Positions 1 through 64,000 of a stretch of DNA of 64,000 nucleotides are shown here, piece by piece. The translations under genes were made by a program, and so were the position numbers. Source of the stretch: Rhynochetos jubatus. Lineage: Eukaryota; Chordata; Aves; Eurypygiformes; Rhynochetidae. Each line of letters begins with the position of its first letter. Positions within the stretch are counted from its first letter, which is position 1. The notes below the pieces were generated by a model. It was not told the DNA's origin. It saw nothing but the letters and a program-made list of their open reading frames with translations, and did not search any database. The stretch covers positions 12,846,404 to 12,910,403 of the forward strand of contig CM050657.1 in assembly GCA_027574665.1 (NCBI GenBank). The letters run 5' to 3'.

Positions 1-147
1 GGCCTTTGCAATGCCAGCTAGCCCTGGAGCTGTGGGCTTTCTGGTTCTCCGGACGCTAACCCTAAGCGTAACCCTAATTGTTCGGGTGCGCGGTTTCCGG
101 CCCGGGCCCCTCTGGGTTCTGGCTAGGAAAGGTGGGGAGGCAGCAAT
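1..147 (+). repeat. Partial monomer at left edge
   Basis: The window opens inside a monomer, at GGCCTTTGCAATGCC. It is a class A copy with the TTCGGG variant (one base off the full hairpin) and a CCCGGGCCCC stretch. Nothing here marks an array end, so the satellite continues to the left. Confidence 0.95.
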
Positions 148-230
148 GTGGGTGCAGTGTTTTGCTCCTCTTGCCAGGCCTTTGCAATGCCAGCTAGCCC
201 TGGAGCTGTGGGCTTTCTGGTTCTCCGGAC

Positions 231-253
231 GCTAACCCTAAGCGTAACCCTAA
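231..253 (-). promoter_or_regulatory. Telomere-like segment with predicted TRF/POT1 motifs (representative)
   Basis: The + strand reads CTAACCCTAAG, a CGT spacer, then AACCCTAA. On the minus strand this gives two copies of TTAGGGTTA, matching the double-stranded Myb site YTAGGGTTR of vertebrate TRF1/TRF2. One of them extends to TTAGGGTTAG, the single-strand decamer bound by POT1. The pair recurs in nearly every monomer, about 12 bp apart, so the window holds on the order of 700 predicted sites. The motif match is seen; binding is inferred. Confidence 0.6.
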
Positions 254-263
254 TTGTTAGGGT
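247..263. repeat. Class A hairpin: ACCCTAA / TTAGGGT inverted repeat (representative)
   Basis: Positions 247-253 read ACCCTAA, 254-256 are the loop TTG, and 257-263 read TTAGGGT, the exact reverse complement. This places two telomere motifs in opposite orientation three bases apart. The same 17 bp recurs in roughly half of the monomers. Variants weaken the stem: TTCGGG (for example 5886-5895) and TGCTAGGG (for example 3598-3606) each lose one pair. Confidence 0.85.
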
Positions 264-603
264 GCGCGGCTTCCAGCCCCAGCCCCCCTGGGTTCTGGCT
301 AGGGAAGGTGGGGAGGCAGCAATGTGGGTGCAGTGTTTTGCTCCTCTTGGCAGGCCTTTGCAATGCCAGCTAGCCCTGGAGCTGTGGGCTTTCTGGTTCT
401 CCGGACGCTAACCCTAAGCGTAACCCTAATTGTTAGGGTGCGCGGTTTCCGTCCCCGGCCCCTGTGGGTTCTGACTAGGGAAGGTGGGGAGGCAGCAATG
501 TGGGTGCAGTGTTTTGCTGCTCTTGGCAGGCCTTTGCAATGCCAGCTAGTCCTGGAGCTGTGGGCTTTCTGGTTCTCCGGACGCTAACCCTAAGCGTAAC
601 CCT

Positions 604-621
604 AATATTTGACGTGCGCGG
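604..621. promoter_or_regulatory. Class B block with TGACGTGC box (representative)
   Basis: In class B monomers the block after the second CCCTAA reads ATATTTGACGTGCGCGG, differing from class A at five linked positions. It removes the inverted telomere motif and creates TGACGTGC, close to a bZIP/CRE-type site and containing the ACGTG core. Minor forms read TTAACGTG (for example 960-967) or TTCACGTG. A regulatory role is only suggested by motif similarity. The same block could be neutral sequence fixed by amplification. Confidence 0.45.
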
Positions 622-1180
622 TTTCCGGCCCTGGCCCCTCTGGGTTCTGGCTAGGGAAGGTGGGGAGGCAGCAATGTGGGTGCAGTGTTTTGCTCCTCTT
701 GGCAGGCCTTTGCAATGCCAGCTAGCCCTGGAGCTGTGGTCTTTCTGGTTCTCCTGACGCTAACCCTAGGCGTAACCCTAATATTTGACGTACGCGGTTT
801 CCGGCCCCGGCCCCCCTGGGTTCTGGCTAGGGCAGGTGGGGAGGCAGCAATGTGGGTGCAGTGTTTTGTTCCTCTTGGCAGGCCTTTGCAATGCCAGCTA
901 GCCCTGGAGCTGTGGGCTTTCTGGTTCTCCGGACGCTAACCCTAAGCGTAACCCTAATATTTAACGTGTGCGGTTTCCGTCCCTGGCCCCTGTGGGTTCT
1001 GGCTAGGGAAGGTGGGGAGGCAGCAATGTGGGTGCAGTGTTTTGCTGCTCTTGGCAGGCCTTTGCAATGCCAGCTAGCCCTGGAGCTGTGGGCTTTCTGG
1101 TTCTCCGGACGCTAACCCTAGGCGTAACCCTAATATTTGACGTGCGCGGTTTCCGGCCCCAGCCCCCCTGGGTTCTGGCT

Positions 1181-1186
1181 AATAAA
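1181..1186 (+). promoter_or_regulatory. AATAAA hexamer (representative of a monomer subset)
   Basis: A subset of monomers reads GGCTAATAAAGGTGGGG where others read GGCTAGGGAAGG. AATAAA is followed within about 35 bases by a GT-rich stretch, ATGTGGGTGCAGTGTTTT, the usual layout of a mammalian poly(A) signal plus downstream element. It would matter only if the array is transcribed on the + strand, the CCCUAA-containing sense. Use as a signal is not shown. Confidence 0.35.
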
Positions 1187-4100
1187 GGTGGGGAGGCAGC
1201 AATGTGGGTGCAGTGTTTTGCTCCTCTTGGCAGGCCTTTGCAATGCCAGCTAGCCCTGGAGCTGTGGGCTTTCTGGTTCTCCAGACGCTAACCCTAAGCG
1301 TAACCCTAATTGTTAGGGTGCGCGGTTTCCGTCCCCGGCCCCTGTGGGTTCTGGCTAGGGAAGGTGGGGAGGCAGCAATGTGGGTGCAGTGTTTTGCTCC
1401 TCTTGGCAGGCCTTTGCAATGCCAGCTAGCCCTGGAGCTGTGGGCTTTCTGGTTCTCCGGACGCTAACCCTAAGCGTAACCCTAATTGTTAGGGTGCGCG
1501 GTTTCCGGCCCCGGCCCCTCTGGGTTCTGGCTAGGGAAGGTGGGGAGGCAGCAATGTGGGTGCAGTGTTTTGCTGCTCTTGGCAGGCCTTTGCAATGCCA
1601 GCTAGCCCTGGAGCTGTGGGCTTTCTGGTTCTCCGGACGCTAACCCTAAGCGTAACCCTAATTGTTAGGGTGCGCGGTTTCCGGCCCAGGCCCCTGTGGG
1701 TTCTGGCTAGGAAAGGTGGGGAGGCAGCAATGTGGGTGCAGTGTTTTGCTGCTCTTGGCAGGCCTTTGCAATGCCAGCTAGCCCTGGAGCTGTGGGCTTT
1801 CTGGTTCTCCGGACGCTAACCCTAAGCGTAACCCTAATATTTGACGTGCGCGGTTTCCGTCCCAGGCCCCTGTGGGTTCTGGCTAGGGAAGGTGGGGAGG
1901 CAGCAATGTGGGTGCAGTGTTTTGCTCCTCTTGGCAGGCCTTTGCAATGCCAGCTAGCCCTGGAGCTGTGGGCTTTCTGGTTCTCCGGACGCTAACCCTA
2001 AGCGTAACCCTAATTGTTAGGGTGCGCGGTTTCCGTCCCCGGCCCCTGTGGGTTCTGACTAGGGAAGGTGGGGAGGCAGCAATGTGGGTGCAGTGTTTTG
2101 CTGCTCTTGGCAGGCCTTTGCAATGCCAGCTAGTCCTGGAGCTGTGGGCTTTCTGGTTCTCCGGACGCTAACCCTAAGCGTAACCCTAATATTTGACGTG
2201 CGCGGTTTCCGGCCCTGGCCCCTCTGGGTTCTGGCTAGGGAAGGTGGGGAGGCAGCAATGTGGGTGCAGTGTTTTGCTCCTCTTGGCAGGCCTTTGCAAT
2301 GCCAGCTAGCCCTGGAGCTGTGGGCTTTCTGGTTCTCCGGACGCTAACCCTAGGCGTAACCCTAATATTTGACGTACGCGGTTTCCGGCCCCGGCCCCCC
2401 TGGGTTCTGGCTAGGGCAGGTGGGGAGGCAGCAATGTGGGTGCAGTGTTTTGTTCCTCTTGGCAGGCCTTTGCAATGCCAGCTAGCCCTGGAGCTGTGGG
2501 CTTTCTGGTTCTCCGGACGCTAACCCTAGGCGTAACCCTAATATTTGACGTGCGCGGTTTCCGGCCCCAGCCCCCCTGGGTTCTGGCTAATAAAGGTGGG
2601 GAGGCAGCAATGTGGGTGCAGTGTTTTGCTCCTCTTGGCAGGCCTTTGCAATGCCAGCTAGCCCTGGAGCTGTGGGCTTTCTGGTTCTCCAGACGCTAAC
2701 CCTAAGCGTAACCCTAATTGTTAGGGTGCGCGGTTTCCGTCCCCGGCCCCTGTGGGTTCTGGCTAGGGAAGGTGGGGAGGCAGCAATGTGGGTGCAGTGT
2801 TTTGCTCCTCTTGGCAGGCCTTTGCAATGCCAGCTAGCCCTGGAGCTGTGGGCTTTCTGGTTCTCCGGACGCTAACCCTAAGCGTAACCCTAATTGTTAG
2901 GGTGCGCGGTTTCCGGCCCCGGCCCCTCTGGGTTCTGGCTAGGGAAGGTGGGGAGGCAGCAATGTGGGTGCAGTGTTTTGCTGCTCTTGGCAGGCCTTTG
3001 CAATGCCAGCTAGCCCTGGAGCTGTGGGCTTTCTGGTTCTCCGGACGCTAACCCTAGGCGTAACCCTAATATTTGACGTGCGCGGTTTCCGGCCCCGGCC
3101 CCTCTGGGTTCTGGCTAGGGCAGGTGGGGAGGCAGCAATGTGGGTGCAGTGTTTTGCTGCTCTTGGCAGGCCTTTGCAATGCCAGCTAGCCCTGGAGCTG
3201 TGGGCTTTCTGGTTCTCCGGACGCTAACCCTAAGCGTAACCCTAATTGTTAGGGTGCGCGGTTTCCGGCCCAGGCCCCTGTGGGTTCTGGCTAGGAAAGG
3301 TGGGGAGGCAGCAATGTGGGTGCAGTGTTTTGCTGCTCTTGGCAGGCCTTTGCAATGCCAGCTAGCCCTGGAGCTGTGGGCTTTCTGGTTCTCCGGACGC
3401 TAACCCTAAGCGTAACCCTAATATTTGACGTGCGCGGTTTCCGGCCCCGGCCCCTCTGGGTTCTGGCTAGGAAAGGTGGGGAGGCAGCAATGTGGGTGCA
3501 GTGTTTTGCTGCTCTTGGCAGGCCTTTGCAATGCCAGCTAGCCCTGGAGCTGTGGGCTTTCTGGTTCTCCGGACGCTAACCCTAAGCGTAACCCTAATTG
3601 CTAGGGTGCGCGTTTTCCGGCCCTGGCCCCTCTGGGTTCTGGCTAGGGAAGGTGGGGAGGCAGCAATGTGGGTGCAGTGTTTTGCTCCTCTTGGCAGGCC
3701 TTTGCAATGCCAGCTAGCCCTGGAGCTGTGGGCTTTCTGGTTCTCCGGACGCTAACCCTAAGCGTAACCCTAATATTTGACGTGCGCGGTTTCCGGCCCC
3801 GGCCCCTGTGGGTTCTGGCTATGGAAGGTGGGGAGGCAGCAATGTGGGTGCAGTGTTTTGCTCCTCTTGGCAGGCTTTTGCAATGCCAGCTAGCCCTGGA
3901 GCTGTGGGCTTTCTGGTTCTCCGGACGCTAACCCTAAGCGTAACCCTAATTGTTAGGGTGCGCGGTGTCCGGCCCCGGCCCCTGTGGGTTCTGGCTAGGG
4001 AAGGTGGGGAGGCAGCAATGTGGGTGCAGTGTTTTGCTCCTCTTGGCAGGCCTTTGCAATGCCAGCTAGCCCTGGAGCTGTGGGCTTTCTGGTTCTCCGG

Positions 4101-7100
4101 ACGCTAACCCTAAGCGTAACCCTAATTGTTAGGGTGCGCGTTTTCCGGCCCTGGCCCCTCTGGGTTCTGGCTAGGGAAGGTGGGGAGGCAGCAATGTGGG
4201 TGCAGTGTTTTGCTCCTCTTGGCAGGCCTTTGCAATGCCAGCTAGCCCTGGAGCTGTGGGCTTTCTGGTTCTCCGGACGCTAACCCTAACCCTAACCCTA
4301 ATATTTGACGTGCGCGGTTTCCGGCCCCGGCCCCTCTGGGTTCTGGCTAATAAAGCTGGGGAGGCAGCAATGTGGGTGCAGTGTTTTGCTCCTCTTGGCA
4401 GGCCTTTGCAATGCCAGCTAGCCCTGGAGCTGTGGGCTTTCTGGTTCTCCGGACGCTAACCCTAAGCGTAACCCTAATATTTGACGTGCGCGGTTTCCGG
4501 CCCCGGCCCCTCTGGATTCTGGCTAATAAAGGTGGGGATGCAGCAATGTGGGTGCAGTGTTTTGCTCCTCTTGGCAGGCCTTTGCAATGCCAGCTAGCCC
4601 TGGAGCTGTGGGCTTTCTGGTTCTCCGGACGCTAACCCTAAGCGTAACCCTAATATTTGACGTGCGCGGTTTCCGGCCCCGGCCCCTCTGGGTTCTGGCT
4701 AATAAAGCTGGGGAGGCAGCAATGTGGGTGCAGTGTTTTGCTCCTCTTGGCAGGCCTTTGCAATGCCAGCTAGCCCTGGAGCTGTGGGCTTTCTGGTTCT
4801 CCGGACGCTAACCCTAAGCGTAACCCTAATTGTTAGGGTGCGCGGTGTCCGGCCCCGGCCCCTCTGTGTTCTGGCTAGGGAAGGTGGGGAGGCAGCAATG
4901 TGGGTGCAGTGTTTTGCTCCTCTTGGCAGGCCTTTGCAAGGCCAGCTAGCCCTGGAGCTGTGGGCTTTCTGGTTCTCCGGACGCTAACCCTAAGCGTAAC
5001 CCTAATTGTTAGGGTGCGCGTTTTCCGGCCACGTCCCCTGTGGGTTCTGGCTAGGGAAGGTGGGGAGGCAGCAATGTGGGTGCTGTGTTTTGCTCCTCTT
5101 GGCAGGCCTTTGCAATGCCATCTAGCCCTGGAGCTGTGGGCTTTCTGGTTCTCCAGACGCTAACCCTAAGCGTAACCCTAATATTTGACGTGCGCGGTTT
5201 CCGGCCCCGGCCCCTCTGGGTTCTGGCTAGGAAAGGTGGGGAGGCAGCAATGTGGGTGCAGTGTTTTGCTCCTCTTGGCAGGCCTTTGCAATGCCAGCTA
5301 GCCCTGGAGCTGTGGGCTTTCTGGTTCTCCGGACGCTAACCCTAAGCGTAACCCTAATTGCTAGGGTGCGCGTTTTCCGGCCCTGGCCCCTCTGGGTTCT
5401 GGCTAGGGAAGGTGGGGAGGCAGCAATGTGGGTGCAGTGTTTTGCTCCTCTTGGCAGGCCTTTGCAATGCCAGCTAGCCCTGGAGCTGTGGGCTTTCTGG
5501 TTCTCCGGACGCTAACCCTAAGCGTAACCCTAATATTTGACGTGCGCGGTTTCCAGCCCCGGCCCCTCTGGGTTCTGGCTAATAAATGTGGGGAGGCAGC
5601 AATGTGGGTGCAGTGTTTTGCTGCTCTTGGCAGGCCTTTGCAATGCCAGCTAGCCCTGGAGCTCTGGGCTTTCTGGTTCTCCGGACGCTAACCCTAAGCG
5701 TAACCCTAATTGTTAGGGTGCGCGTTTTCCTTCCCCGGCCCCTGTGGGTTCTGGTTAGGGAAGGTGGGGAGGCAGCAATGTGGGTGCAGTGTTTTGCTCC
5801 TCTTGGCAGGCCTTTGCAATGCCAGCTAGCCCTGGAGCTGTGGGCTTTCTGGTTCTCCGGACGCTAACCCTAAGCGTAACCCTAATTGTTCGGGTGCGCG
5901 GTGTCCGGCCCCGGCCCCTGTGGGTTCTGGCTAGGGAAGGTGGGGAGGCAGCAATGTGGGTGCAGTGTTTTGCTCCTCTTGGCAGGCCTTTGCAATGCCA
6001 GCTAGCCCTGGAGCTGTGGGCTTTCTGGTTCTCCGGACGCTAACCCTAAGCGTAACCCTAATTGTTAGGGTGCGCGGTTTCCGGCCCTGGCCCCTCTGGG
6101 TTCTGGCTAGGGAAGGTGGGGAGGCAGCAATGTGGGTGCAGTGTTTTGCTCCTCTTGGCAGGCCTTTGCAATGCCAGCTAGCCCTGGAGCTGTGGGCTTT
6201 CTGGTTCTCCGGACGCTAACCCTAAGCGTAACCCTAATATTTGACGTGCGCGGTTTCCGGCCCCGGCCCCTCTGGGTTCTGGCTAATAAAGCTGGGGAGG
6301 CAGCAATGTGGGTGCAGTGTTTTGCTCCTCTTGGCAGGCCTTTGCAATGCCAGCTAGCCCTGGAGCTGTGGGCTTTCTGGTTCTCCGGACGCTAACCCTA
6401 AGCGTAACCCTAATATTTGACGTGCGCGGTTTCCAGCCCCGGCCCCTCTGGATTCTGGCTAATAAAGGTGGGGAGGCAGCAATGTGGGTGCAGTGTTTTG
6501 CTGCTCTTGGCAGGCCTTTGCAATGCCAGCTATCCCTGGAGCTGTGGGCTTTCTGGTTCTCCGGACGCTAACCCTAAGCGTAACCCTAATTGTTAGGGTG
6601 CGCGGTTTCCGGCCCCGGCCCCTGTGGGTTCTGGCTAGGGAAGGTGGGGAGGCACCAATGTGGGTGCAGTGTTTTGCTCCTCTTGGCAGGCCTTTGCAAT
6701 GCCAGCTAGCCCTGGAGCTGTGGGCTTTCTGGTTCTCCGGACGCTAACCCTAAGCGTAACCCTAATATTTGACGTGCGCGGTTTCCGGCCCCGGCCCCTC
6801 TGGGTTCTGGCTAATAAAGCTGGGGAGGCAGCAATGTGGGTGCAGTGTTTTGCTCCTCTTGGCAGGCCTTTGCAATGCCAGCTAGCCCTGGAGCTGTGGG
6901 CTTTCTGGTTCTCCGGACGCTAACCCTAAGCGTAACCCTAATTGTTAGGGTGCGCGTTTTCCGGCCACGTCCCCTGTGGGTTCTGGCTAGGGAAGGTGGG
7001 GAGGCAGCAATGTGGGTGCAGTGTTTTGCTGCTCTTGGCAGGCCTTTGCAATGCCAGCTAGCCCTGGAGCTGTGGGCTTTCTGGTTCTCCGGACGCTAAC

Positions 7101-8243
7101 CCTAAGCGTAACCCTAATTGTTAGGGTGCGCGGTTTCCGGCCCCGGCCCCTGTGGGTTCTGGCTAGGGAAGGTGGGGAGGCACCAATGTGGGTGCAGTGT
7201 TTTGCTCCTCTTGGCAGGCCTTTGCAATGCCAGCTAGCCCTGGAGCTGTGGGCTTTCTGGTTCTCCGGACGCTAACCCTAAGCGTAACCCTAATATTTGA
7301 CGTGCGCGGTTTCCGGCCCCGGCCCCTCTGGGTTCTGGCTAATAAAGCTGGGGAGGCAGCAATGTGGGTGCAGTGTTTTGCTCCTCTTGGCAGGCCTTTG
7401 CAATGCCAGCTAGCCCTGGAGCTGTGGGCTTTCTGGTTCTCCGGACGCTAACCCTAAGCGTAACCCTAATTGTTAGGGTGCGCGTTTTCCGGCCACGTCC
7501 CCTGTGGGTTCTGGCTAGGGAAGGTGGGGAGGCAGCAATGTGGGTGCAGTGTTTTGCTCCTCTTGGCAGGCCTTTGCAATGCCAGCTAGCCCTGGAGCTC
7601 TGGGCTTTCTGGTTCTCCGGACGCTAACCCTAAGCGTAACCCTAATTGTTAGGGTGCGCGTTTTCCGGCCCCGGCCCCTGTGGGTTCTGGTTAGGGAAGG
7701 TGGGGAGGCAGCAATGTGGGTGCTGTGTTTTGCTCCTCTTGGCAGGCCTTTGCAATGCCAGCTAGCCCTGGAGCTGTGGGCTTTCTGGTTCTCCGGACGC
7801 TAACCCTAAGCGTAACCCTAATTGTTAGGGTGCGCGGTGTCCGGCCCCGGCCCCTCTGTGTTCTGGCTAGGGAAGGTGGGGAGGCAGCAATGTGGGTGCA
7901 GTGTTTTGCTCCTCTTGGCAGGCCTTTGCAATGCCAGCTAGCCCTGGAGCTGTGGGCTTTCTGGTTCTCCGGACGCTAACCCTAAGCGTAACCCTAATAT
8001 TTGACGTGCGCGGTTTCCGGCCCCGGCCCCTCTGGGTTCTGGCTAGGGAAGCTGGGGAGGCAGCAATGTGGGTGCAGTGTTTTGCTCCTCTTGGCAGGCC
8101 TTTGCAATGCCAGCTAGCCCTGGAGCTGTGGGCTTTCTGGTTCTCCGGACGCTAACCCTAAGCGTAACCCTAATATTTGACGTGCGCGGTTTCCGGCCCC
8201 GGCCCCTCTGGGTTCTGGCTAGGGAAGGTGGGGAGGCAGCAAT

Positions 8244-9991
8244 GTGGGTGCAGTGTTTTGCTGCTCTTGGCAGGCCTTTGCAATGCCAGCTAGCCCTGGA
8301 GCTGTGGGCTTTCTGGTTCTCCGGACGCTAACCCTAAGCGTAACCCTAATTGTTCGGGTGCGCGGTTTCCGGCCCCGGCCCCTCTGGGTTCTGGCTAGGA
8401 AAGGTGGGGAGGCAGCAATGTGGGTGCAGTGTTTTGCTCCTCTTGGCAGGCCTTTGCAATGCCAGCTAGCCCTGGAGCTGTGGGCTTTCTGGTTCTCCAG
8501 ACGCTAACCCTAAGCGTAACCCTAATTGTTAGGGTGCGCGTTTTCCGGCCACGGCCCCTGTGGGTTCTGGCTAGGGAAGGTGGGGAGGCAGCAATGTGGG
8601 TGCAGTGTTTTGCTCCTCTTGGCAGGCCTTTGCAATGCCAGCTAGCCCTGGAGCTGTGGGCTTTCTGGTTCTCCGGACGCTAACCCTAACCCTAATATTT
8701 GACGTGCGCGGTTTCCGGCCCCGGCCCCTCTGGGTTCTGGCTAGGAAAGGTGGGGAGGCAGCAATGTGGGTGCAGTGTTTTGCTCCTCTTGGCAGGCCTT
8801 TGCAATGCCAGCTAGCCCTGGAGCTGTGGGCTTTCTGGTTCTCCGGACGCTAACCCTAACCCTAACCCTAATATTTGACGTGCGCGGTTTCCGGCCCCGG
8901 CCCCTCTGGGTTCTGGCTAATAAAGCTGGGGAGGCAGCAATGTGGGTGCAGTGTTTTGCTCCTCTTGGCAGGCCTTTGCAATGCCAGCTAGCCCTGGAGC
9001 TGTGGGCTTTCTGGTTCTCCGGACGCTAACCCTAAGCGTAACCCTAATTGTTAGGGTGCGCGTTTTCCGGCCCCGGCCCCTGTGGGTTCTGGCTAGGGAA
9101 GGTGGGGAGGCAGCAATGTGGGTGCAGTGTTTTGCTGCTCTTGGCAGGCCTTTGCAATGCCAGCTAGCCCTGGAGCTGTGGGCTTTCTGGTTCTCCGGAC
9201 GCTAACCCTAAGCGTAACCCTAATTGTTCGGGTGCGCGGTTTCCGGCCCCGGCCCCTCTGGGTTCTGGCTAGGAAAGGTGGGGAGGCAGCAATGTGGGTG
9301 CAGTGTTTTGCTCCTCTTGGCAGGCCTTTGCAATGCCAGCTAGCCCTGGAGCTGTGGGCTTTCTGGTTCTCCAGACGCTAACCCTAAGCGTAACCCTAAT
9401 TGTTAGGGTGCGCGTTTTCCGGCCACGGCCCCTGTGGGTTCTGGCTAGGGAAGGTGGGGAGGCAGCAATGTGGGTGCAGTGTTTTGCTCCTCTTGGCAGG
9501 CCTTTGCAATGCCAGCTAGCCCTGGAGCTGTGGGCTTTCTGGTTCTCCGGACGCTAACCCTAACCCTAATATTTGACGTGCGCGGTTTCCGGCCCCGGCC
9601 CCTCTGGGTTCTGGCTAGGAAAGGTGGGGAGGCAGCAATGTGGGTGCAGTGTTTTGCTCCTCTTGGCAGGCCTTTGCAATGCCAGCTAGCCCTGGAGCTG
9701 TGGGCTTTCTGGTTCTCCGGACGCTAACCCTAACCCTAACCCTAATATTTGACGTGCGCGGTTTCCGGCCCCGGCCCCTCTGGGTTCTGGCTAATAAAGC
9801 TGGGGAGGCAGCAATGTGGGTGCAGTGTTTTGCTCCTCTTGGCAGGCCTTTGCAATGCCAGCTAGCCCTGGAGCTGTGGGCTTTCTGGTTCTCCGGACGC
9901 TAACCCTAAGCGTAACCCTAATTGTTAGGGTGCGCGTTTTCCGGCCCCGGCCCCTGTGGGTTCTGGCTAGGGAAGGTGGGGAGGCAGCAAT
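8244..9991 (+). repeat. 5-monomer duplication containing the 170-bp monomer
   Basis: Copy 1 is 8,244-9,117 and copy 2 is 9,118-9,991; each is 874 bp, that is five monomers less 6 bp. I read no differences between them. Each contains a monomer in which the telomere segment has only two CCCTAA and no spacer hexamer (8,681-8,695 and 9,555-9,569), followed by one with three CCCTAA. Confidence 0.9.
8596..8765 (+). repeat. 170-bp monomer (one hexamer short)
   Basis: The telomere segment reads CGCTAACCCTAACCCTAATA, one 6-bp step shorter than normal, with no degenerate spacer. A second copy at 9,470-9,639 comes from the 5-monomer duplication. With the 182-bp monomer it shows that length changes in the telomere segment come in whole hexamers. 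Confidence 0.92.
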
Positions 9992-11574
9992 GTGGGTGCA
10001 GTGTTTTGCTCCTCTTGGCAGGCCTTTGCAATGCCAGCTAGCCCTGGAGCTGTGGGCTTTCTGGTTCTCCGGACGCTAACCCTAAGCGTAACCCTAATTG
10101 TTCGGGTGCGCGTTTTCCGGCCCCGGCCACTGTGGGTTCTGGTTAGGGAAGGTGGGGAGGCAGCAATGTGGGTGCTGTGTTTTGCTCCTCTTGGCAGGCC
10201 TTTGCAAAGCCAGCTAGCCCTGGAGCTGTGGGCTTTCTGGTTCTCCGGACGCTAACCCTAAGCGTACCCTAATTGTTAGGGTGCGCAGTGTCCGGCCCCG
10301 GCTCCTCTGTGTTCTGGCTAGGGAAGGTGGGGAGGCAGCAATGTGGGTGCAGTGTTTTGCTCCTCTTGGCAGGCCTTTGCAATGCCAGCTAGCCCTGGAG
10401 CTGTGGGCTTTCTGGTTCTCCAGACGCTAACCCTAAGCGTAACCCTAATTGTTAGGGTGTGCGGTTTCCGGCCCCGGCCCCTCTGGGTTCTGGCTAGGGA
10501 AGGTGGGGAGGCAGCAATGTGGGTGCAGTGTTTTGCTCCTCTTGGCAGGCCTTTGCAATGCCAGCTAGCCCTGGAGCTGTGGGCTTTCTGGTTCTCCGGA
10601 CGCTAACCCTAGACGTAACCCTAATATTTGACGTGCGCGGTTTCCGTCCCCGGCCCCTGTGGGTTCTGGCTAGGAAAGGTGGGGAGGCAGCAATGTGGGT
10701 GCAGTGTTTTGCTCCTCTTGGCAGGCCTTTGCAATGCCAGCTAGCCCTGGAGCTGTGGGCTTTCTGGTTCTCCGGACGCTAACCCTAAGCGTAACCCTAA
10801 TATTTGACGTGCGCGGTTTCCGGCCGAGGCCCCTGTGGGTTCTGGATAGGAAAGGTGGGGAGGCAGCAATGTGGGTGCAGTGTTTTGCTGCTCTTGGCAG
10901 GCCTTTGCAATGCCAGCTAGCCCTGGAGCTGTGGGCTTTCTGGTTCTCCGGACGCTAACCCTAAGCGTAACCCTAATTGTTAGGGTGCGCGGTTTCCGGC
11001 CCCGGCCCCTGTGGGTTCTGGCTAGGGAAGGTGGGGAGGCAGCAATGTGGGTGCAGTGTTTTGCTCCTCTTGGCAGGCCTTTGCAATGCCAGCTAGCCCT
11101 GGAGCTGTGGGCTTTCTGGTTCTCCGGACGCTAACCCTAAGCGTAACCCTAATTGTTCGGGTGCGCGTTTTCCGGCCCCGGCCACTGTGGGTTCTGGTTA
11201 GGGAAGGTGGGGAGGCAGCAATGTGGGTGCTGTGTTTTGCTCCTCTTGGCAGGCCTTTGCAAAGCCAGCTAGCCCTGGAGCTGTGGTCTTTCTGGTTCTC
11301 CGGACGCTAACCCTAAGCGTAACCCTAATTGTTAGGGTGCGCAGTGTCCGGCCCCGGCTCCTCTGTGTTCTGGCTAGGGAAGGTGGGGAGGCAGCAATGT
11401 GGGTGCAGTGTTTTGCTCCTCTTGGCAGGCCTTTGCAATGCCAGCTAGCCCTGGAGCTGTGGGCTTTCTGGTTCTCCAGACGCTAACCCTAAGTGTAACC
11501 CTAATTGTTAGGGTGTGCGGTTTCCGGCCCCGGCCCCTCTGGGTTCTGGCTAGGGAAGGTGGGGAGGCAGCAAT
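9992..11574 (+). repeat. Duplicated 3-monomer segment, 6 monomers apart
   Basis: 9,992-10,518 recurs at 11,047-11,574. Shared rare marks are CCCGGCCACTGTGGG, TTTGCAAAGCCAGC, GTGCGCAGTGTCCGG with GGCTCCTCTGTG, and GGGTGTGCGG. Copy 1 has a one-base loss in its telomere segment (AGCGTACCC at 10,261), making that monomer 175 bp. Copy 2 has its own changes at about 11,287 (GTGGTCTTT) and 11,493 (AAGTGTAACC). Confidence 0.85.
10168..10342 (+). repeat. 175-bp monomer with a damaged telomere segment
   Basis: One A is lost so that the second motif reads GCGTACCCTAA. This removes one predicted TRF site. The duplicate at 11,223 keeps the full motif, so the loss happened after duplication. Confidence 0.88.
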
Positions 11575-12982
11575 GTGGGTGCAGTGTTTTGCTCCTCTTG
11601 GCAGGCCTTTGCAATGCCAGCTAGCCCTGGAGCTGTGGGCTTTCTGGTTCTCCGGACGCTAACCCTAACCCTAACCCTAATATTTGACGTGCGCGGTTTC
11701 CGGCCCCGGCCCCTCTGGGTTCTGGCTAATAAAGCTGGGGAGGCAGCAATGTGGGTGCAGTGTTTTGCTCCTCTTGGCAGGCCTTTGCAATGCCAGCTAG
11801 CCCTGGAGCTGTGGGCTTTCTGGTTCTCCGGACGCTAACCCTAAGCGTAACCCTAATTGTTAGGGTGCGCGGTTTCCGGCCCCGGCCCCTCTGGGTTCTG
11901 GCTAATACAGGTGGGGAGGCAGCAATGTGGGTGCAGTGTTTTGCTCCTCTTGGCAGGCCTTTGCAATGCCAGCTAGCCCTGGAGCTGTGGGCTTTCTGGT
12001 TCTCCGGACGCTAACCCTAAGCGTAACCCTAATATTTGACGTGCGCGGTTTCCGGCCCCGGCCCCTTTGGATTCTGGCTAATAAAGGTGGGGATGCAGCA
12101 ATGTGGGTGCAGTGTTTTGCTCCTCTTGGCAGGCCTTTGCAATGCCAGCTAGCCCTGGAGCTGTGGGCTTTCTGGTTCTCCGGACGCTAACCCTAAGCGT
12201 AACCCTAATTGTTAGGGTGTGCGGTTTCCGGCCCCGGCCCCTCTGGGTTCTGGCTAGGAAAGGTGGGGAGGCAGCAATGTGGGTGCAGTGTTTTGCTCCT
12301 CTTGGCAGGCCTTTGCAATGCCAGCTAGCCCTGGAGCTGTGGGCTTTGTGGTTCTCCAGACGCTAACCCTAAGCGTAACCCTAATTGTTAGGGTGCGCGT
12401 TTTCCGGCCACGGCCCCTGTGGGTTCTGGCTAGGGAAGGTGGGGAGGCAGCAATGTGGGTGCAGTGTTTTGCTCCTCTTGGCAGGCCTTTGCAATGCCAG
12501 CTAGCCCTGGAGCTGTGGGCTTTCTGGTTCTCCGGACGCTAACCCTAACCCTAACCCTAATATTTGACGTGCGCGGTTTCCGGCCCCGGCCCCTCTGGGT
12601 TCTGGCTAATAAAGCTGGGGAGGCAGCAATGTGGGTGCAGTGTTTTGCTCCTCTTGGCAGGCCTTTGCAATGCCAGCTAGCCCTGGAGCTGTGGGCTTTC
12701 TGGTTCTCCGGACGCTAACCCTAAGCGTAACCCTAATTGTTCGGGTGCGCGTTTTCCGGCCCCGGCCCCTGTGGGTTCTGGTTAGGGAAGGTGGGGAGGC
12801 AGCAATGTGGGTGCAGTGTTTTGCTCCTCTTGGCAGGCCTTTGCAATGCCAGCTAGCCCTGGAGCTGTGGGCTTTCTGGTTCTCCGGACGCTAACCCTAA
12901 CCCTAACCCTAAAATTTGACGTGCGCGGTTTCCGGCCCCGGCCCCTGTGGGTTCTGGCTAATAAAGGTGGGGAGGCAGCAAT

Positions 12983-13157
12983 GTGGGTGCAGTGTTTTGC
13001 TCCTCTTGGCAGGCCTTTGCAATGCCAGCTAGCCCTGGAGCTGTGGGCTTTCTGGTTCTCCGGACGCTAACCCTAAGCGTAACCCTAATTGTTCGGGTGC
13101 GCGGTTTCCGACCCGGCCCCTGTGGGTTCTGGCTAATAAAGGTGGGGAGGCAGCAAT
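12983..13157 (+). repeat. 175-bp monomer, C-rich stretch deletion
   Basis: TTTCCGGCCCCGGCCCC is shortened and altered to TTTCCGACCCGGCCCC near 13,106-13,120. It lies in the intermediate block and has no close copy that I can see. Confidence 0.85.
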
Positions 13158-13861
13158 GTGGGTGCAGTGTTTTGCTCCTCTTGGCAGGCCTTTGCAATGC
13201 CAGCTAGCCCTGGAGCTGTGGGCTTTCTGGTTCTCCGGACGCTAACCCTAAGCGTAACCCTAATATTTGACGTGCGCGGTTTCCGGCCCCGGCCCCTCTG
13301 GGTTCTGGCTAGGAAAGGTGGGGCGGCAGCAATGTGGGTGCAGTGTTTTGCTCCTCTTGGCAGGCCTTTGCAATGCCAGCTAGCCCTGGAGCTGTGGGCT
13401 TTCTGGTTCTCCGGACGCTAACCCTAAGCGTAACCCTAATTGTTAGGGTGCGCGGTTTCCGGCCCCGGCCCCTCTGGGTTCTGGCTAGGGAAGGTGGGGA
13501 GGCAGCAATGTGGGTGCAGTGTTTTGCTCCTCTTGGCAGGCCTTTGCAATGCCAGCTAGCCCTGGAGCTGTGGGCTTTCTGGTTCTCCGGACGCTAACCC
13601 TAAGCGTAACCCTAATTGTTAGGGTGCGCGGTTTCCGGCCCCGGCCCGTCTGGGTTCTGGCTAGGGAAGGTGGGGAGGCAGCAATGTGGGTGCAGTGTTT
13701 TGCTCCTCTTGGCAGGCCTTTGCAATGCCAGCTAGCCCTGGAGCTGTGGGCTTTCTGGTTCTCCGGACGCTAACCCTAAGCGTAACCCTAATATTTGACG
13801 TGCGCGGTTTCCGTCCCCGACCCCTGTGGGTTCTGGCTAGGGAAGGTGGGGAGGCAGCAAT

Positions 13862-14037
13862 GTGGGTGCAGTGTTTTGCTCCTCTTGGCAGGCCTTTGCA
13901 ATGCCAGCTAGCCCTGGAGCTGTGGGCTTTCTGGTTCTCCGGACGCTAACCCTAAGCGTAACCCTAATAGTTAGGGTGCGCGGTTTCCGGCCCCGGCCCC
14001 TCTGGGTTCTGGCTAGGAAAGGTGGGGAGGCAGCAAT
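13862..14037 (+). repeat. Chimeric class A/B monomer
   Basis: The block at 13,961-13,977 reads ACCCTAATAGTTAGGGT: A at the third position as in class B, the remaining diagnostic bases as in class A. The 7-bp stem is intact with loop TAG. It is either a recombinant between the classes or a single substitution in class A. Confidence 0.7.
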
Positions 14038-14389
14038 GTGGGTGCAGTGTTTTGCTCCTCTTGGCAGGCCTTTGCAATGCCAGCTAGCCCTGGAGCTGTG
14101 GGCTTTCTGGTTCTCCGGACGCTAACCCTAAGCGTAACCCTAATATTTGACGTGCGCGTTTTCCGGCCCCGGCCCCTGTGGGTTCTGGCTAATAAATGTG
14201 GGGAGGCAGCAATGTGGGTGCAGTGTTTTGCTCCTCTTGGCAGGCCTTTGCAAAGCCAGCTAGCCCTGGAGCTGTGGGCTTTCTGGTTCTCCGGACGCTA
14301 ACCCTAAGCGTAACCCTAATTGTTAGGGTGCGCGGTTTCCGGCCCCGGCCCCTCTGGGTTCCGGCTAGGAAAGGTGGGGCGGCAGCAAT

Positions 14390-14565
14390 GTGAGTGCAGT
14401 GTTTTGCTCCTCTTGGCAGGCCTTTGCAATGCCAGCTAGCCCTGGAGCTGTGGGCTTTCTGGTTCTCCGGACGCTAACCCTAAGCGTAACCCTACTTCTT
14501 AGGGTGTGCGGTTTCCGGTCCCGGCCCCTCTGGGTTCTGGCTAGGAAAGGTGGGGCGGCAGCAAT
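14390..14565 (+). repeat. Diverged monomer with altered hairpin
   Basis: The telomere block reads ACCCTACTTCTTAGGGTGTG, losing the last stem pair, and the C-rich stretch reads CCGGTCCCGG. The landmark at its start is ATGTGAGTG instead of ATGTGGGTG. Confidence 0.8.
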
Positions 14566-14741
14566 GTGGGTGCAGTGTTTTGCTCCTCTTGGCAGGCCTT
14601 TGCAATGCCAGCTAGCCCTGGAGCTGTGGGCTTTCTGGTTCTCCGGACGCTAACCCTAAGCGTAACCCTAATTGTTAGGGTGCGCGGTTTCCGGCCCCGG
14701 CCCCTCTGGGTTCTGGCTAGGGAAGGTGGGGAGGCAGCAAT

Positions 14742-14916
14742 GTGGGTGCAGTGTTTTGCTCCTCTTGGCAGGCCTTTGCAATGCCAGCTAGCCCTGGAGC
14801 TGTGGGCTTTCTGGTTCTCCGGACGCTAACCCTAAGCGTAACCCTAATTGTTAGGGTGCGCGGTTTCCAGCCCCAGCCCCCCTGGGTTCTGGCTAGGAAA
14901 GGTGGGGGGCAGCAAT
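14742..14916 (+). repeat. 175-bp monomer, loss of one A in the G-rich tail
   Basis: GGTGGGGAGGCAGC is shortened to GGTGGGGGGCAGC at about 14,901-14,913, joining two G runs into a run of six. The following monomer has GTGCAGCGTTTTG (14,924-14,931), adding a CpG to the half that normally has none. Confidence 0.85.
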
Positions 14917-16299
14917 GTGGGTGCAGCGTTTTGCTCCTCTTGGCAGGCCTTTGCAATGCCAGCTAGCCCTGGAGCTGTGGGCTTTCTGGTTCTCCGGACG
15001 CTAACCCTAGGCGTAACCCTAATATTTGACGTGCGCGGTTTCCGGCCCTGGCTCCTCTGGGTTCTGGCTAATAAAGGTGGGGAGGCAGCAATGTGGGTGC
15101 AGTGTTTTGCTCCTCTTGGCAGGCCTTTGCAATGCCAGCTAGCCCTGGAGCTGTGGGCTTTCTGGTTCTCCGGACGCTAACCCTAACCCTAACCCTAATA
15201 TTTGACATGCGCTGTTTCCGGCCCCGGCCCCTGTGGGTTCTGGCTAATAAAGGTGGGGAGGCAGCAATGTGGGTGCAGTGTTTTGCTCCTCTTGGCAGGC
15301 CTTTGCAATGCCAGCTAGCCCTGGAGCTGTGGGCTTTCTGGTTCTCCGGACGCTAACCCTAAGCGTAACCCTAATTGTTAGGGTGCGCGGTTTCCGTCCC
15401 CGGCCCCTGTGGGTTCTGGCTAGGGAAGGTGGGGAGGCAGCAATGTGGGTGCAGTGTTTTGCTCCTCTTGGCAGGCCTTTGCAATGCCAGCTAGCCCTGG
15501 AGCTGTGGGCTTTCTGGTTCTCCGGACGCTAACCCTAACCCTAACCCTAATATTTGACGTGCGCGGTTTCCGTCCCCGGCCCCTGTGGGTTCTGGCTAAT
15601 AAAGGTGGGGAGGCAGCAATGTGGGTGCAGTGTTTTGCTCCTCTTGGCAGGCCTTTGCAATGCCAGCTAGCCCTGGAGCTGTGGGCTTTCTGGTTCTCCG
15701 GACGCTAACCCTAAGCGTAACCCTAATTGTTAGGGTGCGCGGTTTCCAGCCCCAGCCCCCCTGGGTTCTGGCTAGGAAAGGTGGGGAGGCAGCAATGTGG
15801 GTGCAGTGTTTTGCTCCTCTTGGCAGGCCTTTGCAATGCCAGCTAGCCCTGGAGCTGTGGGCTTTCTGGTTCTCCGGACGCTAACCCTAACCCTAACCCT
15901 AATATTTGACGTGCGCGGTTTCCAGCCCCAGCCCCCCTGGGTTCTGGCTAATAAAGGTGGGGAGGCAGCAATGTGGGTGCAGTGTTTTGCTCCTCTTGGC
16001 AGGCCTTTGCAATGCCAGCTAGCCCTGGAGCTGTGGGCTTTTTGGTTCTCCGGACGCTAACCCTAGGCGTAACCCTAATATTTGACGTGCGCGGTTTCCG
16101 GCCCTGGCCCCTCTGGGTTCTGGCTAATAAAGGTGGGGAGGCAGCAATGTGGGTGCAGTGTTTTGCTGCTCTTGGCAGGCCTTTGCAATGCCAGCTAGCC
16201 CTGGAGCTGTGGGCTTTCTGGTTCTCCGGACGCTAACCCTAAGCGTAACCCTAATATTTGACGTGCGCGGTTTCCGGCCGCGGCCCCTGTGTGTTCTTG

Positions 16300-19200
16300 C
16301 TAGAAAAGGTGGGGAGGCAGCAATGTGGGTGCAGTGTTTTGCTGCTCTTGGCAGGCCTTTGCAATGCCAGCTAGCCCTGGAGCTGTGGGCTTTCTGGTTC
16401 TCCGGACGCTAACCCTAAGCGTAACCCTAATTGTTAGGGTGCGCGGTTTCCGTCCCCGGCCCCCCTGGGTTCTGGCTAGGGAAGGTGGGGAGGCAGCAAT
16501 GTGGGTGCAGTGTTTTGCTCCTCTTGGCAGGCCTTTGCAATGCCAGCTAGCCCTGGAGCTGTGGGCTTTCTGGTTCTCCGGACGCTAACCCTAAGTGTAA
16601 CCCTAATATTTAACGTGCGCGGTTTGCGTCCCTGGCCCCTGTGGGTTCTGGCTAATAAAGGTGGGGAGGGAGCAATGTGGGTGCAGTGTTTTGCTCCTCT
16701 TGGCAGGCCTTTGCAATGCCAGCTAGTCCTGGAGCTGTGGGCTTTCTGGTTCTCCGGACGCTAACCCTAGGCGTAACCCTAATATTTGACGTGCGCGGTT
16801 TCCGGCCCCAGCCCCCCTGGGTTCTGGCTAATAAAGGTGGGGAGGCAGCAATGTGGGTGCAGTGTTTTGCTCCTCTTGGCAGGCCTTTGCAATGCCAGCT
16901 AGCCCTGGAGCTGTGGGCTTTCTGGTTCTCCGGACGCTAACCCTAGGCGTAACCCTAATATTTGACGTGCGCGGTTTCCGGCCCCGGCCCCTGTGGGTTC
17001 TGGCTAGGGCAGGTGGGGAGGCAGCAATGTGGGTGCAGTGTTTTGCTCCTCTTGGCAGGCCTTTGCAATGCCAGCTAGCCCTGGAGCTGTGGGCTTTCTG
17101 GTTCTCCGGACGCTAACCCTAGGCGTAACCCTAATATTTGACGTGCGCGGTTTCCGGCCCCGGCCCCTCTGGGTTCTGGCTAATAAAGGTGGGGAGGCAG
17201 CAATGTGGGTGCAGTGTTTTGCTCCTCTTGGCAGGCCTTTGCAATGCCAGCTAGCCCTGGAGCTGTGGGCTTTCTGGTTCTCCGGACGCTAACCCTAAGC
17301 GTAACCCTAATTGTTAGGGTGCGCGGTTTCCAGCCCCAGCCCCTCTGGGTTCTGGCTAATAAAGCTGGGGAGGCAGCAATGTGGGTGCAGTGTTTTGCTG
17401 CTCTTGGCAGGCCTTTGCAATGCCAGCTAGCCCTGGAGCTGTGGGCTTTCTGGTTCTCCGGACGCTAACCCTAAGCGTAACCCTAATATTTAACGTGCGC
17501 GGTTTGCGTCCCCGGCCCCTGTGGGTTCTGGTTAATAAAGGTGGGGAGGGAGCAATGTGGGTGCAGTGTTTTGCTGCTCTTGGCAGGCCTTTGCAATGCC
17601 AGCTAGCCCTGGAGCTGTGGGCTTTCTGGTTCTCCGGACGCTAACCCTAAGCGTAACCCTAATATTTGACGTGCGCGGTTTCCGGCTCGGGCCCCTCTGG
17701 GTTCTGGCTAGGAAAGGTGGGGAGGCAGCAATGTGGGTGCAGTGTTTTGCTCCTCTTGGCAGGCCTTTGCAATGCCAGCTAGCCCTGGAGCTGTGGGCTT
17801 TCTGGTTCTCCGGACGCTAACCCTACGCGTAACCCTAATATTTGACGTGCGCGGTTTCCGGCCCCGGCCCCTGTGGGTTCTGGCTAGGGCAGGTGGGGAG
17901 GCAGCAATGTGGGTGCAGTGTTTTGCTCCTCTTGGCAGGCCTTTGCAATGCCAGCTAGCCCTGGAGCTGTGGGCTTTCTGGTTCTCCAGACGCTAACCCT
18001 AAGCGTAACCCTAATTGTTAGGGTGCGCGGTTTCCGTCCCCGGCCCCCCTGGGTTCTGGCTAGGGAAGGTGGGGAGGCAGCAATGTGGGTGCAGTGTTTT
18101 GCTGCTCTTGGCAGGCCTTTGCAATGCCAGCTAGCCCTGGAGCTGTGGGCTTTCTGGTTCTCCGGACGCTAACCCTAGGCGTAACCCTAATATTTGACGT
18201 GCGCGGTTTCCGGCCCCGGCCCCTGTGGGTTCTGGCTAGGGAAGGTGGGGAGGCAGCAATGTGGGTGCAGTGTTTTGCTCCTCTTGGCAGGCCTTTGCAA
18301 TGCCAGCTAGCCCTGGAGCTGTGGGCTTTCTGGTTCTCCTGACGCTAACCCTAAGCGTAACCCTAATATTTGACGTGCGCGGTTTCCGGCCCCGGCCCCT
18401 GTGGGTTCTGGCTAGGGCAGGTGGGGAGGCAGCAATGTGGGTGCAGTGTTTTGCTCCTCTTGGCAGGCCTTTGCAATGCCAGCTAGCCCTGGAGCTGTGG
18501 GCGTTCTGGTTCTCCGGACGCTAACCCTAAGCGTAACCCTAATTGTTAGGGTGCGTGGTTTCCGGCCCCGGCCCGTCTGGGTTCTGGCTAGGAAAGGTGG
18601 GGAGGCAGCAATGTGGGTGCAGTGTTTTGCTCCTCTTGGCAGGCCTTTGCAATGCCAGCTAGCCCTGGAGCTGTGGGCTTTCTGGTTCTCCGGATGCTAA
18701 CCCTAACCCTAACCCTAATATTTGACGTGCGCGGTTTCCGGCCCCGGCCCCTGTGGGTTCTGGCTAATAAAGGTGGGGAGGCAGCAATGTGGGTGCAGTG
18801 TTTTGCTCCTCTTGGCAGGCCTTTGCAATGCCAGCTAGCCCTGGAGCTGTGGGCTTTCTGGTTCTCCGGACGCTAACCCTAAGCGTAACCCTAATTGTTA
18901 GGGTGCGCGGTTTCCAGCCCCAGCCCCCCTGGGTTCTGGCTAGGAAAGGTGGGGAGGCAGCAATGTGGGTGCAGTGTTTTGCTCCTCTTGGCAGGCCTTT
19001 GCAATGCCAGCTAGCCCTGGAGCTGTGGGCTTTCTGGTTCTCCGGACGCTAACCCTAACCCTAACCCTAATATTTGACGTGCGCGGTTTCCGGCCCTGGC
19101 CCCTCTGGGTTCTGGCTAATAAAGGTGGGGAGGCAGCAATGTGGGTGCAGTGTTTTGCTCCTCTTGGCAGGCCTTTGCAATGCCAGCTAGCCCTGGAGCT

Positions 19201-22200
19201 GTGGGCTTTCTGGTTCTCCGGACGCTAACCCTAAGTGTAACCCTAATATTTAACGTGCGCGGTTTGCGTCCCTGGCCCCTGTGGGTTCTGGCTAATAAAG
19301 GTGGGGAGGGAGCAATGTGGGTGCAGTGTTTTGCTGCTCTTGGCAGGCCTTTGCAATGCCAGCTAGTCCTGGAGCTGTGGGCTTTCTGGTTCTCCGGACG
19401 CTAACCCTAAGCGTAACCCTAATATTTGACGTGCGCGGTTTCCGGCCCCGGCCCCTGTGGGTTCTGGCTAGGGAAGGTGGGGAGGCAGCAATGTGGGTGC
19501 AGTGTTTTGCTCCTCTTGGCAGGCCTTTGCAATGCCAGCTAGCCCTGGAGCTGTGGGCTTTCTGGTTCTCCGGACGCTAACCCTAGGCGTAACCCTAATA
19601 TTTGACGTGCGCGGTTTCCGGCCCCGGCCCCTGTGGGTTCTGGCTAGGAAAGGTGGGGAGGCAGCAATGTGGGTGCAGTGTTTTGCTGCTCTTGGCAGGC
19701 CTTTGCAATGCCAGCTAGCCCTGGAGCTGTGGGCGTTCTGGTTCTCCGGACGCAAACCCTAAGCCTAACCCTAATTGTTAGGGTGCGCGTTTTCCGGCCC
19801 CGGCCCCTGTGGGTTCTGGCTAGGGAAGGTGGGGAGGCAGCAATGTGGGTGCAGTGTTTTGCTCCTCTTGGCAGGCCTTTGCAATGCCAGCTAGCCCTGG
19901 AGCTGTGGGCTTTCTGGTTCTCCGGACGCTAACCCTAAGCGTAACCCTAATATTTAACGTGCGCGGTTTCCGTCCCCGGCCCCTGTGGGTTCTGGCTAGG
20001 GAAGGTGGGGAGGCAGCAATGTGGGTGCAGTGTTTTGCTCCTCTTGGCAGGCCTTTGCAATGCCAGCTAGCCCTGGAGCTGTGGGCTTTCTGGTTCTCCG
20101 GACGCTAACCCTAAGCGTAACCCTAATTGTTAGGGTGCGCGGTTTCCGTCCCCGGCCCCTGTGGGTTCTGGCTAGGAAAGGTGGGGAGGCAGCAATGTGG
20201 GTGCAGTGTTTTGCTCCTCTTGGCAGGCCTTTGCAATGCCAGCTAGCCCTGGAGCTGTGGGCTTTCTGGTTCTCCGGACGCTAACCCTAAGCGTAACCCT
20301 AATATTTGACGTGCGCGGTTTCCGGCCCCGGCCCCTGTGGGTTCTGGCTAATAAAGGTGGGGAGGCAGCAATGTGGGTGCAGTGTTTTGCTCCTCTTGGC
20401 AGGCCTTTGCAATGCCAGCTAGCCCTGGAGCTGTGGGCTTTCTGGTTCTCCGGACGCTAACCCTAAGCGTAACCCTAATTGTTAGGGTGCGCGGTTTCCG
20501 TCCACGGCCCCTGTGGGTTCTGGCTAGGGAAGGTGGGGAGGCAGCAATGTGGGTGCAGTGTTTTGCTGCTCTTGGCAGGCCTTTGCAATGCCAGCTAGCC
20601 CTGGAGCTGTGGGCTTTCTGGTTCTCCTGACGCTAACCCTAGGCGTAACCCTAATATTTGACGTGCGCGGTTTCCGGCCCCGGCCCCTGTGGGTTCTGGC
20701 TAGGGCAGGTGGGGAGGCAGCAATGTGGGTGCAGTGTTTTGCTCCTCTTGGCAGGCCTTTGCAATGCCAGCTAGCCCTGGAGCTGTGGGCTTTCTGGTTC
20801 TCCGGACGCTAACCCTAAGCGTAACCCTAATTGTTAGGGTGCGCGGTTTCCAGCCCCAGCCCCCCTGGGTTCTGGCTAGGAAAGGTGGGGAGGCAGCAAT
20901 GTGGGTGCAGTGTTTTGCTCCTCTTGGCAGGCCTTTGCAATGCCAGCTAGCCCTGGAGCTGTGGGCTTTCTGGTTCTCCGGACGCTAACCCTAAGCGTAA
21001 CCCTAATTGTTAGGGTGCGGTTTCCGGCCCCGGCCCCTGTGGGTTCTGGCTAGGGAAGGTGGGGAGGCAGCAATGTGGGTGCAGTGTTTTGCTGCTCTTG
21101 GCAGGCCTTTGCAATGCCAGCTAGCCCTGGAGCTGTGGGCTTTCTGGTTCTCCGGACGCTAACCCTAAGCGTAACCCTAATATTTGACGTGCGCGGTTTC
21201 CGGCCCCGGCCCCTGTGGGTTCTGGCTAATAAAGGTGGGGAGGCAGCAATGTGGGTGCAGTGTTTTGCTCCTCTTGGCAGGCCTTTGCAATGCCAGCTAG
21301 CCCTGGAGCTGTGGGCGTTCTGGTTCTCCGGACGCAAACCCTAAGCGTAACCCTAATTGTTAGGGTGCGCGTTTTCCAGCCCCGGCCCCTGTGGGTTCTG
21401 GCTAGAAAAGGTGGGGAGGCAGCAATGTGGGTGCAGTGTTTTGCTGCTCTTGGCAGGCCTTTGCAATGCCAGCTAGCCCTGGAGCTGTGGGCTTTCTGGT
21501 TCTCCGGACGCTAACCCTAAGCGTAACCCTAATTGTTAGGGTGCGCGGTTTCCGTCCCCGGCCCCCCTGGGTTCTGGCTAGGGAAGGTGGGGAGGCAGCA
21601 ATGTGGGTGCAGTGTTTTGCTCCTCTTGGCAGGCCTTTGCAATGCCAGCTAGCCCTGGAGCTGTGGGCTTTCTGGTTCTCCGGACGCTAACCCTAAGTGT
21701 AACCCTAATATTTAACGTGCGCGGTTTGCGTCCCTGGCCCCTGTGGGTTCTGGCTAATAAAGGTGGGGAGGGAGCAATGTGGGTGCAGTGTTTTGCTCCT
21801 CTTGGCAGGCCTTTGCAATGCCAGCTAGTCCTGGAGCTGTGGGCTTTCTGGTTCTCCGGACGCTAACCCTAGGCGTAACCCTAATATTTGACGTGCGCGG
21901 TTTCCGGCCCCAGCCCCCCTGGGTTCTGGCTAATAAAGGTGGGGAGGCAGCAATGTGGGTGCAGTGTTTTGCTCCTCTTGGCAGGCCTTTGCAATGCCAG
22001 CTAGCCCTGGAGCTGTGGGCTTTCTGGTTCTCCGGACGCTAACCCTAGGCGTAACCCTAATATTTGACGTGCGCGGTTTCCGGCCCCGGCCCCTGTGGGT
22101 TCTGGCTAGGGCAGGTGGGGAGGCAGCAATGTGGGTGCAGTGTTTTGCTCCTCTTGGCAGGCCTTTGCAATGCCAGCTAGCCCTGGAGCTGTGGGCTTTC

Positions 22201-25200
22201 TGGTTCTCCGGACGCTAACCCTAGGCGTAACCCTAATATTTGACGTGCGCGGTTTCCGGCCCTGGCCCCTCTGGGTTCTGGCTAATAAAGGTGGGGAGGC
22301 AGCAATGTGGGTGCAGTGTTTTGCTCCTCTTGGCAGGCCTTTGCAATGCCAGCTAGCCCTGGAGCTGTGGGCTTTCTGGTTCTCCGGACGCTAACCCTAA
22401 GCGTAACCCTAATTGTTAGGGTGCGCGGTTTCCAGCCCCAGCCCCTCTGGGTTCTGGCTAATAAAGCTGGGGAGGCAGCAATGTGGGTGCAGTGTTTTGC
22501 TGCTCTTGGCAGGCCTTTGCAATGCCAGCTAGCCCTGGAGCTGTGGGCTTTCTGGTTCTCCGGACGCTAACCCTAAGCGTAACCCTAATATTTAACGTGC
22601 GCGGTTTGCGTCCCCGGCCCCTGTGGGTTCTGGTTAATAAAGGTGGGGAGGGAGCAATGTGGGTGCAGTGTTTTGCTGCTCTTGGCAGGCCTTTGCAATG
22701 CCAGCTAGCCCTGGAGCTGTGGGCTTTCTGGTTCTCCGGACGCTAACCCTAAGCGTAACCCTAATATTTGACGTGCGCGGTTTCCGGCTCGGGCCCCTCT
22801 GGGTTCTGGCTAGGAAAGGTGGCGAGGCAGCAATGTGGGTGCAGTGTTTTGCTCCTCTTGGCAGGCCTTTGCAATGCCAGCTAGCCCTGGAGCTGTGGGC
22901 TTTCTGGTTCTCCGGACGCTAACCCTACGCGTAACCCTAATATTTGACGTGCGCGGTTTCCGGCCCCGGCCCCTGTGGGTTCTGGCTAGGGCAGGTGGGG
23001 AGGCAGCAATGTGGGTGCAGTGTTTTGCTCCTCTTGGCAGGCCTTTGCAATGCCAGCTAGCCCTGGAGCTGTGGGCTTTCTGGTTCTCCAGACGCTAACC
23101 CTAAGCGTAACCCTAATTGTTAGGGTGCGCGGTTTCCGTCCCCGGCCCCCCTGGGTTCTGGCTAGGGAAGGTGGGGAGGCAGCAATGTGGGTGCAGTGTT
23201 TTGCTGCTCTTGGCAGGCCTTTGCAATGCCAGCTAGCCCTGGAGCTGTGGGCTTTCTGGTTCTCCGGACGCTAACCCTAGGCGTAACCCTAATATTTGAC
23301 GTGCGCGGTTTCCGGCCCCGGCCCCTGTGGGTTCTGGCTAGGGAAGGTGGGGAGGCAGCAATGTGGGTGCAGTGTTTTGCTCCTCTTGGCAGGCCTTTGC
23401 AATGCCAGCTAGCCCTGGAGCTGTGGGCTTTCTGGTTCTCCTGACGCTAACCCTAAGCGTAACCCTAATATTTGACGTGCGCGGTTTCCGGCCCCGGCCC
23501 CTGTGGGTTCTGGCTAGGGCAGGTGGGGAGGCAGCAATGTGGGTGCAGTGTTTTGCTCCTCTTGGCAGGCCTTTGCAATGCCAGCTAGCCCTGGAGCTGT
23601 GGGCGTTCTGGTTCTCCGGACGCTAACCCTAAGCGTAACCCTAATTGTTAGGGTGCGTGGTTTCCGGCCCCGGCCCGTCTGGGTTCTGGCTAGGAAAGGT
23701 GGGGAGGCAGCAATGTGGGTGCAGTGTTTTGCTCCTCTTGGCAGGCCTTTGCAATGCCAGCTAGCCCTGGAGCTGTGGGCTTTCTGGTTCTCCGGATGCT
23801 AACCCTAACCCTAACCCTAATATTTGACGTGCGCGGTTTCCGGCCCCGGCCCCTGTGGGTTCTGGCTAATAAAGGTGGGGAGGCAGCAATGTGGGTGCAG
23901 TGTTTTGCTCCTCTTGGCAGGCCTTTGCAATGCCAGCTAGCCCTGGAGCTGTGGGCTTTCTGGTTCTCCGGACGCTAACCCTAAGCGTAACCCTAATTGT
24001 TAGGGTGCGCGGTTTCCAGCCCCAGCCCCCCTGGGTTCTGGCTAGGAAAGGTGGGGAGGCAGCAATGTGGGTGCAGTGTTTTGCTCCTCTTGGCAGGCCT
24101 TTGCAATGCCAGCTAGCCCTGGAGCTGTGGGCTTTCTGGTTCTCCGGACGCTAACCCTAACCCTAACCCTAATATTTGACGTGCGCGGTTTCCGGCCCTG
24201 GCCCCTCTGGGTTCTGGCTAATAAAGGTGGGGAGGCAGCAATGTGGGTGCAGTGTTTTGCTCCTCTTGGCAGGCCTTTGCAATGCCAGCTAGCCCTGGAG
24301 CTGTGGGCTTTCTGGTTCTCCGGACGCTAACCCTAAGTGTAACCCTAATATTTAACGTGCGCGGTTTGCGTCCCTGGCCCCTGTGGGTTCTGGCTAATAA
24401 AGGTGGGGAGGGAGCAATGTGGGTGCAGTGTTTTGCTGCTCTTGGCAGGCCTTTGCAATGCCAGCTAGTCCTGGAGCTGTGGGCTTTCTGGTTCTCCGGA
24501 CGCTAACCCTAAGCGTAACCCTAATATTTGACGTGCGCGGTTTCCGGCCCCGGCCCCTGTGGGTTCTGGCTAGGGAAGGTGGGGAGGCAGCAATGTGGGT
24601 GCAGTGTTTTGCTCCTCTTGGCAGGCCTTTGCAATGCCAGCTAGCCCTGGAGCTGTGGGCTTTCTGGTTCTCCGGACGCTAACCCTAGGCGTAACCCTAA
24701 TATTTGACGTGCGCGGTTTCCGGCCCCGGCCCCTGTGGGTTCTGGCTAGGAAAGGTGGGGAGGCAGCAATGTGGGTGCAGTGTTTTGCTGCTCTTGGCAG
24801 GCCTTTGCAATGCCAGCTAGCCCTGGAGCTGTGGGCGTTCTGGTTCTCCGGACGCAAACCCTAAGCCTAACCCTAATTGTTAGGGTGCGCGTTTTCCGGC
24901 CCCGGCCCCTGTGGGTTCTGGCTAGGGAAGGTGGGGAGGCAGCAATGTGGGTGCAGTGTTTTGCTCCTCTTGGCAGGCCTTTGCAATGCCAGCTAGCCCT
25001 GGAGCTGTGGGCTTTCTGGTTCTCCGGACGCTAACCCTAAGCGTAACCCTAATATTTAACGTGCGCGGTTTCCGTCCCCGGCCCCTGTGGGTTCTGGCTA
25101 GGGAAGGTGGGGAGGCAGCAATGTGGGTGCAGTGTTTTGCTCCTCTTGGCAGGCCTTTGCAATGCCAGCTAGCCCTGGAGCTGTGGGCTTTCTGGTTCTC

Positions 25201-26330
25201 CGGACGCTAACCCTAAGCGTAACCCTAATTGTTAGGGTGCGCGGTTTCCGTCCCCGGCCCCTGTGGGTTCTGGCTAGGAAAGGTGGGGAGGCAGCAATGT
25301 GGGTGCAGTGTTTTGCTCCTCTTGGCAGGCCTTTGCAATGCCAGCTAGCCCTGGAGCTGTGGGCTTTCTGGTTCTCCGGACGCTAACCCTAAGCGTAACC
25401 CTAATATTTGACGTGCGCGGTTTCCGGCCCCGGCCCCTGTGGGTTCTGGCTAATAAAGGTGGGGAGGCAGCAATGTGGGTGCAGTGTTTTGCTCCTCTTG
25501 GCAGGCCTTTGCAATGCCAGCTAGCCCTGGAGCTGTGGGCTTTCTGGTTCTCCGGACGCTAACCCTAAGCGTAACCCTAATTGTTAGGGTGCGCGGTTTC
25601 CGTCCACGGCCCCTGTGGGTTCTGGCTAGGGAAGGTGGGGAGGCAGCAATGTGGGTGCAGTGTTTTGCTGCTCTTGGCAGGCCTTTGCAATGCCAGCTAG
25701 CCCTGGAGCTGTGGGCTTTCTGGTTCTCCTGACGCTAACCCTAGGCGTAACCCTAATATTTGACGTGCGCGGTTTCCGGCCCCGGCCCCTGTGGGTTCTG
25801 GCTAGGGCAGGTGGGGAGGCAGCAATGTGGGTGCAGTGTTTTGCTCCTCTTGGCAGGCCTTTGCAATGCCAGCTAGCCCTGGAGCTGTGGGCTTTCTGGT
25901 TCTCCGGACGCTAACCCTAAGCGTAACCCTAATTGTTAGGGTGCGCGGTTTCCAGCCCCAGCCCCCCTGGGTTCTGGCTAGGAAAGGTGGGGAGGCAGCA
26001 ATGTGGGTGCAGTGTTTTGCTCCTCTTGGCAGGCCTTTGCAATGCCAGCTAGCCCTGGAGCTGTGGGCTTTCTGGTTCTCCGGACGCTAACCCTAAGCGT
26101 AACCCTAATTGTTAGGGTGCGGTTTCCGGCCCCGGCCCCTGTGGGTTCTGGCTAATAAAGGTGGGGAGGCAGCAATGTGGGTGCAGTGTTTTGCTCCTCT
26201 TGGCAGGCCTTTGCAATGCCAGCTAGCCCTGGAGCTGTGGGCGTTCTGGTTCTCCGGACGCAAACCCTAAGCGTAACCCTAATTGTTAGGGTGCGCGTTT
26301 TCCAGCCCCGGCCCCTGTGGGTTCTGGCTA
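16300..26330 (+). repeat. 29-monomer tandem duplication (offset 5,102 bp)
   Basis: Copy 1 runs from ~16,300 to 21,401 and copy 2 from ~21,402 to ~26,330. The rare mark CTAGAAAAGG stands at the left edge of both (16,301 and 21,403). Monomer order is the same for 27 units, including GCGGTTTGCG monomers, CTACGCGTAACC, GGATGCTAACC and GACGCAAACCC. I noticed only a few base differences, for example 17,144-17,150 versus 22,256 (CCCCGG/CCCTGG) and 22,823 (GGTGGCGAGG). Copy 2 lacks one monomer, equivalent to 21,075-21,250. Confidence 0.92.
20901..21074 (+). repeat. 174-bp monomer, first of four related copies
   Basis: GTGCGCGGTTTCC is shortened to GTGCGGTTTCC, a two-base loss. The same loss occurs in monomers at 26,003, 27,409 and 30,927. 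In three of the four the preceding monomer has CAGCCCCAGCCCCC. The shared deletion and context point to one ancestral event copied by segmental amplification. Confidence 0.85.
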
Positions 26331-26528
26331 GGAAAGGTGGGGAGGCAACAATGTGGGTGCAGTGTTTTGCTCCTCTTGGCAGGCCTTTGCAATGCCAGCT
26401 AGCCCTGGAGCTGTGGGCTTTCTGGTTCTCCGGACGCTAACCCTAAGCGTAACCCTAATATTTGACGTGCGCGGTTTCCGGCCCCGGCCCCTGTGGGTTC
26501 TGGCTAGGGAAGGTGGGGAGGCAGCAAT

Positions 26529-27582
26529 GTGGGTGCAGTGTTTTGCTGCTCTTGGCAGGCCTTTGCAATGCCAGCTAGCCCTGGAGCTGTGGGCTTTCTG
26601 GTTCTCCGGACGCTAACCCTAAGCGTAACCCTAATATTTAACGTGCGCGGTTTCCGTCCCCGGCCCCTGTGGGTTCTGGCTAGGGAAGGTGGGGAGGCAG
26701 CAATGTGGGTGCAGTGTTTTACTGCTCTTGGCAGGCCTTTGCAATGCCAGCTAGCCCTGGAGCTGTGGGCTTTCTGGTTCTCCGGACGCTAACCCTAAGC
26801 GTAACCCTAATTGTTAGGGTGCGCGGTTTCCGTCCCCGGCCCCTGTGGGTTCTGGCTAGGAAAGGTGGGGAGGCAGCAATGTGGGTGCAGTGTTTTGCTC
26901 GTCTTGGCAGGCCTTTGCAATGCCAGCTAGCCCTGGAGCTGTGGGCTTTCTGGTTCTCCGGACGCTAACCCTAAGCGTAACCCTAATATTTGACGTGCGC
27001 CGTTTCCGGCCCCGGCCCCTGTGGGTTCTGGCTAATAAAGGTGGGGAGGCAGCAATGTGGGTGCAGTGTTTTGCTCCTCTTGGCAGGCCTTTGCAATGCC
27101 AGCTAGCCCTGGAGCTGTGGGCTTTCTGGTTCTCCGGACGCTAACCCTAAGCGTAACCCTAATTGTTAGGGTGCGCGGTTTCCGTCCCCGGCCCCTGTGG
27201 GTGCTGGCTAGGGAAGGTGGGGAGGCAGCAATGTGGGTGCAGTGTTTTGCTGCTCTTGGCAGGCCTTTGCAATGCCAGCTAGCCCTGGAGCTGTGGGCTT
27301 TCTGGTTCTCCGGACGCTAACCCTAGGCGTAACCCTAATATTTGACGTGCGCGGTTTCCGGCCCCGGCCCCTGTGGGTTCTGGCTAGGAAAGGTGGGGAG
27401 GCAGCAATGTGGGTGCAGTGTTTTGCTCCTCTTGGCAGGCCTTTGCAATGCCAGCTAGCCCTGGAGCTGTGGGCTTTCTGGTTCTCCGGACGCTAACCCT
27501 AAGCGTAACCCTAATTGTTAGGGTGCGGTTTCCGGCCCTGGCCCCTGTGGGTTCTGGCTAGGGAAGGTGGGGAGGCAGCAAT
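26529..27582 (+). repeat. Partial further copy of the 29-mer end segment
   Basis: The six monomers here follow the order seen at 24,947-26,176, including TTAACGTGCG first and the 174-bp monomer last, but one CAGCCCC monomer is missing. Private changes are TTTTACTGCTC (26,720), TTGCTCGTCTTGG (26,899) and GCGCCGTTTCC (about 26,998). It is a more diverged third relative of the duplicated segment. Confidence 0.7.
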
Positions 27583-29694
27583 GTGGGTGCAGTGTTTTGC
27601 TCCTCTTGGCAGGCCTTTGCAATGCCAGCTAGCCCTGGAGCTGTGGGCTTTCTGGTTCTCCGGACGCTAACCCTAAGCGTAACCCTAATATTTGACGTGC
27701 GCGGTTTCCGGCCCCGGCCCCTCTGGGTTCTGGCTAATAAAGGTGGGGAGGCAGCAATGTGGGTGCAGTGTTTTGCTCCTCTTGGCAGGCCTTTGCAATG
27801 CCAGCTAGCCCTGGAGCTGTGGGCTTTCTGGTTCTCCGGACGCTAACCCTAGGCGTAACCCTAATATTTGACGTGCGCGGTTTCCGGCCCCGGCCCCTGT
27901 GGGTTCTGGCTATTAAAGGTGGGGAAGCAGCAATGTGGGTGCAGTGTTTTGCTCCTCTTGGCAGGCCTTTGCAATGCCAGCTAGCCCTGGAGCTGTGGGC
28001 TTTCTGGTTCTCCGGACGCTAACCCTACGCGTAACCCTAATATTTGACGTGCGCGGTTTCCGGCCCCGGCCCCTGTGGGTTCTGGCTAATAAAGGTGGGG
28101 AGGCAGCAATGTGGGTGCAGTGTTTTGCTCCTCTTGGCAGGCCTTTGCAATGCCAGCTAGCCCTGGAGCTGTGCTCTTTCTGGTTCTCCGGACGCTAACC
28201 CTAAGCGTAACCCTAATTGTTAGGGTGCGCGGTTTCCGTCCCCGGCCCCTGTGGGTTCTGGCTAGGGAAGGTGGGGAGGCAGCAATGTGGGTGCAGTGTT
28301 TTGCTCCTCTTGGCAGGCCTTTGCAATGCCAGCTAGCCCTGGAGCTGTGGGCTTTCTGGTTCTCCGGACGCTAACCCTAAGCGTAACCCTAATATTTTAC
28401 GTGCGCGGTTTCCGGCCCCGGCCCCTGTGGGTTCTGGCTAGGGAAGGTGGGGAGGCAGCAATGTGGGTGCAGTGTTTTGCTGCTCTTGGCAGGCCTTTGC
28501 AATGCCAGCTAGCCCTGGAGCTGTGGGCTTTCTGGTTCTCCGGACGCTAACCCTAAGCGTAACCCTAATATTTGACGTGCGCGGTTTCCGGCCCCGGCCC
28601 CTGTGGGTTCTGGCTAGGGAAGGTGGGGAGGCAGCAATGTGGGTGCAGTGTTTTGCTGCTCTTGGCAGGCCTTTGCAATGCCAGCTAGCCCTGGAGCTGT
28701 GGGCTTTCTGGTTCTCCGGACGCTAACCCTAAGCGTAACCCTAATTGTTAGGGTGCGCGGTTTCCGGCCCGGGCCCCTCTGGGTTCTGGCGAGGAAACGT
28801 GGGGAGGCAGCAATGTGGGTGCAGTGTTTTGCTCCTCTTGGCAGGCCTTTGCAATGCCAGCTAGCCCTGGAGCTGTGGGCTTTCTGGTTCTCCGGACGCT
28901 AACCCTAAGCGTAACCCTAATATTTGACGTGCGCGGTTTCCGGCCCTGGCCCCCCTGGGTTCTGGCTAGGAAAGGTGGGGAGGCAGCAATGTGGGTGCAG
29001 TGTTTTGCTCCTCTTGGCAGGCCTTTGCAATGCCAGCTAGCCCTGGAGCTGTGGGCTTTCTGGTTCTCCGGACGCTAACCCTAAGCGTAACCCTAATTGT
29101 TAGGGTGCGCGGTTTCCGGCCCCGGCCCCTGTGGGTTCTGGCTAATAAAGGTGGGGAGGCAGCAATGTGGATGCAGTGTTTTGCTCCTCTTGGCAGGCCT
29201 TTGCAATGCCAGCTAGCCCTGGAGCTGTGGGCTTTCTGGTTCTCCGGACGCTAACCCTAAGCGTAACCCTAATATTTGACGTGCGCGGTTTCCGGCCCCG
29301 GCCCCTGTGGGTTCTGGCTAGGGAAGGTGGGGAGGCAGCAATGTGGGTGCAGTGTTTTGCTGCTCTTGGCAGGCCTTTGCAATGCCAGCTAGCCCTGGAG
29401 CTGTGGGCTTTCTGGTTCTCCGGACGCTAACCCTAAGCGTAACCCTAATATTTGACGTGCGCGGTTTCCGGCCCTGGCCCCCCTGGGTTCTGGCTAGGAA
29501 AGGTGGGGAGGCAGCAATGTGGGTGCAGTGTTTTGCTCCTCTTGGCAGGCCTTTGCAATGCCAGCTAGCCCTGGAGCTGTGGGCTTTCTGGTTCTCCGGA
29601 CGCTAACCCTAAGCGTAACCCTAATATTTGACGTGCGCGGTTTCCGGCCCCGGCCCCTGTGGGTTCTGGCTAGGGCAGGTGGGGAGGCAGCAAT

Positions 29695-29870
29695 GTGGGT
29701 GCAGTGTTTTGCTCCTCTTGGCAGGCCTTTGCAATGCCAGCTAGCCCTGGAGCTGTGGGCTTTCTGGTTCTCCGGACTCTAACCCTAGGCGTAACCCTAA
29801 TTGTTAGGTTGCGCTATTTCCGGCCCCGGACCCGCTGGGTTCTGGCTAATAAAGGTGCGGAGGCAGCAAT
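29695..29870 (+). repeat. Most diverged monomer in the window
   Basis: Changes cluster here: GGACTCTAACC, CTAGGCG joined to a class A block (the only such pairing I found), GTTAGGTTGCGC, GCTATTTCC, CCGGACCCGCTGG and AAAGGTGCGGAGG (about 29,777-29,856). The next monomer has GAGCTGTGCGC (29,926-29,936). It looks like an older copy that escaped homogenisation. Confidence 0.82.
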
Positions 29871-32508
29871 GTGGGTGCAGTGTTTTGCTGCTCTTGGCAG
29901 GCCTTTGCAATGCCAGCTAGCCCTGGAGCTGTGCGCTTTCTGGTTCTCCGGACGCTAACCCTAAGCGTAACCCTAATTGTTAGGGTGCGCGGTTTCCAGC
30001 CCCAGCCCCCCTGGCTTCTGGCTAGGAAAGGTGGGGAGGCAGCAATGTGGGTGCAGTGTTTTGCTCCTCTTGGCAGGCCTTTGCAATGCCAGCTAGCCCT
30101 GGAGCTGTGGGCTTTCTGGTTCTCCGGACGCTAACCCTAGGCGTAACCCTAATATTTGACGTGCGCGGTTTCCGGCCCCGGCCCCTCTGGGTTCTGGCTA
30201 GGAAAGGTGGGGAGGCAGCAATGTGGGTGCAGTGTTTTGCTGCTCTTGGCAGGCCTTTGCAATGCCAGCTAGCCCTGGAGCTGTGGGCTTTCTGGTTCTC
30301 CGGACGCTAACCCTAAGCGTAACCCTAATATTTGACGTGCGCGTTTTCCGGCCCCGGCCCCTGTGGGTTCTGGCTAATAAAGGTGGGGAGGCAGCAATGT
30401 GGGTGCAGTGTTTTGCTCCTCTTGGCAGGCCTTTGCAATGCCAGCTAGCCCTGGAGCTGTGGGCTTTCTGGTTCTCCGGACGCTAACCCTAAGCGTAACC
30501 CTAATTGTTAGGGTGCGCGGTTTCCGTCCCCGGCCCCTGTGGGTTCTGGATAGGGAAGGTGGGGAGGCAGCAATGTGGGTGCAGTGTTTTGCTGCTCTTG
30601 GCAGGCCTTTGCAATGCCAGCTAGCCCTGGAGCTGTGGGCTTTCTGGTTCTCCGGACGCTAACCCTAGGCGTAACCCTAATATTTGACGTGCGCGGTTTC
30701 CGGCCCCGGCCCCTGTGGGTTCTGGCTAGGGCAGGTGGGGAGGCAGCAATGTGGGTGCAGTGTTTTGCTCCTCTTGGCAGGCCTTTGCAATGCCAGCTAG
30801 CCCTGGAGCTGTGGGCTTTCTGGTTCTCCGGACGCTAACCCTAAGCGTAACCCTAATTGTTAGGGTGCGCGGTTTCCAGCCCCAGCCCCCCTGGGTTCTG
30901 GCTAGGAAAGGTGGGGAGGCAGCAATGTGGGTGCAGTGTTTTGCTCCTCTTGGCAGGCCTTTGCAATGCCAGCTAGCCCTGGAGCTGTGGGCTTTCTGGT
31001 TCTCCGGACGCTAACCCTAAGCGTAACCCTAATTGTTAGGGTGCGGTTTCCGGCCCCGGCCCCTGTGGGTTCTGGCTAGGGAAGGTGGGGAGGCAGCAAT
31101 GTGGGTGCAGTGTTTTGCTGCTCTTGGCAGGCCTTTGCAATGCCAGCTAGCCCTGGAGCTGTGGGCTTTCTGGTTCTCCGGACGCTAACCCTAAGCGTAA
31201 CCCTAATATTTGACGTGCGCGGTTTCCGGCCCCGGCCCCTGTGGGTTCTGGCTAGGAAAGGTGGGGAGGCAGCAATGTGGGTGCAGTGTTTTGCTCCTCT
31301 TGGCAGGCCTTTGCAATGCCAGCTAGCCCTGGAGCTGTGGGCTTTCTGGTTCTCCGGACGCTAACCCTAAGCGTAACCCTAATATTTGACGTGCGCGTTT
31401 TCCGGCCCCGGCCCCTGTGGGTTCTGGCTAGGGAAGGTGGGGAGGCAGCAATGTGGGTGCAGTGTTTTGCTGCTCTTGGCAGGCCTTTGCAATGCCAGCT
31501 AGCCCTGGAGCTGTGGGCTTTCTGGTTCTCCGGACGCTAACCCTAAGCGTAACCCTAATTGTTAGGGTGCGCGTTTTCCGGCCCCGGCCCCTCTTGGTTC
31601 TGGCTAGGAAAGGTGGGGAGGCAGCAATGTGGGTGCAGTGTTTTGCTGCTCTTGGCAGGCCTTTGCAATGCCAGCTAGTCCTGGAGCTGTGGGCTTTCTG
31701 GTTCTCCGGACGCTAACCCTAGGCGTAACCCTAATATTTGACGTGCGCGGTTTCCGGCCCCAGCCCCCCTGGGTTCTGGCTAATAAAGGTGGGGAGGCAG
31801 CAATGTGGGTGCAGTGTTTTGCTCCTCTTGGCAGGCCTTTGCAATGCCAGCTAGCCCTGGAGCTGTGGGCTTTCTGGTTCTCCAGACGCTAACCCTAAGC
31901 GTAACCCTAATTGTTAGGGTGCGCGGTTTCCGTCCCCGGCCCCTGTGGGTTCTGGCTAGGGAAGGTGGGGAGGCAGCAATGTGGGTGCAGTGTTTTGCTC
32001 CTCTTGGCAGGCCTTTGCAATGCCAGCTAGCCCTGGAGCTGTGGGCTTTCTGGTTCTCCGGACGCTAACCCTAAGCGTAACCCTAATATTTGACGTGCGC
32101 GGTTTCCGTCCCCGGCCCCTGTGGGTTCTGGCTAGGGCAGGTGGGGAGGCAGCAATGTGGGTGCAGTGTTTTGCTGCTCTTGGCAGGCCTTTGCAATGCC
32201 AGCTAGCCCTGGAGCTGTGGGCTTTCTGGTTCTCCGGACGCTAACCCTAGGCGTAACCCTAATATTTGACGTGCGCGGTTTCCGTCCCCGGCCCCTCTGG
32301 GTTCTGGCTAATAAAGGTGGGGAGGCAGCAATGTGGGTGCAGTGTTTTGCTGCTCTTGGCAGGCCTTTGCAATGCCAGCTAGCCCTGGAGCTGTGGGCTT
32401 TCTGGTTCTCCGGACGCTAACCCTAAGCGTAACCCTAATATTTGACGTGCGCGGTTTCCGGCCCCGGCCCCTGTGGGTCCTGGCTAGGGAAGGTGGGGAG
32501 GCAGCATT

Positions 32509-33916
32509 GTGGGTGCAGTGTTTTGCTCCTCTTGGCAGGCCTTTGCAATGCCAGCTAGCCCTGGAGCTGTGGGCTTTCTGGTTCTCCGGACGCTAACCCT
32601 AAGCGTAACCCTAATTGTTAGGGTGCGCGGTTTCCGGCCCCAGCCCCCCTGGGTTCTGGCTAGGGAAGGTGGGGAGGCAGCAATGTGGGTGCAGTGTTTT
32701 GCTGCTCTTGGCAGGCCTTTGCAATGCCAGCTAGCCCTGGAGCTGTGGGCTTTCTGGTTCTCCGGACGCTAACCCTAAGCGTAACCCTAATTGTTAGGGT
32801 GCGCGGTTTCCGGCCCCGGCCCCTCTGGGTTCTGGCTAGGAAAGGTGGGGAGGCAGCAATGTGGGTGCAGTGTTTTGCTGCTCTTGGCAGGCCTTTGCAA
32901 TGCCAGCTAGCCCTGGAGCTGTGGGCTTTCTGGTTCTCCGGACGCTAACCCTAGGCGTAACCCTAATATTTGACGTGCGCGGTTTCCGGCCCCGGCCCCT
33001 GTGGGTTCTGGCTAATAAAGGTGGGGAGGCAGCAATGTGGGTGCAGTGTTTTGCTCCTCTTGGCAGGCCTTTGCAATGCCAGCTAGCCCTGGAGCTGTGG
33101 GCTTTCTGGTTCTCCGGACGCTAACCCTAAGCGTAACCCTAATTGTTAGGGTGCGCGGTTTCCGGCCCTGGCCCCTCTGGGTTCTGGCTAGGGAAGGTGG
33201 GGAGGCAGCAATGTGGGTGCAGTGTTTTGCTCCTCTTGGCAGGCCTTTGCAATGCCAGCTAGCCCTGGAGCTGTGGGCTTTCTGGTTCTCCGGACGCTAA
33301 CCCTAAGCGTAACCCTAATTGTTAGGGTGCGCGGTTTCCGGCCCCAGCCCCCCTGGGTTCTGGCTAGGGAAGGTGGGGAGGCAGCAATGTGGGTGCAGTG
33401 TTTTGCTGCTCTTGGCAGGCCTTTGCAATGCCAGCTAGCCCTGGAGCTGTGGGCTTTCTGGTTCTCCGGACGCTAACCCTAAGCGTAACCCTAATTGTTA
33501 GGGTGCGCGGTTTCCGGCCCCGGCCCCTCTGGGTTCTGGCTAGGAAAGGTGGGGAGGCAGCAATGTGGGTGCAGTGTTTTGCTGCTCTTGGCAGGCCTTT
33601 GCAATGCCAGCTAGCCCTGGAGCTGTGGGCTTTCTGGTTCTCCGGACGCTAACCCTAGGCGTAACCCTAATATTTGACGTGCGCGGTTTCCGGCCCCGGC
33701 CCCTGTGGGTTCTGGCTAATAAAGGTGGGGAGGCAGCAATGTGGGTGCAGTGTTTTGCTCCTCTTGGCAGGCCTTTGCAATGCCAGCTAGCCCTGGAGCT
33801 GTGGGCTTTCTGGTTCTCCGGACGCTAACCCTAAGCGTAACCCTAATTGTTAGGGTGCGCGGTTTCCGGCCCTGGCCCCTCTGGGTTCTGGCTAGGGAAG
33901 GTGGGGAGGCAGCAAT
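32509..33916 (+). repeat. 4-monomer tandem duplication (offset 704 bp)
   Basis: Copy 1 (32,509-33,212) and copy 2 (33,213-33,916) have the same order: a CAGCCCCC class A monomer, a plain class A monomer, a CTAGGCG class B monomer with AATAAAGG, and a CCCTGGCC class A monomer. I read no clear differences, which suggests a recent event. Confidence 0.88.
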
Positions 33917-34027
33917 GTGGGTGCAGTGTTTTGCTCCTCTTGGCAGGCCTTTGCAATGCCAGCTAGCCCTGGAGCTGTGGGCTTTCTGGTTCTCCGGACG
34001 CTAACCCTAAGCGTAACCCTAATATTT

Positions 34028-34033
34028 CACGTG
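34028..34033. promoter_or_regulatory. CACGTG E-box created in a class B monomer
   Basis: TTTGACGTGCG is changed to TTTCACGTGCG, making a canonical E-box palindrome. The same change occurs at 38,252-38,257. Two copies among 362 monomers are most simply a chance substitution and a copy of it. Confidence 0.4.
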
Positions 34034-34620
34034 CGCGGTTTCCGGCCCCGGCCCCTGTGGGTTCTGGCTAGGGAAGGTGGGGAGGCAGCAATGTGGGTGC
34101 AGTGTTTTGCTCCTCTTGGCAGGCCTTTGCAATGCCAGCTAGCCCTGGAGCTGTGGGCTTTCTGGTTCTCCGGACGCTAACCCTAAGCGTAACCCTAATT
34201 GTTCGGGTGCGCGTTTTCCGGCCACGTCCCCTGTGGGTTCTGGCTAGGGAAGGTGGGGAGGCAGCAATGTGGGTGCAGTGTTTTGCTGCTCTTGGCAGGC
34301 CTTTGCAATGCCAGCTAGCCCTGGAGCTGTGGGCTTTCTGGTTCTCCGGACGCTAACCCTAAGCGTAACCCTAATTGTTAGGGTGCGCGTTTTCCGGCCA
34401 CGTCCCCTGTGGGTTCTGGCTAGGGAAGGTGGGGAGGCAGCAATGTGGGTGCTGTGTTTTGCTCCTCTTTTCAGGCCTTTGCAATGCCAGCTAGCCCTGG
34501 AGCTGTGGGCTTTCTGGTTCTCCGGACGCTAACCCTAAGCGTAACCCTAATTGTTAGGGTGCGCGGTGTCCGGCCCCGGCCCCTGTGGGTTCTGGCTAGG
34601 GAAGGTGGGGAGGCAGCAAT

Positions 34621-37612
34621 GTGGGTGCAGTGTTTTGCTCCTCTTGGGAGGCCTTTGCAATGCCAGCTAGCCCTGGAGCTGTGGGCTTTCTGGTTCTCCG
34701 GACGCTAACCCTAAGCGTAACCCTAATATTTGACGTGCGCGTTTTCCGGCCCCGGCCCCTGTGGGTTCTGGCTAGGGAAGGTGGGGAGGCAGCAATGTGG
34801 GTGCAGTGTTTTGCTGCTCTTGGCAGGCCTTTGCAATGCCAGCTAGCCCTGGAGCTGTGGGCTTTCTGGTTCTCCGGACGCTAACCCTAAGCGTAACCCT
34901 AATATTTGACGTGCGCGGTTTCCAGCCCCGGCCCCTCTGGGTTCTGGCTAATAAATGTGGGGAGGCAGCAATGTGGGTGCAGTGTTTTGCTGCTCTTGGC
35001 AGGCCTTTGCAATGCCAGCTAGCCCTGGAGCTGTGGGCTTTCTGGTTCTCCGGACGCTAACCCTAAGCGTAACCCTAATATTTGACGTGCGCGGTTTCCG
35101 GCCCCGGCCCCTGTGGGTTCTGGCTATGGAAGGTGGGGAGGCAGCAATGTGGGTGCAGTGTTTTGCTCCTCTTGGCAGGCCTTTGCAATGCCAGCTAGCC
35201 CTGGAGCTCTGGGCTTTCTGGTTCTCCGGACGCTAACCCTAAGCGTAACCCTAATATTTGACGTGCGCGGTTTCCGGCCCCGGCCCCTGTGGGTTCTGGC
35301 TAGGGAAGGTGGGGAGGCAGCAATGTGGGTGCAGTGTTTTGCTCCTCTTGGCAGGCCTTTGCAATGCCAGCTAGCCCTGGAGCTCTGGGCTTTCTGGTTC
35401 TCCGGACGCTAACCGTAAGCGTAACCCTAATTGTTCGGGTGCGCGTTTTCCGGCCCCGGCCCCTGTGGGTTCTGGCTAGGGAAGGTGGGGAGGCAGCAAT
35501 GTGGGTGCAGTGTTTTGCTCCTCTTGGCAGGCCTTTGCAATGCCAGCTAGCCCTGGAGCTGTGGGCTTTCTGGTTCTCCGGACGCTAACCCTAAGCGTAA
35601 CCCTAATATTTGACGTGCGCGGTTTCCGGCCCCGGCCCCTGTGGGTTCTGGCTAATAAAGCTGGGGAGGCAGCAATGTGGGTGCAGTGTTTTGCTCCTCT
35701 TGGCAGGCCTTTGCAATGCCAGCTAGCCCTGGAGCTGTGGGCTTTCTGGTTCTCCGGACGCTAACCCTAAGCGTAACCCTAATTGTTAGGGTGCGCGGTG
35801 TCTGGCCCCGGCCCCTCTGTGTTCTGGCTAGGGAAGGTGGGGAGGCAGCAATGTGGGTGCAGTGTTTTGCTCCTCTTGGCAGGCCTTTGCAATGCCAGCT
35901 AGCCCTGGAGCTGTGGGCTTTCTGGTTCTCCGGACGCTAACCCTAAGCGTAACCCTAATTGTTAGGGTGCGCGGTGTCCGGCCCCGGCCCCTCTGTGTTC
36001 TGGCTAGGGAAGGTGGGGAGGCAGCAATGTGGGTGCAGTGTTTTGCTCCTCTTGGCAGGCCTTTGCAATGCCAGCTAGCCCTGGAGCTGTGGGCTTTCTG
36101 GTTCTCCGGACGCTAACCCTAAGCGTAACCCTAATTGTTCGGGTGCGCGTTTTCCGGCCCCGGCCCCTGTGGGTTCTGGCTAGGGAAGGTGGGGAGGCAG
36201 CAATGTGGGTGCAGTGTTTTGCTCCTCTTGGGAGGCCTTTGCAATGCCAGCTAGCCCTGGAGCTGTGGGCTTTCTGGTTCTCCGGACGCTAACCCTAAGC
36301 GTAACCCTAATATTTGACGTGCGCGGTTTCCGGCCCCGGCCCCTCTGGGTTCTGGCTAGGAAAGGTGGGGAGGCAGCAATGTGGGTGCAGTGTTTTGCTC
36401 CTCTTGGCAGGCCTTTGCAATGCCAGCTAGCCCTGGAGCTGTGGGCTTTCTGGTTCTCCGGACGCTAACCCTAAGCGTAACCCTAATTGTTAGGGTGCGC
36501 GTTTTCCGGCCCTGGCCCCTCTGGGTTCTGGCTAGGGAAGGTGGGGAGGCAGCAATGTGGGTGCAGTGTTTTGCTCCTCTTGGCAGGCCTTTGCAATGCC
36601 AGCTAGCCCTGGAGCTGTGGGCTTTCTGGTTCTCCGGACGCTAACCCTAAGCGTAACCCTAATTGTTAGGGTGCGCGGTGTCCGGCCCCGGCCCCTGTGG
36701 GTTCTGGCTAGGGAAGGTGGGGAGGCAGCAATGTGGGTGCAGTGTTTTGCTCCTCTTGGGAGGCCTTTGCAATGCCAGCTAGCCCTGGAGCTGTGGGCTT
36801 TCTGGTTCTCCGGACGCTAACCCTAAGCGTAACCCTAATATTTGACGTGCGCGGTTTCCGGCCCCGGCCCCTCTGGGTTCTGGCTAGGAAAGGTGGGGAG
36901 GCAGCAATGTGGGTGCAGTGTTTTGCTCCTCTTGGCAGGCCTTTGCAATGCCAGCTAGCCCTGGAGCTGTGGGCTTTCTGGTTCTCCGGACGCTAACCCT
37001 AAGCGTAACCCTAATATTTGACGTGCGCGGTTTCCAGCCCCGGCCCCTCTGGGTTCTGGCTAATAAATGTGGGGAGGCAGCAATGTGGGTGCAGTGTTTT
37101 GCTGCTCTTGGCAGGCCTTTGCAATGCCAGCTAGCCCTGGAGCTGTGGGCTTTCTGGTTCTCCGGACGCTAACCCTAGGCGTAACCCTAATATTTGACGT
37201 GCGCGGTTTCCGGCCCCGGCCCCTGTGGGTTCTGGCTATGGAAGGTGGGGAGGCAGCAATGTGGGTGCAGTGTTTTGCTCCTCTTGGCAGGCCTTTGCAA
37301 TGCCAGCTAGCCCTGGAGCTCTGGGCTTTCTGGTTCTCCGGACGCTAACCCTAAGCGTAACCCTAATATTTGACGTGCGCGGTTTCCGGCCCCGGCCCCT
37401 GTGGGTTCTGGCTAGGGAAGGTGGGGAGGCAGCAATGTGGGTGCTGTGTTTTGCTCCTCTTGGCAGGCCTTTGCAATGCCAGCTAGCCCTGGAGCTCTGG
37501 GCTTTCTGGTTCTCCGGACGCTAACCGTAAGCGTAACCCTAATTGTTCGGGTGCGCGTTTTCCGGCCCCGGCCCCTGTGGGTTCTGGCTAGGGAAGGTGG
37601 GGAGGCAGCAAT
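34621..37612 (+). repeat. Duplicated ~5-monomer segment, 12 monomers apart
   Basis: 34,621-35,500 recurs at 36,733-37,612 (offset 2,112 bp). The best mark is CTAACCGTAAGCG (35,411 and 37,523), where the first telomere motif has a C-to-G change, seen nowhere else that I noticed. CTTGGGAGGCC, AATAAATGTGGGG and GGCTATGGAAGG also follow in the same order. Copy 2 differs by CTAGGCG (37,176) and GTGCTGTG (37,441). Confidence 0.85.
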
Positions 37613-40600
37613 GTGGGTGCAGTGTTTTGCTCCTCTTGGCAGGCCTTTGCAATGCCAGCTAGCCCTGGAGCTGTGGGCTTTCTGGTTCTCCGGACGCTAA
37701 CCCTAAGCGTAACCCTAATATTTGACGTGCGCGGTTTCCGGCCCCGGCCCCTCTGGATTCTGGCTAATAAAGGTGGGGATGCAGCAATGTGGGTGCAGTG
37801 TTTTGCTCCTCTTGGCAGGCCTTTGCAATGCCAGCTAGCCCTGGAGCTGTGGGCTTTCTGGTTCTCCGGACGCTAACCCTAAGCGTAACCCTAATATTTG
37901 ACGTGCGCGGTTTCCGGCCCCGGCCCCTGTGGGTTCTGGCTAATAAAGCTGGGGAGGCAGCAATGTGGGTGCAGTGTTTTGCTCCTCTTGGCAGGCCTTT
38001 GCAATGCCAGCTAGCCCTGGAGCTGTGGGCTTTCTGGTTCTCCGGACGCTAACCCTAAGCGTAACCCTAATTGCTAGGGTGCGCGTTTTCCGGCCCTGGC
38101 CCCTCTGGGTTCTGGCTAGGGAAGGTGGGGAGGCAGCAATGTGGGTGCAGTGTTTTGCTCCTCTTGGCAGGCCTTTGCAATGCCAGCTAGCCCTGGAGCT
38201 GTGGGCTTTCTGGTTCTCCGGACGCTAACCCTAAGCGTAACCCTAATATTTCACGTGCGCGGTTTCCGGCCCCGGCCCCTCTGGGTTCTCGCTAATAAAG
38301 CTGGGGAGGCAGCAATGTGGGTGCAGTGTTTTGCTCCTCTTGGCAGGCCTTTGCAAGGCCAGCTAGCCCTGGAGCTGTGGGCTTTCTGGTTCTCCGGACG
38401 CTAACCCTAAGCGTAACCCTAATTGTTAGGGTGCGCGGTGTCCGGCCCCGGCCCCTCTGTGTTCTGGCTAGGGAAGGTGGGGAGGCAGCAATGTGGGTGC
38501 AGTGTTTTGCTCCTCTTGGCAGGCCTTTGCAATGCCAGCTAGCCCTGGAGCTGTGGGCTTTCTGGTTCTCCGGACGCTAACCCTAAGCGTAACCCTAATT
38601 GTTCGGGTGCGCGTTTTCCGGCCCCGGCCCCTGTGGGTTCTGGCTAGGGAAGGTGGGGAGGCAGCAATGTGGGTGCAGTGTTTTGCTCCTCTTGGGAGGC
38701 CTTTGCAATGCCAGCTAGCCCTGGAGCTGTGGGCTTTCTGGTTCTCCGGACGCTAACCCTAAGCGTAACCCTAATATTTGACGTGCGCGGTTTCCGGCCC
38801 CGGCCCCTCTGGGTTCTGGCTAGGAAAGGTGGGGAGGCAGCAATGTGGGTGCAGTGTTTTGCTCCTCTTGGCAGGCCTTTGCAATGCCAGCTAGCCCTGG
38901 AGCTGTGGGCTTTCTGGTTCTCCGGACGCTAACCCTAAGCGTAACCCTAATTGTTAGGGTGCGCGTTTTCCGGCCCTGGCCCCTCTGGGTTCTGGCTAGG
39001 GAAGGTGGGGAGGCAGCAATGTGGGTGCAGTGTTTTGCTCCTCTTGGCAGGCCTTTGCAATGCCAGCTAGCCCTGGAGCTGTGGGCTTTCTGGTTCTCCG
39101 GACGCTAACCCTAAGCGTAACCCTAATATTTGACGTGCGCGGTTTCCAGCCCCGGCCCCTCTGGGTTCTGGCTAATAAATGTGGGGAGGCAGCAATGTGG
39201 GTGCAGTGTTTTGCTCCTCTTGGCAGGCCTTTGCAATGCCAGCTAGCCCTGGAGCTGTGGGCTTTCTGGTTCTCCGGACGCTAACCCTAAGCGTAACCCT
39301 AATATTTGACGTGCGCGGTTTCCGGCCCCGGCCCCTGTGGGTTCTGGCTAGGGAAGGTGGGGAGGCAGCAATGTGGGTGCAGTGTTTTGCTCCTCTTGGC
39401 AGGCCTTTGCAATGCCAGCTAGCCCTGGAGCTGTGGGCTTTCTGGTTCTCCGGACGCTAACCCTAAGCGTAACCCTAATTGCTAGGGTGCGCGTTTTCCG
39501 GCCCTGGCCCCTCTGGGTTCTGGCTAGGGAAGGTGGGGAGGCAGCAATGTGGGTGCAGTGTTTTGCTCCTCTTGGCAGGCCTTTGCAATGCCAGCTAGCC
39601 CTGGAGCTGTGGGCTTTCTGGTTCTCCGGACGCTAACCCTAAGCGTAACCCTAATATTTGACGTGCGCGGTTTCCAGCCCCGGCCCCTCTGGGTTCTGGC
39701 TAATAAATGTGGGGAGGCAGCAATGTGGGTGCAGTGTTTTGCTCCTCTTGGCAGGCCTTTGCAATGCCAGCTAGCCCTGGAGCTGTGGGCTTTCTGGTTC
39801 TCCGGACGCTAACCCTAAGCGTAACCCTAATATTTGACGTGCGCGGTTTCCGTCCCCGGCCCCTGTGGGTTCTGGTTAGGGAAGGTGGGGAGGCAGCAAT
39901 GTGGGTGCTGTGTTTTGCTCCTCTTGGCAGGCCTTTGCAATGCCAGCTAGCCCTGGAGCTGTGGGCTTTCTGGTTCTCCGGACGCTAACCCTAAGCGTAA
40001 CCCTAATTGTTAGGGTGCGCGGTGTCCGGCCCCGGCCCCTGTGGGTTCTGGATAGGGAAGGTGGGGAGGCAGCAATGTGGGTGCAGTGTTTTGCTCCTCT
40101 TGGCAGGCCTTTGCAATGCCAGCTAGCCCTGGAGCTGTGGGCTTTCTGGTTCTCCGGACGCTAACCCTAAGCGTAACCCTAAATGTTAGGGTGCGCGGTT
40201 TCCGGCCCTGGCCCCTCTGGGTTCTGGCTAGGGAAGGTGGGGAGGCAGCAATGTGGGTGCAGTGTTTTGCTCCTCTTGGCAGGCCTTTGCAATGCCAGCT
40301 AGCCCTGGAGCTGTGGGCTTTCTGGTTCTCCGGACGCTAACCCTAACCCTAACCCTAATATTTGACGTGCGCGGTTTCCAGCCCCGGCCCCTGTGGGTTC
40401 TGGCTAATAAATGTGGGGAGGCAGCAATGTGGGTGCAGTGTTTTGCTCCTCTTGGCAGGCCTTTGCAATGCCAGCTAGCCCTGGAGCTGTGGGCTTTCTG
40501 GTTCTCCGGACGCTAACCCTAAGCGTAACCCTAATTGCTAGGGTGCGCGTTTTCCGGCCCTGGCCCCTCTGGGTTCTGGCTAGGGAAGGTGGGGAGGCAG

Positions 40601-43600
40601 CAATGTGGGTGCAGTGTTTTGCTCCTCTTGGCAGGCCTTTGCAATGCCAGCTAGCCCTGGAGCTGTGGGCTTTCTGGTTCTCCGGACGCTAACCCTAAGC
40701 GTAACCCTAATATTTGACGTGCGCGGTTTCCGGCCCCGGCCCCTCTGGGTTCTGGCTATGGAAGGTGGGGAGGCAGCAATGTGGGTGCAGTGTTTTGCTC
40801 CTCTTGGCAGGCCTTTGCAATGCCAGCTAGCCCTGGAGCTGTGGGCTTTCTGGTTCTCCGGACGCTAACCCTAAGCGTAACCCTAATTGTTAGGGTGCGC
40901 GGTTTCCTTCCCCGGCCCCTGTGGGTTCTGGTTAGGGAAGGTGGGGAGGCAGCAATGTGGGTGCTGTGTTTTGCTCCTCTTGGCAGGCCTTTGCAATGCC
41001 AGCTAGCCCTGGAGCTGTGGGCTTTCTGGTTCTCCGGACGCTAACCCTAAGCGTAACCCTAATTGTTAGGGTGCGCGTTGTCCGGCCCCGGCCCCTGTGG
41101 GTTCTGGATAGGGAAGGTGGGGAGGCAGCAATGTGGGTGCAGTGTTTTGCTCCTCTTGGCAGGCCTTTGCAATGCCAGCTAGCCCTGGAGCTGTGGGCTT
41201 TCTGGTTCTCCGGACGCTAACCCTAAGCGTAACCCTAATTGTTAGGGTGCGCGGTTTCCGGCCCTGGCCCCTCTGGGTTCTGGCTAGGGAAGGTGGGGAG
41301 GCAGCAATGTGGGTGCAGTGTTTTGCTCCTCTTGGCAGGCCTTTGCAATGCCAGCTAGCCCTGGAGCTGTGGGCTTTCTGGTTCTCCGGATGCTAACCCT
41401 AACCCTAACCCTAATATTTGACGTGCGCGGTTTCCGGCCCCGGCCCCTCTGGGTTCTGGCTAATAAAGCTGGGGAGGCAGCAATGTGGGTGCAGTGTTTT
41501 GCTGCTCTTGGCAGGCCTTTGCAATGCCAGCTAGCCCTGGAGCTGTGGGCTTTCTGGTTCTCCGGACGCTAACCCTAAGCGTAACCCTAATATTTGACGT
41601 GCGCGGTTTCCGTCCCCGGCCCCTGTGGGTTCTGGCTAGGGAAGGTGGGGAGGCAGCAATGTGGGTGCAGTGTTTTGCTCCTCTTGGCAGGCCTTTGCAA
41701 TGCCAGCTAGCCCTGGAGCTCTGGGCTTTCTGGTTCTCCGGACGCTAACCCTAAGCGTAACCCTAATTGTTCGGGTGCGCGTTTTCCGGCCCCGGCCCCT
41801 GTGGGTTCTGGCTAATAAAGGTGGGGAGGCAGCAATGTGGGTGCAGTGTTTTGCTGCTCTTGGCAGGCCTTTGCAATGCCAGCTAGCCCTGGAGCTGTGG
41901 GCTTTCTGGTTCTCCGGACGCTAACCCTAAGCGTAACCCTAATATTTGACGTGCGCGTTTTCCGGCCCCGGCCCCTCTGGATTCTGGCTAATAAAGGTGG
42001 GGATGCAGCAATGTGGGTGCAGTGTTTTGCTCCTCTTGGCAGGCCTTTGCAATGCCAGCTAGCCCTGGAGCTGTGGGCTTTCTGGTTCTCCGGACGCTAA
42101 CCCTAAGCGTAACCCTAATATTTGACGTGCGCGGTTTCCGGCCCCGGCCCCTCTGGGTTCTGGCTAATAAAGCTGGGGAGGCAGCAATGTGGGTGCAGTG
42201 TTTTGCTCCTCTTGGCAGGCCTTTGCAATGCCAGCTAGCCCTGGAGCTGTGGGCTTTCTGGTTCTCCGGACGCTAACCCTAAGCGTAACCCTAATTGTTA
42301 GGGTGCGCGTTTTCCGGCCACGTCCCCTGTGGGTTCTGGCTAGGGAAGGTGGGGAGGCAGCAATGTGGGTGCAGTGTTTTGCTCCTCTTGGCAGGCCTTT
42401 GCAATGCCAGCTAGCCCTGGAGCTGTGGGCTTTCTGGTTCTCCGGACGCTAACCCTAAGCGTAACCCTAATTGTTAGGGTGCGCGTTTTCCGGCCCCGGC
42501 CCCTGTGGGTTCTGGTTAGGGAAGGTGGGGAGGCAGCAATGTGGGTGCTGTGTTTTGCTCCTCTTGGCAGGCCTTTGCAATGCCAGCTAGCCCTGGAGCT
42601 GTGGGCTTTCTGGTTCTCCGGACGCTAACCCTAAGCGTAACCCTAATTGTTAGGGTGCGCGGTGTCCGGCCCCGGCCCCTCTGTGTTCTGGCTAGGGAAG
42701 GTGGGGAGGCAGCAATGTGGGTGCAGTGTTTTGCTCCTCTTGGCAGGCCTTTGCAATGCCAGCTAGCCCTGGAGCTGTGGGCTTTCTGGTTCTCCGGACG
42801 CTAACCCTAAGCGTAACCCTAATTGCTAGGGTGCGCGTTTTCCGGCCCTGGCCCCTCTGGGTTCTGGCTAGGGAAGGTGGGGAGGCAGCAATGTGGGTGC
42901 AGTGTTTTGCTCCTCTTGGCAGGCCTTTGCAATGCCAGCTAGCCCTGGAGCTGTGGGCTTTCTGGTTCTCCGGACGCTAACCCTAAGCGTAACCCTAATT
43001 GTTAGGGTGCACGTTTTCCGGCCACGTCCCCTGTGGGTTCTGGCTAGGGAAGGTGGGGAGGCAGCAATGTGGGTGCAGTGTTTTGCTCCTCTTGGCAGGC
43101 CTTTGCAATGCCAGCTAGCCCTGGAGCTGTGGGCTTTCTGGTTCTCCGGACGCTAACCCTAAGCGTAACCCTAATTGTTAGGGTGCGCGGTTTCCGGCCC
43201 CGGCCCCTCTGTGTTCTGGCTAGGGAAGGTGGGGAGGCAGCAATGTGGGTGCAGTGTTTTGCTCCTCTTGGCAGGCCTTTGCAATGCCAGCTAGCCCTGG
43301 AGCTGTGGGCTTTCTGGTTCTCCGGACGCTAACCCTAACCGTAACCCTAATATTTGACGTGCGCGGTTTCCGGCCCCGGCCCCTCTGGGTTCTGGCTAGG
43401 AAAGGTGGGGAGGCAGCAATGTGGGTGCAGTGTTTTGCTCCTCTTGGCAGGCCTTTGCAATGCCAGCTAGCCCTGGAGCTGTGGGCTTTCTGGTTCTCCG
43501 GACGCTAACCCTAAGCGTAACCCTAATTGCTAGGGTGCGCGTTTTCCGGCCCTGGCCCCTCTGGGTTCTGGCTAGGGAAGGTGGGGAGGCAGCAATGTGG

Positions 43601-44300
43601 GTGCAGTGTTTTGCTCCTCTTGGCAGGCCTTTGCAATGCCAGCTAGCCCTGGAGCTGTGGGCTTTCTGGTTCTCCGGACGCTAACCCTAAGCGTAACCCT
43701 AATATTTGACGTGCGCGGTTTCCAGCCCCGGCCCCTCTGGGTTCTGGCTAATAAATGTGGGGAGGCAGCAATGTGGGTGCAGTGTTTTGCTCCTCTTGGC
43801 AGGCCTTTGCAATGCCAGCTAGCCCTGGAGCTGTGGGCTTTCTGGTTCTCCGGACGCTAACCCTAAGCGTAACCCTAATTGTTAGGGTGCGCGGTGTCCG
43901 GCCCCGGCCCCTGTGGGTTCTGGATAGGGAAGGTGGGGAGGCAGCAATGTGGGTGCAGTGTTTTGCTCCTCTTGGCAGGCCTTTGCAATGCCAGCTAGCC
44001 CTGGAGCTGTGGGCTTTCTGGTTCTCCGGACGCTAACCCTAAGCGTAACCCTAATATTTGACGTGCGCGGTTTCCGGCCCCGGCCCCTCTGGGTTCTGGC
44101 TAGGGAAGGTGGGGAGGCAGCAATGTGGGTGCAGTGTTTTGCTCCTCTTGGCAGGCCTTTGCAATGCCAGCTAGCCCTGGAGCTGTGGGCTTTCTGGTTC
44201 TCCGGACGCTAACCCTAAGCGTAACCCTAATATTTGACGTGCGCGGTTTCCGGCCCCGGCCCCTGTGGGTTCTGGCTAGGGAAGGTGGGGAGGCAGCAAT

Positions 44301-47300
44301 GTGGGTGCAGTGTTTTGCTCCTCTTGGCAGGCCTTTGCAATGCCAGCTAGCCCTGGAGCTCTGGGCTTTCTGGTTCTCCGGACGCTAACCCTAAGCGTAA
44401 CCCTAATTGTTCGGGTGCGCGTTTTCCGGCCCCGGCCCCTGTGGGTTCTGGCTAGGGAAGGTGGGGAGGCAGCAATGTGGGTGCAGTGTTTTGCTCCTCT
44501 TGGCAGGCCTTTGCAATGCCAGCTAGCCCTGGAGCTGTGGGCTTTCTGGTTCTCCGGACGCTAACCCTAAGCGTAACCCTAATATTTGACGTGCGCGGTT
44601 TCCGGCCCCGGCCCCTCTGGGTTCTGGCTAATAAAGCTGGGGAGGCAGCAATGTGGGTGCAGTGTTTTGCTCCTCTTGGCAGGCCTTTGCAATGCCAGCT
44701 AGCCCTGGAGCTGTGGGCTTTCTGGTTCTCCGGACGCTAACCCTAAGCGTAACCCTAATATTTGACTTGCGCGGTTTCCGGCCCCGGCCCCTCTGGGTTC
44801 TGGCTAATAAAGCTGGGGAGGCAGCAATGTGGGTGCAGTGTTTTGCTCCTCTTGGCAGGCCTTTGCAATGCCAGCTAGCCCTGGAGCTGTGGGCTTTCTG
44901 GTTCTCCGGACGCTAACCCTAAGCGTAACCCTAATTGTTAGGGTGCGCGTTTTCCGGCCCCGGCCCCTGTGGGTTCTGGTTAGGGAAGGTGGGGAGGCAG
45001 CAATGTGGGTGCTGTGTTTTGCTCCTCTTGGCAGGCCTTTGCAATGCCAGCTAGCCCTGGAGCTGTGGGCTTTCTGGTTCTCCGGACGCTAACCCTAAGC
45101 GTAACCCTAATTGTTAGGGTGCGCGGTGTCCGGCCCCGGCCCCTCTGTGTTCTGGCTAGGGAAGGTGGGGAGGCAGCAATGTGGGTGCAGTGTTTTGCTC
45201 CTCTTGGCAGGCCTTTGCAATGCCAGCTAGCCCTGGAGCTGTGGGCTTTCTGGTTCTCCGGACGCTAACCCTAACCCTAACCCTAACCCTAATATTTGAC
45301 GTGCGCGGTTTCCGGCCCCGGCCCCTCTGGGTTCTGGCTAGGAAAGGTGGGGAGGCAGCAATGTGGGTGCAGTGTTTTGCTCCTCTTGGCAGGCCTTTGC
45401 AATGCCAGCTAGCCCTGGAGCTGTGGGCTTTCTGGTTCTCCGGACGCTAACCCTAAGCGTAACCCTAATTGCTAGGGTGCGCGTTTTCCGGCCCTGGCCC
45501 CTGTGGGTTCTGGCTAGGGAAGGTGGGGAGGCAGCAATGTGGGTGCAGTGTTTTGCTCCTCTTGGCAGGCCTTTGCAATGCCAGCTAGCCCTGGAGCTGT
45601 GGGCTTTCTGGTTCTCCGGACGCTAACCCTAAGCGTAACCCTAATATTTGACGTGCGCGGTTTCCGGCCCCGGCCCCTGTGGGTTCTGGCTAATAAAGGT
45701 GGGGAGGCAGCAATGTGGGTGCAGTGTTTTGCTCCTCTTGGCAGGCCTTTGCAATGCCAGCTAGCCCTGGAGCTGTGGGCTTTCTGGTTCTCCGGACGCT
45801 AACCCTAAGCGTAACCCTAATTGTTAGGGTGCGCGTTTTCCGGCCACGTCCCCTGTGGGTTATGGCTAGGGAAGGTGGGGAGGCAGCAATGTGGGTGCAG
45901 TGTTTTGCTCCTCTTGGCAGGCCTTTGCAATGCCAGCTAGCCCTGGAGCTGTGGGCTTTCTGGTTCTCCGGACGCTAACCCTAAGCGTAACCCTAATTGT
46001 TAGGGTGCGCGTTTTCCGGCCCCGGCCCCTGTGGATTCTGGTTAGGGAAGGTGGGGAGGCAGCAATGTGGGTGCTGTGTTTTGCTCCTCTTGGCAGGCCT
46101 TTGCAATGCCAGCTAGCCCTGGAGCTGTGGGCTTTCTGGTTCTCCGGACGCTAACCCTAAGCGTAACCCTAATTGTTAGGGTGCGCGGTGTCCGGCCCCG
46201 GCCCCTGTGGGTTCTGGCTAGGGAAGGTGGGGAGGCAGCAATGTGGGTGCAGTGTTTTGCTCCTCTTGGCAGGCCTTTGCAATGCCAGCTAGCCCTGGAG
46301 CTGTGGGCTTTCTGGTTCTCCGGACGCTAACCCTAAGCGTAACCCTAATATTTGACGTGCGCGGTTTCCGGCCCCGGCCCCTCTGGGTTCTGGCTAGGAA
46401 AGGTGGGGAGGCAGCAATGTGGGTGCAGTGTTTTGCTCCTCTTGGCAGGCCTTTGCAATGCCAGCTAGCCCTGGAGCTCTGGGCTTTCTGGTTCTCCGGA
46501 CGCTAACCCTAAGCGTAACCCTAATTGTTCGGGTGCGCGTTTTCCGGCCCCGGCCCCTGTGGGTTCTGGCTAGGGAAGGTGGGGAGGCAGCAATGTGGGT
46601 GCAGTGTTTTGCTCCTCTTGGCAGGCCTTTGCAATGCCAGCTAGCCCTGGAGCTGTGGGCTTTCTGGTTCTCCGGACGCTAACCCTAAGCGTAACCCTAA
46701 TATTTGACGTGCGCGGTTTCCGGCCCCGGCCCCTCTGGGTTCTGGCTAATAAAGCTGGGGAGGCAGCAATGTGGGTGCAGTGTTTTGCTCCTCTTGGCAG
46801 GCCTTTGCAATGCCAGCTAGCCCTGGAGCTGTGGGCTTTATGGTTCTCCGGACGCTAACCCTAAGCGTAACCCTAATATTTGACTTGCGCGGTTTCCGGC
46901 CCCGGCCCCTCTGGGTTCTGGCTAATAAAGCTGGGGAGGCAGCAATGTGGGTGCAGTGTTTTGCTCCTCTTGGCAGGCCTTTGCAATGCCAGCTAGCCCT
47001 GGAGCTGTGGGCTTTCTGGTTCTCCGGACGCTAACCCTAAGCGTAACCCTAATTGTTAGGGTGCGCGTTTTCCGGCCCCGGCCCCTGTGGGTTCTGGTTA
47101 GGGAAGGTGGGGAGGCAGCAATGTGGGTGCTGTGTTTTGCTCCTCTTGGCAGGCCTTTGCAATGCCAGCTAGCCCTGGAGCTGTGGGCTTTCTGGTTCTC
47201 CGGACGCTAACCCTAAGCGTAACCCTAATTGTTAGGGTGCGCGGTGTCCGGCCCCGGCCCCTCTGTGTTCTGGCTAGGGAAGGTGGGGAGGCAGCAATGT

Positions 47301-48000
47301 GGGTGCAGTGTTTTGCTCCTCTTGGCAGGCCTTTGCAATGCCAGCTAGCCCTGGAGCTGTGGGCTTTCTGGTTCTCCGGACGCTAACCCTAACCCTAACC
47401 CTAATATTTGACGTGCGCGGTTTCCGGCCCCGGCCCCTCTGGGTTCTGGCTAGGAAAGGTGGGGAGGCAGCAATGTGGGTGCAGTGTTTTGCTCCTCTTG
47501 GCAGGCCTTTGCAATGCCAGCTAGCCCTGGAGCTGTGGGCTTTCTGGTTCTCCGGACGCTAACCCTAAGCGTAACCCTAATTGCTAGGGTGCGCGTTTTC
47601 CGGCCCTGGCCCCTGTGGGTTCTGGCTAGGGAAGGTGGGGAGGCAGCAATGTGGGTGCAGTGTTTTGCTCCTCTTGGCAGGCCTTTGCAATGCCAGCTAG
47701 CCCTGGAGCTGTGGGCTTTCTGGTTCTCCGGACGCTAACCCTAAGCGTAACCCTAATATTTGACGTGCGCGGTTTCCGGCCCCGGCCCCTCTGGGTTCTG
47801 GCTAATAAAGCTGGGGAGGCAGCAATGTGGGTGCAGTGTTTTGCTCCTCTTGGCAGGCCTTTGCAATGCCAGCTAGCCCTGGAGCTGTGGGCTTTCTGGT
47901 TCTCCGGACGCTAACCCTAAGCGTAACCCTAATTGTTAGGGTGCGCGTTTTCCGGCCACGTCCCCTGTGGGTTCTCTCTAGGGAAGGTGGGGAGGCAGCA
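44301..48000 (+). repeat. 12-monomer duplication with a telomere-hexamer length change
   Basis: 44,301-46,418 is followed by a partial copy from 46,419 to about 48,000. The offset is 2,118 bp on the left and 2,112 bp on the right, because copy 1 has four CCCTAA at 45,266-45,292 where copy 2 has three at 47,384-47,404. Shared rare marks are TTTGACTTGCGCGG (44,761 and 46,879) and CCCTGGCCCCTGTGGG (about 45,492 and 47,604). Confidence 0.9.
45181..45362 (+). repeat. 182-bp monomer with four CCCTAA
   Basis: This is the only monomer longer than 176 bp. The extra 6 bp is one telomere hexamer: the tract at 45,266-45,292 contains four CCC runs, so the minus strand has four GGGTTA units in register. 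It is the only place in the window with the four G-triplets of a standard telomeric G-quadruplex. Confidence 0.93.
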
Positions 48001-51000
48001 ATGTGGGTGCAGTGTTTTGCTCCTCTTGGGAGGCCTTTGCAATGCCAGCTAGCCCTGGAGCTGTGGGCTTTCTGGTTCTCCGGACGCTAACCCTAAGCGT
48101 AACCCTAATTGTTAGGGTGCGCGGTTTCCGGCCCCGGCCCCTGTGGGTTCTGGCTAGGGAAGGTGGGGAGGCAGCAATGTGGGTGCAGTGTTTTGCTCCT
48201 CTTGGCAGGCCTTTGCAATGCCAGCTAGCCCTGGAGCTGTGGGCTTTCTGGTTCTCCGGACGCTAACCCTAAGCGTAACCCTAATATTTGACGTGCGCGG
48301 TTTCCAGCCCCGGCCCCTCTGGGTTCTGGCTAATAAATGTGGGGAGGCAGCAATGTGGGTGCAGTGTTTTGCTGCTCTTGGCAGGCCTTTGCAATGCCAG
48401 CTAGCCCTGGAGCTGTGGGCTTTCTGGTTCTCCGGACGCTAACCCTAAGCGTAACCCTAATTGTTAGGGTGCGCGGTTTCCGGCCCCGGCCCCTGTGGGT
48501 TCTGGCTATGGAAGGTGGGGAGGCAGCAATGTGGGTGCAGTGTTTTGCTCCTCTTGGCAGGCCTTTGCAATGCCAGCTAGCCCTGGAGCTCTGGGCTTTC
48601 TGGTTCTCCGGACGCTAACCCTAAGCGTAACCCTAATTGTTAGGGTGCGCGTTTTCCTTCCCCGGCCCCTGTGGGTTCTGGTTAGGGAAGGTGGGGAGGC
48701 AGCAATGTGGGTGCTGTGTTTTGCTCCTCTTGGCAGGCCTTTGCAATGCCAGCTAGCCCTGGAGCTGTGGGCTTTCTGGTTCTCCGGACGCTAACCCTAA
48801 GCGTAACCCTAATTGTTAGGGTGCGCGGTGTCCGGCCCCGGCCCCTGTGGGTTCTGGATAGGGAAGGTGGGGAGGCAGCAATGTGGGTGCAGTGTTTTGC
48901 TCCTCTTGGCAGGCCTTTGCAATGCCAGCTAGCCCTGGAGCTGTGGGCTTTCTGGTTCTCCGGACGCTAACCCTAAGCGTAACCCTAATTGTTAGGGTGC
49001 GCGGTTTCCGGCCCCGGCCCCTGTGGGTTCTGGCTAGGGAAGGTGGGGAGGCAGCAATGTGGGTGCAGTGTTTTGCTCCTCTTGGCAGGCCTTTACAATG
49101 CCAGCTAGCCCTGGAGCTGTGGGCTTTCTGGTTCTCCGGACGCTAACCCTAAGCGTAACCCTAATTGTTCGGGTGCGCGTTTTCCGGCCCCGGCCCCTGT
49201 GGGTTCTGGCTAGGGAAGGTGGGGAGGCAGCAATGTGGGTGCAGTGGTTTGCTCCTCTTGGCAGGCCTTTGCAATGCCAGCTAGCCCTGGAGCTGTGGGC
49301 TTTCTGGTTCTCCGGACGCTAACCCTAAGCGTAACCCTAATTGCTAGGGTGCGCGTTTTCCGGCCCTGGCCCCTCTGGGTTCTGGCTAGGGAAGGTGGGG
49401 AGGCAGCAATGTGGGTGCAGTGTTTTGCTCCTCTTGGCAGGCCTTTGCAATGCCAGCTAGCCCTGGAGCTGTGGGCTTTCTGGTTCTCCGGACGCTAACC
49501 CTAAGCGTAACCCTAATATTTGACGTGCGCGGTTTCCGGCCCCGGCCCCTCTGGGTTCTGGCTAATAAAGGTGGGGAGGCAGCAATGTGGGTGCAGTGTT
49601 TTGCTCCTCTTGGCAGGCCTTTGCAATGCCAGCTAGCCCTGGAGCTGTGGGCTTTCTGGTTCTCCGGACGCTAACCCTAAGCGTAACCCTAATTGTTAGG
49701 GTGCGCGTTTTCCGGCCACGTCCCCTGTGGGTTCTGGCTAGGGAAGGTGGGGAGGCAGCAATGTGGGTGCAGTGTTTTGCTGCTCTTGGCAGGCCTTTGC
49801 AATGCCAGCTAGCCCTGGAGCTGTGGGCTTTCTGGTTCTCCGGACGCTAACCCTAAGCGTAACCCTAATTGTTAGGGTGCGCGTTTTCCGGCCACGTCCC
49901 CTGTGGGTTCTGGCTAGGGCAGGTGGGGAGGCAGCAATGTGGGTGCAGTGTTTTGCTCCTCTTGGCAGGCCTTTGCAATGCCAGCTAGCCCTGGAGCTGT
50001 GGGCTTTCTGGTTCTCCGGACGCTAACCCTAAGCGTAACCCTAATATTTGACGTGCGCGGTTTCCGGCCCCGGCCCCTCTGGGTTCTGGCTAGGAAAGGT
50101 GGGGAGGCAGCAATGTGGGTGCAGTGTTTTGCTCCTCTTGGCAGGCCTTTGCAATGCCAGCTAGCCCTGGAGCTGTGGGCTTTCTGGTTCTCCGGACGCT
50201 AACCCTAAGCGTAACCCTAATTGTTAGGGTGCGCGGTTTCCGGCCCCGGCCCCTGTGGGTTCTGGCTAGGGAAGGTGGGGAGGCAGCAATGTGGGTGCAG
50301 TGTTTTGCTCCTCTTGGGAGGCCTTTGCAATGCCAGCTAGCCCTGGAGCTGTGGGCTTTCTGGTTCTCCGGACGCTAACCCTAAGCGTAACCCTAATATT
50401 TGACGTGCGCGGTTTCCGGCCCCGGCCCCTCTGGGTTCTGGCTAGGAAAGGTGGGGAGGCAGCAATGTGGGTGCAGTGTTTTGCTCCTCTTGGCAGGCCT
50501 TTGCAATGCCAGCTAGCCCTGGAGCTGTGGGCTTTCTGGTTCTCCGGACGCTAACCCTAAGCGTAACCCTAATATTTGACGTGCGCGGTTTCCAGCCCCG
50601 GCCCCTCTGGGTTCTGGCTAATAAATGTGGGGAGGCAGCAATGTGGGTGCAGTGTTTTGCTCCTCTTGGCAGGCCTTTGCAATGCCAGCTAGCCCTGGAG
50701 CTGTGGGCTTTCTGGTTCTCCGGACGCTAACCCTAAGCGTAACCCTAATATTTGACGTGCGCGGTTTCCGGCCCCGGCCCCTCTGGGTTCTGGCTAGGAA
50801 AGGTGGGGAGGCAGCAATGTGGGTGCAGTGTTTTGCTCCTCTTGGCAGGCCTTTGCAATGCCAGCTAGCCCTGGAGCTGTGGGCTTTCTGGTTCTCCGGA
50901 CGCTAACCCTAAGCGTAACCCTAATATTTGACGTGCGCGGTTTCCGGCCCCGGCCCCTGTGGGTTCTGGCTATGGAAGGTGGGGAGGCAGCAATGTGGGT

Positions 51001-51099
51001 GCAGTGTTTTGCTCCTCTTGGCAGGCCTTTGCAATGCCAGCTAGCCCTGGAGCTGTGGGCTTTCTGGTTCTCCGGACGCTAACCCTAAGCGTAACCCTA

Positions 51100-54000
51100 A
51101 TTGTTAGGGTGCGCGGTGTCCGGCCCCGGCCCCTGTGGGTTCTGGATAGGGAAGGTGGGGAGGCAGCAATGTGGGTGCAGTGTTTTGCTCCTCTTGGCAG
51201 GCCTTTGCAATGCCAGCTAGCCCTGGAGCTGTGGGCTTTCTGGTTCTCCGGACGCTAACCCTAACCCTAACCCTAATATTTGACGTGCGCGGTTTCCGGC
51301 CCCGGCCCCTGTGGGTTCTGGCTAATAAAGCTGGGGAGGCAGCAATGTGGGTGCAGTGTTTTGCTCCTCTTGGCAGGCCTTTGCAATGCCAGCTAGCCCT
51401 GGAGCTGTGGGCTTTCTGGTTCTCCGGACGCTAACCCTAAGCGTAACCCTAATATTTGACGTGCGCGGTTTCCGGCCCCGGCCCCTCTGGGTTCTGGCTA
51501 GGAAAGGTGGGGAGGCAGCAATGTGGGTGCAGTGTTTTGCTCCTCTTGGCAGGCCTTTGCAATGCCAGCTAGCCCTGGAGCTGTGGGCTTTCTGGTTCTC
51601 CGGACGCTAACCCTAAGCGTAACCCTAATACTTGACGTGCGCGGTTTCCAGCCCCGGCCCCTCTGGGTTCTGGCTAATAAATGTGGGGAGGCAGCAATGT
51701 GGGTGCAGTGTTTTGCTCCTCTTGGCAGGCCTTTGCAATGCCAGCTAGCCCTGGAGCTGTGGGCTTTCTGGTTCTCCGGACGCTAACCCTAAGCGTAACC
51801 CTAATATTTGACGTGCGCGGTTTCCGGCCCCGGCCCCTCTGGGTTCTGGCTAGGAAAGGTGGGGAGGCAGCAATGTGGGTGCAGTGTTTTGCTCCTCTTG
51901 GCAGGCCTTTGCAATGCCAGCTAGCCCTGGAGCTGTGGGCTTTCTGGTTCTCCGGACGCTAACCCTAAGCGTAACCCTAATTGCTAGGGTGCGCGTTTTC
52001 CGGCCCCGGCCCCTCTTGGTTCTGGCTAGGGAAGGTGGGGAGGCACCAATGTGGGTGCAGTGTTTTGCTCCTCTTGGCAGGCCTTTGCAATGCCAGCTAG
52101 CCCTGGAGCTGTGGGCTTTCTGGTTCTCCGGACGCTAACCCTAAGCGTAACCCTAATATTTGACGTGCGCGGTTTCCAGCCCCGGCCCCTCTGGGTTCTG
52201 GCTAATAAATGTGGGGAGGCAGCAATGTGGGTGCAGTGTTTTGCTCCTCTTGGCAGGCCTTTGCAATGCCAGCTAGCCCTGGAGCTGTGGGCTTTCTGGT
52301 TCTCCGGACGCTAACCCTAAGCGTAACCCTAATATTTGACGTGCGCGGTTTCCGGCCCCGGCCCCTGTGGGTTCTGGCTATGGAAGGTGGGGAGGCAGCA
52401 ATGTGGGTGCAGTGTTTTGCTCCTCTTGGCAGGCCTTTGCAATGCCAGCTAGCCCTGGAGCTGTGGGCTTTCTGGTTCTCCGGACGCTAACCCTAAGTGT
52501 AACCCTAATTGTTAGGGTGCGCGTTTTCCTTCCCCGGCCCCTGTGGGTTCTGGTTAGGGAAGGTGGGGAGGCAGCAATGTGGGTGCTGTGTTTTGCTCCT
52601 CTTGGCAGGCCTTTGCAATGCCAGCTAGCCCTGGAGCTGTGGGCTTTCTGGTTCTCCGGACGCTAACCCTAAGCGTAACCCTAATTGTTAGGGTGCGCGG
52701 TGTCCGGCCCCGGCCCCTGTGGGTTCTGGATAGGGAAGGTGGGGAGGCAGCAATGTGGGTGCAGTGTTTTGCTCCTCTTGGCAGGCCTTTGCAATGCCAG
52801 CTAGCCCTGGAGCTGTGGGCTTTCTGGTTCTCCGGACGCTAACCCTAAGCGTAACCCTAATATTTGACGTGCGCGGTTTCCGGCCCCGGCCCCTGTGGGT
52901 TCTGGCTAGGAAAGGTGGGGAGGCAGCAATGTGGGTGCAGTGTTTTGCTCCTCTTGGCAGGCCTTTGCAATGCCAGCTAGCCCTGGAGCTCTGGGCTTTC
53001 TGGTTCTCCGGACGCTAACCCTAAGCGTAACCCTAATTGTTCGGGTGCGCGTTTTCCGGCCCCGGCCCCTGTGGGTTCTGGCTAGGGAAGGTGGGGAGGC
53101 AGCAATGTGGGTGCAGTGTTTTGCTCCTCTTGGCAGGCCTTTGCAATGCCAGCTAGCCCTGGAGCTGTGGGCTTTCTGGTTCTCCGGACGCTAACCCTAA
53201 GCGTAACCCTAATATTTGACGTGCGCGGTTTCCGGCCCGGGCCCCTCTGGGTTCTGGCTAATAAAGGTGGGGAGGCAGCAATGTGGGTGCAGTGTTTTGC
53301 TCCTCTTGGCAGGCCTTTGCAATGCCAGCTAGCCCTGGAGCTGTGGGCTTTCTGGTTCTCCGGACGCTAACCCTAAGCGTAACCCTAATTGTTAGGGTGC
53401 GCGTTTTCAGGCCAAGTCCCCTGTGGGTTCTGGCTAGGGAAGGTGGGGAGGCAGCAATGTGGGTGCAGTGTTTTGCTCCTCTTGGCAGGCCTTTGCAATG
53501 CCAGCTAGCCCTGGAGCTCTGGGCTTTCTGGTTCTCCGGACGCTAACCCTAAGCGTAACCCTAATTGTTAGGGTGCGCGTTTTCCGGCCCCGGCCCCTGT
53601 GGGTTCTGGTTAGGGAAGGTGGGGAGGCAGCAATGTGGGTGCTGTGTTTTGCTCCTCTTGGCAGGCCTTTGCAATGCCAGCTAGCCCTGGAGCTGTGGGC
53701 TTTCTGGTTCTCCGGACGCTAACCCTAAGCGTAACCCTAATTGTTAGGGTGCGCGGTGTCTGGCCCCGGCCCCTGTGGGTTCTGGCTAGGGAAGGTGGGG
53801 AGGCAGCAATGTGGGTGCAGTGTTTTGCTCCTCTTGGCAGGCCTTTGCAATGCCAGCTAGCCCTGGAGCTGTGGGCTTTCTGGTTCTCCGGACGCTAACC
53901 CTAAGCGTAACCCTAATATTTGACGTGCGCGGTTTCCGGCCCCGGCCCCTCTGGGTTCTGGCTAGGAAAGGTGGGGAGGCAGCAATGTGGGTGCAGTGTT

Positions 54001-55746
54001 TTGCTCCTCTTGGCAGGCCTTTGCAATGCCAGCTAGCCCTGGAGCTGTGGGCTTTCTGGTTCTCCGGACGCTAACCCTAAGCGTAACCCTAATATTTGAC
54101 GTGCGCGGTTTCCGGCCCCGGCCCCTGTGGGTTCTGGCTATGGAAGGTGGGGAGGCAGCAATGTGGGTGCAGTGTTTTGCTCCTCTTGGCAGGCCTTTGC
54201 AATGCCAGCTAGCCCTGGAGCTGTGGGCTTTCTGGTTCTCCGGACGCTAACCCTAAGTGTAACCCTAATTGTTCGGGTGCGCGTTTTCCTTCCCCGGCCC
54301 CTGTGGGTTCTGGTTAGGGAAGGTGGGGAGGCAGCAATGTGGGTGCTGTGTTTTGCTCCTCTTGGCAGGCCTTTGCAATGCCAGCTAGCCCTGGAGCTGT
54401 GGGCTTTCTGGTTCTCCGGACGCTAACCCTAAGCGTAACCCTAATATTTGACGTGCGCGGTGTCCGGCCCCGGCCCCTGTGGGTTCTGGATAGGGAAGGT
54501 GGGGAGGCAGCAATGTGGGTGCAGTGTTTTGCTCCTCTTGGCAGGCCTTTGCAATGCCAGCTAGCCCTGGAGCTGTGGGCTTTCTGGTTCTCCGGACGCT
54601 AACCCTAACCCTAACCCTAATATTTGACGTGCGCGGTTTCCGGCCCCGGCCCCTCTGGGTTCTGGCTAATAAAGCTGGGGAGGCAGCAATGTGGGTGCAG
54701 TGTTTTGCTCCTCTTGGCAGGCCTTTGCAATGCCAGCTAGCCCTGGAGCTGTGGGCTTTCTGGTTCTCCGGACGCTAACCCTAAGCGTAACCCTAATATT
54801 TGACGTGCGCGGTTTCCGGCCCCGGCCCCTCTGGGTTCTGGCTAGGAAAGGTGGGGAGGCAGCAATGTGGGTGCAGTGTTTTGCTCCTCTTGGCAGGCCT
54901 TTGCAATGCCAGCTAGCCCTGGAGCTGTGGGCTTTCTGGTTCTCCGGACGCTAACCCTAAGCGTAACCCTAATATTTGACGTGCGCGGTTTCCAGCCCCG
55001 GCCCCTCTGGGTTCTGGCTAATAAATGTGGGGAGGCAGCAATGTGGGTGCAGTGTTTTGCTCCTCTTGGCAGGCCTTTGCAATGCCAGCTAGCCCTGGAG
55101 CTGTGGGCTTTCTGGTTCTCCGGACGCTAACCCTAAGCGTAACCCTAATATTTGACGTGCGCGGTTTCCGGCCCCGGCCCCTCTGGGTTCTGGCTAGGAA
55201 AGGTGGGGAGGCAGCAATGTGGGTGCAGTGTTTTGCTCCTCTTGGCAGGCCTTTGCAATGCCAGCTAGCCCTGGAGCTGTGGGCTTTCTGGTTCTCCGGA
55301 CGCTAACCCTAAGCGTAACCCTAATTGCTAGGGTGCGCGTTTTCCGGCCCTGGCCCCTCTTGGTTCTGGCTAGGGAAGGTGGGGAGGCACCAATGTGGGT
55401 GCAGTGTTTTGCTCCTCTTGGCAGGCCTTTGCAATGCCAGCTAGCCCTGGAGCTGTGGGCTTTCTGGTTCTCCGGACGCTAACCCTAAGCGTAACCCTAA
55501 TATTTGACGTGCGCGGTTTCCAGCCCCGGCCCCTCTGGGTTCTGGCTAATAAATGTGGGGAGGCAGCAATGTGGGTGCAGTGTTTTGCTCCTCTTGGCAG
55601 GCCTTTGCAATGCCAGCTAGCCCTGGAGCTGTGGGCTTTCTGGTTCTCCGGACGCTAACCCTAAGCGTAACCCTAATATTTGACGTGCGCGGTTTCCGGC
55701 CCCGGCCCCTGTGGGTTCTGGCTATGGAAGGTGGGGAGGCAGCAAT
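51100..55746 (+). repeat. Duplicated ~7-monomer segment, 19 monomers apart
   Basis: About 51,100-52,402 recurs at about 54,450-55,746 (offset 3,344 bp). The order is a (CCCTAA)3 monomer, a GGAAAGG class B monomer, AATAAATGTG, GGAAAGG class B, then a GCTAGGGTGCG monomer with CTCTTGGTTCTGG and AGGCACCAATG (52,009-52,050 and 55,353-55,394), AATAAATGTG and GGCTATGGAAGG. Small differences include TAATACTTGACG at 51,626 in copy 1. Confidence 0.85.
52227..54514 (+). repeat. Duplicated 3-monomer segment, 10 monomers apart
   Basis: 52,227-52,754 recurs at 53,987-54,514 (offset 1,760 bp). Both have GGCTATGGAAGG, then AAGTGTAACCC with TTTTCCTTCCCCGG and GTGCTGTGTTTT, then GGTGTCCGG with GGATAGGG. Copy 2 has TTCGGG in the middle monomer and a class B block in the last one where copy 1 has class A. 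Confidence 0.82.
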
Positions 55747-56626
55747 GTGGGTGCAGTGTTTTGCTCCTCTTGGCAGGCCTTTGCAATGCCAGCTAGCCCT
55801 GGAGCTGTGGGCTTTCTGGTTCTCCGGACGCTAACCCTAAGCGTAACCCTAATTGTTAGGGTGCGCGTTTTCCGGCCCCGGCCCCTGTGGGTTCTGGCTA
55901 GGGAAGGTGGGGAGGCAGCAATGTGGGTGCAGTGTTTTGCTCCTCTTGGCAGGCCTTTGCAATGCCAGCTAGCCCTGGAGCTGTGGGCTTTCTGGTTCTC
56001 CGGACGCTAACCCTAAGCGTAACCCTAATATTTGACGTGCGCGGTTTCCAGCCCCGGCCCCTCTGGGTTCTGGCTAATAAATGTGGGGAGGCAGCAATGT
56101 GGGTGCAGTGTTTTGCTCCTCTTGGCAGGCCTTTGCAATGCCAGCTAGCCCTGGAGCTGTGGGCTTTCTGGTTCTCCGGACGCTAACCCTAAGCGTAACC
56201 CTAATATTTGACGTGCGCGGTTTCCGGCCCCGGCCCCTCTGGGTTCTGGCTAGGAAAGGTGGGGAGGCAGCAATGTGGGTGCAGTGTTTTGCTCCTCTTG
56301 GCAGGCCTTTGCAATGCCAGCTAGCCCTGGAGCTGTGGGCTTTCTGGTTCTCCGGACGCTAACCCTAAGCGTAACCCTAATATTTGACGTGCGCGGTTTC
56401 CGGCCCCGGCCCCTCTGGGTTCTGGCTAATAAATGTGGGGAGGCAGCAATGTGGGTGCAGTGTTTTGCTCCTCTTGGCAGGCCTTTGCAATGCCAGCTAG
56501 CCCTGGAGCTCTGGGCTTTCTGGTTCTCCGGACGCTAACCCTAAGCGTAACCCTAATTGTTCGGGTGCGCGTTTTCCGGCCCCGGCCCCTGTGGGTTCTG
56601 GCTAGGGAAGGTGGGGAGGCAGCAAT

Positions 56627-58562
56627 GTGGGTGCAGTGTTTTGCTCCTCTTGGCAGGCCTTTGCAATGCCAGCTAGCCCTGGAGCTGTGGGCTTTCTGGT
56701 TCTCCGGACGCTAACCCTAAGCGTAACCCTAATATTTGACGTGCGCGGTTTCCGGCCCCGGCCCCTGTGGGTTCTGGCTAATAAAGCTGGGGAGGCAGCA
56801 ATGTGGGTGCAGTGTTTTGCTCCTCTTGGCAGGCCTTTGCAATGCCAGCTAGCCCTGGAGCTGTGGGCTTTCTGGTTCTCCGGACGCTAACCCTAAGCGT
56901 AACCCTAATATTTGACGTGCGCGGTTTCGGGCCGCGGCCCCTCTGGATTCTGGCTAATAAAGGTGGGGATGCAGCAATGTGGGTGCAGTGTTTTGCTCCT
57001 CTTGGCAGGCCTTTGCAATGCCAGCTAGCCCTGGAGCTGTGGGCTTTCTGGTTCTCCGGACGCTAACCCTAAGCGTAACCCTAATATTTGACGTGCGCGG
57101 TTTCCGGCCCCGGCCCCTCTGGGTTCTGGCTAATAAAGCTGGGGAGGCAGCAATGTGGGTGCAGTGTTTTGCTCCTCTTGGCAGGCCTTTGCAATGCCAG
57201 CTAGCCCTGGAGCTGTGGGCTTTCTGGTTCTCCGGACGCTAACCCTAAGCGTAACCCTAATTGTTAGGGTGCGCGTTTTCCGGCCCCGGCCCCTGTGGGT
57301 TCTGGTTAGGGAAGGTGGGGAGGCAGCAATGTGGGTGCTGTGTTTTGCTCCTCTTGGCAGGCCTTTGCAATGCCAGCTAGCCCTGGAGCTGTGGGCTTTC
57401 TGGTTCTCCGGACGCTAACCCTAAGCGTAACCCTAATATTTGACGTGCGCGGTTTCCGGCCCCGGCCCCTCTGGGTTCTGGCTAATAAATGTGGGGAGGC
57501 AGCAATGTGGGTGCTGTGTTTTGCTCCTCTTGGCAGGCCTTTGCAATGCCAGCTAGCCCTGGAGCTGTGGGCTTTCTGGTTCTCCGGACGCTAACCCTAA
57601 GCGTAACCCTAATTGTTAGGGTGCGCGGTGTCCGGCCCCGGCCCCTGTGGGTTCTGGATAGGGAAGGTGGGGAGGCAGCAATGTGGGTGCAGTGTTTTGC
57701 TCCTCTTGGCAGGCCTTTGCAATGCCAGCTAGCCCTGGAGCTGTGGGCTTTCTGGTTCTCCGGACGCTAACCCTAAGCGTAACCCTAATTGTTAGGGTGC
57801 GCGGTTTCCGGCCCTGGCCCCTCTGGGTTCTGGCTAGGGAAGGTGGGGAGGCAGCAATGTGGGTGCAGTGTTTTGCTCCTCTTGGCAGGCCTTTGCAATG
57901 CCAGCTAGCCCTGGAGCTGTGGGCTTTCTGGTTCTCCGGACGCTAACCCTAACCCTAACCCTAATATTTGACGTGCGCGGTTTCCGGCCCCGGCCCCTCT
58001 GGGTTCTGGCTAATAAAGCTGGGGAGGCAGCAATGTGGGTGCAGTGTTTTGCTCCTCTTGGCAGGCCTTTGCAATGCCAGCTAGCCCTGGAGCTGTGGGC
58101 TTTCTGGTTCTCCGGACGCTAACCCTAAGCGTAACCCTAATATTTGACGTGCGCGGTTTCGGGCCGCGGCCCCTCTGGATTCTGGCTAATAAAGGTGGGG
58201 ATGCAGCAATGTGGGTGCAGTGTTTTGCTCCTCTTGGCAGGCCTTTGCAATGCCAGCTAGCCCTGGAGCTGTGGGCTTTCTGGTTCTCCGGACGCTAACC
58301 CTAAGCGTAACCCTAATATTTGACGTGCGCGGTTTCCGGCCCCGGCCCCTCTGGGTTCTGGCTAATAAAGCTGGGGAGGCAGCAATGTGGGTGCAGTGTT
58401 TTGCTCCTCTTGGCAGGCCTTTGCAATGCCAGCTAGCCCTGGAGCTGTGGGCTTTCTGGTTCTCCGGACGCTAACCCTAAGCGTAACCCTAATTGTTAGG
58501 GTGCGCGTTTTCCGGCCCCGGCCCCTGTGGGTTCTGGTTAGGGAAGGTGGGGAGGCAGCAAT
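56627..58562 (+). repeat. Duplicated 4-monomer segment, 7 monomers apart
   Basis: 56,627-57,330 recurs at 57,859-58,562 (offset 1,232 bp). The private mark is GTTTCGGGCCGCGGCCCC (about 56,926 and 58,158), which creates a SacII-type CCGCGG, linked to CTGGATTCTGG and GGGGATGCAGC. The first monomer differs: copy 2 has a perfect (CCCTAA)3, copy 1 has the AAGCGT spacer. Confidence 0.86.
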
Positions 58563-58738
58563 GTGGGTGCTGTGTTTTGCTCCTCTTGGCAGGCCTTTGC
58601 AATGCCAGCTAGCCCTGGAGCTGTGGGCTTTCTGGTTCTCCGGACGCTAACCCTAAGCGTAACCCTAATTGTTAGGGTGCGCGTTTTGGGGCCCCGGCCC
58701 CTCTGTGTTCTGGCTAGGGAAGGTGGGGAGGCAGCAAT
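58563..58738 (+). repeat. Monomer with GTTTTGGGGCCCC variant
   Basis: At about 58,678-58,700 the CpG-rich stretch reads GCGCGTTTTGGGGCCCCGG, replacing TTCCGG with TTGGGG and creating a GGGGCCCC palindrome. The class A hairpin is intact. No second copy was noticed. Confidence 0.78.
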
Positions 58739-60249
58739 GTGGGTGCAGTGTTTTGCTCCTCTTGGCAGGCCTTTGCAATGCCAGCTAGCCCTGGAGCTGT
58801 GGGCTTTCTGGTTCTCCGGACGCTAACCCTAAGCGTAAACCTAATTGTTAGGGTGCGCGTTTTCCGGCCCCGGCCCCTCTGGGTTCTGGCTAGGGAAGGT
58901 GGGGAGGCAGCAATGTGGGTGCAGTGTTTTGCTCCTCTTGGCAGGCCTTTGCAATGCCAGCTAGCCCTGGAGCTGTGGGCTTTCTGGTTCTCCGGACGCT
59001 AACCCTAAGCGTAACCCTAATTGTTAGGGTGCGCGTTTTCCTTCCCCGGCCCCTGAGGGTTCTGGTTAGGGAAGGTGGGGAGGCAGCAATGTGGGTGCTG
59101 TGTTTTGCTCCTCTTGGCAGGCCTTTGCAATGCCAGCTAGCCCTGGAGCTGTGGGCTTTCTGGTTCTCCGGACGCTAACCCTAAGCGTAACCCTAATTGT
59201 TAGGGTGCGCGGTGTCCGGCCCCGGCCCCTGTGGGTTCTGGATAGGGAAGGTGGGGAGGCAGCAATGTGGGTGCAGTGTTTTGCTCCTCTTGGCAGGCCT
59301 TTGCAATGCCAGCTAGCCCTGGAGCTGTGGGCTTTCTGGTTCTCCGGACGCTAACCCTAACCCTAACCCTAATATTTGACGTGCGCGGTTTCCGGCCCCG
59401 GCCCCTCTGGGTTCTGGCTAATAAAGCTGGGGAGGCAGCAATGTGGGTGCAGTGTTTTGCTCCTCTTGGCAGGCCTTTGCAATGCCAGCTAGCCCTGGAG
59501 CTGTGGGCTTTCTGGTTCTCCGGACGCTAACCCTAAGCGTAACCCTAATATTTGACGTGCGCGGTTTCCGGCCCCGGCCCCTGTGGGTTCTGGCTAGGGA
59601 AGGTGGGGAGGCAGCAATGTGGGTGCAGTGTTTTGCTCCTCTTGGCAGGCCTTTGCAATGCCAGCTAGCCCTGGAGCTCTGGGCTTTCTGGTTCTCCGGA
59701 CGCTAACCCTAAGCGTAACCCTAATTGTTCGGGTGCGCGTTTTCCGGCCCCGGCCCCTGTTTGTTCTGGCTAGGGAAGGTGGGGAGGCAGCAATGTGGGT
59801 GCAGTGTTTTGCTCCTCTTGGCAGGCCTTTGCAATGCCAGCTAGCCCTGGAGCTGTGGGCTTTCTGGTTCTCCGGACGCTAACCCTAAGCGTAACCCTAA
59901 TATTTGACGTGCGCGGTTTCCGGCCCCGGCCCCTCTGGGTTCTGGCTAATAAAGCTGGGGAGGCAGCAATGTGGGTGCAGTGTTTTGCTCCTCTTGGCAG
60001 GCCTTTGCAATGCCAGCTAGCCCTGGAGCTGTGGGCTTTCTGGTTCTCCGGACGCTAACCCTAAGCGTAACCCTAATATTTGACGTGCGCGGTTTCCGGC
60101 CCCGGCCCCTCTGGATTCTGGCTAATAAAGGTGGGGATGCAGCAATGTGGGTGCAGTGTTTTGCTCCTCTTGGCAGGCCTTTGCAATGCCAGCTAGCCCT
60201 GGAGCTGTGGGCTTTCTGGTTCTCCGGACGCTAACCCTAAGCGTAACCC

Positions 60250-62434
60250 TAATATTTGACGTGCGCGGTTTCCGGCCCCGGCCCCTCTGGGTTCTGGCTA
60301 GGAAAGGTGGGGAGGCAGCAATGTGGGTGCAGTGTTTTGCTCCTCTTGGCAGGCCTTTGCAATGCCAGCTAGCCCTGGAGCTGTGGGCTTTCTGGTTCTC
60401 CGGACGCTAACCCTAAGCGTAACCCTAATTGCTAGGGTGCGCGTTTTCCGGCCCTGGCCCCTCTGGGTTCTGGCTAGGGAAGGTGGGGAGGCAGCAATGT
60501 GGGTGCAGTGTTTTGCTCCTCTTGGCAGGCCTTTGCAATGCCAGCTAGCCCTGGAGCTGTGGGCTTTCTGGTTCTCCGGACGCTAACCCTAAGCGTAACC
60601 CTAATATTTGACGTGCGCGGTTTCCGGCCCCGGCCCCTCTGGGTTCTGGCTAATAAAGCTGGGGAGGCAGCAATGTGGGTGCAGTGTTTTGCTCCTCTTG
60701 GCAGGCCTTTGCAATGCCAGCTAGCCCTGGAGCTGTGGGCTTTCTGGTTCTCCGGACGCTAACCCTAAGCGTAACCCTAATTGTTAGGGTGCGCGTTTTC
60801 CGGCCACGTCCCCTGTGGGTTCTGGCTAGGGAAGGTGGGGAGGCAGCAATGTGGGTGCAGTGTTTTGCTCCTCTTGGCAGGCCTTTGCAATGCCAGCTAG
60901 CCCTGGAGCTGTGGGCTTTCTGGTTCTCCGGACGCTAACCCTAAGCGTAACCCTAATTGTTAGGGTGCGCGGTGTCCGGCCCCGGCCCCTCTGTGTTCTG
61001 GCTAGGGAAGGTGGGGAGGCAGCAATGTGGGTGCAGTGTTTTGCTCCTCTTGGCAGGCCTTTGCAATGCCAGCTAGCCCTGGAGCTGTGGGCTTTCTGGT
61101 TCTCCGGACGCTAACCCTAAGCGTAACCCTAATTGTTAGGGTGCGCGGTTTCCGGCCCCGGCCCCTGTGGGTTCTGGCTAGGGAAGGTGGGGAGGCAGCA
61201 ATGTGGGTGCAGTGTTTTGCTCCTCTTGGGAGGCCTTTGCAATGCCAGCTAGCCCTGGAGCTGTGGGCTTTCTGGTTCTCCGGACGCTAACCCTAAGCGT
61301 AACCCTAATATTTGACGTGCGCGGTTTCCGGCCCCGGCCCCTGTGGGTTCTGGCTAGGAAAGGTGGGGAGGCAGCAATGTGGGTGCAGTGTTTTGCTCCT
61401 CTTGGCAGGCCTTTGCAATGCCAGCTAGCCCTGGAGCTGTGGGCTTTCTGGTTCTCCGGACGCTAACCCTAAGCGTAACCCTAATATTTGACGTGCGCGG
61501 TTTCCAGCCCCGGCCCCTCTGGGTTCTGGCTAATAAATGTGGGGAGGCAGCAATGTGGGTGCAGTGTTTTGCTCCTCTTGGCAGGCCTTTGCAATGCCAG
61601 CTAGCCCTGGAGCTGTGGGCTTTCTGGTTCTCCGGACGCTAACCCTAAGCGTAACCCTAATTGTTAGGGTGCGCGGTTTCCGGCCCCGGCCCCTGTGGGT
61701 TCTGGCTATGGAAGGTGGGGAGGCAGCAATGTGGGTGCAGTGTTTTGCTCCTCTTGGCAGGCCTTTGCAATGCCAGCTAGCCCTGGAGCTCTGGGCTTTC
61801 TGGTTCTCCGGACGCTAACCCTAAGCGTAACCCTAATATTTGACGTGCGCGGTTTCCGGCCCCGGCCCCTCTGGGTTCTGGCTAGGAAAGGTGGGGAGGC
61901 AGCAATGTGGGTGCAGTGTTTTGCTCCTCTTGGCAGGCCTTTGCAATGCCAGCTAGCCCTGGAGCTGTGGGCTTTCTGGTTCTCCGGACGCTAACCCTAA
62001 GCGTAACCCTAATTGCTAGGGTGCGCGTTTTCCGGCCCTGGCCCCTCTGGGTTCTGGCTAGGGAAGGTGGGGAGGCAGCAATGTGGGTGCAGTGTTTTGC
62101 TCCTCTTGGCAGGCCTTTGCAATGCCAGCTAGCCCTGGAGCTGTGGGCTTTCTGGTTCTCCGGACGCTAACCCTAAGCGTAACCCTAATATTTGACGTGC
62201 GCGGTTTCCGGCCCCGGCCCCTCTGGGTTCTGGCTAATAAAGCTGGGGAGGCAGCAATGTGGGTGCAGTGTTTTGCTCCTCTTGGCAGGCCTTTGCAATG
62301 CCAGCTAGCCCTGGAGCTGTGGGCTTTCTGGTTCTCCGGACGCTAACCCTAAGCGTAACCCTAATTGTTAGGGTGCGCGTTTTCCGGCCACGTCCCCTGT
62401 GGGTTCTGGCTAGGGAAGGTGGGGAGGCAGCAAT
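60250..62434 (+). repeat. Duplicated ~3.4-monomer segment, 9 monomers apart
   Basis: About 60,250-60,850 recurs at 61,834-62,434 (offset 1,584 bp): GGAAAGG class B, GCTAGGGTGCGCG with CCCTGG, AATAAAGCTG class B, then a GGCCACGTCCCC class A monomer. The segment abuts the 61,203-62,434 seven-monomer unit, so two amplification steps overlap here. Confidence 0.72.
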
Positions 62435-63138
62435 GTGGGTGCAGTGTTTTGCTCCTCTTGGGAGGCCTTTGCAATGCCAGCTAGCCCTGGAGCTGTGGGC
62501 TTTCTGGTTCTCCGGACGCTAACCCTAAGCGTAACCCTAATATTTGACGTGCGCGGTTTCCGGCCCCGGCCCCTGTGGGTTCTGGCTAGGAAAGGTGGGG
62601 AGGCAGCAATGTGGGTGCAGTGTTTTGCTCCTCTTGGCAGGCCTTTGCAATGCCAGCTAGCCCTGGAGCTGTGGGCTTTCTGGTTCTCCGGACGCTAACC
62701 CTAAGCGTAACCCTAATATTTGACGTGCGCGGTTTCCAGCCCCGGCCCCTCTGGGTTCTGGCTAATAAATGTGGGGAGGCAGCAATGTGGGTGCAGTGTT
62801 TTGCTCCTCTTGGCAGGCCTTTGCAATGCCAGCTAGCCCTGGAGCTGTGGGCTTTCTGGTTCTCCGGACGCTAACCCTAAGCGTAACCCTAATTGTTAGG
62901 GTGCGCGGTTTCCGGCCCCGGCCCCTGTGGGTTCTGGCTATGGAAGGTGGGGAGGCAGCAATGTGGGTGCAGTGTTTTGCTCCTCTTGGCAGGCCTTTGC
63001 AATGCCAGCTAGCCCTGGAGCTCTGGGCTTTCTGGTTCTCCGGACGCTAACCCTAAGCGTAACCCTAATTGTTAGGGTGCGCGTTTTCCTTCCCCGGCCC
63101 CTGTGGGTTCTGGTTAGGGAAGGTGGGGAGGCAGCAAT
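61203..63138 (+). repeat. Duplicated 4-monomer segment, 7 monomers apart
   Basis: 61,203-61,906 recurs at 62,435-63,138 (offset 1,232 bp). Both start with CTTGGGAGGCC and GGAAAGG, then AATAAATGTGGGG, GGCTATGGAAGG and GAGCTCTGG. They diverge in the last monomer, which is class B in the first copy and class A with TTTTCCTTCC in the second. Confidence 0.83.
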
Positions 63139-64000
63139 GTGGGTGCAGTGTTTTGCTCCTCTTGGCAGGCCTTTGCAATGCCAGCTAGCCCTGGAGCTGT
63201 GGGCTTTCTGGTTCTCCGGACGCTAACCCTAAGCGTAACCCTAATTGTTAGGGTGCGCGGTGTCCGGCCCCGGCCCCTGTGGGTTCTGGATAGGGAAGGT
63301 GGGGAGGCAGCAATGTGGGTGCAGTGTTTTGCTCCTCTTGGCAGGCCTTTGCAATGCCAGCTAGCCCTGGAGCTGTGGGCTTTCTGGTTCTCCGGACGCT
63401 AACCCTAACCCTAACCCTAATATTTGACGTGCGCGGTTTCCAGCCCCGGCCCCTCTGGGTTCTGGCTAATAAAGCTGGGGAGGCAGCAATGTGGGTGCAG
63501 TGTTTTGCTCCTCTTGGCAGGCCTTTGCAATGCCAGCTAGCCCTGGAGCTGTGGGCTTTCTGGTTCTCCGGACGCTAACCCTAAGCGTAACCCTAATATT
63601 TGACGTGCGCGGTTTCCGGCCCCGGCCCCTGTGTTTTCTGGCTAGGGAAGGTGGGGAGGCAGCAATGTGGGTGCAGTGTTTTGCTCCTCTTGGCAGGCCT
63701 TTGCAATGCCAGCTAGCCCTGGAGCTCTGGGCTTTCTGGTTCTCCGGACGCTAACCCTAAGCGTAACCCTAATTGTTCGGGTGCGCGTTTTCCGGCCCCG
63801 GCCCCTGTGGGTTCTGGCTAGGGAAGGTGGGGAGGCAGCAATGTGGGTGCAGTGTTTTGCTCCTCTTGGCAGGCCTTTGCAATGCCAGCTAGCCCTGGAG
63901 CTGTGGGCTTTCTGGTTCTCCGGACGCTAACCCTAAGCGTAACCCTAATATTTGACGTGCGCGGTTTCCGGCCCCGGCCCCTCTGGGTTCTGGCTAATAA

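Follow-up and report, generated by a model that had tools for sequence, protein, structure and literature searches.

The window analyzed here, a stretch of 64,000 nucleotides, is filled by a head-to-tail satellite with a 176-bp unit (positions 1 to 64000, plus strand) in which every monomer carries telomere hexamers, and we consider it likely, with a probability of roughly 75%, that this is a centromere-type satellite of a bird, the form and place of the array pointing to a centromere or pericentromere. A single array was called from 1 to 63,996 (TRF repeat call; period 176, 363.7 copies, 94% matches), and 364 monomers start in the window, nearly all of 176 bp (n = 354; 174 bp, n = 4; 175 bp, n = 3; 170 bp, n = 2; 182 bp, n = 1). 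CCCTAA is present on the plus strand of all 364, once in 37 monomers, twice in 305 and three times in 22, and the hexamers sit at a fixed place in the unit (consensus positions 56 to 78), as the preliminary description had held on a close count of 362. Both strands of the window together contain 873 matches to CCCTAA, against 81.65 expected (standard deviation, 9.91; reached in 0 of 100 shuffles). The first monomer (1 to 176, plus strand, in the consensus frame) has the tract CTAACCCTAAGCGTAACCCTAAT at 56 to 78 (plus strand), with two TAACCCTAA (= TTAGGGTTA) motifs. With about 23 of 176 bp telomeric, the array is a satellite, as it had been described, and not a degenerate telomere or het-ITS, which would consist mainly of hexamers.

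The earlier statement that all motifs share one orientation is right for the monomers, which are co-oriented, but TTAGGG is also found on the plus strand in 142 of the 355 anchored intervals of the window (single in 125, double in 17; a few intervals span two or three monomers). In variant B monomers, which have TTAGGG by definition, the result is a short inverted repeat, ACCCTAA-TTG-TTAGGGT, as in the second monomer, where CCCTAA is followed by the inverted TTAGGG (248 to 262, no strand). An expanded, unbroken telomere tract, (CTAACC)4.7, lies at 45265 to 45292 (plus strand). The consensus monomer has a GC content of 59.7% and eight CpG, and no CENP-B-box-like site was found in it with up to two mismatches allowed.

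The extent of 64 kb given previously is merely the frame of the window, since the array, which does fill it, spans 1,802,321 bp (C12:12,299,805-14,102,125) or about 10,240 units, the window being about 3.6% of it; this length, as assembled, is approximate. About 13% of the array sequence was examined. It lies at 39 to 45% along a contig of 31.6 Mb (C12), 12.3 Mb in from the left end and 17.5 Mb short of the right end, where real TTAGGG telomere repeats are found. All pieces read are on one strand, pieces and edges are without N, and non-satellite DNA lies beyond both edges. A block of 26 monomers in the window (16354 to 20929, plus strand) recurs 29 monomers further on (21456 to 26031, plus strand) with 99.96% identity, and duplicated blocks of 5 to 32 monomers were found in the array. 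A regular higher-order repeat was rejected, as the lag means hardly vary out to 40 units and the block duplications alone are visible. The left, middle and right pieces are distinct, their longest common run being three monomers. Near each edge there is an LTR with identical 5-bp flanks (LTR identity, 94.8%), and a related LTR, the kinship being read from the LTR alone, is contained in a second large block on C8.

This second block is on the minus strand, starts at C8:25.872 Mb and ends somewhere within 27.8 to 28.3 Mb (about 1.9 to 2.4 Mb); by sampling, both it and the C12 block are megabase co-oriented arrays flanked by non-satellite DNA. Genome-wide, 117,501 units bear the two-block telomere tract, almost equal to the 121,858 copies of the backbone markers (81,761 + 40,097), which correspond to about 20.7 Mb or 1.55% of 1.33 Gb. 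This genome size, the graded sizes of the contigs and a putative CR1-like stretch point to a bird. Among the matches listed, the satellite is present on at least seven contigs (C8, C11, C12, C19, C21, C22 and C23). The C11 array, which starts at about 8.764 Mb, was located by the marker listing, all 20 C11 probes at 1.7-Mb spacing having missed it. Contigs C19, C21, C22 and C23 break inside the family, giving five assembly ends with related arrays and without telomere repeats (both ends of C19 and one each of the others). The presence of the satellite at both C19 ends is not accounted for by one centromere and counts against the centromere reading. C1 to C7 have, among the matches listed, only small islands of one to five exact marker copies each, so the family does not supply the centromere DNA of all chromosomes.

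The exact tract CTAACCCTAAGCGTAACCCTAAT was found in 1,011 of the 1,335 monomers sampled from the C12 array; 1,333 have at least one perfect TAACCCTAA, and 1,169 have at least two perfect 9-bp TTAGGGTTA motifs, usually spaced by 12 bp. We take the TAACCCTAA (= TTAGGGTTA) pattern to be the Myb site of TRF1/TRF2, and each nucleosome-sized unit would thus offer about two candidate TRF motifs. In the subfamily of the window the tract is interrupted by a change of CCC to GCG. The version with a CCC spacer is present in 85 of the 1,335 sampled monomers, 75 of them being variant A, and was rejected as ancestral within the C12 array (0 of 266 left-edge monomers); yet the tract is uninterrupted in the consensus of the decayed relics on C1 to C7, as it is in most units read from C11 and C19. 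That the unit is otherwise unrelated to telomeres, as first proposed, applies to the backbone, whereas the tract itself is unbroken telomere repeat in these relatives. The relics have mostly (CCCTAA)2-4 at the same place of the monomer. Of their 34 complete monomers, 32 have at least two hexamers when a single mismatch is tolerated in each, and the more hexamers a monomer has, the longer it tends to be (r = 0.68, p = 8e-6; slope, 4.9 bp per hexamer). Hence, the ancestral monomer contained a telomeric microsatellite, which was copied along with it.

This ancestral monomer would have consisted of about 153 bp of non-telomeric DNA plus a short (CCCTAA)n tract at a single fixed place, captured most likely once, e.g., during break repair. 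While the number of hexamers varied in the relic copies, versions of about 176 bp were then amplified on several chromosomes through block duplication and exchange, as shown by the blocks of 5 to 32 monomers and by the same LTR insertion near both C12 edges. The TTAGGGTTA motifs are expected to bind TRF1/TRF2, and the block would therefore carry a dispersed, low-density platform for telomere proteins. The motif has probably been retained mainly because homogenization copies whole units, and a selected role for it is possible. Relics, arrays with uninterrupted tracts and GCG-interrupted arrays form a natural sequenced series in which one can trace how telomere sequence slips and becomes fixed within a satellite.

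Alternatively, the tract could be under selection, either because it binds shelterin (TRF1/TRF2) or because it aids CENP-A loading or array replication, arrays without it being lost; we regard this as unlikely. The near equality of tract and backbone counts agrees with it, as does the report that chicken centromere cores often hold (TTAGGG)n within CNM arrays, in the part of that source consulted (PMC9974502). Between the consensus sequences of four array subfamilies, the two motif blocks are invariant in 17 of 17 columns versus 116 of the 159 other columns (p = 0.0065; value attained in 2 of 176 rotations, its own included), with a mask picked post hoc and only four sequences, 78 to 96% identical, two of them at 96%. 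However, when the C12 array is taken by itself, the tract is not conserved above the rest of the monomer (p = 0.12; 98 of 176 20-bp blocks equally or more conserved), and the relics, presumably unconstrained, also have a mild excess (0.933 versus 0.871, p = 0.047; 26 of 158 windows as high). Conservation within the array thus says nothing in favor of a functional motif, and conservation between subfamilies lends weak support to one. It is quite doubtful that the tract is functional in a centromere satellite, in which case more than 100,000 units, each with about two TRF sites, would recruit shelterin to centromeric chromatin; these sites might form a reservoir rivaling that of the chromosome ends and would be retained as the rest of the unit diverges between chromosomes. 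If true, this would, together with the (TTAGGG)n of chicken centromere cores, suggest that telomere sequence has been put to use repeatedly in the centromeres of birds. Since a telomere piece is built into more than 100,000 related units, the family lends itself well to the question of whether telomere proteins are present on centromere DNA, and TRF1 and TRF2 occupancy of a centromere-type satellite can now be addressed directly in the source species.

The subtelomeric reading of the preliminary description, in which the motifs are explained by a position beside chromosome ends and the array is either terminal or wrongly placed by the assembly, is improbable. Telomere motifs in all units of the window and relatives at five contig ends, including both of C19, would fit it, but the C12 array, free of N wherever it and its edges were read, is separated from the two ends of its contig by 12.3 and 17.5 Mb and does not adjoin terminal telomere repeats. 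Ten contig ends bear telomeres; seven of the end pieces are telomere repeat only and thus uninformative on adjoining satellite, and none of the three that reach telomere-adjacent DNA (C12, C5 and C8) has the satellite. Decidedly improbable too is an ancient telomere-telomere fusion, or an interstitial telomere block, decayed into the 176-bp unit. The motifs are real telomere motifs at an interstitial site, and the tract of the relatives is uninterrupted; against this, a telomere-rich core would be expected instead of one tract per 176 bp, about 150 bp per unit are non-telomeric, the pieces read contain no head-to-head telomere array, and the same monomer forms small relics at many places on C1 to C7. 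Centromeric TTAGGG FISH signals in birds are not necessarily fusion scars; units of the C11 and C19 type, each with an unbroken telomere repeat of about 23 bp, should label, and those of the C12 and C8 type only weakly. An assembly artefact with repeats collapsed or falsely expanded is very improbable since, although repeat arrays are difficult to assemble and C19, C21, C22 and C23 end within the family, the sequence types are many (197 distinct among the 355 window intervals), non-satellite DNA adjoins both C12 edges and the three parts of that array are unlike each other.

Returning to the centromere-type satellite, one of the closest cases is that of the chaffinch (Fringilla coelebs), for which Liangouzov et al. 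(2002) and Saifitdinova et al. (2001), listed among the references of PMC10887557 and PMC12111239, reportedly described a centromeric satellite with short TTAGGG clusters in its monomers. Like ours, it is a tandem repeat of a bird, centromeric by title, with the telomere motif inside the monomer; its unit, compared by description only, is longer, of about 505 bp against 176 bp. Madsen et al. (1994), a study cited in PMC10887557, is said to have described a centromeric repeat of birds whose unit of about 190 bp has conserved oligonucleotides at fixed places. Cat FA-SAT may be a precedent, and the literature text examined in part does not mention telomere motifs in it. In chicken, according to the portion of the paper available, (TTAGGG)n is embedded in the 41-bp CNM arrays of centromere cores on seven chromosomes (PMC9974502), also telomere sequence within a bird centromere satellite, but as separate stretches amid the arrays, whereas here the tract is inside each monomer. 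Vanellus VchSat01-179 (PMC10887557) and duck APL-HaeIII (190 bp; PMC6435179) are centromeric bird repeats of about 180 to 190 bp that share a near-nucleosome unit length and a GC content above 50%; by their descriptions, GC is about 52% versus 59.7% here, and the excerpts consulted name no telomere motif. Telomere motifs native to satellites are also reported by FISH, in a source that gives no unit structure where consulted, as satellite components and heterochromatic ITS in marsupials and, as a suggestion, in the frog Boana faber (PMC9693754), while ours is known from sequence. The trogon, thrush and duck literature, where consulted, gave no match to the 176-bp unit, and twelve 15- to 17-mers of the family (six pieces, both strands) were not found printed in the literature searched. 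An Rfam search of window positions 1 to 4000, exact-pattern searches of IMG/VR and GTDB and a plasmid blastn returned nothing informative. The class of satellites with internal telomere motifs is not new, as had been remarked at the outset, being known from chaffinch and chicken, and the 176-bp unit, set apart from them by their descriptions, appears to be a new addition to it.

The array belongs, we infer, to a centromere-type satellite family, and almost all of the family units counted bear a fossil telomere tract. The 64-kb window is a single head-to-tail array of a 176-bp unit (consensus GC content 59.7%, eight CpG), and alignment to the cyclic consensus found CCCTAA on the + strand in 364 of the 364 monomers starting within the window, in agreement with the preliminary description of a telomere motif in every unit. 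The tract, CTAACCCTAAGCGTAACCCTAAT (consensus positions 56 to 78), equals (CTAACC)3.8 with CCC changed to GCG and contains two perfect TAACCCTAA (TTAGGGTTA), a pattern that we take to be the TRF Myb site; binding of TRF to the tract motifs is predicted from this pattern. Among 1,335 monomers sampled along the array of contig C12, perfect 9-mers numbered two in 1,086, one in 164, three in 83 and none in 2, after removal of 73 of 1,408 cyclic units with identity of at most 80%, most of which were LTR pieces or non-satellite DNA from the flanks. Tract length in the window is 21 bp in 360 of 364 monomers, 15 bp in two and 27 bp in one, so that tracts 6 bp longer or shorter exist even within this array. 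Directly after the tract, two forms of the unit predominate, A (ATATTTGACG) and B (ATTGTTAGGG), assigned to 467 and 640 of the same 1,335 monomers, respectively (other, 228). Form B creates an inverted telomere motif; hence, the single orientation previously proposed holds for the units, all on the + strand, but not for the motifs.

In the assembly (1.331 Gb in 148 contigs of 148.6 Mb to about 1 Mb), the window occupies C12:12,846,404-12,910,403, and the C12 array extends from 12,299,805 to 14,102,125 (1,802,321 bp, about 10,240 units), as delimited by probes and edge tiles that sampled about 13% of its length; strand and unit were the same in all sampled parts. Contig C12 measures 31.63 Mb and has TTAGGG repeat at its right end, so the block, which had been read as subtelomeric, is interstitial, 39 to 45% along the contig. 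Contig C8 (42.58 Mb) carries another block, on the strand opposite to that of C12, which starts near 25.872 Mb and stops at a point between 27.8 and 28.3 Mb. Both junctions of the C12 array with non-satellite DNA lie right at the tract end (consensus positions 72 and 85, within 14 bp).

No regular higher-order repeat was found in the left, middle and right pieces of the C12 array, and within these pieces 42 runs of 5 to 32 monomers recur (each pair at least 98.5% identical); for the runs listed, the lag is mostly under 90 units. Close to either edge, the array holds solo-LTR-like insertions (C12:12,300,062-12,300,682, 621 bp, and 14,094,524-14,095,156, 633 bp) that are 94.8% identical and share the monomer position and the 5-bp flanks GTGGG; therefore, a single insertion seems to have been copied together with its monomer. 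A piece 93% identical to the C12 insertion is found inside the C8 array (near C8:26,100,000). A CR1-like stretch was also seen by eye in one genomic piece. Mean pairwise identity is 0.934 in the left piece and 0.950 in both the middle and right pieces, a higher diversity that suggests an older age at the array edge on the left side only. Identity to the consensus is 0.955 at both edges versus 0.963, a comparison biased by the derivation of the consensus from the window.

The family also includes subfamilies named after contigs C11, C19 and C22, with 78 to 96% consensus identity among these and C12 form A. Most C19- and C11-type units sampled have an uninterrupted CCCTAACCCTAACCCTAACCCTA tract, and the C22-type tract is GCTAACCCTAGCCCTAACCCTAA. 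Exact patterns, for each of which the reversed control gave 0 matches, counted 31,486 copies of the C12-type tract and 36,358 of the C12-type backbone (a marker in the non-telomeric rest of the unit) genome-wide, together with 117,501 copies of the family tract TTCTCCRGAYSCTAACCCTARNNNTAACCCTA and 121,858 of the family backbone (81,761 with CCCA and 40,097 with GCCA). The tract-to-backbone ratio is 0.96 genome-wide and 0.95 (1,027 to 1,079) in the window and edge pieces of C12, although, since both patterns count units independently and with unequal strictness, it compares totals only. If many units retain the backbone marker but lack the motif, these genome totals do not show it. With 176 bp per unit, the tract-bearing units amount to about 20.7 Mb, or 1.55% of the assembly. 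Among the matches listed, which seem to follow contig order, C1 to C7 hold only islands with one to five exact marker copies each, three family-tract matches and none of the C12-type patterns; the islands also contain diverged units.

In twelve such islands of decayed copies (relics) on C1 to C8, two or more hexamers are present in 32 of the 34 complete monomers when one mismatch per hexamer is allowed, monomers with more hexamers are longer (r = 0.68, slope of 4.9 bp per hexamer), and the relic consensus contains (CCCTAA)3, similar to the C11/C19 type. Considering these three observations, the ancestral monomer most likely carried a short telomeric microsatellite with a variable number of hexamers, and the GCG-interrupted tract of the window would be a derived form. 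It is possible that selection has kept the telomere motif: across four subfamily consensuses, the tract blocks are invariant at all 17 columns, compared with 116 of 159 columns in the rest of the unit (p = 0.0065; 2 of 176 rotations of the tract mask as good, its own position included), and the corresponding values from a previous alignment were p = 0.0043 and 1 of 176 rotations, with a mask chosen after data inspection and C11 and C19 consensuses that are 96% identical. However, among the monomers of the C12 array, conservation of the tract does not exceed that of most of the unit (p = 0.12; equalled or surpassed by 98 of 176 blocks), and the relics display a similar mild excess (p = 0.047).

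Monomers of a chaffinch satellite reportedly hold short TTAGGG clusters, a telomere motif inside the monomer as in the present satellite. In chicken, (TTAGGG)n often lies within centromere cores (PMC9974502), and telomere motifs are named as satellite DNA components in marsupials and possible components in a frog (PMC9693754). Satellites with telomere motifs are thus a known class; this one is ordinary in kind and unusual in scale and completeness. A search of open-licence papers with twelve 15- to 17-mers (six pieces, both strands) found no printed copy of the unit; a family name may already exist in Dfam/Repbase.

We sampled 59 contig ends (39 starts, 8 of them fully masked, and 20 right ends), with piece lengths between 200 bp and 10 kb, and found real telomere repeats at 10. 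DNA beside the telomere was reached at three of these, the right end of C12 (10 kb) and the left ends of C5 (10 kb, partly masked) and C8 (1 kb), and the satellite was absent from all three pieces; the other seven consist of telomere repeat only. Five ends (both of C19, the start of C22 and the right ends of C21 and C23) fall within arrays of related units and showed no telomere repeats. Such ends would fit assembly breaks in acrocentric centromeres, except for C19, a 20.6-Mb contig with the telomere-motif satellite at its start and end on the same strand, which a single centromere does not explain. Variant hexamers occur in some telomere ends (TTCGGG at the right ends of C12 and C25, TGAGGG at that of C18). 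A separate GC-rich short tandem repeat, GGGGCGAGGGGGCGGGGCTTAA-like, is present at the starts of C20 and C24 and the end of C29. By eye, the ends of C9, C10, C16, C20, C23, C27 and C29 seem to have one repeat in common, whose parts include AGGCATGCAGTGCTCTGCC and TTTGGAGGAAAAGGGAGAGG, with variants.
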